DNA from: Pseudomonas graminis
Lineage (GTDB): Bacteria > Pseudomonadota > Gammaproteobacteria > Pseudomonadales > Pseudomonadaceae
Assembly: GCF_002093745.1 (NCBI RefSeq)
Contig: NZ_MTSB01000025.1
Coordinates: 1-51,922 of the forward strand
Length of the DNA stretch: 51,922 bases
Direction: 5' to 3'
In this document: positions 1 through 51,922 of the stretch, piece after piece
Layout of the letters: each line of letters starts with the position of its first letter
Numbering within the stretch: position 1 is the first letter of the stretch
Program-made: the position numbers and the translations under genes
Notes under the pieces: model-generated
Told to the model about the DNA's origin: nothing
The model's input: only the letters and a program-made list of their open reading frames with translations
Databases searched by the model: none

Positions 1-141
1 ATCATCCACTGCAGCGACGTCACCACAGGTTTCGCCGCACGATTTCCCAGTCAGGTATTGATGAGCAAGTACCTCGCATTCCTGCGCGAGGTACTTCCAG
101 CCAATGTTGAATACACCGAAAAAGCCACGAACTGGTATTAG
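1..141 (+). CDS. C-terminal fragment of a possible LysR-family regulator (cut by window start)
   Basis: An open frame enters from the left edge and ends at a TAG at 139-141, giving 46 residues that include FAARFPSQVLMSKYLAFLRE. The pattern of an 'FPS' stretch followed by an amphipathic helix ending the protein resembles the extreme C-terminus of LysR-type substrate-binding domains. There is too little sequence to confirm this, and no catalytic or DNA-binding part is visible. The next gene starts 94 bases downstream on the same strand. Confidence 0.4.
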   Translation: MIHCSDVTTGFAARFPSQVLMSKYLAFLREVLPANVEYTEKATNWY

Positions 142-235
142 GGCTGATGAGATTCAGGCTTGAGCCACCCTCGCTCTCGCTGACGTAACTCGCCACCTCG
201 CACCCGACAGCCGACTATCGTTCAGGAACGCTGAT

Positions 236-784
236 ATGACTATCCGCATTGCCATTCCCAAGGATTCGTTGCAGATAGCGACGATTCATCTGGAGTCATG
301 GAAAAGTGCCTATCAGGGCATTATTCCCTCTGCCTATATTGATCGGATCACCCTTGAGGCGAGGTTGTCTCACTGGACGCAGGAGATCATGTCAGGCGAC
401 TCGGAGGTTTACGTCAAAGTAGACGCGTTTGATCGGGTTCTGGGCTGGGTAGCCACGGGTTCCGACAGGGAACATCCCGAAGACCGTAGCGTCGCAGAAG
501 TACACGCCGTGTATGTCAGCCCCCTGCACACCCGCCGAGGCATTGGGCATGAGTTGTTCTACTACGTAATCCCACGCTTCCAATCCGCTGGCCGCAGTCG
601 GGTCGTACTTTGGGTGCTGGAGAGAAATGCGCCTGCCCTTGATTTCTACCGTCAGCGAGGTTTCGCAGACGCGCCTATAAAAACCAGAGTTATCGAACGG
701 GGCGGCGCCAGGCTGGTCGAGATCAAGCTGGAAAGTCTCTTGACGGCGCCGCCAAGCCTGCCCCTCAATAAGCACTCCCCGTAG
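236..784 (+). CDS. GNAT family N-acetyltransferase
   Basis: This 182-residue protein belongs to the acetyl-CoA-dependent GNAT superfamily. The central strand and acetyl-CoA pyrophosphate loop are visible as VYVSPLHTRRGIGHELF (about residues 86-102, the R/Q-x-x-G-x-G motif). A later 'NAPALDFYRQRGF' gives the usual C-terminal Asn/Tyr motif. AGGA lies about 9 bases before the ATG. The acceptor substrate cannot be deduced. Its 3' end overlaps the 3' end of the convergent dehydrogenase gene by 20 bases, so there is no room for a terminator between them. Confidence 0.85.
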   Translation: MTIRIAIPKDSLQIATIHLESWKSAYQGIIPSAYIDRITLEARLSHWTQEIMSGDSEVYVKVDAFDRVLGWVATGSDREHPEDRSVAEVHAVYVSPLHTRRGIGHELFYYVIPRFQSAGRSRVVLWVLERNAPALDFYRQRGFADAPIKTRVIERGGARLVEIKLESLLTAPPSLPLNKHSP

Positions 785-1499
785 GCCTGACCACAATCTC
801 ACTCACGTCCACCCCATCAGGCTGATCGATCGCATACACAAGCGCGCGTGCAATCGCATCCGCCTCCAGTGCCACTTTTCGAAAGGCTTTCATCGCCTCA
901 CGTGCCGTTTCATCGGAAATCCAGTCGGCCAGTTCTGACTCGACCACGCCGGGGCAGACGACGGTCACGCGGATTTTGTCGGTCTCTTGCCGCAGGCCAT
1001 CGGATATCGCCCGGACAGCAAACTTGGTAGCGCAGTACACCGCAGCGGTCGGGGAGACCGAAAGGCCGCCGATGGATGAGATGTTGATGACCTGACCATG
1101 CCCTTGCGCTTCCATCGTCGGTAACACGGCGGCGATACCGTGCAGCACGCCGCGAACGTTGACGTCGAGCATCTGGTTCCATTCCGCTATTTTCAGCGAG
1201 GCGAGTGGGGACAAGGGCATGACGCCGGCGTTGTTGATGATGACGTCGATCTTGCCGAATTCACGTTTGGCGAAGTCGGCAAAGGCCAGCACGTCGGCTG
1301 CGTCGGTCACATCCAGCGCGCGGTAACGTGCCGAGCCACCGTGCGACTCGATGTCTGCTGTCAGCGTCTTCAAGCGATCAATACGCCGCGCTCCCAGCAC
1401 GACATGTGCGCCTTTGGCGGCGATAAGTCTGGCGGCGGCTTCGCCGATGCCGCTGCTGGCACCAGTGATCAGTACAACCTTGTCTTGAATGTTCGACAT
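765..1499 (-). CDS. SDR family oxidoreductase
   Basis: A 244-residue classical short-chain dehydrogenase/reductase that uses NAD(P)H to interconvert an alcohol and a carbonyl group. The cofactor loop TGASSGIGEAA is at about residues 12-22, NNAGV at about 90, and the catalytic Ser and Tyr-x-x-x-Lys are present as 'ISSIGG' and 'YCATK'. The start at 1499 (MSNIQDKVVLITG) is chosen over upstream in-frame codons because GAGGGGAT lies just before it and the fold begins there. The gene is divergent from an AraC-family regulator 218 bases away, which is a likely controller. The substrate is unknown. Confidence 0.9.
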   Translation of the reverse strand: MSNIQDKVVLITGASSGIGEAAARLIAAKGAHVVLGARRIDRLKTLTADIESHGGSARYRALDVTDAADVLAFADFAKREFGKIDVIINNAGVMPLSPLASLKIAEWNQMLDVNVRGVLHGIAAVLPTMEAQGHGQVINISSIGGLSVSPTAAVYCATKFAVRAISDGLRQETDKIRVTVVCPGVVESELADWISDETAREAMKAFRKVALEADAIARALVYAIDQPDGVDVSEIVVRPTGSAY

Positions 1500-1717
1500 G
1501 AGCTTATCCCCTCGTAAAGTGCCCAGTTGCGGCGTGATGCTCCAACTGAGTGAGAGGGATGCTACGAGTCGGTCATGGCCGCACGCTTGCCGATACCTGC
1601 GCCAAGCTTGCCTGTTTCTGTCTGATCGTCTGGCGGGTACTGAGCTACTGCCCAATGGCCGCTATGATGAGCGCGAGGCAAGGGAAGGCGTACAGCAACC
1701 TTCGGATGGAGTTATTT

Positions 1718-2635
1718 GTGGATACAAATGAGGCCGCCAGTCTTCAGGGCAACAGTGTTTACCGTGCTGAAATCATTCGGTTGATCACACAGAGGTTTAC
1801 GGTGCCCGGTGTCTACGAAACGGCTATCGCGCCGCTGTATGTGATCCGTTGCGACGCGCCGTCCGAATTGATTCACGCTGTCCATCGGCCGGCCCTTTGC
1901 TTGATCGTTCAGGGGCGTAAAGAAATTGGGCTAAGTGATGAGCAGTATGTGTACGACTCGCTCAGCTACCTTGTGGTTGCGGTGACCGTGCCCGTGTCCG
2001 GGCGGGTGATCGAAGCAAGTTCCGACGCACCTTATCTGTGTATTCGCCTGGATTTCGATCCGGTGCAAATCGCTCAGCTCATCGCCGATGCGCCGCTCAG
2101 CGGGGTGCCGGATGAGCCGCAGCGCGGCCTGTTTCTGGACCACATTGACCAGCCGCTGCTGGAAACGGTTCTGCGGCTGGTGCGCCTGCTCGACACCCCT
2201 CGGGATATCGGCATGCTTGCGCCTTTGGCACTTCGGGAGCTTTATTACCGGCTGCTGCGTGGCAACAACGGACGCAGGCTTTACGAAATTGCAGTCGGCG
2301 ATTCGCAGACGCACCGCGTTGCACGTGCGCTCGACTGGTTGAACAGCCATTACACCGAGCCGCTACGCATTGATGAGCTGGCGCGTCTGGCCAATCTTGG
2401 CAGTTCGACGTTGCACCACCGATTCAAGGCGCTGACCGCCATGAGCCCGTTGCAGTACCAGAAACAACGGCGTCTGCAAGAAGCCCGACGGCTGATGATC
2501 AATGAAGGCCTGGATGTATCCAGCGCCTGCTATCGCGTCGGCTATGAAAGCCCTTCGCAATTCAGCAGGGAATACAGCCGCCAATTTGGTTGCCCGCCTT
2601 CAACGGACGTGAGCCGGGTTCGCCAAACCGTCTGA
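1718..2635 (+). CDS. AraC family transcriptional regulator
   Basis: A one-component regulator with an N-terminal AraC_N-type cupin effector domain (about residues 15-170) and a C-terminal double helix-turn-helix domain. The latter is visible as 'IDELARLANLGSSTLHHRF' and 'VSSACYRVGYESPSQFSREY'. I prefer a GTG start at 1718 because GGAG lies six bases upstream. An in-frame ATG at 1706 adds only four residues (MELF) and has a poor ribosome site, and more upstream starts give non-family sequence. The total of 305 residues is normal for the family. Members with this N-terminal domain often sit beside, and activate, an oxidoreductase gene; here the divergent SDR gene fits that role. The effector is unknown. 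Confidence 0.9.
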   Translation: MDTNEAASLQGNSVYRAEIIRLITQRFTVPGVYETAIAPLYVIRCDAPSELIHAVHRPALCLIVQGRKEIGLSDEQYVYDSLSYLVVAVTVPVSGRVIEASSDAPYLCIRLDFDPVQIAQLIADAPLSGVPDEPQRGLFLDHIDQPLLETVLRLVRLLDTPRDIGMLAPLALRELYYRLLRGNNGRRLYEIAVGDSQTHRVARALDWLNSHYTEPLRIDELARLANLGSSTLHHRFKALTAMSPLQYQKQRRLQEARRLMINEGLDVSSACYRVGYESPSQFSREYSRQFGCPPSTDVSRVRQTV

Positions 2636-2650
2636 CGCCGCTGCATGGAA

Positions 2651-3274
2651 TCAGCGCTGAGGTGCCGTCAGCCGCGCATATTGATCCTGACTGATCCAGC
2701 CAGTGAACGAGCGGTCATCCGCGTTGATGAACTCGACCTGAGCCGCGCCATCCTTGAATGCCAGAACCCCGACGACGTCACCTTTGACGATGTAGGCGCC
2801 ACGAGTGGCCTTGGCATTCGGCGTCTTCTGTAACCACGCCTTGTCAGCCCTGACCTTCACCAGGCCTATCCACGGCTTGCTGGCCGTACGGGTCAGGTCC
2901 AGGCCGGTGGCGATATCTGGTATCAGCACATTCAGGCAGCCTGAGTGTTGCTGGCCTTGTTCGATGGTCAGCGTTACCCCGTCAGGCGAGGGCTTTAGTG
3001 TTCCCGGATAGGCGCCGTCGGACCAGGAGAACACCGCCACGTCTTTGCCAGCCTCGACATTGCCTTTTAGATAGAACGCGCAACTGAAGGGCGGATCTTC
3101 GCCTCGTTCTTCCGCGTAGTAGCCTTCGACTTGATGCTCGGGCGTCACGGCCAGCATCAACTGCTCGTACTTGCCGGAATGCAAAGCCGTGTCCTGGGCG
3201 AAGGCGGGTGCGCCGGCACAGAGCGACAATGCGCCCGTCATTAGCCACTGGAGAATGGAGCGTTTGCGCGTCAT
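2651..3274 (-). CDS. secreted protein with C-terminal SH3-like domain
   Basis: A 207-residue protein with a Sec signal peptide: a basic MTRKR start, a hydrophobic core, and cleavage likely after APAFA at about residue 26. The C-terminal part (from about residue 140, 'WLQKTPNAKATRGAYIVKGD' to 'GWISQDQY') looks like a bacterial SH3 domain, which typically binds peptidoglycan or partner peptides. The middle has a repeated 'F-W-S-D-G' style beta pattern seen in periplasmic proteins. GGA lies 8 bases before the ATG. The function is not known. It is convergent with the AraC gene, with 15 bases between them. Confidence 0.8.
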   Translation of the reverse strand: MTRKRSILQWLMTGALSLCAGAPAFAQDTALHSGKYEQLMLAVTPEHQVEGYYAEERGEDPPFSCAFYLKGNVEAGKDVAVFSWSDGAYPGTLKPSPDGVTLTIEQGQQHSGCLNVLIPDIATGLDLTRTASKPWIGLVKVRADKAWLQKTPNAKATRGAYIVKGDVVGVLAFKDGAAQVEFINADDRSFTGWISQDQYARLTAPQR

Positions 3275-3449
3275 GTTTTCATTCCGTTGTGAGTAAGATG
3301 TTCCATCGAAACCGACAGCTTCCTGGTGGGCATCTTACTGAATGGTTGAATGAAAAGGCATTTTCCTGAGCGGGCGCAAAGCGGTCGAATTGACCCGCTC
3401 GTGAAGCCTAAAGTGTCCATCACCTTTCGGCTCCAGACACTTGTTGCGA

Positions 3450-3911
3450 TTACCCGTGAGGGCTACTGATCTGCAACTCCGAAAATGACGTGATATACCC
3501 TGCAATGGCGCTGGCGACGACTGTCGGCGGGCTTGCCAGCCATACTTGTCCAGGTCCGGAACGGCCCGGGAAGTTACGATTGATGGCGCTGACGGTGACC
3601 TGATCCTTGCGGGTCGATGAGCCAGGACCGCAGTTCGCGCACGCACCGCATGCCGGTTGCAGGAGTTCTGCGCCAAAAGTTTCGAATGCCGAAAGATACC
3701 CTTTTTGCTCACAGTAATCGCGTACGTCCACCGTACCGAACTGCAGATAAAGCTTTACGTCGGGGTGGAGCGTTCGTTGATTTTCGAGCGCCCAGTTGAT
3801 CACTTCGAAGTAGTGATCGAAATCATCCCGCTTGCCGGCAGTGCAGGAGCCGCCGTAAGCGATATCGACATGCACCCAAAGATAAATAGCGGGATCATGC
3901 GTCTCCTCCAT
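3450..3911 (-). pseudogene. 5'-truncated aconitase/isopropylmalate dehydratase family remnant
   Basis: The frame encodes only the C-terminal third of an aconitase-family large subunit. It carries 'DIAYGGSCTAGKRDDFDHY', then the iron-sulfur ligand region 'GACANCGPG', then 'SAINRNFPGRSGPGQVWLAS' with the family arginine. Full-length relatives are about 400-650 residues. Here the N-terminal two thirds are absent, and the sequence immediately upstream (3912-4050) codes for nothing similar. The first Cys ligand region (GGSCTAGK) and the Cys-x-x-Cys pair survive, but the other substrate-binding domains are missing, so activity is very unlikely. The MFS gene next to it may have served the same tricarboxylate pathway before the deletion. 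Confidence 0.75.
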
Positions 3912-3977
3912 GGAAAGAGTTCAGGTCGATTAAGCGAAGGCGTCAGGCGATCGGCGTGTATGGGCAGTACGAGGTAC

Positions 3978-4004
3978 GTGTTGCCACAGAGGGGGTGGCA
4001 ACAC
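3978..4004. repeat. strong hairpin between MFS gene and aconitase remnant
   Basis: GTGTTGCCAC at 3978-3987 pairs perfectly with GTGGCAACAC at 3995-4004 across a 7-base loop. There is no T-run on the minus strand after the stem, so it is not a classical intrinsic terminator. It could still slow polymerase or protect the MFS transcript 3' end. Confidence 0.6.
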
Positions 4005-4050
4005 GGGACACAACAGTTATCAGGAGGTAAACAGTCTTGCGTCGAGCGTC

Positions 4051-5295
4051 TTACGTCGAGCTCAGGTCAAGCGCATAATTTTTTTCGACGCGGGGGAACA
4101 ATGGCGCTGTTAACAGTGCGCAGAACGCTGCTGCCAGCCAGACCACGCCCCAGGAAAAATGCGTCATGAGGGTGGAGGCCGCGATGGGGGTGGCGAACAG
4201 CACTACAAACACGCAGGTGTTGCCCATTGCCAGGGCTGTGCCTGCACGGCTCGCCCCTGCCAAGGTGGCCAGTTCGGTGTAGGCAACACCGTGCCAGGCG
4301 GACACGCTGATGCCGGCAACCACCATGACGGCGATGATCAGGCCGCTGGCCAGCGCGGTTTCGTTCATGCCGTAGAAGCCGGCTGCCGATACCACTGTGC
4401 CCAAGGCCAGAAAGGTCAGGGTGCTCAGCCAGGCACAGGTTTTGAGGTAGGCACGTCGATTTTTGTTTTTGTCGGTCCAGCGTCCACTCCAGATTCTGCT
4501 GACAATGGCGCCAATCTGGATAACGGCCAGCGTCGCTGAAATCAGTGTGATGTCGATCTTGCTGAAGTCATGGAAGAACACGGCCGCATAAGTCAGGATG
4601 GCGAATTGTGGCGCGCACAGCAGGCCGATGGCCAATACGATCCGCCAGACCCTCAGGTCCTTCAACGGGCTCGCGTTGGTTGCCATGCTCTGTTTTTTTG
4701 CCGCACTGCTGGAGAAGTCGGGTTCGTAGAGCCAGAACCAGGCGAACAAGGCGGCTATCAGGCAGAACAAGGCCGATACCGTGAACACCTCGACAAAGCC
4801 GTACGTGTAAGCCAGATAAGGCAGCACGACTGCACCCAAGGCGTACCCCCCTGGAACGGCCGTTTGCCGGATGCTCATGGCCAGCCCTCGTTCACCTTCC
4901 TTGAACCAGGCCATGATGGCTCGTCCGCTGGCGCCGTTGACGCTGCTGCCGAGCAAGCCTACGACGAACAGGCCTACCGCCAGCAACACCACCGTGGGTG
5001 CGAAAGAGGCCAGCATTGCCAATATCAGCAGGGCAATGCCCGAGCTGAGCAGTCCGGTCAGCAATACAGGACGATCACCCCAGCGATCGGTCAGCAAGCC
5101 CCACGGGATTTCGCTGACCGCGATACCCAAGCCCAAGACGCCGAGTACAAGCCCCAACTCGCTGTTGTCCAGCTGATAAGTGGCTCGCATATAAACTGCC
5201 GTGGCAGGCAGCCCCCCGACGACGCTGGAAAAGCTCGCGTTGGCGGCCACGCCAACACCGAGCACTTTCCATCGGTGACCGTTATCGACAGTCAT
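4051..5295 (-). CDS. MFS transporter
   Basis: A 414-residue inner-membrane major facilitator with about 12 hydrophobic segments. The conserved cytoplasmic loop 2-3 motif appears as 'GLLTDRWGDRPVL' (about residues 70-82). I choose the ATG at 5295 (MTVDNGHRWK) because GTGGGAT precedes it; the only longer option uses a TTG six codons upstream. It is divergent from the LysR gene at 5400, and the 104-base gap should hold both promoters. With the truncated aconitase-family gene downstream, a carboxylate substrate such as citrate or a relative is possible but unproven. Confidence 0.88.
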   Translation of the reverse strand: MTVDNGHRWKVLGVGVAANASFSSVVGGLPATAVYMRATYQLDNSELGLVLGVLGLGIAVSEIPWGLLTDRWGDRPVLLTGLLSSGIALLILAMLASFAPTVVLLAVGLFVVGLLGSSVNGASGRAIMAWFKEGERGLAMSIRQTAVPGGYALGAVVLPYLAYTYGFVEVFTVSALFCLIAALFAWFWLYEPDFSSSAAKKQSMATNASPLKDLRVWRIVLAIGLLCAPQFAILTYAAVFFHDFSKIDITLISATLAVIQIGAIVSRIWSGRWTDKNKNRRAYLKTCAWLSTLTFLALGTVVSAAGFYGMNETALASGLIIAVMVVAGISVSAWHGVAYTELATLAGASRAGTALAMGNTCVFVVLFATPIAASTLMTHFSWGVVWLAAAFCALLTAPLFPRVEKNYALDLSST

Positions 5296-5399
5296 AAGAA
5301 TCCCACTATTCAATTAGTTGTTGGCCGTCAGAATCGCATGAGAGTATCGTCTCGAATATCAAATTATTTTGCGTGTTCGTCCCGAAAAGCAGGATTGTC

Positions 5400-6281
5400 A
5401 TGAGACCGGTAAATTTTGATTTAGATGTCATGCGTAGCTTCGTAACAGGGGTCGAACTGGGCAGTTTTGCCAAGGCTGCACAAAAGCTTGCACGCTCTAC
5501 TTCTGCTATCAGCGCTCAATTGAAGAAGCTGGAAGCTCAGGCAGGTTCACCCCTGTTCAAGAAAGCAGGTCGCAAGTTGGCGCTGACGGACACCGGAGAG
5601 GTATTGCTCAATTACTCCAGGCGGCTCTTGAGCCTTAACGATGAGACGATGACGGCGGTGTCCGAGCTGAAGCTCAAAGGGTGGGTGCGTCTCGGGTTGC
5701 AGGAAGACCTGGGGAGTTTCTTGCCGACGGTGCTCGGACGGTTCGCCAGAGCCCATCCGGACGTGCGAGTCGAGGCGCGTATTGCCCGCAATGCCGACCT
5801 GCTCAACCGTATAGAAAACGGTTCTCTCGATCTCGCGGTGGCGTGGGGCGGAGTGAAGAAGAACGGGTATCAGGAGACGATAGTGAACCTGCCCATGCAG
5901 TGGATCGGATCGTCTCACCAGTATCTCGACTGGCGTGTCGAATCAGGCAACCCGCTGCCTATCATTGCGTTCGATGCGCCGTGCCCCTTTCATTCAAAGG
6001 CCACTGACGCACTGGACCTTGCAGGGATCCCTTGGCTTCTTTCGTTTACCAGCTCCAGCCTCAATGGCCTGTCTGCAGCCACTGAAGCCGGTCTGGGGTA
6101 CACCATCAGAACATCCCTCGGGCTTCAGGCAGGCACTGAACTGCTTGATACCGAAGAGCGAGGCTTACCGCCTCTACCCTCTATTGCACTGACATTGCAC
6201 AGGCGAGAGGCAAATCCAAATCCTCTGACCGAACGGTTGTCGAGCATCGTGATACAGGCGATACGAAGTGAGGTCGTCTGA
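5400..6281 (+). CDS. LysR family transcriptional regulator
   Basis: A 293-residue LysR-type regulator. The N-terminal winged helix-turn-helix is 'LDVMRSFVTGVELGSFAKAA' followed by 'RSTSAISAQLKKLEAQAGSP'. The remainder is the two-lobed substrate-binding domain. The start at ATG 5400 has AGGA six bases upstream; a GTG at 5373 is in frame but lacks this. Its divergent orientation to the MFS transporter is the classic arrangement in which the LysR protein controls the transporter gene. The C-terminal end 'SSIVIQAIRSEVV' is complete. Confidence 0.9.
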   Translation: MRPVNFDLDVMRSFVTGVELGSFAKAAQKLARSTSAISAQLKKLEAQAGSPLFKKAGRKLALTDTGEVLLNYSRRLLSLNDETMTAVSELKLKGWVRLGLQEDLGSFLPTVLGRFARAHPDVRVEARIARNADLLNRIENGSLDLAVAWGGVKKNGYQETIVNLPMQWIGSSHQYLDWRVESGNPLPIIAFDAPCPFHSKATDALDLAGIPWLLSFTSSSLNGLSAATEAGLGYTIRTSLGLQAGTELLDTEERGLPPLPSIALTLHRREANPNPLTERLSSIVIQAIRSEVV

Positions 6282-6321
6282 CCGCAGTGCTTCTAACCCT
6301 TGTTCTTGATGGCTGAGCCGC

Positions 6322-6588
6322 TTACTCAGCCTTCTCGGCGCCGCCGATCTTTTCTTCCATCTCGGCCATTTTGGCTTCCAGCGCCTCAAGGCGTGCGCGG
6401 GTGCGGGCAAGGACGGCCATCTGGCTGTCGAACTCTTCCCGGCTCACCAGATCCAGTTTGCTGAAGCCGCTTTGCAGCAGCGCCTTGAACTGGGTTTCGA
6501 ATTCGCTGCGGGGTATGGGCGTTTCGCCGTTGAACAGGCGGGAGGCGTGGCCGCTGAGGGCGTCGAGAAAAGCTTTGGGCGCGAGCAT
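6322..6588 (-). CDS. ubiK: ubiquinone biosynthesis accessory factor UbiK
   Basis: An 88-residue protein of the UbiK/YqiC family (BMFP domain). Family members aid assembly of the ubiquinone biosynthetic complex and can associate with membranes. The N-terminal amphipathic part 'LDALSGHASRLF' and a long C-terminal coiled coil (about residues 48-82, ARTRARLEALEAKMAEMEEK) match the family in length and layout. It lies just upstream of, and divergent from, glnK-amtB, its usual place in pseudomonads. Confidence 0.88.
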   Translation of the reverse strand: MLAPKAFLDALSGHASRLFNGETPIPRSEFETQFKALLQSGFSKLDLVSREEFDSQMAVLARTRARLEALEAKMAEMEEKIGGAEKAE

Positions 6589-6693
6589 GATGATTTTCCT
6601 GAATCTGATGGCCAGCAGTGTAACACGCAGCGTCTATAGTCAATTCAGGCGCGACAGGCTGCACGCTTATGGGGCGAGGCGGTGTGCGTCCTG

Positions 6694-6708
6694 GCACCAT
6701 TACCGTGC
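6694..6708 (+). promoter_or_regulatory. candidate NtrC binding site upstream of glnK
   Basis: GCACCATTACCGTGC is an inverted repeat (GCAC...GTGC, 15 bases) close to the NtrC consensus GCACC-N5-GGTGC. It lies about 90 bases upstream of the -24 element of a sigma-54-type promoter, the usual enhancer distance. A weaker similar palindrome, GCGCCAAATGCGC, occurs near 6738-6751. Confidence 0.6.
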
Positions 6709-6783
6709 ATAACGTTGGCCGGGTGGCGGGTCTCACGGCGCCAAATGCGCCCAAGAACCTGTATTCAATGAATATTCACGAGA

Positions 6784-6800
6784 TGGCAAGCTTTCTGCTT
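6784..6800 (+). promoter_or_regulatory. sigma-54 (-24/-12) promoter of glnK-amtB
   Basis: TGGCAAGCTTTCTGCTT has the invariant GG (6785-6786) and GC (6797-6798) separated by ten bases, matching the RpoN consensus TGGCACG-N4-TTGCW with few deviations. It implies a transcript start near 6810 and a leader of about 200 bases before glnK. With the upstream NtrC-like box it predicts activation under nitrogen limitation. Confidence 0.65.
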
Positions 6801-6958
6801 AGTGGCTTATGACCCATGCACTGATGCAGTCGCTGTGACGAATGCAGTGCGGCAGGCGGAGCGGGGATGTGTTTCGTCATACGCGGTTTTTCTGGCGTTG
6901 GTCTGGCCTGATCAGGCGGCCGACACGTTACAAAGCCAGGCACTGCGCTTAGACTTGA

Positions 6959-7348
<390 letters not shown>

Positions 7349-7382
7349 GCCGCCAAACCCCAACGCCCCAGGAGAAAACAAT

Positions 7383-8720
<1,338 letters not shown>

Positions 8721-8741
8721 TCAGTCGCCGACGCAAAAAAG

Positions 8742-8768
8742 AATGCCCGGTCTCCGGGCATTTTTTTT
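8742..8768 (+). terminator. intrinsic terminator of glnK-amtB
   Basis: A perfect stem of AATGCCCGG (8742-8750) and CCGGGCATT (8754-8762) with a 3-base loop, continuing into a run of T ending at 8768. An A-run on the other side would also allow some termination from the opposite direction. Confidence 0.9.
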
Positions 8769-8962
8769 GTCTGATGTTTGCGGATAAACCGCGCCTTTCT
8801 GCTGTCATTGATCTTGCCTGTGTCAATGATTTCGGCGCCATGACGCAACGCAGGTAACGATGCTGCAGCAGTCTTCGTTAACTTGCAGGGAAGCCGGTTT
8901 ATTGCGCGCTTTGCTTTTTTCTCAGTCGAGTTAGAATGCGCGCCGAAGGTGCGGAGAACGGT

Positions 8963-9382
8963 ATGTGGCATCAATCCAGGATTGCCTTGCGGGCGAGGCC
9001 CCGCGGGTTCCATCTGGTGACTGACGAAATAGTCGCAGGCTTGCCCCAGCTGCGGGAGTGTCGTGTCGGGCTGCTGCATGTATGGCTGCAACATACCTCG
9101 GCTTCGTTGACCGTCAACGAAAATGCCGACCCGGCAGTACGTCGTGACTTTGAGCGTTTCTTCAACCGTCTGGTGCCTCAGGGCGTGGACGGCTACGAAC
9201 ATGACGACGAAGGCCCTGATGACTTGCCAGCGCATTTCAAGGCCAGTTTGCTGGGCTGCCAGTTAGTGTTGCCGGTCACGGCAGGACGACTGGCGCTGGG
9301 CACCTGGCAAGGTATTTACCTGGGCGAGCATCGAGACGCTGGTGGGTCTCGTAACGTCCTGGCCACCCTTCAGGGTGAATAG
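8963..9382 (+). CDS. YjbQ family protein (UPF0047)
   Basis: A 139-residue protein of the YjbQ/UPF0047 family; members show weak thiamin-phosphate synthase activity, but the main role is unsettled. The signature '[27 protein letters not shown]' and the C-terminal '[13 protein letters not shown]' with conserved His/Glu are present. The ATG at 8963 (MWHQSRI) is chosen because GGAGAACGGT precedes it and it matches the family length; an ATG at 8936 is in frame but less likely. It is followed by a hairpin with a T-rich tail and then by sutA. Confidence 0.88.
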
Positions 9383-9386
9383 ACAT

Positions 9387-9416
9387 AACCGCTGGGGTCA
9401 GCGGTTGTTGAATTTT
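9387..9416 (+). terminator. probable intrinsic terminator after yjbQ
   Basis: AACCGCTG (9387-9394) pairs with CAGCGGTT (9399-9406) around a GGGT loop, followed by GTTGAATTTTT. The T-tract is offset by about five bases, so termination may be partial. Confidence 0.55.
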
Positions 9417-9486
9417 TCCGATCGCCTTAGCAGTTCTCGGCGGTTGGGCTATAACTAATCAGCTTTCGCAAGTCATGAGGTAGAAC

Positions 9487-9819
9487 ATGAGCGACGACGA
9501 TGATACTAACGACGATCTGGTAGACGACCTGGAAGGCGAAGAAGACGGTGAGGAGCTGGCAGCGGCTTCCCCGGAAGACGATACAGCCGAACCAGACGAC
9601 TCCGACGTTCCGGCGGCACCTACCAAAGGCAAGGCCAAGGCCGCAGTGTCGGTCGAGGAATTGCCTAGCGTAGAAGCCAAGAACAAAGAGCGTGATGCGC
9701 TGGCGCGTGCCATGGAAGAATTCCTGGCGAAAGGCGGGAAGGTGCAGGAAGTGGAGGCCAATGTGGTCGCCGATCCGCCCAAGAAGCCTGACAACAAGTA
9801 CGGCAGCCGACCTATCTAA
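9487..9819 (+). CDS. sutA: SutA, RNA-polymerase-binding transcriptional regulator
   Basis: A 110-residue, very acidic protein. The first 45 residues are almost all Asp/Glu with Ala and Pro (disordered acidic tail). A central helical part 'LPSVEAKNKERDALARAMEE' follows, and a conserved end 'VVADPPKKPDNKYGSRPI'. This is the layout of SutA of Pseudomonas aeruginosa, a survival-phase factor that binds RNA polymerase and raises transcription of housekeeping genes during slow growth. A GAGG ribosome site precedes the ATG. It is monocistronic, with a hairpin terminator 20 bases after the stop. Confidence 0.85.
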   Translation: MSDDDDTNDDLVDDLEGEEDGEELAAASPEDDTAEPDDSDVPAAPTKGKAKAAVSVEELPSVEAKNKERDALARAMEEFLAKGGKVQEVEANVVADPPKKPDNKYGSRPI

Positions 9820-9838
9820 GGTCAAAAAGCCGTGTGAG

Positions 9839-9867
9839 AAAAAGCCCGCCGTCGCTGCGGGCTTTTT
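9839..9867. terminator. bidirectional intrinsic terminator between sutA and the HAD gene
   Basis: AAAAAGCCCGC (9839-9849) and GCGGGCTTTTT (9857-9867) form a perfect stem with a 7-base loop and A/T tracts on both sides. It can serve sutA on the plus strand and the xerC-HAD operon on the minus strand. Confidence 0.88.
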
Positions 9868-9893
9868 CTATTGGGCGCATATCGGTACGTTTT

Positions 9894-10586
9894 TCAGGAC
9901 CAGCGCGCCAGCACATCCGGCAGCTGCGACAGGTTGTGAATCTCTGCGTCCGGCAGGCGGTCGGCGTCCCAGGCTTTGTTCTGCGGGTTGTACCAGATGG
10001 CACGCATGCCTGCCTGTTGCGCGCCCGCAATATCGTCGCTGGGGTGGTCGCCCACATGCACGGCCACGGAGCCATCAACGTTGGCGCGCCGTAGCGCCTC
10101 GTGAAACAACGCCGGGTCCGGCTTGCCGATACCGAGGTCTTCAGCGCACAGGGCAAAGGCGAAGTAGTCCGCCAGCCCAAGGCGCCGCACATCGGCATTG
10201 CCATTGGTGATAACGCCCAGCATGAAGGTCTTGGCGAGAATTTCCAGGGTGGGCTGCACCTCCGGGAAAATCTGTACCTGATGACGTCCATGCAGAAACA
10301 CTTCAAAACCCTCATCGGCGAGGTTCTGAGCCTCGTCGGAATCGTAGCCGGCGTCTTCAAGGGCGTGAAACAGCACGCGCCGACGCAGCGCACTGATCCG
10401 GTGTTTCAGGGAGGGGTCTGCGATCACCAGCCGCGAGCGGATTTCCCACAGGTGTTCAACGGGGATCGCGCCCAGCTCGGGCGCATGCTCCGCCAGCCAG
10501 TCGCGCAGCGTCGCCTCTGCGCCGGCAATGGCAGGTGCTGTGTCCCACAGCGTGTCGTCGAGATCGAACGTCACCAGCTTAATCAT
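9894..10586 (-). CDS. HAD family hydrolase
   Basis: A 230-residue haloacid-dehalogenase-superfamily phosphatase. Motif I is '[12 protein letters not shown]' (nucleophile Asp near residue 9), motif II 'GVITNGNAD', motif III '[10 protein letters not shown]' and motif IV '[14 protein letters not shown]'. The cap lies between motifs I and II, as in YigB-type FMN/sugar-phosphate phosphatases. The start at 10586 (MIKLVTFDL) overlaps the last eight bases of xerC, so translation is probably coupled. It is the last gene of the lptM-lysA-dapF-DUF484-xerC operon, as in other gammaproteobacteria where yigB follows xerC. Confidence 0.9.
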
Positions 10587-11478
10587 CTGCAGATCCTTTA
10601 CGTTTCGCGCGCGGGTGTGCGTTGTCATAGACCGTCGCCAGGTGCTGAAAGTCCAGGTGCGTGTAGATCTGCGTCGTTTTGATATCCGCGTGACCCAACA
10701 GCTCCTGCACCGCACGCAGGTCCTGAGACGATTCCAGCAGATGACTGGCGAAAGAGTGGCGAAGCATGTGCGGGTGCAGGTTCTGCCCCAACTCTCGCTC
10801 GCCAGCCGCCTTGAGCCGGACCTGAACCGCCCGTGGGCCGAGGCGTTTGCCTTGCCGGGTCACGAACACCGCGTCGTCCTGCGGGTTGGCCAGCGCGCGC
10901 AACGGCAGCCAGGTTTCCAGCGCCCGGCGTGCCTTGCTGCCGACAGGCAATACGCGGGTCTTACTGCCTTTGCCCAGCACCTGCACCAAGCCATCGCTCA
11001 GGTCCAGTTGGTCGAGGTTCAGGCCGGTCAGCTCCGACAATCGCAAGCCTGATGAGTAGAACAGCTCCAGAATGGCCTGATCGCGTTGAGCCAGAAAATC
11101 ATCCTCCACGCCACCGTCCAGCAGTTGAGCGGTACGGTCGGTGTCCAGCGTCTTGGGCAGGCGCCGTTCGCCTTTAGGCGGAGAGAGCCCGTTCGCAGGG
11201 TCGTGCTGACAAATGCCCTCACGGTTCAGGTATTTGTAGAAACCACGCACTGCCGACAGCATTCGCGCCAGGCTGCGGGAAGACTGGCCTTGTTGATGCT
11301 GACGGGCCGTGAAACTGCGCAGGTGCTGGATATCAAGATCATTCCAGCTCGACAGTTGAGCCTTCTGGCAATACGCCAGAACCTTGCCCAGATCGCGTCG
11401 GTACGCTTCGAGGGTGTGGGGCGACACCTGGCGCTCACCGCGCAGGTGCATGCAGTAGGCGTCCAGATGCTGATCCAC
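10579..11478 (-). CDS. xerC: tyrosine recombinase XerC
   Basis: A 299-residue site-specific recombinase that acts with XerD at dif to resolve chromosome dimers during division. The N-terminal SAM-like core-binding domain starts [19 protein letters not shown]. The catalytic domain shows the first Arg in '[12 protein letters not shown]', His-x-x-Arg in '[14 protein letters not shown]', and His plus the nucleophilic Tyr in '[14 protein letters not shown]'. Its stop overlaps the HAD start, and the DUF484 gene ends two bases before its start. The operon order dapF-DUF484-xerC is the conserved one. Confidence 0.95.
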
Positions 11479-11480
11479 GG

Positions 11481-12215
11481 CTAGCGGACCGAGCGTAACG
11501 AGTGGGCGAAGCGGGGCAGCAGGCGGCTCAGCACGTCAGCGATATAACTGAGAAACAGCGTGCCGACGGAGCTTTTGTAATGCTGCGGATCGCGGCTGCC
11601 GATGGCCAGAACGCCATGCAGGCCCAGATGATTGAGGCTGGCAATGGCGGTCGAACCGACTTCCTTGCCTTGTTCTTCGCCGAACAGAAAGGCCAGCTCA
11701 TGCTCGCGCAGGGCGCCGCAGATAATCTTCTCGCCGATCAGGCCGCCGATGGCTTTCTGCGCCTCGGCGCCGCTTACCCAGCGACCTACCTGCATCGGCG
11801 TGTCGCTGAACAGGATCAGACTGACAAAGGGCACCTGAAAGTCCTGACGCAGGCTGTCTTCCACCGCGATGACCAACTCGTCCAGGCTGGTGGCGTCCAT
11901 CAGGGCGAGGTTCAGGCGACGGGTTTTCTCGAACAGGCGGTCGTTGTCGCGGGCGACGTCCATCAACTGTGACAGGCGATGGCGCATCTCGATGTTTCGT
12001 TCGCGCAACAGTTTGAGCTGGCGCTCGACCAGCGAGACCGTGTCGCCGCGCTGGTGCGGAATACGCATCGACACCAGCAGTTCGTCATGCTCGGCAAAGA
12101 AGTCGGGGTGTTCGAGCAGAAAAGCGATGACCGCCTCTGCTTCAAGGTCTGGCGCTGCGGTATCGACGGGCGATTCGCCGGGTGTGCCGGTTGAAGCGGG
12201 AGGCTGATCGGTCAT
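11481..12215 (-). CDS. DUF484 family protein (GAF-like)
   Basis: A 244-residue cytoplasmic protein of the DUF484/YigA family, found almost always between dapF and xerC. The N-terminal region has '[19 protein letters not shown]', typical of the family. A coiled stretch '[21 protein letters not shown]' follows, then a GAF-like domain ending '[20 protein letters not shown]'. The function is unknown; linkage to xerC suggests a link to cell division or chromosome processing, which is inference only. Confidence 0.9.
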
Positions 12216-12228
12216 CGTATTTACTCGC

Positions 12229-13059
12229 TTAAAGACGAACTTGGCCTTCGTAGACCCGTGTTGCAGGGCCGGTCATCATCACGGAATGTCCCGGGCCAGC
12301 CCATTCGATGGACAGGCGACCTCCGGGCAGGTCGATCAGCAAGGGCGAATCCATCCAGCCCTGGCTGATGGCGGCAACCGCTGCCGCGCAGGCGCCGGTG
12401 CCGCACGCCTGGGTTTCCCCTGCGCCGCGCTCCCAGACGCGCAACTGCGCGCGCTGGCGATCCACAACGTGCAGGAAGCCGACGTTGACCCGTGCCGGAA
12501 AGCGCGGGTGATGCTCGATCTTCGGCCCCAGTTCATGCACGGGCGCATTGTTGATGTCGTTGACCCGCAACACGGCGTGAGGGTTGCCCATCGACACGGC
12601 GGCCATTTCAATGGTCTTTCCGTCCACTTCGACGGAGTAGCAGGTGGCTTGCTCCGGTGCCTGGAAGGGTATCTCTTCCGGAACGAAGCGGGGCGGCCCC
12701 ATATCGACGCTGATCTGTCCGTCGCTGCGGATATCCAGCTCGATGATGCCGCCTTTGGTCTCGACGCGTATCTGCTTCTTGGCGGTCAGGCGCTTGTCGA
12801 GCACGAAACGGGCGAAACAGCGTGCGCCGTTGCCGCATTGTTCGACTTCAGACCCGTCCGAGTTGAAGATCCGATAGCGAAAGTCCACGTCCGGATTGTT
12901 GGGCGCCTCGACCAGCAGTAGCTGATCGAAACCGATACCGGTGTGGCGGTCGCCCCACTGTTTGGCGTGCTTGGGCAAAATATGCGCGTGCTGACTCACC
13001 AGGTCCAGGACCATGAAGTCATTACCCAGCCCGTGCATCTTGGTAAAACGCAGCAGCAT
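12229..13059 (-). CDS. dapF: diaminopimelate epimerase
   Basis: A 276-residue enzyme that converts LL- to meso-diaminopimelate for lysine and peptidoglycan synthesis. The start [19 protein letters not shown] is the family N-terminus. The two catalytic cysteines sit in '[13 protein letters not shown]' (about residue 73) and '[12 protein letters not shown]' (about residue 217). The ATG at 13059 is four bases downstream of the lysA stop, so the genes are coupled. Lysine synthesis is completed by LysA, encoded just upstream. Confidence 0.97.
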
Positions 13060-13063
13060 GGGA

Positions 13064-14311
13064 TTACTCCGGCAGCAGGCTTTCGCCAGCGAACAGCTCG
13101 GCCACGGTTTCGCGACGACGCACTTCAAAAGCCTGGGAACCGTCGACCAGTACCTCGGCAGCACGGCCACGGGTGTTGTAGTTCGAACTCATGACAAAAC
13201 CGTAAGCGCCGGCTGAATGCACCGCCAGCAGGTCGCCCTCGGCCAGCGCCAGTTCGCGGCCCTTGGCCAGGAAATCGCCGGTTTCGCAGATCGGCCCTAC
13301 GATGTCGTAGGCGCGGGCTTCGCTGTCACGCGGACGCACCGCCGTGACGTCCATCCAGGCCTGATACAGGGCCGGACGGATCAGGTCGTTCATCGCCGCA
13401 TCGACGATGGCGAAATCCTTGTGTTCGGTGTGCTTGAGGTATTCGACACGGGTCAGCAGCACGCCCGCATTGGCCACGATGAAACGCCCCGGTTCGAACA
13501 ACAGGCCCAGATCACGACCGGCAAGACGCTCGCGCACGGCTTTGATGTAGTCGGCTGCCAGCGGCGGCTCTTCATCGCGGTAACGCACACCAAGACCGCC
13601 GCCCAGGTCGATGTGGTGCAAGTGAATGCCGCAATCGCCCAGACGATCAACCAGGTCCAGCAGGCGGTCCAGCGCATCGATGAACGGCTCAAGCGTGGTC
13701 AGTTGTGAACCGATGTGGCAGTCGACGCCGATCACTTCCAGATTCGGCAACTGCGAGGCGCGAATGTAAACGTCTTCAGCCGCCGCGATGGCAATGCCGA
13801 ACTTGTTTTCTTTCAGGCCCGTGGAGATGTACGGGTGAGTGCCGGCGTCCACGTCCGGATTGACGCGCAGCGAAATCGGCGCACGAACGTTCAGTTCAGC
13901 GGCCACTTCCTGCAGGCGCTCCAGCTCGTCGGTGGATTCGACGTTGAAGCAATGGACGCCGACTTCAAGGGCGCGACGCATGTCTTCACGGGTCTTGCCG
14001 ACACCGGAAAACACGATCTTCTCCGCCTTGCCGCCAGCGGCCAGCACACGCTCGAGCTCGCCACGCGACACAATGTCAAAACCGGCGCCAAGGCGCGCCA
14101 GGACATTGAGTACGCCCAGGTTGGAGTTGGCTTTGACGGCGAAGCAGACCATATGCGGCATACCGCTCAGCGCATCGGCGTAGGCACGGTATTGCGCTTC
14201 GATGTGAGCGCGTGAGTAGACATACGTCGGCGTGCCGAAGCGTTCGGCAATGGCAGACAATGCTACCCCTTCCGCGAACAGCTCACCGTCGCGGTAGTTG
14301 AAGGCGTCCAT
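13064..14311 (-). CDS. lysA: diaminopimelate decarboxylase
   Basis: A 415-residue PLP enzyme that decarboxylates meso-diaminopimelate to lysine. The PLP lysine is in '[15 protein letters not shown]' (about residue 60), the 'HIGSQ' motif is near 197, and the active-site Cys lies in '[14 protein letters not shown]'. Beta-barrel and sheet domains are complete and of normal length. It is preceded by lptM (nine bases) and followed by dapF (four bases) in one operon. Confidence 0.97.
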
Positions 14312-14320
14312 TGGATTCCC

Positions 14321-14467
14321 TTAAAGGTGCTTGTGCGATTGCGATTTGGCTTGTTCTTCCGGGGTTTTGGTGTCATCCGGCAGATACAGCGGGCCTTTCT
14401 GGCCACAGGCGGTAACAAGACAAGCGACCGCGACAAGCGCAGCAAGCGAAGAGATCAGGCGCTTCAT
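14321..14467 (-). CDS. lptM: LPS translocon maturation chaperone LptM (small lipoprotein)
   Basis: A 48-residue lipoprotein. The signal MKRLISSLAALVAVACLVTAC ends in the lipobox L-V-T-A-C (acylated Cys near residue 21), followed by 'GQKGPLYLPDD', the YifL/LptM signature. LptM helps disulfide maturation of the outer-membrane LPS translocon LptDE. The gene commonly precedes lysA/dapF. The ATG at 14467 has AAGGAT upstream. It is divergent from cyaY with about 200 bases between. Confidence 0.85.
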   Translation of the reverse strand: MKRLISSLAALVAVACLVTACGQKGPLYLPDDTKTPEEQAKSQSHKHL

Positions 14468-14673
14468 GGCGAAATCCTTTGTAAAAGCATTAATTGCGCC
14501 CGAGTATACCGACCACCCGGCAGCTTGCCTATGCGAGGGGCTTCCCGTCTGGCAGGCCCGGGAGATTAATGCGTTTCTGTCACAACAACTGACGGTTAGG
14601 CTTTGCATTTGCCCGACGGCGTCCGTATCTTGCCCGTTTGCGCCATCAGCAGACACTTATCGAGGTTCCCGTA

Positions 14674-15006
14674 ATGAGTTTGACCGAAGCGCGCTTTCAC
14701 GACCTGGTCGATGCGACTCAGCAGAATATCGAAGACGTTTTCGATGACAGTGGCCTGGACGTGGATCTGGAAAACTCGGCCGGTGTACTGACCGTCAGGT
14801 TCGAAGGCGGCTCGCAGCTTATTTTCAGCCGTCAGGAGCCTTTGCGTCAGCTTTGGCTGGCTGCCAAATCCGGTGGCTTTCATTTCGACTACGACGAAGT
14901 CGAGAGCCGTTGGGTGTGCGATTCCAGTGATGAGCTGCTCAGCGAGATGCTTAAGCGTTTTACCCTCGAGCAGGCTGGCGTCGAGCTGGACTTCGACGAG
15001 ATCTGA
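14674..15006 (+). CDS. cyaY: iron donor protein CyaY (frataxin)
   Basis: A 110-residue bacterial frataxin that binds iron and modulates cysteine-desulfurase-driven Fe-S cluster assembly. The start MSLTEARFHDLVDATQQNIEDVFDD carries the acidic first helix. 'GVLTVRFEGGSQLIFSRQEPLRQLWLAAKSGGFHF' is the conserved sheet. The ATG at 14674 is used because MSLTE is the family N-terminus. A DUF1289 gene begins two bases after its stop. Confidence 0.93.
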   Translation: MSLTEARFHDLVDATQQNIEDVFDDSGLDVDLENSAGVLTVRFEGGSQLIFSRQEPLRQLWLAAKSGGFHFDYDEVESRWVCDSSDELLSEMLKRFTLEQAGVELDFDEI

Positions 15007-15008
15007 TC

Positions 15009-15245
15009 GTGAGCCAGACACCCGTTCGCCCGCCCAAATCGCTTTTCAGCAACGTCAGCCCGGCAGTGGCATCACCTTGTATCAGCCTGTGTCGGCTTGA
15101 TGAACAGAAGGTCTGCCTGGGGTGTTTTCGACATGTCGAAGATATCCGCGAATGGCGCTCGGCCGATGACGACCGTCGTCGGCAGATTCGCCGTGACGCC
15201 GATCAACGGCGCGCTGACGTCGAGACTGGCCAGGCTGCGGGCTGA
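15009..15245 (+). CDS. DUF1289 domain-containing small protein
   Basis: A 78-residue protein starting at GTG 15009, two bases after cyaY. It carries 'SPCISLCRLDEQKVCLGCFRHVEDIREW', the four-cysteine pattern (C-x3-C-x7-C-x2-C) of DUF1289, probably a small metal-binding (zinc or iron) site. The function is unknown; translational coupling to cyaY hints at Fe-S or iron metabolism. A hairpin terminator follows. Confidence 0.8.
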   Translation: MSQTPVRPPKSLFSNVSPAVASPCISLCRLDEQKVCLGCFRHVEDIREWRSADDDRRRQIRRDADQRRADVETGQAAG

Positions 15246-15319
15246 GACCTTGCCGGGTTGTGTATTTATTGCGCTGTGTTAGTGTCGAAGGCAGCTTCTT
15301 CAGACAGAGAAGCCCGTCA

Positions 15320-15347
15320 AACCCCGCCCACCCGGCGGGGTTTTGTT
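15320..15347 (+). terminator. intrinsic terminator of cyaY-DUF1289
   Basis: AACCCCGCC (15320-15328) pairs with GGCGGGGTT (15334-15342) over a 5-base loop and runs into TTTTGTTTT. It lies about 75 bases after the DUF1289 stop and just before the rnk ribosome site. Confidence 0.85.
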
Positions 15348-15381
15348 TTATTCACGGAGAATAAAGGAGTCTGCCCAGACC

Positions 15382-15789
15382 ATGACCACAGCACCTTCGA
15401 TCATCCTCACCCGACTCGACGTACAGCGTCTTGAGCGCTTTATCGCCAGCCAGGACGAAGACTTGCCGGGCATCCAGGCGTTACAGGCTGAACTGGACCG
15501 CGCTGACCAGGTGGTTGGCCACGATGAAGTGCCTGCGGGCGTTGTGACCATGAATTCGCGTGTGCATTGCCGCGAAGAAGTCAGTGGCAAGGATTACCAC
15601 CTCACGCTGGTCTACCCGGAAGATGCCGGTGCAGAAGGCACGGTTTCGGTCCTGGCGCCAATGGGCTCGGCCCTGCTCGGCCTGCAGGTCGGCCAGCACA
15701 TCGACTGGCCCGCGCCAGGTGGCAAGACCCTCAAACTCACCTTGCTGGCGGTCGAATATCAGCCGGAAGCGGCGGGCGACTACGAGTAA
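15382..15789 (+). CDS. rnk: nucleoside diphosphate kinase regulator Rnk
   Basis: A 135-residue protein with an N-terminal helical pair and a C-terminal GreA/GreB-like domain ('LTLVYPEDAGAEGTVSVLAP' to 'GLQVGQHIDWPAPGG'). Rnk binds RNA polymerase near the secondary channel and affects nucleoside diphosphate kinase and alginate levels in pseudomonads. The ATG at 15382 has AAAGGAG about 15 bases upstream, somewhat far, but MTTAPSIILTRLDVQRLE matches the family start. It is convergent with cyaA. Confidence 0.9.
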   Translation: MTTAPSIILTRLDVQRLERFIASQDEDLPGIQALQAELDRADQVVGHDEVPAGVVTMNSRVHCREEVSGKDYHLTLVYPEDAGAEGTVSVLAPMGSALLGLQVGQHIDWPAPGGKTLKLTLLAVEYQPEAAGDYE

Positions 15790-15811
15790 CCCACGTCGCG
15801 CCGCACATCCA

Positions 15812-15866
15812 GGATCAGACGCAGGGCGTCCAGAGCTGCATTCCCATGCGGGAGCGTGAGGAATGA
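15812..15866. repeat. partial P. syringae-type palindromic intergenic repeat
   Basis: Between the convergent rnk and cyaA ends lies 'GACGCAGGGCGTCCAGAGC' followed by 'TGCATTCCCATGCGGGAGCG'. This is one arm of the palindromic intergenic element seen complete at 32181-32298 (shared parts: GACGC-AG-GCGTCCAG and TGCAT..CC...GCGGG). The left arm has been lost or has decayed. Confidence 0.5.
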
Positions 15867-15876
15867 GAGGTGCCCG

Positions 15877-18723
15877 TCAGGCCTGATCCATCGCCTCGTT
15901 CAGCAACTTTTCCAGCTCGGCCTTGTGGCGCAGGAAGAGGATGCTTTGCCCGTGTCGCTCATCCAGCAGGCCGGAGATGTCCAGGTCGGTGATGTAGCAG
16001 CGATAGCGCTGAGGCTCCAGGCGTTTGCCGAGGATTTGTTGTGCAACGGCCGCGTACAGCTGATCGCCATACTCCAGCTCGGAAAACTCGCAGTTGTCGC
16101 AGTACAGGGTGGTGTTCAACTGCCCCGGCGAGGCTTCTTCGATGATTGCCTGCACGTCGTAAAACGGTTTGTCCGTCGCGGTCGGTGCCAGGCGCTGTTC
16201 GACACGTTTGGCAAACCCTGGGCCTGAAGGCTGCACCTGGTAATAAAGGGTCTCCAGGGAAAGCGGCTCGGACGGGTTGTCCAGCGGCAACGAGGCGCCC
16301 CGTCGATAGACCAGCGAGTGAAAAAAGCGCTGCAGCGGCAGCAGCAGGCTTTGTTCGTCGTGGTAAGGCACGCGCTGGTGCCAGAGCGAATTGTGTTCGT
16401 CCAGCACGTACAGGTCGGCATCCGGTTCGTTGATCCGGTAAAACACCTGAATGCATTCCGGTTGCCCGAGCGGCAGAATCAGCGCCAGGTCGTGGCCGTC
16501 CAGCGCCTGGGGGTCGAGGTGCAGAGGGCTGTAGCGCGGCAGTTCCTCACCCAGGTACTTGAACAGCCCCGGCAGGCTGTTGACCACCACATGGCCGACC
16601 TGTCCCGGCCTGATCTCCAGAACGTGATACTGCTGCTGCACCTGAATCAGGTAGCGGTGGTTGAGCCGTCTGGCGAGTAACCGTTGCGCAGTGCTGATCA
16701 GTTCTTCAACGCGCTGGGCGATGGCCGGTGCGCGGTTATGACAGAAACAACGCACGCGAATCTGCGGCTGATCACCGTTCTCCGGCAAGCTGCCCAGCAG
16801 TTCGCTCATGCAATCGAGCAGGGCGTGCGGGCCGTCATAGCGGTTGACCAGCGTTTCGTTCCAGCTATTGAGCGTGATCTGGTCCAGCGTCAGCACCAGG
16901 TTTTCCCGAACCCCAGCGTAACTGAGGGCGTCGGTGCGCTCCGTGGTCATCAGAATGTTGAGGTCCCGGTGATGCCTGAGCGGATCGACGCCGACATTGA
17001 CCAGCAGCAGTATTTCGCTGGGCACGCTCGGTTTGAGCAGTGCGTCGTCGCTGACCTCGGGCAGCGGCAATTCGATGCTCTGCTGCAAGGCGCCCATCAG
17101 GTTGAACAGCTCGAGCTCACTCAAATCGCTGGTGCCCGGATGCAGCGCCACGCGGGTCGTGGCGTCGATCACGGTGTTTCGGTGGCACCAGGTCAACAGC
17201 TCCAGCAATTCCCGACTGCGCTTGACGGGCGTAAAGTTCGGCCATTCATGAATGCTTAAATTACCGTTGTACAGCGCCCATTGGTGCTTGCCCGGCTCGC
17301 GCTTGTTGGGCGAATGCACCAGCGTCAGCGTGTCTTCGGCCAGGTCCGGGGCAATTCCCGGATTGATGTTCTCGACCTTGCCCGCCTTGCGCTCGAAGGC
17401 CGCGTAAAGGCGGCGTCCGAGGATGGTCAGGTCGCGGGCGCTGAGCATGTCGGCGGTGCTTTGCGTTCTGGCGAACTGGGTCTGAAAGCGATAACTGTAA
17501 TTCAGCTCGTTGACCAGCGAGCGGCGCTCATTCGCCACCTGACGTACTTTCCACTGGCTGCGGCTGTCGAGCAGCGCCAGGTGGCGCTCATCCCATCCCC
17601 ATTCTGCGGTCAGCCGCTCCAGCAACTGGCGCTGCCAGCCGATCCCGCGTTGACGCGTAGGGCCGCTGAGCTTCTTGTTGACCTTCAGGTACAGGCTGCG
17701 CCGCACCAGTTCCAGGCGCTCTGGCTCTTTGCGCGCTTGCAGGTGCTCTTCGATGCGTCGGTAAACGACCACATACGGGTCCAGCTCGTCCAGGTCCAGT
17801 TGATTGGCGAACACCGCTTGCTTGAAGCGCAGGCTCAGGCACTGAACGCGTGGGTGTTCGCTGGAATACACCTCGATCAACAGCAGCTTGAGCACTGACT
17901 TGTAGGGGGATTCAATGCCTTTGAACAGTTGCCACAGCCCGGCGCCGACGAATTCTGCTGGCGGAATATGCGACATCGGGCCGAGATCGAGCACTTCACT
18001 GGCCCGAATGAACCGTTTGTTCAGCAGGGTATGGGTGTATTCCTCGTAATTCTGCTCTTCGTAGACCGGCACCATCCACCACATCGGGGTGCGCCCGGCG
18101 AGCCAGATCGCGGTGCGATAAAACTCGTCCAGCAGCAGATAATGCTGGGTCGTGCCACAGTCATCGGAGCTGAGCTGCGAGTCGCGATCACCGTTCCTGA
18201 AGCGCTGCGGGTCGATCAGGAAAAAATGCGCTTCCGCGCCCATGGTCGCGGCCCACGCTTCGAGTGCCTGGCACTTCTTGCGCAGTTCGGCGACAGCGTC
18301 TGCGTCCAGTTCGCTGTCATGGCAGACCCACACGTCCATGTCGCTTTGTTCAGCCTGTGCCAGCGTGCCGAGGCTGCCCATCAGGAACAGGCCGTGAATC
18401 GGTCGTGGCGGATTGCCGTGGCGCGCTTTGTACGAGAAAGAGCGCGTCAGGCGCTGTGCTTCGGCCAGTGCCAGTGGGTCAGGCTCATAATGTGAAACGC
18501 CAGCCGGCGTGCTGCCGGAAACGTAGCCGGGCAACAGCGGGTGATTGACGTGAAAGAACAGCGGCAGCAGCGTCAGAACACTTTGCTGGCGAGTTGACAG
18601 GCCTTCGAGCGCGCGCGCGTATCGCCCGTCATTGAGGGACAGGAAACGGGTGCGCAGCTGGCTGAGAACCTTGCGGTCGATGCCCTCATCCAGGTCGGGG
18701 CGAATTTCAGGATTACGCGTCAT
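15877..18723 (-). CDS. cyaA: class I adenylate cyclase
   Basis: A 948-residue class I (enterobacterial-type) adenylate cyclase making cAMP from ATP for CRP/Vfr signalling. The N-terminal catalytic domain contains 'LFLMGSLGTLAQAEQSDMD' continuing to VWVCHD, with the Gly-Ser and Asp-x-Asp metal motif of the nucleotidyltransferase fold. Further catalytic-domain blocks such as 'DPQRFRNG' and 'LLDEFYRTAIWLAG' follow. The long C-terminal half is the regulatory domain. Its length is slightly above the E. coli enzyme (848 residues), as usual in pseudomonads. It stands alone, with a 183-base upstream gap for its promoter. Confidence 0.96.
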   Translation of the reverse strand: MTRNPEIRPDLDEGIDRKVLSQLRTRFLSLNDGRYARALEGLSTRQQSVLTLLPLFFHVNHPLLPGYVSGSTPAGVSHYEPDPLALAEAQRLTRSFSYKARHGNPPRPIHGLFLMGSLGTLAQAEQSDMDVWVCHDSELDADAVAELRKKCQALEAWAATMGAEAHFFLIDPQRFRNGDRDSQLSSDDCGTTQHYLLLDEFYRTAIWLAGRTPMWWMVPVYEEQNYEEYTHTLLNKRFIRASEVLDLGPMSHIPPAEFVGAGLWQLFKGIESPYKSVLKLLLIEVYSSEHPRVQCLSLRFKQAVFANQLDLDELDPYVVVYRRIEEHLQARKEPERLELVRRSLYLKVNKKLSGPTRQRGIGWQRQLLERLTAEWGWDERHLALLDSRSQWKVRQVANERRSLVNELNYSYRFQTQFARTQSTADMLSARDLTILGRRLYAAFERKAGKVENINPGIAPDLAEDTLTLVHSPNKREPGKHQWALYNGNLSIHEWPNFTPVKRSRELLELLTWCHRNTVIDATTRVALHPGTSDLSELELFNLMGALQQSIELPLPEVSDDALLKPSVPSEILLLVNVGVDPLRHHRDLNILMTTERTDALSYAGVRENLVLTLDQITLNSWNETLVNRYDGPHALLDCMSELLGSLPENGDQPQIRVRCFCHNRAPAIAQRVEELISTAQRLLARRLNHRYLIQVQQQYHVLEIRPGQVGHVVVNSLPGLFKYLGEELPRYSPLHLDPQALDGHDLALILPLGQPECIQVFYRINEPDADLYVLDEHNSLWHQRVPYHDEQSLLLPLQRFFHSLVYRRGASLPLDNPSEPLSLETLYYQVQPSGPGFAKRVEQRLAPTATDKPFYDVQAIIEEASPGQLNTTLYCDNCEFSELEYGDQLYAAVAQQILGKRLEPQRYRCYITDLDISGLLDERHGQSILFLRHKAELEKLLNEAMDQA

Positions 18724-18866
18724 CGCAACTCAAGGCATCTGGCCTGTGCAGGCGTGGAATTACTGAGCAAGATGGCGAAGAAGGTTTGCAGCCGAGAGAA
18801 AGTGGGTTCGGTCGGGTTGTTATTCTGGCGCCAGTCTTCGTTATCGACCGGCAGTCAGATAAGTGA

Positions 18867-18899
18867 AGGGCCTGCCACGGTTATTTGTGCGCAGGCCCT
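18867..18899 (-). terminator. hairpin after the TIGR02647 gene
   Basis: AGGGCCTGC (18867-18875) and GCAGGCCCT (18891-18899) form a perfect 9-bp stem with a 15-base loop, just downstream of the minus-strand gene ending at 18907. On that strand the tail after the stem is only moderately T-rich, so the terminator call is moderate. Confidence 0.5.
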
Positions 18900-18906
18900 G
18901 CCTCGT

Positions 18907-19155
18907 TCAGGCGGCCTGTTTTGACACGCTGAGGATGGTCAGCAGGGATTGCGCATGTTGCGCCGCTTCAAGCCCGAGGCTGGTCAGATAACCGCCATCG
19001 ACCTGGGTCGTCAGCCCTTTTTCGAAGAGTCTTTGTGCTGCTGCAACGGCAGTGGGGGCCGCTACGTGGTGGACTTTGAGGCCTTCCTGGGTGTTTCCCA
19101 GATTGAACAGTGCAAGGATTTCCAGTTCGGCAACCAGCTCAGGGGTATACGACAT
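18907..19155 (-). CDS. TIGR02647 family protein
   Basis: An 82-residue conserved Pseudomonas protein. 'MSYTPELVAELEILALFNL' and 'VAAAQRLFEKGLTTQVDGGYLTSLG' match what I recall of the TIGR02647 family, a short helical protein with a winged-helix-like end ('GYLTSLGLEAAQHAQ'). GGAGTACCT precedes the ATG. The function is unknown; a small DNA-binding role is possible. Confidence 0.75.
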   Translation of the reverse strand: MSYTPELVAELEILALFNLGNTQEGLKVHHVAAPTAVAAAQRLFEKGLTTQVDGGYLTSLGLEAAQHAQSLLTILSVSKQAA

Positions 19156-19372
19156 AGGTACTCCAGACTTTTTGTAGTAAGACGACCTCGCCGGCTGGCG
19201 GGCAGTGCTCTGGAATCGACGTGTCCGTTCTGCGCTCGTCGGTTCTGAGTGACCGTCAAAGCCGGTTTGGCGAGATAGCCCCGGAGGATTCAGCGGCAGC
19301 GGGGCATTTGCAGTGTAGTCAGCGTCTTAAGTGTTTGCAGCATATATATTGCCGGTATGGCCGGCGGACCGA

Positions 19373-19648
19373 TTATTTCTCGGGCGGCAACTCAGGCAGG
19401 GCGCGCAGCGCGGCTTCGTACCATTGCGTGTCGAACGCGCGGTTTTGCTCGAGCAGGGCATCGATCTCGATGGCCAGAACGTGTGCCATCATTTCAAGAA
19501 TGTCTTCGCGCTCGTAGTTGACCAGGGTAAGCATGTTGAACACGGCTTTGGCCGCTGGCGGGTTACCGGATTCGATCTGGTTTTCAATGGCTTCGATCAG
19601 GGTCGAGGCGGCAAATTCTTCTTCGTCGTTGTCGATTGCGTCGGTCAT
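19373..19648 (-). CDS. conserved hypothetical protein
   Basis: A 91-residue acidic, all-helical protein (MTDAIDNDEEEFAASTLIEA...). AGAGGATTTAAC precedes the ATG, and codon use resembles the neighbours. No signal peptide, membrane segment or motif is visible. I do not recognise the family; the sequence looks like a conserved pseudomonad gene. It lies downstream of the symporter gene on the same strand, but a hairpin terminator separates them. Confidence 0.7.
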   Translation of the reverse strand: MTDAIDNDEEEFAASTLIEAIENQIESGNPPAAKAVFNMLTLVNYEREDILEMMAHVLAIEIDALLEQNRAFDTQWYEAALRALPELPPEK

Positions 19649-19696
19649 GTTAAATCCTCTGATAAGGCGGGCAGTCTAACCGGGGGCCTGAAAACA

Positions 19697-19722
19697 ACAA
19701 ACCCCGGCATTCCGGGGTTTGT
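19697..19722 (-). terminator. intrinsic terminator of the symporter gene
   Basis: ACAAACCCCGG (19697-19707) pairs with CCGGGGTTTGT (19712-19722) over a 4-base loop. Read on the minus strand the stem is followed by TGTTTTC, a usable U-tract. Confidence 0.75.
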
Positions 19723-19741
19723 GAGCACAACGGCTGGAGAG

Positions 19742-21073
19742 TCAATCCGCTGTCGGTTGGCCCAGCGGCACAGGTTCCTTGCTGCGCCAATGCGGCAGAG
19801 AGTTCCAGTAACGCTCACCCTTGGCGTCGTCGTACATGCCTTCCCAGCGCGAGATGACCAGCACCGCCAGCGCATTGCCGATCACGTTCAGGGCTGTGCG
19901 CGCCATGTCCATGATGCGGTCGACGCCGGCAATGAAGGCCAGGCCTTCCAGCGGGATGCCTGCGCTGCCGAGGGTTGCCAGCAACACGACAAAGGAAACG
20001 CCCGGTACGCCCGCAATGCCTTTGGAGGTGACCATCAGGGTCAGCACCAGCATCAGTTGCGCGCCAATCGACAGGTCGATCCCGTACAGCTGAGCAATGA
20101 ACATCGCCGCAATGCTCTGATACAGCGTCGAGCCGTCGAGGTTGAATGAGTAGCCGGTGGGCACCACGAAGCTGCAGATCGCTTTCGGCGCGCCGTAGGC
20201 TTCCATCTTCTGGATCACACGCGGCAGAACGGTTTCCGAACTGGCGGTGGAGTAGGACAGAATCAGCTCGTCCTTGAAGATGCGCATCAGCTTGATGACC
20301 GAAAAACCGAACGCCTTGGCGATCAGGCCCAGCACCACGAAGGCGAAGAAGGCAATGGCCGCGTAAACCAGAATCACCAGCTTGGCGAGTGGCAAAAGCG
20401 ACGCGAAACCGAAGTTGGCGACGGTCACCGCGATCAACGCGAACACGCCGATGGGCGCGTAGTTCATGATCATGTGAGTGACCTTGAACATGGTTTCCGA
20501 GACACCCTGAAACAGCTTCACCAGCGGCTCGCGAACCTCGGCTTGCAGGCTGGAAAGCCCCAGGCCGAACAGCACCGAAAAGAAGATGATCGGCAGCATT
20601 TCGCCGCGTGCCATTGCGGCAAAGATGTTGGACGGGATCAGGTTGAGAATGGTCTGGATAAAGGCATGATCGTGTTGAACTTCGGCAGTAGTCTGCTGAT
20701 ATTTGGAAATGTCGACCGTGCCCAGCGTGCTCATGTCGATGCCGGTGCCCGGGTGGAACACGTTGGCCAGAATCAGGCCCACCAGAATGGCGATGGTGGT
20801 CACAACTTCAAAGTAAAGAATGGTCTTGAGGCCGATACGCCCCAGTTTTTTCGCATCGCCTACGCCCGCGATGCCGACGATCAGCGACGCAACAACGATA
20901 GGGATGACGATCATTTTGATCAGGCGGATGAAAATGTCGCCCGCGGGTTGCAGGATATTGCTGATCCACCATGCCTTTTCGGCACTGAAATGGTTGAGCA
21001 ACGCGCCGACGGCGATGCCCAGTGCCAGTCCGATCAGAATCTGCCAGGCCAGACTCAGCTTTGCCTTCTTCAT
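19742..21073 (-). CDS. dicarboxylate/amino acid:cation symporter (GltP-like)
   Basis: A 443-residue DAACS-family secondary transporter importing glutamate/aspartate or C4-dicarboxylates with protons or sodium. About eight membrane helices plus two re-entrant loops are present. Family signatures are 'SYSTASSETVLPRVIQKMEA' (HP1 serine-rich loop), 'NLDGSTLYQSIAAMFIAQ' (TM7, usually NMDGT) and 'GVPGVSFVVLLATLGSAGIP' (HP2). The ATG at 21073 has AAGGG about nine bases upstream; an in-frame TTG six codons earlier lacks one. By layout it most resembles GltP glutamate/aspartate:proton symporters, but the substrate is not certain. Confidence 0.9.
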   Translation of the reverse strand: MKKAKLSLAWQILIGLALGIAVGALLNHFSAEKAWWISNILQPAGDIFIRLIKMIVIPIVVASLIVGIAGVGDAKKLGRIGLKTILYFEVVTTIAILVGLILANVFHPGTGIDMSTLGTVDISKYQQTTAEVQHDHAFIQTILNLIPSNIFAAMARGEMLPIIFFSVLFGLGLSSLQAEVREPLVKLFQGVSETMFKVTHMIMNYAPIGVFALIAVTVANFGFASLLPLAKLVILVYAAIAFFAFVVLGLIAKAFGFSVIKLMRIFKDELILSYSTASSETVLPRVIQKMEAYGAPKAICSFVVPTGYSFNLDGSTLYQSIAAMFIAQLYGIDLSIGAQLMLVLTLMVTSKGIAGVPGVSFVVLLATLGSAGIPLEGLAFIAGVDRIMDMARTALNVIGNALAVLVISRWEGMYDDAKGERYWNSLPHWRSKEPVPLGQPTAD

Positions 21074-21526
21074 ATTATTACCCTTGTTCAAAGTGGCTTG
21101 GGCAAGTCCAAAACCGATGCGCCGAGCGTGCTTTTTCCAGCATTTTCAGGGCAGGGGATCCCTTTGGAAATGTCCCGAGAAGGTCACCGCAGGCGAGCGT
21201 CCTGGCTCTGTAGCAGGCGAAAAAAGTCGCAACTATTCCCACGGCACGCGCCGACGTCTAATGCCGTAAACGGCTACCTCATGCCGAATCGGCATACGAA
21301 TGCGCAAATATGTGTTGATTTATGACCGCCGAGAAGAAGGCGATTTGGCGTAAAGGTGGCTAAAACGTCGTCTTCGGCCTGATAGAGGGAAGTGTGGGGA
21401 AGGGCGAACATTGCGTTGCTGAATCGATTACTGAGGGGATTTAACGGATGTACGGTAATCGAGGCGCCCGGACCTGCTTATCCGAAGGCGGCAGGTGGCC
21501 CAGGCGCTCGACAATGTTCTGAACGG
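21074..21526. other. 453-base gap between the symporter and rimK genes
   Basis: No convincing gene, RNA or repeat is visible here. It must contain the symporter promoter (minus strand, right of 21073) and the 3' region of rimK. I could not assign promoter boxes or a terminator with confidence. Confidence 0.5.
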
Positions 21527-22432
21527 TCAGCCTTTACCCTTTGTGCGTGTCATGTGCGGGCCGCTGTTTTTTTCCAGGTACTCGATGATCATCCCGGCGA
21601 CGTCCTTGCTGGTGGTCACCTCAATGCCTTCCAGGCCGGGCGACGAGTTCACTTCCATGACCAGCGGGCCGTGATTGGAACGCAGGATGTCCACGCCCGC
21701 CACGCTCAACCCCATAACCTTGGCTGCGCGCAATGCCGTCATGCGCTCTTCCGGCGTGATCTTGATCAGGCTGGCGCTGCCGCCGCGGTGCAGGTTGGAG
21801 CGGAACTCGCCTGGCTTGGCCTGACGCTTCATCGAAGCAATGACCTTGTCACCGACCACAAAGCAGCGAATATCCGCACCGCCCGCTTCCTTGATGTATT
21901 CCTGAACCATGATGTCCTGCTTGAGGCCCATGAAGGCTTCGATCACCGATTCGGCGGCGGTGGCGGTCTCGCACAGCACCACGCCGATGCCTTGAGTGCC
22001 TTCCAGCACCTTGATGACCAGCGGCGCGCCGTTGACCATCTGGATCAGGTCGGGAATGTCATCCGGGGAGTGGGCAAACCCTGTAACCGGCAAGCCGATA
22101 CCGCGACGTGACAGCAATTGCAGCGAGCGCAGTTTGTCCCGCGAGCGGGCGATGGCGACCGATTCATTGAGCGGGAACACACCCATCATTTCAAACTGAC
22201 GCAACACCGCGCAGCCATAAAAAGTCACCGAAGCGCCGATGCGCGGAATCACCGCATCGAAGCCTTCCAGCGGTTTGCCGCGATAGTGGATCTGCGGCTT
22301 GTGGCTGGCGATGTTCATATAGGCGCGCAGGGTGTCGATCACCACCATCTCATGGCCTCGCTCGATACCGGCTTCAACCAGACGACGGGTGGAATACAGA
22401 CGCGGATTACGCGAAAGCACAGCGATCTTCAT
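21527..22432 (-). CDS. rimK: 30S ribosomal protein S6--L-glutamate ligase RimK
   Basis: A 301-residue ATP-grasp ligase that adds glutamate residues to the C-terminus of ribosomal protein S6. The start [20 protein letters not shown] is the family N-terminus. ATP-grasp elements include '[19 protein letters not shown]' (P-loop-like), '[20 protein letters not shown]' and '[17 protein letters not shown]' (metal-binding Glu/Asn). Its ATG overlaps the rimB stop in an ATGA, so translation is coupled. In Pseudomonas, RimA, RimB and c-di-GMP tune RimK activity, altering the proteome and virulence or rhizosphere colonisation. Confidence 0.95.
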
Positions 22433-22905
22433 GCAACACCTGAGGAAGTAGAGGCCGGGAACACCGGCTTGTCTTGTACATACGTTATGCCCGGATTGAC
22501 GACCAGTTGGCCATCGATCAGAGCCTTGGAACCCAGCAGCAGTCGATAGCGCATCGACTTGCGGCATGCCAGTGTGAATTCCACTGGCCAGATACGATCA
22601 CCCAGTGCCAGCGTGGTGCGAATGACGTAACGCACCTGCGCGTGGCCGTTGGAGCTTTTTATGGTTTTCAAGGCAACCAGTTGCGCTTCACAGCGACGAT
22701 GCCGCAGCTGAACCACGGTCCCCAGGTGGGCGTTGAAGCGCACCCATTTCTGCCCGTCACGTTCGAAAGGCTCGATTTCCGTGGCGTGCAGGCTTGAAGT
22801 GCTGGCGCCGGTATCGATTTTTGCCCGCAGGCCAGCCACCCCCAGGTCGGGCAGCGCCACCCACTCGCGCAGGCCGATAACGGTCAGGTGATCAAATGTC
22901 TTCAA
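22429..22905 (-). CDS. rimB: RimB, retropepsin-like ATP-dependent zinc protease family
   Basis: A 158-residue protein of the retropepsin-like/'ATP-dependent zinc protease' family. The aspartic-protease-like signature '[14 protein letters not shown]' (Asp near residue 31) and '[18 protein letters not shown]' are visible. The only available start is a TTG at 22905 with CGGA upstream; no in-frame ATG gives the family N-terminus ([18 protein letters not shown]). Its neighbours rimA (16-base gap) and rimK (4-base overlap) identify it as RimB of the RimABK system, which modulates RimK. Confidence 0.88.
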
Positions 22906-22921
22906 TGCGATTCCGTATTTC

Positions 22922-23704
22922 TCAAGACGTCTTCCAGGCTTCGGGTGCTACCTCAGCCAGGGCTTTGAATGCAGGCTTGGCGAACAGATAGCCCTGCATC
23001 AGGAAAATGCCGCAATCGGCCAGAAAATCCCGCTCCTCAATGTGCTCGATCCCCTCGGCAATGAGCTTAATCCCCAAGTCCGAACACATTGTGACAACGC
23101 CACGAACAATCGCCTGACGCGCGCGATCACGATGAATGTCGCGGATCAGGTGCATGTCGAGCTTGATCAGATCGGGTTGAAAGTCAGCGAGCAGCGTCAG
23201 GCCGGAATACCCGGCACCGAAGTCGTCGATTGCCGTCATGAAGCCGAACTCTCGGTATTCGCGCAGAATATTGCTCAAATGGCCTTTACTGCACACATGC
23301 TCGCTTTCGATGGTCTCGAAAATCAACCGTTCGACGGGAAAGTCATGCTGCCTGGCCGCTTCCAGCGTGCTGCGGATGCACAGCTCGGGACGATACACGG
23401 CATTCGGCAAAAAGTTGATGGATAAACGCTCGGTCATGCCCAAACGTGCAGCACCGGCAATGGCGGTGGTCCGGCAGGTCTGATCAAAGCGATAGCGGTT
23501 CTTGTCAGTCACCTGACTCAGCACCGACATCGCACCTTCACCATTGGGGCCGCGGACCAACGCTTCGTGAGCAAAGATCGATTGATCCTGCAGGTTCACG
23601 ATGGGTTGATAGGCGTAATCAAACGAAAAGCCCAGTTCCGGACTGCCGGTGCAGCCCTCACACCCCTTCCGGGGGGCGGTCAACGAAGTTGGAAATTCTG
23701 TCAC
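22922..23704 (-). CDS. rimA: EAL-domain c-di-GMP phosphodiesterase RimA
   Basis: A protein of about 260 residues made almost wholly of one EAL domain, which hydrolyses cyclic di-GMP. 'FAHEALVRG' holds the EAL signature, followed by 'SINFLPNAVY' (Asn ligand), 'FETIESEH' (Glu), 'AIDDFGAGYSGL' (paired Asp) and 'KLIAEGIEH'. These are all metal/catalytic motifs, so it should be active. I prefer the GTG at 23704 (TEFPTSLTAPRKG) with GGAG six bases upstream; an ATG at 23716 is four codons longer. A small N-terminal Cys pair (GCEGC) precedes the domain. It is first in the rimABK operon. Confidence 0.9.
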   Translation of the reverse strand: MTEFPTSLTAPRKGCEGCTGSPELGFSFDYAYQPIVNLQDQSIFAHEALVRGPNGEGAMSVLSQVTDKNRYRFDQTCRTTAIAGAARLGMTERLSINFLPNAVYRPELCIRSTLEAARQHDFPVERLIFETIESEHVCSKGHLSNILREYREFGFMTAIDDFGAGYSGLTLLADFQPDLIKLDMHLIRDIHRDRARQAIVRGVVTMCSDLGIKLIAEGIEHIEERDFLADCGIFLMQGYLFAKPAFKALAEVAPEAWKTS

Positions 23705-23860
23705 ATCGCACTCCATGTGAGGTCGGGGCAATAAAATGATGAATGGCTGATTTTGACAAGCAAGGATCGGTTACTTCATGTTCGTGGAAGGTTCATGGGG
23801 CGGTCGCGTTTCCCGATGGGCCTGATAACGTTCAGACTGCCACACTGATGAGGAATTCAA

Positions 23861-24268
23861 ATGGCGCAAAAGCTGGAAGAAGACGAAAAAGTTCGTCTGG
23901 ATAAATGGCTGTGGGCGGCGCGATTCTTCAAAACGCGCGCGCTGGCAAAAGCCGCCATCGAAAGCGGCAAGGTGCATTGTCGCGGCGAACGTTGCAAGCC
24001 CGGCAAGGAGCCGCGTCTTGGCGATGAGTTTCAGATTCGTATGGGCTTCGATGAGCGCACGGTGGTCGTCGAGGCGTTATCGGTCGTGCGGCGTGGCGCG
24101 CCGGAAGCACAGACGCTCTATCGCGAGACCCCGGAGAGCATCGCCAAGCGGGAAAATGCGGCGGCTCAGCGCAAGGCTGGCAATCTGGGCGTCACCACCG
24201 ATGGAAAGCCGACCAAAAAACAGCGGCGTCAGCTGTTTGATTTTCTTGGCGCCCGGGGCAGCGACTGA
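23861..24268 (+). CDS. hslR: heat shock protein 15 (ribosome-associated, S4 domain)
   Basis: A 135-residue RNA-binding protein that, in E. coli, rescues stalled 50S subunits carrying nascent chains. The S4 domain is 'VRLDKWLWAARFFKTRALAKAAIESGK' in three parts over residues 10-40. The basic C-terminus (KPTKKQRRQL) matches the family. GAGG lies upstream of the ATG. It precedes hslO, the same order as in other gammaproteobacteria, suggesting shared heat-shock control. Confidence 0.93.
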   Translation: MAQKLEEDEKVRLDKWLWAARFFKTRALAKAAIESGKVHCRGERCKPGKEPRLGDEFQIRMGFDERTVVVEALSVVRRGAPEAQTLYRETPESIAKRENAAAQRKAGNLGVTTDGKPTKKQRRQLFDFLGARGSD

Positions 24269-24445
24269 AAAAACCGCCGAATGGCAGGCCTGACGGGTGC
24301 CCGAAAAGCCATCCGGCTTGGAAGCGCGCCGGATAGCTCCTAAAATGTGCGTCAAACCTTATGGTGCAAAGCACTTTCGAGTGCCGGACGGCGTGCCTCA
24401 CCGCTGCCGACCATTCATTGTCATTACCTCAGATACCCTCTCCCT

Positions 24446-25348
24446 ATGCATGATTTTCCGGACATCGATTTCACCCAGCGTTTCATCTTCGACGAAAGCG
24501 ACGTTCGTGGAGAGCTGGTCGCCCTGGAGCGCAGCTACGCCGAAGTGCTGGCCAAACATCCCTACCCGGAGCCGGTCGCGCAATTGCTTGGCGAACTGAT
24601 GGCGGCTGCGGCGTTGCTGGTCGGCACGCTCAAGTTCGACGGCTTGCTGATTCTGCAGGCGCGCTCCAGCGGCGCCGTCCCGCTGTTGATGGTCGAATGC
24701 TCCAGCGAGCGTGAGCTGCGTGGCATTGCCCGTTATGAAGAATCGCTGATAACGGCGGGTGCCGGGCTTCAGGACCTGATGCCCGACGGTTCGCTGGCGC
24801 TGACCGTTGATCCGAGCAAGGGCAAGCGTTATCAGGGGATCGTTGCCCTGGACGGTGTCGACCTCTCGGAAAGCCTCTCCAACTACTTCGTGATGTCCGA
24901 GCAGCTTGGCACGCGTTTCTGGCTCAAGGCGGACGGTCATCGTGCCCGCGGCTTGCTGCTGCAACAATTGCCCGTCGCGCAGATCGCCGACCCCGAGGAG
25001 CGCGCTGCCAGCTGGGAGCATGTCATCACGCTCGCCGACACCCTGTCGGCCGAGGAAATGCTGAGTCTGGACAACGAGACCATCCTTCATCGCCTGTATC
25101 ACCAGGACCCGGTTCGCCTGTTTGACGTGCAGCCTATCTGCTTCCGCTGCAGCTGTTCTCGCGAACGCTCCGCCAATGCGCTGGTCAGTCTTGGGCTGGA
25201 GGACGCGCAGCAGTTGGTGATCGAGCACAACGGCCATATCGAGATCGATTGCCAGTTCTGCAACGAGCGCTACCTGTTCGATGCCACTGACGTCGCACAG
25301 CTGTTTGCTGGCGGCGGTGTCGATTCGCCATCTGACACGCGCCATTAA
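24446..25348 (+). CDS. hslO: 33 kDa redox-regulated chaperone Hsp33
   Basis: A 300-residue chaperone activated by oxidative stress. The C-terminal zinc switch has 'CFRCSCSRE' and 'DCQFCNERY' (the C-x-C...C-x-x-C arrangement near residues 232-272), whose oxidation unfolds the linker and activates the holdase. The start [23 protein letters not shown] is family-typical, although no clear Shine-Dalgarno is visible before 24446. It lies 177 bases after hslR and before pckA. Confidence 0.95.
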
Positions 25349-25432
25349 TCAACGCGTAAAGAGCCTCAGAATACGGTGTGGGCGCCTCTAATGCTGTTCT
25401 GACAGGAGGGTCCTACCATTTCTGGGCTTTTC

Positions 25433-27072
<1,640 letters not shown>

Positions 27073-27085
27073 TCAGCGCTGCCTG

Positions 27086-27116
27086 AAAAAACCGCCTTTA
27101 TCAGGCGGTTTTTTTT
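27086..27116 (+). terminator. intrinsic terminator of pckA
   Basis: AAAAAACCGCC (27086-27096) and GGCGGTTTTTT (27104-27114) form a stem over a 7-base loop, ending in a run of eight T. A competing CCTGA/TCAGG pairing overlaps it. Confidence 0.88.
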
Positions 27117-27144
27117 GCCCTCGTTTTACGCATTTCAGGACCTG

Positions 27145-27576
27145 TCATTTATTGTCTTGAATATACGTGTGGCCAGGTTGTATCACAACTTCCTTTACCA
27201 GGGCGTTGAGCTCTTTACTGTGGTAGAGGTCCAGGCACTTCAATAAATCAAACTTGACCCCTTTTACTTCAGATTCGACCAGCGGGTTTGTGTAGCGTCT
27301 GGCCAGATACTGATCAATGAGCGCTTTGACAGCGTCAGGGCTTTTCTCGAGGTCGTAATAAGCCCACTCGCGTAACGCAGTGACACTGCTTCCTGCATCC
27401 ATCGCGGTGCTTTTATCACCCGTGTAAGCATTCGCTATGCAAGTGGCCAACACCATGTCTTTGTAGTTTTGCTCATACGTCCGCTCCATTCCTTGGGGGG
27501 ATGAGGTCGAAGGTGCTGCGAGCGCTGCGAGCGCCAGGCATGAAAATAATACGCCTATCGCAAGAGTGCATTTCAT
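27145..27576 (-). CDS. Tai4-family type VI secretion immunity protein (orphan)
   Basis: A 143-residue periplasmic protein. The signal peptide MKCTLAIGVLFSCLALAALA is followed by 'YEQNYKDMVLATCIANAY', 'DAGSSVTALREWAYYDLE', 'YLARRYTNPLVESEVKG' and 'KCLDLYHSKELNALVK'. These blocks match the Tai4 family as I know it, the immunity proteins that bind Tae4 amidase effectors delivered by type VI secretion. Two conserved cysteines (CIANAY, KCLDLY) are retained. No tae4 amidase gene is visible on either side, so it is an orphan immunity gene, presumably protecting against neighbours' effectors. The ATG at 27576 is preferred over codons five residues earlier. Confidence 0.75.
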   Translation of the reverse strand: MKCTLAIGVLFSCLALAALAAPSTSSPQGMERTYEQNYKDMVLATCIANAYTGDKSTAMDAGSSVTALREWAYYDLEKSPDAVKALIDQYLARRYTNPLVESEVKGVKFDLLKCLDLYHSKELNALVKEVVIQPGHTYIQDNK

Positions 27577-28043
27577 TAGCTCAGGCTCCAAAAAATGATT
27601 TTGTCTTCTTTACAGCGCTGACCGGATTAATATCAAAAAATATCAGTGCGTTTTGTGGAGAGCAAGTGAGATGTGGATCTTATAAGTTGACGGAGTCAGC
27701 TAGCGCAGCTGTAAAAATGTCACAAATCCGAAGGGCATCTCTCTATCTCTTGTGTGAAATTTCCTAGATCATCCAACCCGCTTGCGTCTGGTTTCTCTGG
27801 GATCTAGCCTGCGCTTCGTCACTGCAAATTCAGTGACCGGGCGTGAGAACCCGATCTTAGTAGGCGCATCACTCTGTCAGTTGCCGTCGATCTTTATCGA
27901 TGCATGCTTCATGGCGGCTGTGTGCAGGCAGACTTCGGTCTGGCCGGATGCCTACTGTTCGGTTTCTCACCCTGTACACCGCTGCCACCTTTTGTTGTGT
28001 GAGAACGGCAAAGGATGGCGTTCACGACAGTAGGAGCAAAGCC
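27577..28043. other. 467-base gap without a recognisable gene
   Basis: The sequence between the Tai4-type gene and the DUF6124 gene is relatively AT-rich near 27600-27780. I found no homology to an amidase (tae4) in any frame. The short open frames here have no ribosome sites or family features. It presumably contains the promoters of both divergent genes. Confidence 0.5.
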
Positions 28044-28274
28044 ATGGTCAAACTCACGCCAGACCCACCCATTACTCTTGAGGAAACGCTGCTGCGCATC
28101 TCCGATCTATTGCGTTGTGCGTCGGCGACAGCGCATGAAGCCAGTGACCAGCTCAGTGGACAGACGCGTGATCTGACATCAACGGTCATCTATTTGCTTG
28201 ATATGGCTCATGCATTGGTCGAGCGATCACTGGCAAGCGTCGAAATCCGACCGCATCTGGAGTGTCAAGAATAG
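28044..28274 (+). CDS. DUF6124 family protein
   Basis: A 76-residue protein beginning MVKLTPDPPITLEETLLRIS. The 'V-K-x-T-P-D-P-P' start is characteristic of small DUF6124 (formerly DUF3077) proteins that occur in many copies in Pseudomonas. Helices with alternating small residues follow, ending 'LVERSLASVEIRPHLECQE'. TAGGAG lies upstream of the ATG at 28044. No function is known; paralogues are often scattered in accessory regions. Confidence 0.72.
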   Translation: MVKLTPDPPITLEETLLRISDLLRCASATAHEASDQLSGQTRDLTSTVIYLLDMAHALVERSLASVEIRPHLECQE

Positions 28275-28463
28275 CGCTCTGGAACTGACCGTTGCGCGAG
28301 CGGTACGTTGGCCATGCTTTCGGCCCATGTTGTAATTAAACATCTTCGAGGTCTCCCGCCCGTGTGACCTGCGAAAATGCTCAGGCCAGCGCCTCGACTT
28401 GTCGGGGCGTTGGCTTGTCTGGAATACTGGTTTTCTGTTTCTGGTGATGACAAGGAGGTGGTT

Positions 28464-28964
28464 GTGAGCGCGAACAGCATCGAGATACGACGTTTTGTAC
28501 CGAGCGATGAGCAGGGCGTGTCGGCACTGATCCTGCCGATCCAGCGTGAAGAGTTCGACATCGCTATCACCGCCGAGGATCAGCCTGATCTGAAAGCGAT
28601 CCCGGCGTTTTACCAGACCGGCACAGGCGACTTTTGGGTGGCCGTGCAGGGCGAGCGAGTGATCGGGAGCATTGCGCTCAAGGACATTGGTTCAGGGCAG
28701 GCCGCGTTGCGCAAAATGTTTGTCGCCGCTCCGTTCAGAGGGCGCGAGTTTTCGGTGGCGGCAAGGCTGTTGAGTCGCCTGGTCGAAGAGTCCACAGGCA
28801 AGGGCGTCACCGACGTGTTTCTGGGCACGACCGACAAGTTTCTCGCCGCGCACCGTTTTTACGAGAAGCATGGTTTCAGGGAGATAACGAAGGCGGATCT
28901 GCCCGCAAGCTTCCCGTTGATTTCGGTGGACAGCAAGTTTTACGCGCTAGCGCTGGCGCGTTGA
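28464..28964 (+). CDS. GNAT family N-acetyltransferase
   Basis: A 166-residue acetyltransferase starting at GTG 28464 with a near-perfect AAGGAGG seven bases upstream; earlier in-frame codons lack this. The GNAT core is 'ALRKMFVAAPFRGREFSVAARLLSR' (motif A, here R-G-R-E-F rather than R-G-x-G) and 'AHRFYEKHGFREI' (motif B). The replaced glycine of the acetyl-CoA loop is unusual but seen in some subfamilies. The substrate is unknown. It is convergent with the first of two paralogous genes, five bases apart. Confidence 0.85.
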   Translation: MSANSIEIRRFVPSDEQGVSALILPIQREEFDIAITAEDQPDLKAIPAFYQTGTGDFWVAVQGERVIGSIALKDIGSGQAALRKMFVAAPFRGREFSVAARLLSRLVEESTGKGVTDVFLGTTDKFLAAHRFYEKHGFREITKADLPASFPLISVDSKFYALALAR

Positions 28965-28968
28965 CGCC

Positions 28969-29670
28969 TTAGCTGACCACTGAACTGCTTGAGGTCTTCA
29001 GGGCCTCCAGCACTGAGCTGTCGCCAGAGGCCAGATTGGCTGCGTAGTTGTTGGGGTATTGCGCTTTTTCGATGGGCGGAAGCTCATCGTAGTGGGCCAG
29101 TATCATGAGCAAGGTGTCGGTGCTTTTTCCGGTTTCGTTGTATTCGTCGACGTAGCGTTTAGACATTGCCCTGTTCCAGACCTCTTGCTGATCGTACTTC
29201 TCCGAATAAGCAGCTTTTCGTTCATTCAACGTATAGCTACCCCCCTCGTCATACACAATCAAACTGAGCTTATCCTGGGATAGGCCTGCGAACGGGTTCG
29301 TTCCTGAGCCATTGGTAAACCGGGTCGCTTGTTTGGCTCTTTCGAGAAGTTCGGGATCTTGAGTGTCAGGCACTTCGGCATCGTGAACAGCTTTGCCTCC
29401 GTAATAGCTGCTGTCAGTCAATTTGGCGATGACGTCCTTCGCCAGCGAAGCGAGCTGTTTTGAATCAAGGCGGCTGTCGCGGGCTTCGGCACGCGCTGCG
29501 GTATCGTTCAATTGCAGCGCTAATGTTGACAACGTCGCGCTATCAGCATTTTTCGTTGCTGATGAAAGCTCTTTGGCGTCAGTGCTCGCAGCGGCCACGG
29601 AGACGGTTTTGGCGACCGTCTTGATCGTGTTGCTGGCTAGAAAACCGGAAATAGAGTTGTTGTCGATCAC
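28969..29670 (-). CDS. hypothetical protein, paralogue 1 of a tandem pair
   Basis: A 233-residue, Ala/Ser/Asp-rich protein of unknown family starting at GTG 29670 (MIDNNSISGFLASNTIKTVA) with GGACG upstream. There is no signal peptide or membrane segment. The N-terminal third is low complexity and Ser/Thr/Ala rich. The C-terminal part has 'NPFAGLSQDKLSLIVYDEGG', 'NERKAAY' and 'YDELPPIEKAQYPNNYAANL'. The last 63 residues are identical in the next gene. The soluble, disordered N-terminus would suit a secreted substrate or effector, but there is no direct evidence and no HrpL-type promoter was seen. Confidence 0.72.
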   Translation of the reverse strand: MIDNNSISGFLASNTIKTVAKTVSVAAASTDAKELSSATKNADSATLSTLALQLNDTAARAEARDSRLDSKQLASLAKDVIAKLTDSSYYGGKAVHDAEVPDTQDPELLERAKQATRFTNGSGTNPFAGLSQDKLSLIVYDEGGSYTLNERKAAYSEKYDQQEVWNRAMSKRYVDEYNETGKSTDTLLMILAHYDELPPIEKAQYPNNYAANLASGDSSVLEALKTSSSSVVS

Positions 29671-29727
29671 GATTGCGTCCTTGCAGCATGGGCCACGTCC
29701 ATGACACGAATACCGGGCGTTGAAGCC

Positions 29728-30429
29728 TTAGCTGACCACTGAACTGCTTGAGGTCTTCAGGGCCTCCAACACTGAGCTGTCGCCAGAGGCCAGATTGGCT
29801 GCGTAGTTGTTGGGGTATTGCGCTTTTTCGATGGGCGGAAGCTCATCGTAGTGGGCCAGTATCATGAGCAAGGTGTCGGTGCTTTTTCCGGTTTCGTTGT
29901 ATTCGTCGACGTAGCGCTTTGTCACGTCTCTTTTCCACGCCTGTTCAAGGTCGTGGTTTTCCAAATAGGCTGCGTTTCTTTCGTTAACCGTGTAGTCGCC
30001 CCCTTCGTCGTATATCACCAGGCGTAGTTGATCCTGGGACAAACCGGCGAACGGGTTTTTCCCTGTTCCGTTGGCAAATTCGGTCGCTTGTCTGGCTCGT
30101 TCGATAAGCGCAGGGTCGTCGGTCTTTGGAACCTCGGCGTCATGCAGTTTTCGATTGGCGTAGTAGCTGGTGCCCCCAACCTTGTCGATGATGTCTTTCG
30201 CCAGCGTACCCAGCTCTTTGAAGCCGAGGCCGCTATCACGGGCGTCAGCGCGGGCGGCACTGTCATTCAGTTGCTTGGCGAGCGTCGAAAGCGTTGCGGT
30301 GTCTGAGTTGGCTGTCGTTGGGGCCAGCTCTTTGACAGTTGTATTCCCGGCTGCCACGGAAGCGGTTTTAGCGACCGTCTTGATCGTGTTACTGGCGAGA
30401 AAGCTGGAGATTGAGTTGTTGTCGATCAT
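29728..30429 (-). CDS. hypothetical protein, paralogue 2 of a tandem pair
   Basis: A 233-residue paralogue of the adjacent gene, with exactly the same length and layout: MIDNNSISSFLASNTIKTVA start, diverged middle, and identical C-terminus from 'KRYVDEYNETGKSTD' on. It starts at ATG 30429 with GGACG upstream, and the two 5' flanks also match (GCGTCC..GCAG...GGGCCACGTCCATG). The pair arose by tandem duplication of a unit of about 759 bases. The nucleotide sequence of the last ~190 bases is almost unchanged while the middle has diverged widely, which indicates gene conversion or strong selection on the C-terminus. Function unknown. Confidence 0.72.
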   Translation of the reverse strand: MIDNNSISSFLASNTIKTVAKTASVAAGNTTVKELAPTTANSDTATLSTLAKQLNDSAARADARDSGLGFKELGTLAKDIIDKVGGTSYYANRKLHDAEVPKTDDPALIERARQATEFANGTGKNPFAGLSQDQLRLVIYDEGGDYTVNERNAAYLENHDLEQAWKRDVTKRYVDEYNETGKSTDTLLMILAHYDELPPIEKAQYPNNYAANLASGDSSVLEALKTSSSSVVS

Positions 30430-30562
30430 GATTGCGTCCTCGCAGCGTGGGCCACGTCCATGGCAGTTCTATATGTGCGTATCGGCGTGGAGCGAGCAAA
30501 CTTGAGTTTTGATCAGGGAGGCGGTGAAGCGTGCGCCGCCAAAAGGCGCGCACGCGGCAGAC

Positions 30563-31012
30563 TTACTTCATTGTGAATTCGGCAGCCCAGGCATAGGTGG
30601 AGAGGTTGGTAACGCCGGAGGTCGCGGTACAGATCGCACCACCGCTTGGCGTGGCTGTGCGAGTCCATTTAGGGGTCTTGACGCCACCCGCACCAAACGT
30701 GTTGGTGAACGTGGTCGAAAATACGCAGACCTTGGTGCCGATGGTGTATCGAACACTGGCGTAATTGGCATCCGGGGAGATATTGCTCTGAACGGTGTAA
30801 ACATCGTCCTTGCCCGCAGGGACTGATGCATCAATCGACGGTTTCGCATTCAACTGTGTCGAGGTCTCATTGCTCGTGACGACCTTGTAGACAGCCGCCT
30901 CGGTGCTCAGGTTTTTGAAGGTTACTACGACGGGAGGACCCGCCTGAGCCGTTGCGGCTGCAGTCATTGCGGCCAGTGCAAGGGAAGACAGTAAGAGCTT
31001 GGGGGATTTCAT
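30563..31012 (-). CDS. small secreted hypothetical protein
   Basis: A 149-residue protein with a clear Sec signal peptide (MKSPKLLLSSLALAAMTAAATAQA, cleavage after TAQA near residue 24). The mature part is Thr/Ser/Val-rich with beta-type periodicity ('VVVTFKNLSTEAAVYKVVTS', 'ASVRYTIGTKVCVFSTTF') and two cysteines that could form a disulfide. AAGGAG precedes the ATG at 31012. I do not recognise the family. It lies in the AT-rich accessory segment. Confidence 0.7.
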   Translation of the reverse strand: MKSPKLLLSSLALAAMTAAATAQAGPPVVVTFKNLSTEAAVYKVVTSNETSTQLNAKPSIDASVPAGKDDVYTVQSNISPDANYASVRYTIGTKVCVFSTTFTNTFGAGGVKTPKWTRTATPSGGAICTATSGVTNLSTYAWAAEFTMK

Positions 31013-31438
31013 GGGTGACACTCCTTGGGTTAACGATCAACTTCATGTTGGGTACAGCGTGAAAAACAGAGGGCGACGGCGGTTGCGCCTGAAACAGGGA
31101 ACCGATCATGCAGGCACAGGGGTACTGAAACAGCCGATACGGTAATTAATCGGATAGTCGAATCAGTGGCTCGTCAGAGGGGGCATACAGGGAGGGCGAT
31201 GCTGGCAGGTCATTTCGCATGCTTACGTCCATGATAATAAGCCTGACCGGCGTCAGGCTTGAGTACAATCCGTCGTGCCGCTTTGTATCATGCTGAATAC
31301 AGAGCGCGGTAGTGCATTTAACCGCTTTGCCCAAAAAATAAAATAATAAGAGCTGGCTCTTTTTTAGCTCGGCAGCGTGATCTGTGTTGATGATTTTCAG
31401 GCGTGCCCTCGGCATCCGCCGAAGGGCACTTCACAGGG
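31013..31438. other. AT-rich gap of 426 bases
   Basis: There is no convincing gene. The sequence is noticeably AT-rich from about 31200 to 31380, with an A/T tract at 31331-31347. A short hairpin AAGAG-CTGG-CTCTT (31348-31361) runs into T5. A longer hairpin at 31403-31429 lies just after the cupin gene end. Confidence 0.5.
31403..31429 (-). terminator. hairpin downstream of the bicupin gene
   Basis: GTGCCCTCGG (31403-31412) pairs with CCGAAGGGCAC (31419-31429), with one bulged A and a 6-base loop. It starts ten bases after the minus-strand stop of the cupin gene. The tail lacks a strong U-tract, so it is a moderate terminator candidate. Confidence 0.5.
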
Positions 31439-32152
31439 TTAAGTCACCGCATAGAACTTGCGCACGTACCCTGTACTGGTCCATTTGCACGGTGCTCCCT
31501 GGGCGACGAAAACGGTGTCGCCGGGTTTCACGACGAGGGTCGGACCGTTTTCGAGGCTCAGCTCTACACTGCCTTCGATCAGGCTCATCAGTTCGTGAAT
31601 CTTGTGCGGGCGCGAAATGCGTTCGTAGGGCGTTGAGTCCCAGACGCCGATACGCAAGGTGCTTGCCGTGTCTTCGAACAGGTTGTTGCTGCGGCATTGC
31701 GGCAGCGCACTGATCATGATGCTCGGGTCTGGCGGTGAGGACGGTGTCAGCAGGGCCAGGCGGTCGAGCGGAACGATGCCGGGTTTGTCTGGCCCGCTGG
31801 CCTGAGTGGCGGCGCAGAACGCCCACAGGCTGTCCGGCGCTGCGTCGATGCGCACCTGAGTGCCGCGACCGATCACCGCGCTTTCGCCTGTGCTGACGGT
31901 GATGCTGTCAGTGCCAGAGGTCAGGGTGACAGTGCCGCGATGTATCACCAGCATCTCGGTGTAGGGATAGGCTTCTACCGGCAGCGATGTGCCGAAACGA
32001 ACCACGCCTGCCGCGATGCCCTGATCATCGAGGAATGCTGTGCGACGGCCTTCATCGAACGGGTCGTGGGCGTCGAGCGGGCCCGTGGTGAATTCGGTGT
32101 TTACCGGGCTGAGGTCAGCGCGGGCGAGGAACAGTACGGTGGGTTGGGACAT
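31439..32152 (-). CDS. bicupin domain protein
   Basis: A 237-residue protein with two cupin domains. The first is 'YTEMLVIHRGTVTLTSG...GESAVIGRG' and the second 'KIHELMSLIEGSVELSLENGP...PGDTVFVAQGAPCKW', resembling the DUF861/EutQ type in ureidoglycine aminohydrolase-like proteins. The metal-binding His/Glu set is reduced (His, Glu in the second domain). GGAG precedes the ATG at 32152. It probably binds or converts a small nitrogenous or carboxylate metabolite; the exact role is unknown. It may belong with the catabolic genes further right. Confidence 0.8.
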   Translation of the reverse strand: MSQPTVLFLARADLSPVNTEFTTGPLDAHDPFDEGRRTAFLDDQGIAAGVVRFGTSLPVEAYPYTEMLVIHRGTVTLTSGTDSITVSTGESAVIGRGTQVRIDAAPDSLWAFCAATQASGPDKPGIVPLDRLALLTPSSPPDPSIMISALPQCRSNNLFEDTASTLRIGVWDSTPYERISRPHKIHELMSLIEGSVELSLENGPTLVVKPGDTVFVAQGAPCKWTSTGYVRKFYAVT

Positions 32153-32180
32153 TGGGTTGGGCTCCTGCATTCGAAGAGTT

Positions 32181-32298
32181 GATGATCGTTCCCACGCTCC
32201 GCGTGGTAATGCCTCTCGTGACGCGCTGCGTCACCTGTTCAAGACCGGACGCAGAGCGTCCAGCACTGCATGCCAACGCGGGGCATTGGCACGATGAT
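32181..32298. repeat. P. syringae-type palindromic intergenic repeat
   Basis: This 118-base element lies between the GNAT and cupin genes. Its left arm GATGATCGTTCCCACGCTCCG and right arm GGGGCATTGGCACGATGAT are imperfect inverted copies. Inside are further inverted stretches (GCGCTGCGTC / GACGCAGAGCGTCC). It resembles a non-coding dispersed palindrome I know from P. syringae genomes. A partial copy occurs at 15812-15866. Confidence 0.65.
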
Positions 32299-32312
32299 GT
32301 TCTTGAGGGCGC

Positions 32313-33170
32313 TTAACCGATTGCCTGGGTAATCAGCGCAAACTGGCGCACGCCCTGGCCGGGTTGCGGAATGGCGCCCATGCTCATGCACGTCACGCTG
32401 TCCACGCGCTTGAGGCCGGCTTCTTCCAGCCAGTCGGCCAGGCCGCAGTCGGTCGGAATGTCGATGCGTACAAAGGCATAAGGCACTTTGGCCAGCAGTT
32501 GTTCGATCATGTGTTTGGCCTGCTCGACCGACTGCGCAACCACCGGGCCGATGCACAGGCCTCGCCCGAACGGGCGCAGCAAGGCGAAGGCCTGCAACTG
32601 GCCATCGCGTTCGATACCGACGGCGTGTTCGAGGTTGTTCAGCACATCGCCCAGCGTGACCGACCGATCCATACCCGTGCCGGCGCTGCCCAGTTCCACT
32701 ACACGAGGATGGTCGGCTTCGTTGAGAGGGCGGCAGCTTTCATCGACCTTCAGCTCGGTGGATGTCAGCTGTTGCGCCTGGCCCTGACGCTGCTGGATCT
32801 CGCCAAAACGGACAAACCCCATTTTCTCGTACAGCGGCGCACCGGCCAGCGTGGCATTGAGAATGGCCGTGCGTGGCGGAACACTGCCCAACGCCAGTTC
32901 CATCAATTTGCGGCCGATGCCTTTGCCTTGATAGTCGTCGCTGACGATCACCAGACCGATGGTGGAAAACGCGCCCTGATGGCAGGCAAATGCACTGCCG
33001 ATCACGCGACCGTTATGCACGGCGACGAAGCCCTGAGCGACACGTTGCAGCATGGCCCAGTCTTCAAGTCGATGTGGCCACTTCAAGGCAATGGACAGCT
33101 CATGAGCATTGCCGACATCGGCTGCGGTCATGGGGCGATATTCAAAGTCGAGGCGTTGCTGAGCGAGCAT
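32313..33170 (-). CDS. GNAT family N-acetyltransferase with C-terminal extension
   Basis: A 285-residue protein. The N-terminal GNAT domain (residues 10-125) has 'IGLVIVSDDYQGKGIGRKLME' (Q-G-K-G-I-G acetyl-CoA loop) and 'GAPLYEKMGFVRFGEI'. A second GNAT-like C-terminal domain ends 'RVDSVTCMSMGAIPQPG', the layout of YitI-type double-domain acetyltransferases. The ATG at 33170 (MLAQQRLDFEYRPMTAADV) is the natural start. It lies just upstream of the cupin gene and divergent from the large catabolic locus. The substrate is unknown. Confidence 0.85.
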   Translation of the reverse strand: MLAQQRLDFEYRPMTAADVGNAHELSIALKWPHRLEDWAMLQRVAQGFVAVHNGRVIGSAFACHQGAFSTIGLVIVSDDYQGKGIGRKLMELALGSVPPRTAILNATLAGAPLYEKMGFVRFGEIQQRQGQAQQLTSTELKVDESCRPLNEADHPRVVELGSAGTGMDRSVTLGDVLNNLEHAVGIERDGQLQAFALLRPFGRGLCIGPVVAQSVEQAKHMIEQLLAKVPYAFVRIDIPTDCGLADWLEEAGLKRVDSVTCMSMGAIPQPGQGVRQFALITQAIG

Positions 33171-33438
33171 GACGTGTCTCCGTCCAGAAGAATGCACAGG
33201 CAATAAAAAGATACTGCAGAGCTGCTGTATCCCACCTGCGGCGAGAGGTGACAAGAGGCGAGCGAGCATTCGGCAGATTCCGCAAACCGGCGTTCGCCAG
33301 ACCACAGTTACTGCTTAAATCAGTCGCAGGCCCGGCAGCAAATGCTTGTGGTTTTCTGCGCGGATAAAGCTCTTTATATAGCAGCGGGATTTCGCTTCCT
33401 GGCGGATCAGCGTACGGGCGCAGTTTCTGCGGCGCAAA

Positions 33439-33496
33439 CCCCCGATTTTGAGCCTGAGCGCCCTGAAAAGGGTCAAAAAAGCGCTAAAAACGGGGG
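33439..33496. repeat. nested hairpin with GAAA tetraloop
   Basis: Three nested pairings lie in 58 bases. CCCCCG (33439-33444) pairs with CGGGGG (33491-33496), extended by TTTT/AAAA. AGCGC (33457-33461) pairs with GCGCT (33481-33485). CCCT (33461-33464) pairs with AGGG (33469-33472) around a GAAA loop; base 33461 is shared between the two inner options. It is in the gap before the dehalogenase gene and could be a leader structure or a decayed repeat. No known RNA family is recognised. Confidence 0.4.
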
Positions 33497-33703
33497 CTTG
33501 CCCAAGGCTGGAGCGCCCCGCAAAGTCTGCTGAGCGCGCACCTTAAAACGGTGGTTTCTATCAAGCAGCCATCACTTTTAACGCCATATGCTGATTTCAC
33601 GGTGTTGTAATGAGGGTGTGCTGCAGCGTGCATCACCGCCCTTGAGACGAGGTCGGACTGCTCGTCATGCCATGACCTCAACGAACCTTCAGGACCGCAC
33701 ACA

Positions 33704-34372
33704 ATGAGCTTTCTTCGACCAAAATTCATTACGTTCGACTGCTACGGCACCTTGACCAACTTCCACATGGGCACCATGACGCGCGAGCTTTTCGCCGACC
33801 GCGTTCCGGCTGAACAAATGGACCAGTTCGTCCGGGACTTCTCGGCGTATCGTCTGGACCAGGTCATGGGTGACTGGATGCCTTATGACGAAATCCTGAA
33901 AGTGGCACTGTCCCGTACGTGCAAGCGCTGGAACGTTGAATACCGCGAAGAAGGCCAGCTGTATTACGACGCTGTGCCGACCTGGGGTCCGCATGCAGAT
34001 GTACCGGCCGGCCTGTCGAAAATCGCCGACAAGATCCCGTTGGTGATCTTTTCCAACGCCAGCGACAGCCAGATCATGTCCAACGTCGAAAAGCTCGGCG
34101 CTCCTTTCCACAAGGTCTTCACCGCTGATCAGGCCAAGGTCTACAAGCCGCGCCTGGCCGCTTTCGAATTCATGCTCGACAACCTGGGTTGCGGCCCGGA
34201 AGACATCTTGCATGTGTCTTCCAGCTTCCGTTACGACCTGTTCTCCGCGCACGACATGAAAATCAAGAACAAGGCCTTCGTGGCACGCGGTCACGAACAG
34301 CCGGCGAACAGTTTCTACGAATACCACCAGATCCCGGACATCGGCGGACTGGCCGGGCTGGTCGGCCTCTAA
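33704..34372 (+). CDS. haloacid dehalogenase type II
   Basis: A 222-residue HAD protein closest in pattern to L-2-haloacid dehalogenases. The nucleophile motif is 'FITFDCYGTLTNF' (Asp near residue 11), motif II 'LVIFSNASD', the Lys is in 'VYKPRLAAFEFML', and the last motif is 'HVSSSFRYDLFSAHD'. Known dehalogenases have Tyr after K-P and Ser-Asn-x-x-Asp in the last motif. Here these are Phe and Ser-Ser-x-x-x-Asp, so true dehalogenation is doubtful and another C-X or phosphoester hydrolysis is possible. It is the first gene of the catabolic locus, 66 bases before the flavin oxidase. Confidence 0.85.
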   Translation: MSFLRPKFITFDCYGTLTNFHMGTMTRELFADRVPAEQMDQFVRDFSAYRLDQVMGDWMPYDEILKVALSRTCKRWNVEYREEGQLYYDAVPTWGPHADVPAGLSKIADKIPLVIFSNASDSQIMSNVEKLGAPFHKVFTADQAKVYKPRLAAFEFMLDNLGCGPEDILHVSSSFRYDLFSAHDMKIKNKAFVARGHEQPANSFYEYHQIPDIGGLAGLVGL

Positions 34373-34438
34373 GGCGGGCAAACCGGGCGACACCGGCATT
34401 TTTCAAGGTGCTCTTCCATGAGTGACAAGGGGAACAGA

Positions 34439-35713
34439 ATGCGCAGTGAGTCCTACTGGCTCGACACAGCTCCAGACTTTACCGGTGCCCGGGACGGCGC
34501 AGTGGAGGGGCAGGCTGACGTGGTGGTGGTCGGTGGCGGTTTTACCGGTCTCTCGGCAGCGCGTGCATTGGCCTTGAAAGGTGCCAGCGTGGTGGTTCTG
34601 GAATCCGGTCGGGTGATCGGTGAGGCGTCTGGCCGCAACGGCGGGCAGTGCAACACCGGCGTGGCCCAGGACTACGCGTCGTTGAGCGCGACCCTGGGCG
34701 CCGATCAGGCGCGTGAGTATTACAAGGCTTACGAAAGCGCGGTGCAGAGCGTCGTCACGGTGGTCGAGCAGGAAAACATTGCCTGCGACATCAAGCGTAA
34801 CGGCAAGCTCAAACTGGCCGCCAAGCCAGGGCATTACGAAGGGCTGGCGCGCACCTGCGAGCTGATTCGTCGTGAAGTCGATCCCGATGTGGAGCTGCTG
34901 TCGGCTCAGGACGTGCGCGCCGAGATCGATTCAGCCGAATTCCACGGCGGCCTGTTGCAGCGCAACGGCGTGCAGATGCACGTCGGTCGGTTTGGCCTGG
35001 GGCTGGCTGACGCTGCCGTGCGTCATGGCGCGCGGATGTATCAGGACGCCAAGGTCAAGGACTGGAAGGCCAATCGAGGTGGCTTCGTGGTCAACACCTC
35101 GAAAGGCTCTATTCAGGCCGGGCAGGTGCTGCTCGCCACCGGAGCCTGCCAGCACGGCGGGTTGGGCTGGTATCGCCGTCGCATCGTCCCGGTCGGTAGC
35201 TTCGTGATCGTCACCGAAGTGCTGCCGCAGGCGCTGATCAACCAGTTGTTCCCCCACCAGCGTTCCTACGTCACCAGCCGCTTGATCGGCAACTATTTCC
35301 GTCTTACCCCGGATAACCGTTTGCTGTTTGGCGGGCGGGCGCGCTTTGCAATGTCCAACAGCAGTTCCGATGCCAAAAGCGGCAAGGTGCTGCAGGCGGC
35401 GATGGTGCAGATGTTTCCGCAACTGGCCCACATTAAAGTCGATTACTGCTGGGGTGGTCTGGTGGACATGACCTCCGACCGTTTGCCGCGTGCAGGCGAA
35501 CACGACGGCGTCTTCTACTCGATGGGCTACAGCGGTCACGGCGTGCAGATGTCGGTTCACATGGGGCAGGTGATGGCCGAGGTCATGGAAGGCAAGGCGC
35601 AGGCCAACCCCTGGAAAGACCTGAGCTGGCCAGCCATTCCTGGCCATTTCGGCAAGCCCTGGTTTCTGCCTCTGGTCGGCGCTTATTACCGCTATCAGGA
35701 CAGCCGCCACTGA
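34439..35713 (+). CDS. FAD-dependent amine oxidoreductase (DAO family, PuuB-like)
   Basis: A 424-residue flavoprotein of the D-amino-acid/glycine oxidase fold. The FAD-binding Rossmann motif is 'DVVVVGGGFTGLSAARALA', then 'SGRNGGQCNTGVAQDYASL', the region seen in gamma-glutamylputrescine oxidase-type enzymes. The closing 'FYSMGYSGHGVQMSVHMGQ' completes the FAD site. It should oxidise a secondary or primary amine next to a carboxylate. I choose ATG 34439 (AAGGGGAAC upstream); ATG 34418 is in frame with AAGGTG. The ABC importer genes follow 93 bases later. Confidence 0.88.
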   Translation: MRSESYWLDTAPDFTGARDGAVEGQADVVVVGGGFTGLSAARALALKGASVVVLESGRVIGEASGRNGGQCNTGVAQDYASLSATLGADQAREYYKAYESAVQSVVTVVEQENIACDIKRNGKLKLAAKPGHYEGLARTCELIRREVDPDVELLSAQDVRAEIDSAEFHGGLLQRNGVQMHVGRFGLGLADAAVRHGARMYQDAKVKDWKANRGGFVVNTSKGSIQAGQVLLATGACQHGGLGWYRRRIVPVGSFVIVTEVLPQALINQLFPHQRSYVTSRLIGNYFRLTPDNRLLFGGRARFAMSNSSSDAKSGKVLQAAMVQMFPQLAHIKVDYCWGGLVDMTSDRLPRAGEHDGVFYSMGYSGHGVQMSVHMGQVMAEVMEGKAQANPWKDLSWPAIPGHFGKPWFLPLVGAYYRYQDSRH

Positions 35714-35806
35714 GTTTTTGTTTGACCGTCGTCGTGTGTGCATGAAGGACGCTCCGGCCAACCGTGAGCAACTCGGAATTTCCCCTTTTCGACAGGTAGA
35801 ACTGAT

Positions 35807-37444
35807 ATGACTGACAAGAAAAACGACTCCACGTTGATCACAGGTGAAGACAGCCTGCGGGTTTTCGAAGGGCTCAATCGCGGTCTGTCGCGTCGCGATG
35901 CATTGCGCATGCTGGGTGTTGCAGGTGTGGTTGCGGCAGGCTCCAGCAGCCTGTTCAGCGCCGCGGGCAAGGTGTTTGCCGATGACGCGGACGCTCCGGT
36001 AAAAGGCAAGCCAGGCGGTCGTATCCGTGTGGCCGGCATGTCCAGCTCGACGGCTGATACGCTGGACCCGGCCAAGGGTGCGCTGTCCACCGACTACGTT
36101 CGCCATTTCATGTTCTACAACGGTCTGACCCGCTTCGACAGCCATCTGGTTCCGCACATGGAACTGGCCGAGAAGATCGAAAGCGACAACGCGACGGTCT
36201 GGACCGTGACCCTGCGTCAGGGTGTGACTTTCCACAACGGCAAGGCGCTGAGCGCGGGCGACGTGGTGTTCTCCCTGTCCCGTCACAAGGACCCGGCCAC
36301 CGGCTCGAAAGTGCTGCCACTGATGGCGCAGTTTTCCGAGATCAAAGCCACTGGCCCGCTGGAAGTGCAGATCACCCTCAGCTCGCCGAACGCCGAGCTG
36401 CCGTCGATCCTCGCGGTCTCGCATTTGCTGATCGTGCCCGAAGGCACCACCGACTTCAGCAAAGGCATCGGCACCGGCCCGTTCACCGTCAAGGAGTTCA
36501 ACCCTGGCGTGCGTTCGGTCAGTGCGCGTAACCCCAATTACTGGAAACCGGGCCTGCCGTACCTCGACGAGATCGAATTCATCGCCATTGCCGATGAGCC
36601 ATCGCGGGTCAACGCGCTGCTGTCCGGCGATGTTCACATGATCAACGAGGTCAACCCGCGTTCGACGTCGCGTATCGCGGCGAGCGCCACGCACCGGGTT
36701 GTGGACGCGCCGTCCGGCAACTACACCGACCTGATCATTCGTCAGGACCAGATGCCCGGCAAGAGCCCGGAATTCACCGAGGCCATGAAATACCTGCTGG
36801 ACCGTGAACAGGTCAAATCAGCGGTGTTCCGCGGCTACGCCCGGGTGGGCAATGACCATCCGATCTCACCCGGCTCGCGCTACTTCAACGCGGATCTGCC
36901 GCAGCGTGCCTACGATCCTGAAAAAGCCAAATTCCTGCTCAAGAAAGCCGGCATGGAAAAGATCACTATGGCCGTGGCGGCATCGCCGGCTGCGACCGGT
37001 TCGGTGGACATCGCCGTGCTGCTGCAACAGTCCGCTAAACAGGCCGGTCTGACCCTCAACGTCAACCGTCTGCCAAGCGATGGCTACTGGTCCAACCACT
37101 GGATGAAGCACCCGCTGAGCTTCGGCAACATCAACCCGCGACCGAACGCCGACGTGATCTTCTCGCAGTTCTTCCAGTCCACCGCACCGTGGAACGAGTC
37201 CGGCTGGAAGAATGACCAGTTCGACCAGTTGCTGCTGCTGGCCCGTGGCGAAACCGACGACGCCAAGCGCAGCAAAATGTATGGCGACATGCAGGCACTG
37301 GTCAGCCAGAACTGCGGCATCGGCATTCCGGTATTCATCAGCAACATCGATGGCGTGGACAAGCGTATCCAGGGCTACTCCAGCAATCCGCTGGGCGGCT
37401 TCATGGGCTACATGTTCAGCGAGCAGGTGTGGCTGGACGCGTAA
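35807..37444 (+). CDS. ABC transporter substrate-binding protein (family 5), Tat-exported
   Basis: A 545-residue periplasmic binding protein of the peptide/opine/nickel class (DppA/OppA fold). The N-terminus has a twin-arginine signal, 'GLSRRDALRMLGVAGVVAAG' at residues 27-46, with cleavage near 'KVFADD'. This implies export in folded form. Family motifs 'LTRFDSHLVPHMELAEKIE' and 'FHNGKALSAGDVVFSLSRHKDP' are present. It delivers the substrate to the two permeases encoded directly downstream. Family 5 proteins carry di- and oligopeptides, opines and other amino-acid conjugates. Confidence 0.92.
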   Translation: MTDKKNDSTLITGEDSLRVFEGLNRGLSRRDALRMLGVAGVVAAGSSSLFSAAGKVFADDADAPVKGKPGGRIRVAGMSSSTADTLDPAKGALSTDYVRHFMFYNGLTRFDSHLVPHMELAEKIESDNATVWTVTLRQGVTFHNGKALSAGDVVFSLSRHKDPATGSKVLPLMAQFSEIKATGPLEVQITLSSPNAELPSILAVSHLLIVPEGTTDFSKGIGTGPFTVKEFNPGVRSVSARNPNYWKPGLPYLDEIEFIAIADEPSRVNALLSGDVHMINEVNPRSTSRIAASATHRVVDAPSGNYTDLIIRQDQMPGKSPEFTEAMKYLLDREQVKSAVFRGYARVGNDHPISPGSRYFNADLPQRAYDPEKAKFLLKKAGMEKITMAVAASPAATGSVDIAVLLQQSAKQAGLTLNVNRLPSDGYWSNHWMKHPLSFGNINPRPNADVIFSQFFQSTAPWNESGWKNDQFDQLLLLARGETDDAKRSKMYGDMQALVSQNCGIGIPVFISNIDGVDKRIQGYSSNPLGGFMGYMFSEQVWLDA

Positions 37445-37475
37445 ATGCAACGCTGGATCGAGCGGGAGGATGCAG

Positions 37476-38432
37476 ATGAATAGCAACACACTCTGGTTGA
37501 TCGTGCAGCGCTTCGGCGCGGCGATTGTGACGTTGTTGATCGTTTCCATCGTGGTCTTCGCCATTACGGCGGTGCTGCCTGGGGACGCGGCGCAACAGGC
37601 TCTTGGGCAATTCGCGACGCCTGAACAGGTCGCGGCATTGCGTACAAAACTGGGCCTGGATCAACCCGGCGTGGTGCGTTATCTGCATTGGCTGACCGAC
37701 CTGCTCGGTGGCAACTTCGGTGAATCGGTGTCCAACGCGATGCCGGTTTCCGACCTGATTGCCGGACGCTTTCCGAAGACCCTGATGCTGTCGGCCACCA
37801 CCGCGCTGGTGTCGGTGCCGGTCGCGCTGGCACTGGGCATCGGTGCCGCGATGTACCGCGGCAGCCGCCTCGATGGCGCGCTGAATTTCATTACGCTGAC
37901 GCTGGTGGCGGTGCCCGAGTTTCTGGTGGCCACGCTGGCCGTGCTGATTTTTGCCGTCAACCTGGGCTGGCTGTCGGCCTTGTCCTATGGCGGTGATGTC
38001 AGCTCGCCCTGGCAGTTCATGCGCACTTACGCGTTGCCGGTGATGACCCTGTGCTGCGTGATCGTGGCGCAGATGGCGCGCATGACCCGCGCTGCGGTCA
38101 TCGATCAACTGGACAGCCCGTACGTGGAAATGGCCCGCCTCAAGGGCGTCGGGCCGGTTCGTATCGTCTTGCGTCACGCCCTGCCGAATGCCATCGGGCC
38201 AATCGTCAATGCGGTGGCGCTGAGCCTGTCTTACCTGCTGGGCGGGGTGGTTATCGTTGAAACCATCTTCAACTACCCCGGCATTGCCAGCCTGATGGTC
38301 GACGCCGTGACCAACCGCGACATGGCGCTGGTTCAAGGCTGCACCATGCTGTTCTGTTCCGCTTACCTGGGTCTGGTGCTGATGGCCGACCTGTGTGCAA
38401 TTCTTTCCAACCCGAGGCTGAGAACCCAATGA
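37476..38432 (+). CDS. ABC transporter permease (DppB-like)
   Basis: A 318-residue inner-membrane permease with six hydrophobic segments. The N-terminal 'LPGDAAQQALGQFATPEQVAALRTKLGLD' periplasmic loop is typical of DppB/OppB. The ATPase-contact EAA loop is 'PYVEMARLKGVGPVRIVLRHALPNA'. The ATG at 37476 follows GGGAGG. Its stop overlaps the next permease start (ATGA). It forms the translocation pore with the next gene product. Confidence 0.93.
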   Translation: MNSNTLWLIVQRFGAAIVTLLIVSIVVFAITAVLPGDAAQQALGQFATPEQVAALRTKLGLDQPGVVRYLHWLTDLLGGNFGESVSNAMPVSDLIAGRFPKTLMLSATTALVSVPVALALGIGAAMYRGSRLDGALNFITLTLVAVPEFLVATLAVLIFAVNLGWLSALSYGGDVSSPWQFMRTYALPVMTLCCVIVAQMARMTRAAVIDQLDSPYVEMARLKGVGPVRIVLRHALPNAIGPIVNAVALSLSYLLGGVVIVETIFNYPGIASLMVDAVTNRDMALVQGCTMLFCSAYLGLVLMADLCAILSNPRLRTQ

Positions 38433-39307
38433 CTGAATTCATTGAGAAATCGATGCCTGTTGCGCCGGAACCGGTGCCACGCAAAAAAGTAGCCCGCCCG
38501 ACCTCGTGGCTGGGCCTGCTGGGCGCGACGGTGTGCTTCATCTGGCTGATGGTCGCGCTGTTCGGCCCCTGGCTTGCGCCGCATCCCGTGGGTGAAGTGG
38601 TGTCCGACAACATGTTTGAAAACATGAGCGCGGCGTACCCGTTCGGCACGGACTACTTGGGCCGCGACATGCTCAGCCGAGTGTTGGTCGGCGCGCGCTT
38701 CACTGTGGGTCTGGCGTTGATCTCTGCCGTACTGGCCAGCGGCATTGGTACGCTGTGTGCGCTGCTGTCGGTGGTCGCGCCCAAATGGCTGGACGAAATT
38801 ATCAGCCGTCTGATGGACGCGTTCATTTCGATCCCGAGCAAGATGCTGGCGCTGATCATGGTGTCGGCGTTCGGCTCGTCCGAAGTGCTGCTGATCTGCA
38901 CGGCAGTGCTCAGTTACACGCCGGGCGCCTTCCGTATCGCGCGCAGCATGGCGGTGAATATCGAGGCGCTGGAATACGTGCAAGTGGCGCGTACGCGGGG
39001 TGAAGGTCGCGTGTATATCGCCTGTCGGGAGATCCTGCCGAACATGCTCAACCCGGTCATGACGGACTTGGGCCTGCGGTTCGGTTTCATCGTGTTGCTG
39101 CTCAGCGGCATGAGCTTCCTCGGGCTGGGCGTGCAACCGCCCGATGCGGACCTGGGTTCATTGGTGCGCGAGAACATCGGTGGCCTCAGTCAGGGCGCCC
39201 CGGCCATCGTGATCCCTGCGCTGGCGATCGGCACGCTGACCATCGGCGTCAACCTGTTCATCGACCGGTTGGCCTCACGGCGCGGTCGCCGCTCGGGAGG
39301 GCATTGA
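38429..39307 (+). CDS. ABC transporter permease (DppC-like)
   Basis: A 292-residue partner permease. The N-terminal cytoplasmic tail is followed by a first helix at about residues 27-49. 'AAYPFGTDYLGRDMLSRVLVGARFTV' is the DppC/OppC signature. The EAA loop is 'LEYVQVARTRGEGRVYIACREILPNML'. It starts within the stop codon region of the previous permease and ends two bases before the ATPase gene. Confidence 0.93.
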   Translation: MTEFIEKSMPVAPEPVPRKKVARPTSWLGLLGATVCFIWLMVALFGPWLAPHPVGEVVSDNMFENMSAAYPFGTDYLGRDMLSRVLVGARFTVGLALISAVLASGIGTLCALLSVVAPKWLDEIISRLMDAFISIPSKMLALIMVSAFGSSEVLLICTAVLSYTPGAFRIARSMAVNIEALEYVQVARTRGEGRVYIACREILPNMLNPVMTDLGLRFGFIVLLLSGMSFLGLGVQPPDADLGSLVRENIGGLSQGAPAIVIPALAIGTLTIGVNLFIDRLASRRGRRSGGH

Positions 39308-39308
39308 G

Positions 39309-41150
39309 ATGAGCCAGTTGATTCGAGTGCAGGACCTGCGTGTGGTCGCCGATGGCGATCACGGCGAACTGGAGATCGTCAAAGGCGTCAGCTTCTCGCT
39401 GGAAAAGGGCGAGGTGCTGGCGTTGATCGGCGAGTCCGGCTCCGGCAAGACCACCATCGCGCTGGCGCTGCTGGGTTATGCCCGGCGCGGCTGCAAACTG
39501 GCCGGCGGCGTGGTTCAGGTGGGCGAGCACGACATGCTCAGCCTGCCGGAAAGCCAGTTGCAGGGCCTGCGCGGCAACCGTGTTTCGTATATCGCACAAA
39601 GCGCGGCAGCGGCGTTCAACCCGGCGAAAAAACTGATTGATCAGGTGATCGAAGGTGCGCTGATTCATGGTCTTGGCACGCGTGCAGCGCTGGAAGCCAA
39701 GGCTGTTGAACTGTTCCGCGACCTGGCGTTGCCCAACCCTGAAACCATCGGTCGGCGTTACCCGCACCAGGTGTCGGGCGGCCAATTGCAGCGGGTCATG
39801 GCGGCGATGGCGCTGATCAGCGATCCGTTGCTGGTGATCCTCGACGAACCGACCACCGCGCTGGACGTCACGACGCAGATCGATGTGCTGCGCGCGTTCA
39901 AGCGGGTGGTCCGCGAGCGTGGCGCGACGGCGGTCTATGTTTCTCACGACCTGGCTGTCGTGGCGCAGATGGCCGACCAGATTGTCGTGCTCAACGGTGG
40001 GCAGATTGTCGAAACCAGCAGCACCGCCGCGCTGCTCAGCGGTCCCGAAGAGGCCTATAGCCGCAGCCTGCTGGCGGCGGCGCGCCCGGACAGGATACTG
40101 ACCCCGGCCAGCGAGGTGGTCAAAGACACCACGCTGTTGACCATCAAGGGCCTGACCGCGGGCTACGGCAAAAAGAACCTGCAAGGCATGCCGATGATTC
40201 GCGTGCTGGAAGACATCGACCTGACCATCCGCCGTGGCCAGGCCGTGGGCGTGATTGGCGAATCCGGTTCGGGCAAGTCGACCCTGGCCCGTGTGGTTGC
40301 CGGTCTGCTGGACCCGGCCCACGGCAGCCTGACGTTCGACGGTGCCGAATTGTCCGGCTCGCTGACCGGTCGCACCGAAGAGCAGTTCCGGCGCATTCAG
40401 ATGGTGTTCCAGAATGCCGACACTGCGCTCAACCCGATGCACAGCGTCAGTGCGATTCTCGCCCGACCGCTGAAAATGTATTTCGGCCTCAAGGGCAAGG
40501 CGCTTCGCGAGCGTATCGACGAACTGATGGACCTGGTGCGTCTGCCTCGCGAACTGGCCGAGCGGCGTCCCAATGAACTGTCGGGCGGGCAGAAACAACG
40601 CGTCAACCTGGCCCGCGCCCTGGCGGCCAAGCCAGACCTGATTCTCTGTGATGAAGTGACCTCGGCGCTGGATACCGTGGTCGGTGCCTGCATCCTTGAA
40701 CTGCTCGGTGAATTGCGTCGCAAGCTGGGTGTGTCTTACCTGTTTATCAGCCACGACATTTCCACGGTGCGCGCCCTGTGCGACGACATCGTGGTGATGT
40801 ACAGCGGCCACAAGGTCGAAGAGGGCAGCCGTGAGGCGTTCAGTCGCGTGCCGTTCCACCCTTACACCGACCTGCTGGTGCATTCGGTGCCGGAGCTGCG
40901 TCAAGGCTGGCTGGAGAGCTGTGGCGTGACTACCGGCAAGCTGCCGCCCATCAGCGCGCCGGCCAACACGCCGGAGCTGTGTACCTTTCTCAATCGCTGC
41001 CCGTCCCGTGTTGAAGGGGTGTGCAACAAGACTGCGCCGGATCGTCGCCTGATTGCAGGCGGCAGTGAAATCCTTTGCCATCGCAACAGCGACGAGCTTG
41101 AGGCCGTGCAAGCAGACCTGAACCCTATGACCGCAGGAGCCTACGCATGA
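39309..41150 (+). CDS. ABC transporter ATP-binding protein, fused DppD-DppF type
   Basis: A 613-residue protein with two complete ATPase domains. Domain 1 has Walker A 'GESGSGKTT', signature 'VSGGQLQRV' and Walker B 'LLVILDEPT'. Domain 2 (from about residue 280) has Walker A 'GESGSGKST', signature 'LSGGQKQRV' and Walker B 'LILCDEVTS' (with Cys-Asp-Glu). The C-terminal oligopeptide-type extension 'CTFLNRCPSRVEGVCNK' carries Cys residues that could hold an iron-sulfur cluster, as in some Dpp ATPases. One fused protein replaces the usual DppD and DppF pair. Its last four bases overlap the next gene. Confidence 0.94.
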   Translation: MSQLIRVQDLRVVADGDHGELEIVKGVSFSLEKGEVLALIGESGSGKTTIALALLGYARRGCKLAGGVVQVGEHDMLSLPESQLQGLRGNRVSYIAQSAAAAFNPAKKLIDQVIEGALIHGLGTRAALEAKAVELFRDLALPNPETIGRRYPHQVSGGQLQRVMAAMALISDPLLVILDEPTTALDVTTQIDVLRAFKRVVRERGATAVYVSHDLAVVAQMADQIVVLNGGQIVETSSTAALLSGPEEAYSRSLLAAARPDRILTPASEVVKDTTLLTIKGLTAGYGKKNLQGMPMIRVLEDIDLTIRRGQAVGVIGESGSGKSTLARVVAGLLDPAHGSLTFDGAELSGSLTGRTEEQFRRIQMVFQNADTALNPMHSVSAILARPLKMYFGLKGKALRERIDELMDLVRLPRELAERRPNELSGGQKQRVNLARALAAKPDLILCDEVTSALDTVVGACILELLGELRRKLGVSYLFISHDISTVRALCDDIVVMYSGHKVEEGSREAFSRVPFHPYTDLLVHSVPELRQGWLESCGVTTGKLPPISAPANTPELCTFLNRCPSRVEGVCNKTAPDRRLIAGGSEILCHRNSDELEAVQADLNPMTAGAYA

Positions 41151-41458
41151 GTGGCCGTTTTGTGAGGCTGGGCGAGCGTGATCGTCCGGTCGTGAGCCTG
41201 GTGGTCGACGGTGCGCCCATCGAAGCCTTGCAGGGCGACACCCTGATGGTTGCGCTGCTGACCCGCAAAGCCGCGCTGCGCCAGTCCGAGTTCGACCCCG
41301 GACGGCGTGCCGGCTTCTGCCTGATGGGCGCCTGTCAGGATTGCTGGGTCTGGACCCGCAGCGGCGAGCGGCTGCGCGCCTGCTCCAACGAAGTCCGCGA
41401 CGGACTCGACATCGTCACCACCCAGCCGGAGGCGAAATGGCCACTTCTTCACGGTTAG
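41147..41458 (+). CDS. small (2Fe-2S)-binding subunit of a flavin oxidase (OoxC/HcnA-like)
   Basis: A 103-residue plant-ferredoxin-like subunit. Cys58, Cys63, Cys66 (GFCLMGACQDC) and Cys79 (RACSN) have the spacing of the [2Fe-2S] ferredoxin fold. It is the small electron-transfer subunit of three-part oxidases such as opine oxidase, hydrogen cyanide synthase and D-hydroxyproline dehydrogenase. The start overlaps the ATPase stop by four bases (ATGA), tying the oxidase to the importer. The next subunit gene starts 22 bases before its end. Confidence 0.9.
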   Translation: MSGRFVRLGERDRPVVSLVVDGAPIEALQGDTLMVALLTRKAALRQSEFDPGRRAGFCLMGACQDCWVWTRSGERLRACSNEVRDGLDIVTTQPEAKWPLLHG

Positions 41459-42846
41459 ATGTTCAGAACCCTGCCAGCCCGAGAGTCGTCATCATCGGCG
41501 CTGGCCCGGCGGGCACCCGTTGTGCGGAAACCCTGCTGGCGGCGGGCATCAAACCGATCCTGATCGACGAGAACCGGCGCGACGGCGGGCAGATCTATCG
41601 TCGCCAGCCGGAAGGCTTCAAGCGTGATTACTCGGCGCTGTACGGCACCGAAGCGACCAAGGCGCGCGACCTGCACGAAAGCTTCGACCGTCTGCGCACG
41701 CAGATCGACTATCGTCCTGACACCCTGGCCTGGAACCTGACGCAAGGCGAGCTGTGCTGTGCCAGCCAGGGCGTACACACGGTGGTCGAATACGACGCGC
41801 TGATGCTGTGCGCCGGTGCTACCGACCGATTGATGCCGATCAAAGGCTGGCAGCTGGCAGGCACCTACAGCCTGGGCGGCTCGCAGATTGCGCTCAAGGC
41901 ACAGTCGGTTTCCATTGGCAGCCGCGTGGTCTTCATGGGCAGCGGCCCGTTGCTCTATCTGGTCGCCAGCCAGTACGTCAAAGCCGGTGCCGATGTGGCT
42001 GCCGTGCTCGACACCTCGCCCTTCAGCAAGCGCCTCGGCGCGATGCCCAAATTGCTGGCGCGTCCTGGGCTGCTGTTAAACGGCATGAAGCTGCTGGCGC
42101 AGTTGTACAGCGCCAAGGTGCCGGTGCATCTGGGCGTGCAGCCCGAAGAAATTCTAGGCAGCGAACAGGATGGCGTGACCGGCGTTCGGGTAACACTCGC
42201 CAACGGCAATGCGCTGACCGTCGATTGCGATGCACTGGCGCTGGGGTATCACCTGCGTCCGGAAACTCAACTGGCCGATCTGGCCGGATGCGGTCTGCGC
42301 TTCGATGAAGCGTCCGGGCAGTGGGTGCTGGCGGTCGACGAAGAAGGTCGCACGTCGGTCAAAGGTGTTTACGCCGCTGGCGACGGCGCGAAGATTCGCG
42401 GTGCCGACGCCGCCGAGCAAGCGGGGCGGCTGGCGGCGATGGCGCTGCTGGACGACCTTGGCCGGCCTGTGGATAACACGCGGCGCGAAGCCGTGCGCAA
42501 GAATCTCGTCGTCATGGACCGCTTTCGCGTCGGGCTCGCCGAAGCCTTCCCGTGGCCTGCCGCTCAGGCCGCTGCGCTGCCGGACGAAGCGATTGTCTGC
42601 CGCTGTGAAATGATCAGCGCGGGCGAACTGCGTGGCGTCGTGCGTGAAAAAGGCGCGTGTGAAGTCAACCGCGCCAAGGCGTTCAGTCGGGTCGGCATGG
42701 GCCGTTGTCAGGGCCGTTATTGCTCGCAGGCCGGTGCCGAAGTGATTGCAGCCGAAGCCGGTGTGCCGGTCGAGCAGGTCGGTCGTCAGCGGGGTCAGGC
42801 GCCCGTCAAACCGTTGTCGATGTTGGTGGACGAGGTGACGTCATGA
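41437..42846 (+). CDS. NAD(P)/FAD-dependent oxidoreductase, A-subunit of opine oxidase-like enzyme
   Basis: A 469-residue subunit. The N-terminal FAD site 'VVIIGAGPAGTRCAETLLAAG' is followed by 'RRDGGQIYRRQPEGF', a second nucleotide-type site 'VVFMGSGPLLYLVASQYVKA' and 'GVYAAGDGAKIRGADAAEQAG'. The C-terminal [2Fe-2S] BFD-type domain has 'CRCEMISAGEL' and 'GMGRCQGRYCSQAG'. This is the HcnB/OoxA architecture. The ATG at 41437 has GGAGGCGAA just upstream. Its stop overlaps the next gene start (ATGA). It likely passes electrons from the catalytic flavin subunit to the membrane chain. Confidence 0.92.
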   Translation: MATSSRLDVQNPASPRVVIIGAGPAGTRCAETLLAAGIKPILIDENRRDGGQIYRRQPEGFKRDYSALYGTEATKARDLHESFDRLRTQIDYRPDTLAWNLTQGELCCASQGVHTVVEYDALMLCAGATDRLMPIKGWQLAGTYSLGGSQIALKAQSVSIGSRVVFMGSGPLLYLVASQYVKAGADVAAVLDTSPFSKRLGAMPKLLARPGLLLNGMKLLAQLYSAKVPVHLGVQPEEILGSEQDGVTGVRVTLANGNALTVDCDALALGYHLRPETQLADLAGCGLRFDEASGQWVLAVDEEGRTSVKGVYAAGDGAKIRGADAAEQAGRLAAMALLDDLGRPVDNTRREAVRKNLVVMDRFRVGLAEAFPWPAAQAAALPDEAIVCRCEMISAGELRGVVREKGACEVNRAKAFSRVGMGRCQGRYCSQAGAEVIAAEAGVPVEQVGRQRGQAPVKPLSMLVDEVTS

Positions 42847-43997
42847 GACAGCCTAAAGTCGATGTGCTGATTATCGGTGGTGGTTTCATGGGCGCTGCGT
42901 CGGCGTTTTTTCTGCGTCAGCACGGCAAGTCGGTGACGCTGCTGGAGCGCGACGTGATCGGCCAGTACGCCAGTGGCGTGAACTTCGGCAACGTGCGGCG
43001 TCAGGGTCGTCACTTGGGGCAACTGGAACTCGCCAATCGTTCCAGAGCGTTGTGGCAGAAGCTGCCGCAACTGATCGGTGAAGACCTGGAATTCCTGCCC
43101 AGCGGTCACATGCGCGTCTGCTATCGTGAAGACGAAATTCCCGAGCTGGAGGCCTATGCAGCGGCCCCGGAAGCGCGGGAACTGGACCTGAAAGTCTACC
43201 GTGGCAAAGAACTGCACGAACGCTTTCCGTTTCTCGGCCCGGACGTGAAAGGCGGCTCCTATGCCCCGCACGACGGTCACGCGAACCCGCGTCTGGCGGC
43301 GCCAGCCTTTGCGCGTGCTGCCATTCGTGCCGGGGCGCGGATCGAAGAACGCACTGAGGTGGCTCACGTTGAAAAAGTCGGTGGCGTGTTTGAAGTCACC
43401 ACCACGCAAGGCCACATTTTCACCGCGGACCAACTGCTGATTACTGCCGGCGCGTGGGGCCAGAAGCTCTCTGCGCAATTCGGCGAACCGGTCCCGCTGG
43501 AGACCAATGGCCCGCAGATGGCCGTCACCGAGCCGGTGCCTTACGCGCTGCCGACGGTGATCGGCGTGTTCACCAAAATCCCTCACGAAGTGATCTATTT
43601 CCGGCAGATCGCGCGCGGCAACATCATCATCGGGGGTGGCTTTCGCAGCAAGCCGGACATGGTCAATCGCCGCGCCTATGTCGAGCCGCGCAGCATCATC
43701 AATCAGGTGCAGCAGATGCGTCGCCTGCTGCCCGGCGTCGGTAATCTGAACATCATCCGCGTGTGGAGCGGGATCGAAGGCTACACACCGGATTCACTGC
43801 CGGTGATAGGCCGCAGCGGCAAGGTCGATGGTCTTTTTTACGCGTTCGGTTTCTGCGGTCACGGTTTTCAGCTCGGCCCGGGCGTGGGCGACGTGATGGC
43901 CGAACTGATCAGCACCGGCACCACCAGCACCTCGATCAGCCCGTTCGACATTCGCCGTTTCGACCTCGTCACAGCACCAGCGAGTAAAGCCTCATGA
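42843..43997 (+). CDS. FAD-binding oxidoreductase, catalytic subunit of opine oxidase-like enzyme
   Basis: A 384-residue DAO-family subunit like HcnC/OoxB. The FAD Rossmann motif is 'VLIIGGGFMGAASAFFLRQHG', with 'ASGVNFGNVRRQGRHLGQL' where glycine-oxidase-type enzymes bind the isoalloxazine, and a C-terminal 'LFYAFGFCGHGFQLGPGVGD'. It should oxidise the C-N bond of a secondary amine or amino acid, releasing an amino acid and a keto acid or aldehyde. Both ends overlap neighbours (ATGA at 42843; deacetylase ATG at 43994), so subunit stoichiometry is probably coupled. Confidence 0.92.
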   Translation: MRQPKVDVLIIGGGFMGAASAFFLRQHGKSVTLLERDVIGQYASGVNFGNVRRQGRHLGQLELANRSRALWQKLPQLIGEDLEFLPSGHMRVCYREDEIPELEAYAAAPEARELDLKVYRGKELHERFPFLGPDVKGGSYAPHDGHANPRLAAPAFARAAIRAGARIEERTEVAHVEKVGGVFEVTTTQGHIFTADQLLITAGAWGQKLSAQFGEPVPLETNGPQMAVTEPVPYALPTVIGVFTKIPHEVIYFRQIARGNIIIGGGFRSKPDMVNRRAYVEPRSIINQVQQMRRLLPGVGNLNIIRVWSGIEGYTPDSLPVIGRSGKVDGLFYAFGFCGHGFQLGPGVGDVMAELISTGTTSTSISPFDIRRFDLVTAPASKAS

Positions 43998-45151
43998 GCC
44001 CCCGTGTACTGGAAATCCTCAAGCGGTTGATTGCCTTCGACACCGTGTCGTCGGAGCCGAACATGGCGCTGATCGAATACGTCCGTGAGCTGCTGGCCAG
44101 CAAGGGCATCGAGTCGTTGATCGTCAAGGACGAGACCGGCAAGAAGGCCAACCTGTTCGCCAGCACCGGCCCGCGTGACGTGCCGGGCGTGCTGCTTTCC
44201 GGACACACCGATGTGGTGCCGGCTGCTGGCCAGGCGTGGACCCTGCCACCGTTTCAGGCGACGCTGCGCGACGGGTGTATCTACGGGCGCGGCACCTGCG
44301 ACATGAAAGGGTTTATCGCCCTGGCCATCGACGCCATGCTCGATGCGGCGGACATGACGCTGATCCGTCCGCTGCAACTGGCTTTATCCCACGATGAAGA
44401 AATCGGCTGCGTCGGTGTGCGACGGCTGCTGGATGTGTTGCATCTGGCGCCAGTGCGTCCGTTTCTGTGCGTGGTGGGCGAGCCGACCCTGATGCAGTTC
44501 GCGGTCGGGCACAAAGGCAAAGCTTCGTACCGCACCTTCTGCCGGGGGCAGGAAGCGCATTCTTCACTGGCGCCCCGGGCGGTCAATGCGATTCATCTGG
44601 CGAGTGATTTCATTGCCGAACTGCGCAAGAGTCAGAAACAGATCGAGCAGCAGGGCGCGCGCGACGAGGGCTATGACATCCCTTACAGCACGGTACACAT
44701 CGGACGTATCGATGGCGGCAAGGCGCTGAACATTGTGCCTAATCTTTGCACGATGGAATTCGAATACCGGAACCTGCCCGGGGACAATCCCGAACGGTTA
44801 CTGGAGCAATTGCGCGAGCGCGCCGAAGTGCTGGTCCGCGAGGCGCGTCAGCTGTCAGGCGTGGCCGCCATCGAGATCGAAGTCATGAACGAGTACCCGG
44901 CGCTGGAGACCCACCCCAGTGTGGAAGCGGTGCGCATGCTGCATGCCTTCGCCGAACCCGGCACGCAGCACGTCAAGGTGTCCTATGGCACTGAAGGCGG
45001 GCTGTTCGCCGGACGGCTCAACGTGCCGGTGGTGGTTTGCGGGCCAGGTTCTATCGAGCAGGCGCACAAGCCGGACGAGTTTATCGACGAGAGCCAGATG
45101 GACGCGGGCGAGCGGTTTTTGCAAAGCCTGCTGGGCTCGCTGAAGCAGTAG
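43994..45151 (+). CDS. argE: M20 family deacylase, acetylornithine deacetylase ArgE-like
   Basis: A 385-residue zinc amidohydrolase. Metal ligands are visible in 'VLLSGHTDVVPA' (His), 'YGRGTCDMKGFIALA' (Asp) and 'LSHDEEIGCVGVRRLL' (catalytic Glu-Glu). The dimerisation lid is 'GHKGKASYRTFCRGQEAHSS'. The family removes the acyl group from N-alpha-acyl ornithine or related amino acids. As pseudomonads recycle acetylornithine through ArgJ, this copy inside a catabolic operon more likely acts on the imported compound or on an oxidation product. Its start overlaps the oxidase stop by four bases. Confidence 0.88.
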   Translation: MSPRVLEILKRLIAFDTVSSEPNMALIEYVRELLASKGIESLIVKDETGKKANLFASTGPRDVPGVLLSGHTDVVPAAGQAWTLPPFQATLRDGCIYGRGTCDMKGFIALAIDAMLDAADMTLIRPLQLALSHDEEIGCVGVRRLLDVLHLAPVRPFLCVVGEPTLMQFAVGHKGKASYRTFCRGQEAHSSLAPRAVNAIHLASDFIAELRKSQKQIEQQGARDEGYDIPYSTVHIGRIDGGKALNIVPNLCTMEFEYRNLPGDNPERLLEQLRERAEVLVREARQLSGVAAIEIEVMNEYPALETHPSVEAVRMLHAFAEPGTQHVKVSYGTEGGLFAGRLNVPVVVCGPGSIEQAHKPDEFIDESQMDAGERFLQSLLGSLKQ

Positions 45152-45265
45152 AGGCTGCCGTCCGGGCGTCAATTTCAGCATCGGACGCTGCCGTTATCCT
45201 GCTTTCAGCATCCTGGACTGCGGCGTCTGCCTAGACTGGCAGGTATCCCGAAACAGGACTCGACC

Positions 45266-46723
45266 ATGCTCAAGAATCAGTTGAAAGACCCCAGCCTGCT
45301 GGTAGAACGCGCCTATGTGGATGGCCAGTGGATCAGCGCCGACGACGGTGCGGCGTTGACCATCACCGACCCGGCAACCGGCGAAACGCTCGCCCGTGTG
45401 CCGGCCCTGCAAGGTCCAGAAACCCGTCGTGCCGTCGAAGCCGCCGACCGCGCCTGGCCGGCGTGGCGTGCGCGTCCTGCCGCCGAGCGTGCGGCGCTGC
45501 TGGAGCGTTGGCATCAGGCGATGCTCGACAACGTCGAAGACCTGGCATTGATCATGACACTCGAGCAGGGCAAGCCACTGAACGAGGCGCGTGGCGAGAT
45601 CCGCTACGGCGCCAGCTTCGTCAAATGGTTCGCTGAAGAAGCGCGTCGTGCCTACGGCGAAACCATTCCGACACCCAGCGCGGATCGTCGCTTGATGACG
45701 CTCAAGCAGCCCGTCGGTGTCTGCGCGGCAATCACGCCGTGGAACTTCCCCAACGCGATGATCACCCGCAAATGCGCGCCGGCTCTGGCCGCGGGCTGCC
45801 CGATCATCGTCAAACCTTCGGACCTCACGCCGTTGTCGGCCTTGGCCCTGGCCGTGCTGGCCGAGCGTGTGGGCATTCCGGCTGGCGTCTTCAACGTGGT
45901 CACCGGCATGCCCGCTGGCATTGGCGAAGAGCTGACCGGCAACCCGGTGGTGCGCAAGATTTCCTTCACCGGTTCCACCGCGGTCGGCCGTCTGCTGATG
46001 CGCCAGAGCGCCGAACACATCAAGCGCCTGAGCCTGGAACTGGGCGGCAACGCGCCGTTTATCGTCTTCGATGATGCCGATCTGGAGCAGGCGGTGGCGG
46101 GCATCATGCTCAGCAAGTTCCGCAACGCCGGGCAGACGTGCGTGTGCGCCAACCGGATTCTGGTGCAGAACGGCATTTATGATCGTTTCGCTGCACGTCT
46201 GGTGGAAGAAGTCGCCAAACTCAAGGTCGGCAACGGTCTGGAAGAGGGCGTGACGATTGGCCCGCTGATCAACCCGGCAGCCGTCAGCAAAGTGGCCCGG
46301 CACATTGATGATGCGCTGAGCCAGGGCGCGACGCTGCTGCATGGCGAGCGTCCGACAGGCGACAGCCAGTTTGTCCAGCCGACAGTGTTGGGCGATACCC
46401 ATGCGGGCATGCTGCTGGCCAACGAAGAAACGTTCGGCCCGGTCGCTCCGCTCATGCGCTTCACCGACGAAGCCGAGGCCCTCGCACTGGCCAACGCCAC
46501 ACCCTACGGTCTGGGTGCTTATTACTTCACCCAGGACCTGCGCCGTTCATGGCGTTTCGGCGAGGCGCTGGAGTTTGGCATGGTCGGCCTCAACACCGGC
46601 ATCATCTCAATGGAAGTCGCCCCGTTCGGCGGCATCAAACAATCCGGCCTGGGCCGCGAAGGCTCCAGCTACGGCCTGGATGAATACCTGGAAGTGAAAG
46701 CGTTTCATGTGGGTGGGTTGTAG
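45266..46723 (+). CDS. NAD(P)-dependent succinate-semialdehyde dehydrogenase-type ALDH
   Basis: A 485-residue aldehyde dehydrogenase closest in pattern to GabD. The conserved parts are 'ITPWNFPNAMITRKCAPALAA' (catalytic Asn), 'FTGSTAVGRLLM' (cofactor), 'LSLELGGNAPFIVFD' (general-base Glu) and 'RNAGQTCVCANRI' with the nucleophile Cys292. The second Cys two residues later is typical of redox-regulated succinate semialdehyde dehydrogenases. It would oxidise a semialdehyde made by the amine oxidases or the aminotransferase encoded nearby. The 114-base gap before it may hold a separate promoter. Confidence 0.9.
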   Translation: MLKNQLKDPSLLVERAYVDGQWISADDGAALTITDPATGETLARVPALQGPETRRAVEAADRAWPAWRARPAAERAALLERWHQAMLDNVEDLALIMTLEQGKPLNEARGEIRYGASFVKWFAEEARRAYGETIPTPSADRRLMTLKQPVGVCAAITPWNFPNAMITRKCAPALAAGCPIIVKPSDLTPLSALALAVLAERVGIPAGVFNVVTGMPAGIGEELTGNPVVRKISFTGSTAVGRLLMRQSAEHIKRLSLELGGNAPFIVFDDADLEQAVAGIMLSKFRNAGQTCVCANRILVQNGIYDRFAARLVEEVAKLKVGNGLEEGVTIGPLINPAAVSKVARHIDDALSQGATLLHGERPTGDSQFVQPTVLGDTHAGMLLANEETFGPVAPLMRFTDEAEALALANATPYGLGAYYFTQDLRRSWRFGEALEFGMVGLNTGIISMEVAPFGGIKQSGLGREGSSYGLDEYLEVKAFHVGGL

Positions 46724-46740
46724 CAGCGCAGTACAACTGA

Positions 46741-46950
46741 CTCTCGTGCCCATGCTCCAGGCACATCGTCATACACAAGCCCTGGAGCGCCCGAAATAAA
46801 GGGCTTCAAGGCTTCTGCCCGAAGGGCGTGAGGGCAAACGTGTTCGCTCACTCTCGTGCCCATGCTCCAGGCTCATCGTTATACAAGCCTTGGAGCGCCC
46901 GGAATAAAGGGCTTCAAGGCTTCTGCCCGAAGGGCGTGGGAGCGAACTTG
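46741..46950. repeat. tandem duplication with 110-base period
   Basis: 'CTCTCGTGCCCATGCTCCAG' begins at both 46741 and 46851. The two units stay closely similar through 'GGGCTTCAAGGCTTCTGCCC' and 'GAAGGGCGTG', differing by scattered substitutions and a 2-base gap. The 3' end of each unit contains a REP-like 'GCGAACTTGTTCGC' or its decayed form 'GCAAACGTGTTCGC'. Confidence 0.8.
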
Positions 46951-47025
46951 TTCGCGAAGACGGTGTGTCAGTCGATGCATTTTCGGCGGTCACACTAACC
47001 CTTTCGCGAACACGTTCGCTCCCAC
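46936..47025. repeat. REPIN (two inverted REP sequences)
   Basis: Left REP: GTGGGAGCGAACTTGTTCGC (46936-46955) with a GCGAAC-TT-GTTCGC stem. The right REP is the inverted copy, GCGAACACGTTCGCTCCCAC ending at 47025. About 50 bases lie between. This is the standard Pseudomonas REP doublet, of a sequence variant (GCGAAC stem) different from the array at 51.5 kb (GCGGAC stem). Confidence 0.85.
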
Positions 47026-47094
47026 GGCCTCCGGCCAGAATCAAAAGCGGACGTGTGTATAACGATGAGTGCTCCGCGTCGGCACGATAATCAG

Positions 47095-48024
47095 CTAATA
47101 ACCCTGCCCGCGATCCACCTGGCCTTGCATCGCTTCACCGCGCTCAAAGCGGCGGATATTGTCGAGCAGCCCGGGGAAGGCGCTTTCCGGTTGGGTCATG
47201 GCCGCGACGTGCGGCGTCAGCAGGATTTTCGGATGTTTCCAGAACGGATGGTCGGCCGGTGCTGGCTCCTGCTTCAGCACATCCAGCACGGCAGCGCTCA
47301 GTTGGCCGCTGTCCAGCGCTTCAAGCAGGTCGGCCTCCACCAGATGTCCGCCACGGCCCATGTTGATCAACGCAGCCCCTTTGGGCAATCGATCAAACAG
47401 CTGACGGTTGAGGATGCCTTCGGTCTGCCCGGTCAGCGGCAATACACACAGCAGAATGTCGCACTGGGCGAGAAACTCACCGAGCTGCTCTTCACCCGCG
47501 TAGCACATCACGCCTTCGACCTGATGCGCGCTGCGTGCCCAGCCTGACAGCTCGAAACCGAACGGTTTGAGACTCGACAGAATATGCTGCGCTTGCAAGC
47601 CCAGGCCCATCACGCCGACCCGACGCTTGTGCGCCGGTATCAATGGCTGGGCTTTCCAGAGCCCTTCAACCTGCTGCTGTCGATAACGCAACATCTCCCT
47701 ATGCAGGCTCAGCACCGCAAAGGTCGCGTACTCGCACATCCCGTGGCTGATGCCCGGGTCCAGCAGGCGAACCACCGGCAGGGATTTTGGAATGCGGCTC
47801 AGGTCCAGTTGATCCACACCGGCTGACAGGGCAAACAGCACTTTCAGGTTCGGCAGCAACTCCTGCAGATCGTCAGGTGCCAGCCAGGCGCCCAGGTAGT
47901 GGATGTCGGCCGGGTCGCCGATGTCCGGCCATACCCGCCATTCGATGTCAGGTGCGTGCTCGGCAAACAGGACGCGCCAGCGTTCGGCGCGTGCGGGATC
48001 GGCTTTGTAGAGCAGGGCGGGCAT
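47095..48024 (-). CDS. ghrA: glyoxylate/hydroxypyruvate reductase A-type 2-hydroxyacid dehydrogenase
   Basis: A 309-residue D-isomer-specific 2-hydroxyacid dehydrogenase of the GhrA type, reducing glyoxylate, hydroxypyruvate or a related 2-keto acid with NAD(P)H. The NAD(P) site is 'RVGVMGLGLQAQHILSSLKPFG', then 'LPLTGQTEGILNR' and 'INMGRGGHLVEADLLEAL' (catalytic Arg is expected nearer 'SAGVDQL..', Glu in 'LKQEPAPADHPFW', His in 'LLTPHVAAM'). The ATG at 48024 has AGGA upstream; an ATG two codons earlier is too close to it. It alone is on the minus strand within the catabolic locus and diverges from the aminotransferase gene. Confidence 0.88.
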   Translation of the reverse strand: MPALLYKADPARAERWRVLFAEHAPDIEWRVWPDIGDPADIHYLGAWLAPDDLQELLPNLKVLFALSAGVDQLDLSRIPKSLPVVRLLDPGISHGMCEYATFAVLSLHREMLRYRQQQVEGLWKAQPLIPAHKRRVGVMGLGLQAQHILSSLKPFGFELSGWARSAHQVEGVMCYAGEEQLGEFLAQCDILLCVLPLTGQTEGILNRQLFDRLPKGAALINMGRGGHLVEADLLEALDSGQLSAAVLDVLKQEPAPADHPFWKHPKILLTPHVAAMTQPESAFPGLLDNIRRFERGEAMQGQVDRGQGY

Positions 48025-48308
48025 GGGCATTTCCTGAGCATGAAAGTGGAGCCCCATCATGCCGCAAATCGGGAGCAGGATCTGTCGAAACGCCCGTTTA
48101 CAGAGCGTTGCAGCGCCTGAAAAGCAGCGTTGCCCGGCAGATTGCGTGGTGCTCGCGGGGCATGAAGGAATCTGCCGTTTGTGAGGGGAAAAACAGTCGA
48201 TATGGACTTCTGAGGGGCGAAGTTCGGCGTAGATCATTTCGCTGAACGCTTAACCTGAACACCATCGCAGCCACCCCGCCGGCTGCCTGGCCCATGATAG
48301 GTAAAACC

Positions 48309-49613
48309 ATGAACAGCAAAGTCGACGATACCCCTCATCTGCTTCGTCAGCGCGATCAGTTTGTGCCGCGTGGCATTGTCACGGCCCACCCGTTGGTCAT
48401 CGACCGCGCTCTGGGTTCCGAATTGTGGGACGTCGATGGCAAGCGCTACCTGGATTTCGTGGGCGGCATTGGCGTCTTGAACATTGGTCACAACCATCCG
48501 AACGTGGTCAAGGCGATCCAGGCCCAACTGACCAAGGTCACCCACGCCTGTTTTCAGGTGGCGTCCTATCAGCCCTACGTCGACCTGGCCAAACGCCTGA
48601 GCCTGATCATCGCCGGTCAGAGTGGTATCGATCACAAAGCGGTGTTCTTCACCTCCGGTGCCGAAGCGGTGGAAAACGCGGTGAAAATCGCCCGCGCCCA
48701 CACCAATCGCCCGGCGATCATCTCGTTTCGCGGCGGCTTTCACGGCCGTACGCTGCTGGGCACGACGCTGACCGGCATGAGCCAGCCGTACAAGCAGAAC
48801 TTCGGCCCGATGGCGCCTGAAGTGTTCCACACGCCTTACCCGAACGAGTACCGCGGCGTGACCACCGAGGTGGCGCTGGCGGCGCTGCATGAGCTGCTGG
48901 CGACTCAGGTTGCACCGGATCGTGTGGCAGCCATCCTGATCGAGCCTGTGCAGGGCGACGGTGGCTTCCTGACCGCGCCGGTCGAATTCCTCAAAGCCTT
49001 GCGTGCTCTGACCGAACAACATGGCATCGTGCTGATTCTCGATGAGATCCAGACCGGTTTCGGTCGTACCGGCAAGTGGTTCGGTTTCGAACACTCCGGC
49101 ATCCAGCCTGACCTGGTCACCGTTGCCAAAAGCCTCGCGGGCGGGATGCCGTTGTCGGGCGTGGTCGGGCGTGCCGAGATCATGGACGCACCGCTTCCGG
49201 GCGGCCTGGGGGGCACTTACGGCGGCAATGCGCTGTCCTGCGCCGCTGCGCTGGCGGTGATCGATACCTATGAGCAGGACAACCTGCTGGCGCGTGGCGA
49301 ACAATTGGGCGAGCACTTGCGCGCAGGTTTGCTCAAGCTCAAGCATCGTTACAGCTGCATCGGCGATGTGCGCGGCACCGGCTTCATGCTGGCCATGGAA
49401 ATGGTCAAGAACGACGCCGCGCGCAGCCCGGACGCCGACCTCAATCAGAAGGTCATCGATCAGGCGCGCATCGGCGGTCTGTTGGTGATCAAGTGTGGCG
49501 TTTATCGCAACGTGTTGCGCTTCCTGGCACCTCTGGTGACCACTGAGCAGCAGATCGATGAAGCGCTGACCATTCTCGATGCCGCCTTGGCACGAGTATT
49601 GAAATCCAGCTAA
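48309..49613 (+). CDS. class III aminotransferase, GabT-like (4-aminobutyrate type)
   Basis: A 434-residue fold-type I PLP aminotransferase. The PLP lysine is Lys274 in 'LVTVAKSLAGGMPLSGV', with 'FFTSGAEAVENAVKIARAHT' (phosphate site), 'GGFHGRTLLG' and 'VLILDEIQTGFGRTGKW' upstream. It would move the amino group of an omega-amino acid such as GABA or 2,4-diaminobutyrate to 2-oxoglutarate, giving a semialdehyde for the nearby dehydrogenase. ATG 48309 is chosen with AGGTAAAACC upstream; ATG 48294 is in frame. The exact substrate is open. Confidence 0.9.
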   Translation: MNSKVDDTPHLLRQRDQFVPRGIVTAHPLVIDRALGSELWDVDGKRYLDFVGGIGVLNIGHNHPNVVKAIQAQLTKVTHACFQVASYQPYVDLAKRLSLIIAGQSGIDHKAVFFTSGAEAVENAVKIARAHTNRPAIISFRGGFHGRTLLGTTLTGMSQPYKQNFGPMAPEVFHTPYPNEYRGVTTEVALAALHELLATQVAPDRVAAILIEPVQGDGGFLTAPVEFLKALRALTEQHGIVLILDEIQTGFGRTGKWFGFEHSGIQPDLVTVAKSLAGGMPLSGVVGRAEIMDAPLPGGLGGTYGGNALSCAAALAVIDTYEQDNLLARGEQLGEHLRAGLLKLKHRYSCIGDVRGTGFMLAMEMVKNDAARSPDADLNQKVIDQARIGGLLVIKCGVYRNVLRFLAPLVTTEQQIDEALTILDAALARVLKSS

Positions 49614-49690
49614 GCACAGGCGTGATCGCGGTTGTCGTCAGACGCCGCGGTTGCGGGTGCTGGGATCACTGAATGGAGACGTTGCCAGCC

Positions 49691-50347
49691 ATGGGGCTTA
49701 TTGATTACCGCGCACTGTTGATCGACTGCGATGAAGTACTGGTGGATCGTGATTCAGGTATCTGGTCGGCGTTGCAGCCCTTGCTGGATAACGGCGTGGG
49801 TACACCGGACAAAGACCGGATGATGACCGAGTTCAACGAGGTCATCGATACGCTGTATCCACGCTTTGGCGAGCTGGGTTTCAGCGGTCTGCTGTGTTTT
49901 GCGCATCGTCAGCTGGCCGAGCGCCTTGGCATCAAGGCCAGTTGGGAAGAGGGCATGACCTTCGCCCGCTCGGTGCCGAACTGGACGCTGTTCGAGGACG
50001 CACCGGGCGCGATGCTCTACCTGCGCAAGTTCTACCGATTGCTGGTCTACGCCGACCGCGACTTGCAGGATCGCGGCATTTTGTGCGAGCGGTTGGGGCT
50101 TGAGCCTGACAGCCTGCTGTCGTTGACCACGCACCCACTGGACGATCCACGCTGGCTCGCCGACATGGATCTTGCTCCCGGAGAAACCCTGCGCGTGTCC
50201 CGCCCTCCGGCCTCCGCGCTGGCGACCGGCGGCCTGTGCCTGATCCGTCGTGGTCGTGAACAGCACAATCAGCCATGCACGGCTGACCTCTGCATCAACA
50301 GCATGGCGGATCTCGTTGCTCAGCATCAGCTGTCTTTACGGCGCTGA
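49691..50347 (+). CDS. degenerate HAD-superfamily protein
   Basis: A 218-residue protein with a HAD start 'YRALLIDCDEVLVDRDSGIW' (Asp-x-Asp kept). Where motif II should carry Ser/Thr the sequence reads 'RLLVYADRDLQDRG'. No Lys stands at the motif III position ('HPLDDPRWLADMD'), and the acidic motif IV is not apparent. It therefore probably lacks normal phosphatase or dehalogenase activity, and it resembles the size and cap of the type II dehalogenase at 33704. ATG 49673 is an alternative start with GGGA upstream. It sits between the aminotransferase and the regulator genes on the same strand. Confidence 0.75.
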   Translation: MGLIDYRALLIDCDEVLVDRDSGIWSALQPLLDNGVGTPDKDRMMTEFNEVIDTLYPRFGELGFSGLLCFAHRQLAERLGIKASWEEGMTFARSVPNWTLFEDAPGAMLYLRKFYRLLVYADRDLQDRGILCERLGLEPDSLLSLTTHPLDDPRWLADMDLAPGETLRVSRPPASALATGGLCLIRRGREQHNQPCTADLCINSMADLVAQHQLSLRR

Positions 50348-50394
50348 TTTTGCTAGAAGGTAGGCAACGTGAATGGCAATGCATGAGGTAGGTA

Positions 50395-50883
50395 ATGGAA
50401 GGCTTGGTCAAACTGGATCGGATTGATATCAATATCCTGGTAGAACTCCAGAAAGACGGGCGCATGACCAACGTCAGCCTGGCCGACGCCGTCGGGCTTT
50501 CCGCGAGCCCTTGCCTGCAACGTGTCAAACGTCTTGAGTCGGCGGGTTACATCTCCAGCTACAAGGCGCACCTGAATCTCGCAAAAATCACTGAATCGGT
50601 CACCGTGTTCACGGAAATCTCCCTGAGCGACCACAAGCGTGAAGACTTCGCCAAATTCGAAGCCAATATTCGCCATGTGGACGAAGTGCTGGAATGCCAT
50701 CTAATCAGTGGCGGCTACGACTACCTGGTGCGCTTCATGACCCGCAGCATTCAGCATTACCAGGAAGTGATCGAAGAACTGCTGGACAAGAACATCGGCA
50801 TCTCCAAGTACTTCAGCTACATCGTCATCAAATCCCCGGTCATGAAAGATGGCGTGCCACTGCGCAAACTGTTGCGCCATTGA
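50395..50883 (+). CDS. Lrp/AsnC family transcriptional regulator
   Basis: A 162-residue feast/famine regulator. The N-terminal helix-turn-helix is 'LDRIDINILVELQKDGRMTN' followed by 'VSLADAVGLSASPCLQRVKRLE'. The C-terminal RAM ligand-binding domain has 'VLECHLISGGYDYLVRFMTR'. GAGGTAGGTA precedes the ATG. These proteins sense amino acids and usually control adjacent amino-acid genes, so this one is the likely regulator of the catabolic locus to its left. It is separated by 47 bases from the HAD gene. Confidence 0.93.
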   Translation: MEGLVKLDRIDINILVELQKDGRMTNVSLADAVGLSASPCLQRVKRLESAGYISSYKAHLNLAKITESVTVFTEISLSDHKREDFAKFEANIRHVDEVLECHLISGGYDYLVRFMTRSIQHYQEVIEELLDKNIGISKYFSYIVIKSPVMKDGVPLRKLLRH

Positions 50884-50908
50884 AACGGCGTAACGTGTGG
50901 ATGTGGGT

Positions 50909-51367
50909 TCAAATCCAGACCGCATCCCACAAGGGATAATCCCCTATCTTGCTCACCAGCCCTGCACGCAGCGGATTTGCGACGATGTAGCGAGCCAGAC
51001 CGACCATGTCCTGCTCATTGCGCACAGCCTGGTCGTGATACCCGGACTGCCATAGGGTGTGGGGCTGCGCTCTGATTTTTCCGATGGCGATCGAACTGCG
51101 TGCTTTAAGTTGTTGCATCAACTTGGGTAGATCATTCTTTTTGAGCTCAAAAAGCCAGTGAACGTGGTCAGGCATTACGACCCAGGCAAGCGACTTGACC
51201 TGTTCCTGCTCTTCGCATCGTCTCAGCTCTCGCACCAGCAAGCGCCCGAGATGAAAATCGGCGAATACAGGTTCGCGTCCTCGCGTCACTGAAGTCACCA
51301 TGTACACCTGGCCTATTTCGGAATATCGGCCCGTACGCAAACGTCGTGACGCAGAGTAAACATGCAT
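50909..51367 (-). CDS. REP-associated tyrosine transposase (RAYT)
   Basis: A 152-residue Y1-HUH nuclease of the TnpA-REP family. The metal-binding His-x-His is His68 and His70 in 'WVVMPDHVHWLFEL'. Further family blocks are 'REPVFADF', 'WQSGYHDQAVRNEQD' and 'LARYIVANPLRAGLVSKIGDYP'; a nucleophilic tyrosine lies in one of the last two. RAYTs are single-copy host genes believed to spread REP sequences. Here the gene is flanked on its 5' side by a REPIN array, as usual. The reading frame is intact. Confidence 0.9.
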   Translation of the reverse strand: MHVYSASRRLRTGRYSEIGQVYMVTSVTRGREPVFADFHLGRLLVRELRRCEEQEQVKSLAWVVMPDHVHWLFELKKNDLPKLMQQLKARSSIAIGKIRAQPHTLWQSGYHDQAVRNEQDMVGLARYIVANPLRAGLVSKIGDYPLWDAVWI

Positions 51368-51431
51368 TCCCTTGCCCTCAAAGTCATTTCAACGTTGAAC
51401 GTTAGCGCTTGATATCGGGATCAACGGAGGA

Positions 51432-51512
51432 ATGATTTACAGCATGTAATACGGCAGCGGATGAGTGGAGGTTTATGGGGGCTTGGGAACGGATGAGTGG
51501 AGGTAGATGAGT
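51432..51512. repeat. degenerate start of the REPIN array
   Basis: Before the first clear REPIN are two imperfect copies of the array spacer ('GGATGAGTGGAGGT..ATG' near 51458-51478 and 51490-51510) separated by 'GGGGGCTTGGGAACG', a decayed REP head. It is the older edge of the array next to the transposase gene. Confidence 0.6.
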
Positions 51513-51922
51513 GCGTGGGAGCGGACTTGTCCGCGAAGAGGCCCGGCCTGCCACCCACATTCGTTGTTTGATAATCAGCCTTCGTGGATAAGTCCACTCC
51601 CACGGCAGCAGATGAGTGGAGGTTGATGAGTGCGTGGGAGCGGACTTGTCCGCGAAGAGGCCCGGCCTGCCGCCCACATTCGTTGTTTGATAATCAGTCT
51701 TCGTGGACAAGTCCACTCCCACGGCAGCGGATGAGTTGAGGTTGATGGGTGCGTGGGAGCGGACTTGTCCGCGAAGAGGCCCGGCCTGCCACTCACATTC
51801 GTTGTTTGATAATCAGCCTTCGTGGACAAGTCCACTCCCACGGGAGCGGACTTGTGGAGGTAGATGAGTGCGTGGGAGCGGACTTGTCCGCGAAGAGGCC
51901 CGGCCTGCCACTCACATTCGTT
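51513..51922. repeat. tandem array of 119-bp units each carrying a REPIN
   Basis: The unit start 'GCGTGGGAGCGGACTTGTCC' recurs at 51513, 51632, 51751 and 51870, an exact 119-base period. The last copy is cut by the window end. Each unit contains a REPIN of 89 bases (51515-51603, 51634-51722, 51753-51841): a REP with GCGGAC-TT-GTCCGC stem and an inverted partner 'GTGGACAAGTCCACTCCCAC'. A 30-base spacer 'GAGTGGAGGTTGATG' type follows. Units differ at only a few positions. The array continues beyond the right edge. Confidence 0.9.

Follow-up and report, generated by a model that had tools for sequence, protein, structure and literature searches.

A Co-inherited Import-and-Oxidation Locus of Pseudomonas graminis and Its Possible Role in the Catabolism of Azetidine-Containing Plant Amino Acids

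A block of about 17 genes in Pseudomonas graminis, co-inherited in many plant-associated bacteria, raises the question of which compound such a set would import and degrade. The block lies in a 51,922-nt stretch of DNA (GCF_002093745.1, contig NZ_MTSB01000025.1, forward strand), the whole of which was analyzed and is referred to here as the window. A preliminary description had delimited a 17-kb locus at 33704–50883, and the genes that it named are present there. The gene block therefore stands, but the unit is wider and reaches 31439, as a cupin and a tandem GNAT N-acetyltransferase recur upstream.

Importer, oxidases and deacylase

The upstream edge of the locus is formed by two genes on the reverse strand: an EutQ-like Cupin_3 protein (31439–32152; PF05899, 52.6 bits) and the tandem GNAT (32313–33170), which recurs with the locus and was missing from the earlier list of genes. 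These are followed on the forward strand by HAD1, an HAD type II hydrolase (33704–34372; TIGR01428, 161.8 bits, cut-off 125.4) and the proposed azetidine-ring hydrolase, and by DAO1, an FAD-dependent amine oxidase (34418–35713; PF01266, 223.6 bits). The nearest named NCBIfam models of DAO1 are the L-pipecolate oxidase AmaA (182.3 bits, cut-off 600) and aminophosphonate oxidoreductase, and DAO1 scores far below both cut-offs.

The importer is composed of a family-5 periplasmic binding protein (35807–37444, forward strand; PF00496, 253.8 bits), ABC permease 1 (37470–38432, forward strand; PF00528 and PF19300; start site inferred), ABC permease 2 (38429–39307, forward strand; PF00528) and a double ABC ATPase with two PF00005 stretches (39309–41150, forward strand). 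It belongs to the same transporter superfamily as the staphylopine (Cnt) and nickel (Nik) importers. The ATPase scores just under the CntF and CntD models (373.1 against a cut-off of 385 and 372.8 against 380) and over the NikE model (382.1 against 332.55). In contrast to those systems, the binding protein falls far under the CntA (56.7 against 800) and Opp5A/NikA (146.9 against 600) cut-offs, and the importer is linked to catabolic genes.

Adjoining this peptide/opine-type importer, and also on the forward strand, are oxG, a 103-residue [2Fe-2S] subunit (41147–41458; PF13510 Fer2_4, 77.9 bits), oxA, an FAD/BFD-[2Fe-2S] subunit (41437–42846; PF07992 and PF04324), and oxB, a DAO-family subunit (42843–43997; PF01266, 253.1 bits). 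With a small [2Fe-2S], an FAD/BFD and a DAO subunit in one operon, oxGAB is, judged by composition, an opine-oxidase-like trio. The same make-up is found in the opine oxidases (OoxA/OoxB and NoxA/NoxB) and in other [2Fe-2S]/FAD/DAO trimers, one of which is hydrogen cyanide synthase. The next gene encodes an ArgE-type M20 deacylase (43994–45151, forward strand; NF005710, 513.8 bits, and TIGR01892, 362 bits, both over cut-off). Start-site analysis agrees with the earlier statement that the frames mostly overlap or abut, for the region 37470–45151.

An importer of the peptide/opine type, an opine-oxidase-like trio and an ArgE-type deacylase over cut-off would also suit a catabolic pathway for an opine or an N-acylated amino acid that has no azetidine ring, a reading that is possible but doubtful. 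HAD1 would then hydrolyze another C–X bond, with oxidases, deacylase, transaminase and dehydrogenase acting as proposed below. Neither an HAD hydrolase nor a D-malate/tartrate dehydrogenase is needed for a plain opine, and the distribution of the genes among relatives bears on this reading as well.

Constant and accessory genes

Phylum-wide searches were run with E-value limits of 1e-80 for DAO1 and 1e-40 for HAD1, the HAD1 counts resting on the window protein as the single query. DAO1 of the window type occurs in 25 of 398 Pseudomonadota genomes, with the gap between orthologues and paralogues observed directly only within the family. HAD1 is found in all 25 of these genomes and in 28 of the 398 overall, and the two proteins share a phylogenetic profile (P about 1e-36 over the 398 genomes, relatedness ignored). 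Individual loci were compared in a named set consisting of the best 80 of 586 confirmed candidates rather than a random sample: 66 DAO1 loci and, as controls, 14 DAO1-paralogue loci. HAD1, which the preliminary description had treated as peripheral, lies within about 10 kb of DAO1 in 58 of the 66 and in none of the 14 (best 80 of 586), and in 51 of those 58 loci the two genes are same-strand neighbors less than 300 nt apart. HAD1 is the most constant member of the locus, and HAD1 and the GNAT are its constant parts.

Additional queries were drawn from the loci of relatives (tartrate dehydrogenase, M20D, small cupin, HADb, BhcC-like, other FAD oxidase and EutB/EutC-like) and from a second lineage (GabT, GNAT, ArgE, GhrA, ALDH2 and binding proteins). 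Because the auxiliary queries come from the relatives' own loci, the counts obtained with them are descriptive. Homologues of the cupin are present in 10 of the 66 named DAO1 loci and in 0 of the 14 paralogue loci (best 80 of 586 candidates); the cupin is probably a member of the extended locus.

Within the genus, the gene order HAD1, DAO1, four transporter genes, ArgE is kept in 29 of 29 further loci at 56–99% identity; these were picked as the best ArgE matches among 149 genomes, the window's own excluded, and are thus loci chosen for ArgE presence. The preliminary description had allowed that its genes might prove to be scattered in relatives. They are instead co-inherited, in the 29 same-genus loci as in the named loci, and together with the gene content this supports its claim that genes for import and oxidation, among them an opine-oxidase-like trio and a deacylase, are inherited as one locus.

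The same description had placed the three-subunit oxidase at the center. The complete trio is present in 22 of the 66 named loci (best 80 of 586) and in 0 of 20 further loci outside the genus, and it is absent from L059, L063, L065, L066 and L081. Because the trio is accessory, missing in many otherwise complete loci, whereas HAD1 and the GNAT are constant, a central place for oxGAB is not supported. This distribution, with HAD1 constant and the trio accessory, argues against catabolism of an opine without an azetidine ring.

HAD1 and the azetidine hydrolases

HAD1 falls within the HAD type II family and fold. A profile built from 24 HAD1 proteins scores the solved L-azetidine-2-carboxylate hydrolases at 111–117 bits and no other listed enzyme above 72 bits, with cis-epoxysuccinate hydrolases reaching 72 and L-2-haloacid dehalogenases 66. 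This lead of about 40 bits or more over other solved enzymes counts against the opine reading, while the fold, by which HAD1 is equally near haloacid dehalogenases and azetidine hydrolases, favors it. Residues D12, T16, R50, K148 and D178 are invariant across the 24 sequences, and in 3smv and 8hp5 the catalytic Asp and Lys stand at the positions of D12 and K148. The best structural match to HAD1 is 8hp7, the entry for which describes (2R)-4-amino-2-hydroxybutanoic acid trapped in the crystal.

The group that best matches the profile comprises the azetidine hydrolases of Pseudomonas sp. A2C (3smv, 8ywo and 8yvw), the related 8hp5–8hp7 enzyme and AzhA of Aspergillus nidulans. Like HAD1, these are HAD type II proteins, and they share its catalytic Asp and Lys. 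HAD1 differs from them in being shorter, in being encoded with an importer, amine oxidases, a GNAT and a deacylase, and in sharing only 26% identity, below the orthologue level of about 44% (the A2C and A. nidulans enzymes are 44.54% identical, according to PMC8016842). HAD1 is therefore not filed as an L-azetidine-2-carboxylate hydrolase, only as a relative, and it may work like these enzymes. The "two HAD proteins" described earlier are not alike: HAD1 is of HAD type II, but HAD2, a second, divergent HAD-like protein (49673–50347, forward strand), has no Pfam or NCBIfam match and is recognized only through its similarity to the solved azetidine hydrolases (68 bits to 8hp5), with no Lys opposite their catalytic Lys.

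According to PMC8016842, Aspergillus uses azetidine-2-carboxylate by means of an HAD hydrolase together with the GABA pathway, and an acetyltransferase provides it with a second line of defense. A GABA-type transaminase is encoded downstream here as in that fungal route, which speaks for the azetidine reading set out below. The correspondence of gene sets, along with the profile ranking, also favors a narrower role, in which the locus would detoxify and assimilate azetidine-2-carboxylate in its free form, or a small N-substituted azetidine, and not nicotianamine or the mugineic acids. The toxic proline analogue would be acetylated by the GNAT and recovered by the M20 enzyme, and its assimilation would fall to HAD1, the transaminase and the aldehyde dehydrogenase. 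The free compound requires no amine oxidase, however, whereas 25 of the 28 genomes with HAD1 also encode DAO1, and HAD1, at 26% identity, is not an orthologue of the known enzyme; we regard this reading as unlikely.

Candidate substrate and route

Nicotianamine and the mugineic acids consist of three four-carbon units joined by C–N bonds, and one of these units forms a closed azetidine-2-carboxylate ring. The proximity of HAD1 to the azetidine hydrolases tentatively narrows the substrate class to azetidine-containing opine-like amino acids. The reading that we favor, tentatively and at somewhat less than an even chance, is that the locus imports, ring-opens, oxidatively cleaves at C–N bonds and assimilates such a plant compound, most likely nicotianamine and/or mugineic acids.

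The substrate, the catalysis and the order of steps are proposed from sequence comparison. The compound would enter via the family-5 importer, and HAD1 would hydrolyze the azetidine ring with inversion to give a (2R)-4-amino-2-hydroxybutanoate unit. DAO1 and oxGAB, or in other species other DAO-type oxidases, would then oxidize the amine C–N bonds, with amines and either aldehydes or keto acids of four carbons as products. The GNAT may acetylate an amine intermediate, from which the ArgE-like enzyme (elsewhere a DoeB2-like M20 protein) would remove the acetyl group. A GhrA-type 2-hydroxyacid dehydrogenase (47095–48030, reverse strand; PF02826; NF012013 GhrA 234.4 bits, under the cut-off of 403; start from start-site analysis) may act on a 2-oxo or 2-hydroxy acid, and an Lrp/AsnC-type protein (50395–50883, forward strand; PF01037 and PF13412) is the putative regulator.

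For the last steps, the GabT-type class III aminotransferase (48294–49613, forward strand) scores over the GABA transaminase cut-off (TIGR00700, 520.8 bits against 506.65), and the succinate-semialdehyde-type aldehyde dehydrogenase (45266–46723, forward strand) over that for SSADH (TIGR01780, 680.5 bits against 646.35). By these assignments the two enzymes would turn (2R)-4-amino-2-hydroxybutanoate, by way of malate semialdehyde, into (R)-malate, and the passage from a semialdehyde to a dicarboxylate proposed earlier is plausible. (R)-Malate would then be converted to pyruvate by a tartrate/D-malate dehydrogenase encoded either within the locus or at another site. Homologues of this enzyme, found by similarity and not individually scored against TIGR02089, occur in 22 of the 66 named loci and 0 of the 14 paralogue loci (best 80 of 586). 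All four homologues that were scored (L092, L093, L095 and L105) exceed the TIGR02089 cut-off, as does one on another contig of the window's genome. GABA/putrescine catabolism (GabT, GabD and PuuB-type oxidases) shares with the locus this transaminase and dehydrogenase pair and a DAO-family amine oxidase. Among the genes listed here, however, no gamma-glutamyl ligase or amidotransferase was recognized, and HAD, GNAT and deacylase genes are found instead.

Ectoine/hydroxyectoine degradation (Doe/Eut) likewise shares an M20-type deacetylase, a transaminase, an SSADH-type enzyme and an Lrp/AsnC regulator. The M20 proteins of relatives score best on DoeB2, first or just behind a general amidohydrolase model, and threonine-dehydratase-like and cyclodeaminase-like (EutB/EutC-like) genes are present in L105, L110 and L186, as a variant ectoine/hydroxyectoine or N-acetyl-diaminobutyrate pathway would predict. 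The relatives nevertheless fall under every curated ectoine cut-off (DoeB2, 331.8–351.3 against 550; EutB, 242.5 against 413 and 222.3 against 413.35; EutC, 237.6 against 471.65), and the window's own M20 protein exceeds the ArgE cut-offs. To our knowledge, HAD1, DAO1 and the peptide-type importer are not ectoine genes, and a variant of this kind is very improbable.

Phytosiderophores are secreted by grasses for iron and are quickly destroyed by soil microbes. According to PMC7786132, neither the taxa nor the genes behind this destruction are known; the same paper reports that strain SBW25, through unknown genes, reduces the content of mugineic acid and deoxymugineic acid in root exudate, an activity that fits the substrate favored here. 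No described gene set for nicotianamine or mugineic acid catabolism was found in the open-licence literature, in line with the earlier remark that no described pathway has exactly this set. With slightly more reserve than the substrate itself, we suggest that the locus is an undescribed genetic basis for microbial destruction of nicotianamine and phytosiderophores: a mobile pathway across Proteobacteria (Actinobacteria in outline), carried also by rhizobial megaplasmids, in which azetidine hydrolysis plus a pair of amine oxidations would release three four-carbon units. In mugineic acid the central unit is hydroxylated, and the accessory BhcC-, EutB- and EutC-like genes would process it as beta-hydroxyaspartate. 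A defined set of genes, open to deletion in tractable strains, would make the question testable and reveal the root bacteria that take away the metal chelators of plants. Even with another substrate, a nameless conserved catabolic system in 25 of 398 Pseudomonadota genomes merits assignment.

The rhizobial copies bring in one further reading, in which the locus would take up and degrade proline betaine or a different betaine released by legumes. Prb is an Opp-like importer, and alfalfa releases proline betaine. In PMC3596328, SMa1862 is described as homologous to prbB, which serves in proline-betaine uptake, and by tag order it lies within the pSymA copy of the locus (L186); S. meliloti 2011 carries the pSymA copy. 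The transporter of Rhizobium johnstonii 3841 that is mapped here to a copy of this locus (importer genes RL_RS35950–RL_RS35965, HAD1 and DAO1 genes RL_RS36015–RL_RS36020) is described in PMC3333776 as rhizosphere-induced, by alfalfa only, with the solute unknown. The rhizobial binding proteins differ in type from that of the window, however, no demethylase-type gene is among the families recognized here, and HAD1, GabT and the D-malate/tartrate enzyme are left unexplained, which makes a betaine improbable. Catabolism of nicotianamine and/or mugineic acids would instead give a role to this rhizosphere-induced Rhizobium transporter (PMC3333776).

Gene order and co-inheritance within Pseudomonas

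The locus opens with eleven co-directional genes, from the HAD-type hydrolase HAD1 (33704-34372) to the aldehyde dehydrogenase ALDH (end 46723), whose frames overlap or abut from the permease start at 37470 through the end of the M20 deacylase ArgE. The 2-hydroxyacid dehydrogenase GhrA lies on the opposite strand, followed by the aminotransferase GabT, the second HAD-like protein HAD2 (49673-50347) and an Lrp regulator. Upstream of HAD1, on the minus strand, are a tandem GNAT acetyltransferase (32313-33170) and a cupin (31439-32152). All genes listed in the preliminary description were found in the window with open reading frames.

Using the ArgE-type gene as a probe of 149 Pseudomonas genomes, copies of at least 63% identity were found in 30, the window's own counted, and 14-20 kb was drawn around the 29 non-window copies. 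The conserved synteny across Pseudomonas raised in the preliminary description is observed in all 29 ArgE-selected loci, in which HAD1, the FAD-dependent amine oxidase DAO1 (34418-35713), the binding protein, both permeases, the ATPase and ArgE occur in identical order. ALDH is present in 27 of these loci, the complete oxGAB oxidase trio in 24 and GabT (>70% identity) in 21, with some stretches ending early. The trio is an accessory module, because it is gone from four loci (L059, L063, L065 and L066), which contain no oxG, oxA or oxB match between the ATPase and ArgE, while its neighbors stay. We regard the locus with high confidence as one co-inherited catabolic system, apparently one without a name so far; topic and locus-tag searches of the accessible open-licence text returned no description of a matching gene set.

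HAD2 occurs in 18 of the 29 loci at 53-88% identity, lower than HAD1. It is nearest to azetidine hydrolases, has no lysine opposite their catalytic lysine, and is perhaps a non-catalytic partner. One genome (G020, locus L061) is labelled as the same species as the window; this label looks wrong, because its locus is only ∼79% and its pck 84% identical to those of the window.

Distribution beyond the genus

DAO1 is found at 67% identity or more in 22 of 248 family genomes, with a sharp gap to the next best matches (37%); two of the 22 carry a second copy (56-57%). Among 398 phylum genomes, 25 contain DAO1 (E-value no higher than 1e-80; at least 52% identity in the best copies) and 28 contain HAD1 (E-value no higher than 1e-40; at least 51% identity in the best copies), and all 25 are among the 28 (P ∼1e-36, a statistic that ignores relatedness). 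HAD1 without DAO1 is seen in G430, with GNAT, ALDH2, a different FAD oxidase, GhrA, HAD2 and Lrp close by; in G492, with a binding protein, FAD oxidase, Lrp, aminotransferase, ALDH, cupin and GhrA; and in G656, with a GNAT gene and no more than weak matches to oxB and transporter genes. Twenty loci beyond the genus contain GNAT (19), HAD1 (18), ALDH (16), GhrA (13), a GabT-type gene (12) and ArgE (8), and none contains the oxGAB trio.

From a GTDB genome scan, the best 80 of 586 confirmed DAO1 candidates were taken as named loci: 66 with DAO1 of at least 44% identity, and 14 with paralogues (33-37%) that served as controls. The 66 include Pseudomonas (cichorii, graminis, gingeri, viridiflava, lactucae), Burkholderia, Paraburkholderia, Caballeronia, Azospirillum, Herbaspirillum, Variovorax, Bradyrhizobium, Rhizobium, Mesorhizobium, Ensifer, Sphingomonas, Erwinia, several Rhodobacteraceae, acetic acid bacteria, and the actinobacteria Lentzea, Occultella, Paenarthrobacter, Arthrobacter and Sinomonas. 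Within ∼10 kb of DAO1 in this best 80 of 586, HAD1 is present in 58/66 loci versus 0/14 controls, GNAT in 52 versus 0, GhrA in 36 versus 0, ALDH in 35 versus 2, a second ALDH in 30 versus 1, ArgE in 22 versus 0 and a DoeB2-like M20 protein in 6 versus 0 (either deacylase, 28/66); oxGAB is complete in 22/66, and HAD1 and DAO1 are same-strand neighbors <300 nt apart in 51/58. GabT-type genes (44 versus 8) and Lrp (27 versus 3) belong to common families and are poor at telling DAO1 loci from controls. In the same best 80 of 586, rhizobia have a different second HAD protein (19/66), and the binding protein is of the window type in 34/66 and of a rhizobial type in 22/66; two types with one catabolic core (L105 to L187) possibly reflect substrate variation or transporter replacement. 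The system is real and widely distributed, and its anchor is a HAD hydrolase with azetidine hydrolases among its relatives.

DAO1 also matches at E 1e-80 or better in 318 plasmid records (Rhizobium 135, Sinorhizobium 73, Klebsiella 16). A near-complete system lies on the IncFIB plasmid pSJ25_1 of a clinical Klebsiella pneumoniae isolate (L188, 1-29278), comprising importer, HAD, oxidases, GNAT, GhrA, amidohydrolase, GabT and Lrp, with IS110 and IS5 elements adjoining.

Candidate substrate and route

Judging from its relatives, HAD1 is somewhat more apt than not to open an azetidine ring. Ring opening would yield (2R)-4-amino-2-hydroxybutanoate, which a GABA-type transaminase and a succinate-semialdehyde-type dehydrogenase could convert to (R)-malate. 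A homologue from the tartrate/D-malate dehydrogenase family, which includes D-malate dehydrogenases, is found in 22/66 named loci versus 0/14 controls (best 80 of 586). The four homologues that were scored, from L092, L093, L095 and L105 and none belonging to the 22, all exceed the TIGR02089 cut-off. Within the window's genome, contig C33 carries a copy above cut-off that has none of the other set-specific genes nearby.

Nicotianamine and mugineic acids consist of azetidine-2-carboxylate, a central aminobutyrate and a terminal unit, joined by C-N bonds; the terminal unit is aminobutyrate in nicotianamine and hydroxybutyrate in mugineic acids. Two amine oxidases, a ring hydrolase, a transaminase and one or two aldehyde dehydrogenases are about what a nicotianamine-type molecule needs. 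Based on sequence, the full reading, breakdown of an azetidine-containing opine-like plant amino acid with nicotianamine and mugineic acids as first candidates, is tentative, and the roles assigned to GNAT, ArgE/M20, GhrA and HAD2 are guesses.

Published observations bear on this reading in both directions. According to one study (PMC7786132), levels of mugineic and deoxymugineic acid in Brachypodium exudate are reduced by SBW25, and P. putida strains are cited as lacking this ability; the study states that the genes behind the loss are unknown and proposes other candidate genes. The transporter of such a locus in Rhizobium johnstonii 3841 is reported as rhizosphere-induced (PMC3333776), and its alfalfa-only induction is unexpected for a chelator present in all plants, which argues against a nicotianamine-type substrate. 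There, RL_RS35930 to RL_RS35980 map to pRL120603 to pRL120613, because 656731-667464 spans 10.7 kb, the published extent of pRL120605-613. Also counting against the nicotianamine-type reading, SMa1862 is described as a homologue of the proline-betaine uptake gene prbB (PMC3596328); proline-betaine uptake is an alternative function, though an unlikely one. In Sinorhizobium meliloti, deleting phaR from a phbC strain raises SMa1850, SMa1855 (aminotransferase), SMa1864 (ABC ATPase) and SMa1869 (amino acid oxidase) in concert (PMC12542648); judging from tag order, these genes are probably part of the locus copy on pSymA.

Accessory and flanking genes

Returning to the nicotianamine/mugineic acid reading, a central unit that carries a hydroxyl group would be consistent with the accessory BhcC-, EutB/EutC- and BhcB/BhcD-like genes. 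A D-threonine-aldolase/BhcC-like gene is present in 4/66 named loci of the best 80 of 586 (L107, L109, L127 and L132), and also in L039 and L089, where BhcC itself is ruled out (NCBIfam 122-127 bits versus a cut-off of 690). EutB/EutC- or BhcB/BhcD-like genes occur in L105 (Burkholderia cepacia plasmid), L110 and L186 (S. meliloti pSymA); those of L105 score under every equivalog cut-off. In P. graminis L107 and P. viridiflava L109, cupin, GNAT and HAD1 have BhcC-like, oxB and GNAT genes nearby, and the same module is found on contig C37 (L039) of the window's genome, which also carries an aminotransferase-like gene with an 84% HAD1 (C38) and a GNAT-like gene with a 57% DAO1 (C10). Frames beside two loci (L090, 704-2752; L092, 10064-12010) resemble, by eye, hydantoinase/oxoprolinase subunits; if they are such, some lineages may use an ATP-dependent ring-opening or lactam step.

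Two tandem 233-residue proteins with an identical C-terminal stretch (28969-29670 and 29728-30429, minus strand) have no Pfam match; the cupin and GNAT genes of P. cichorii L106 have a related stretch upstream. A 108-bp repeat (2 copies, 46740-46955) separates ALDH from GhrA. Directly after the Lrp gene is a REP-associated tyrosine transposase (50909-51367; NF047646 above cut-off), and a 119-bp repeat array (3.6 copies, 51490-51922) runs up to the contig end.
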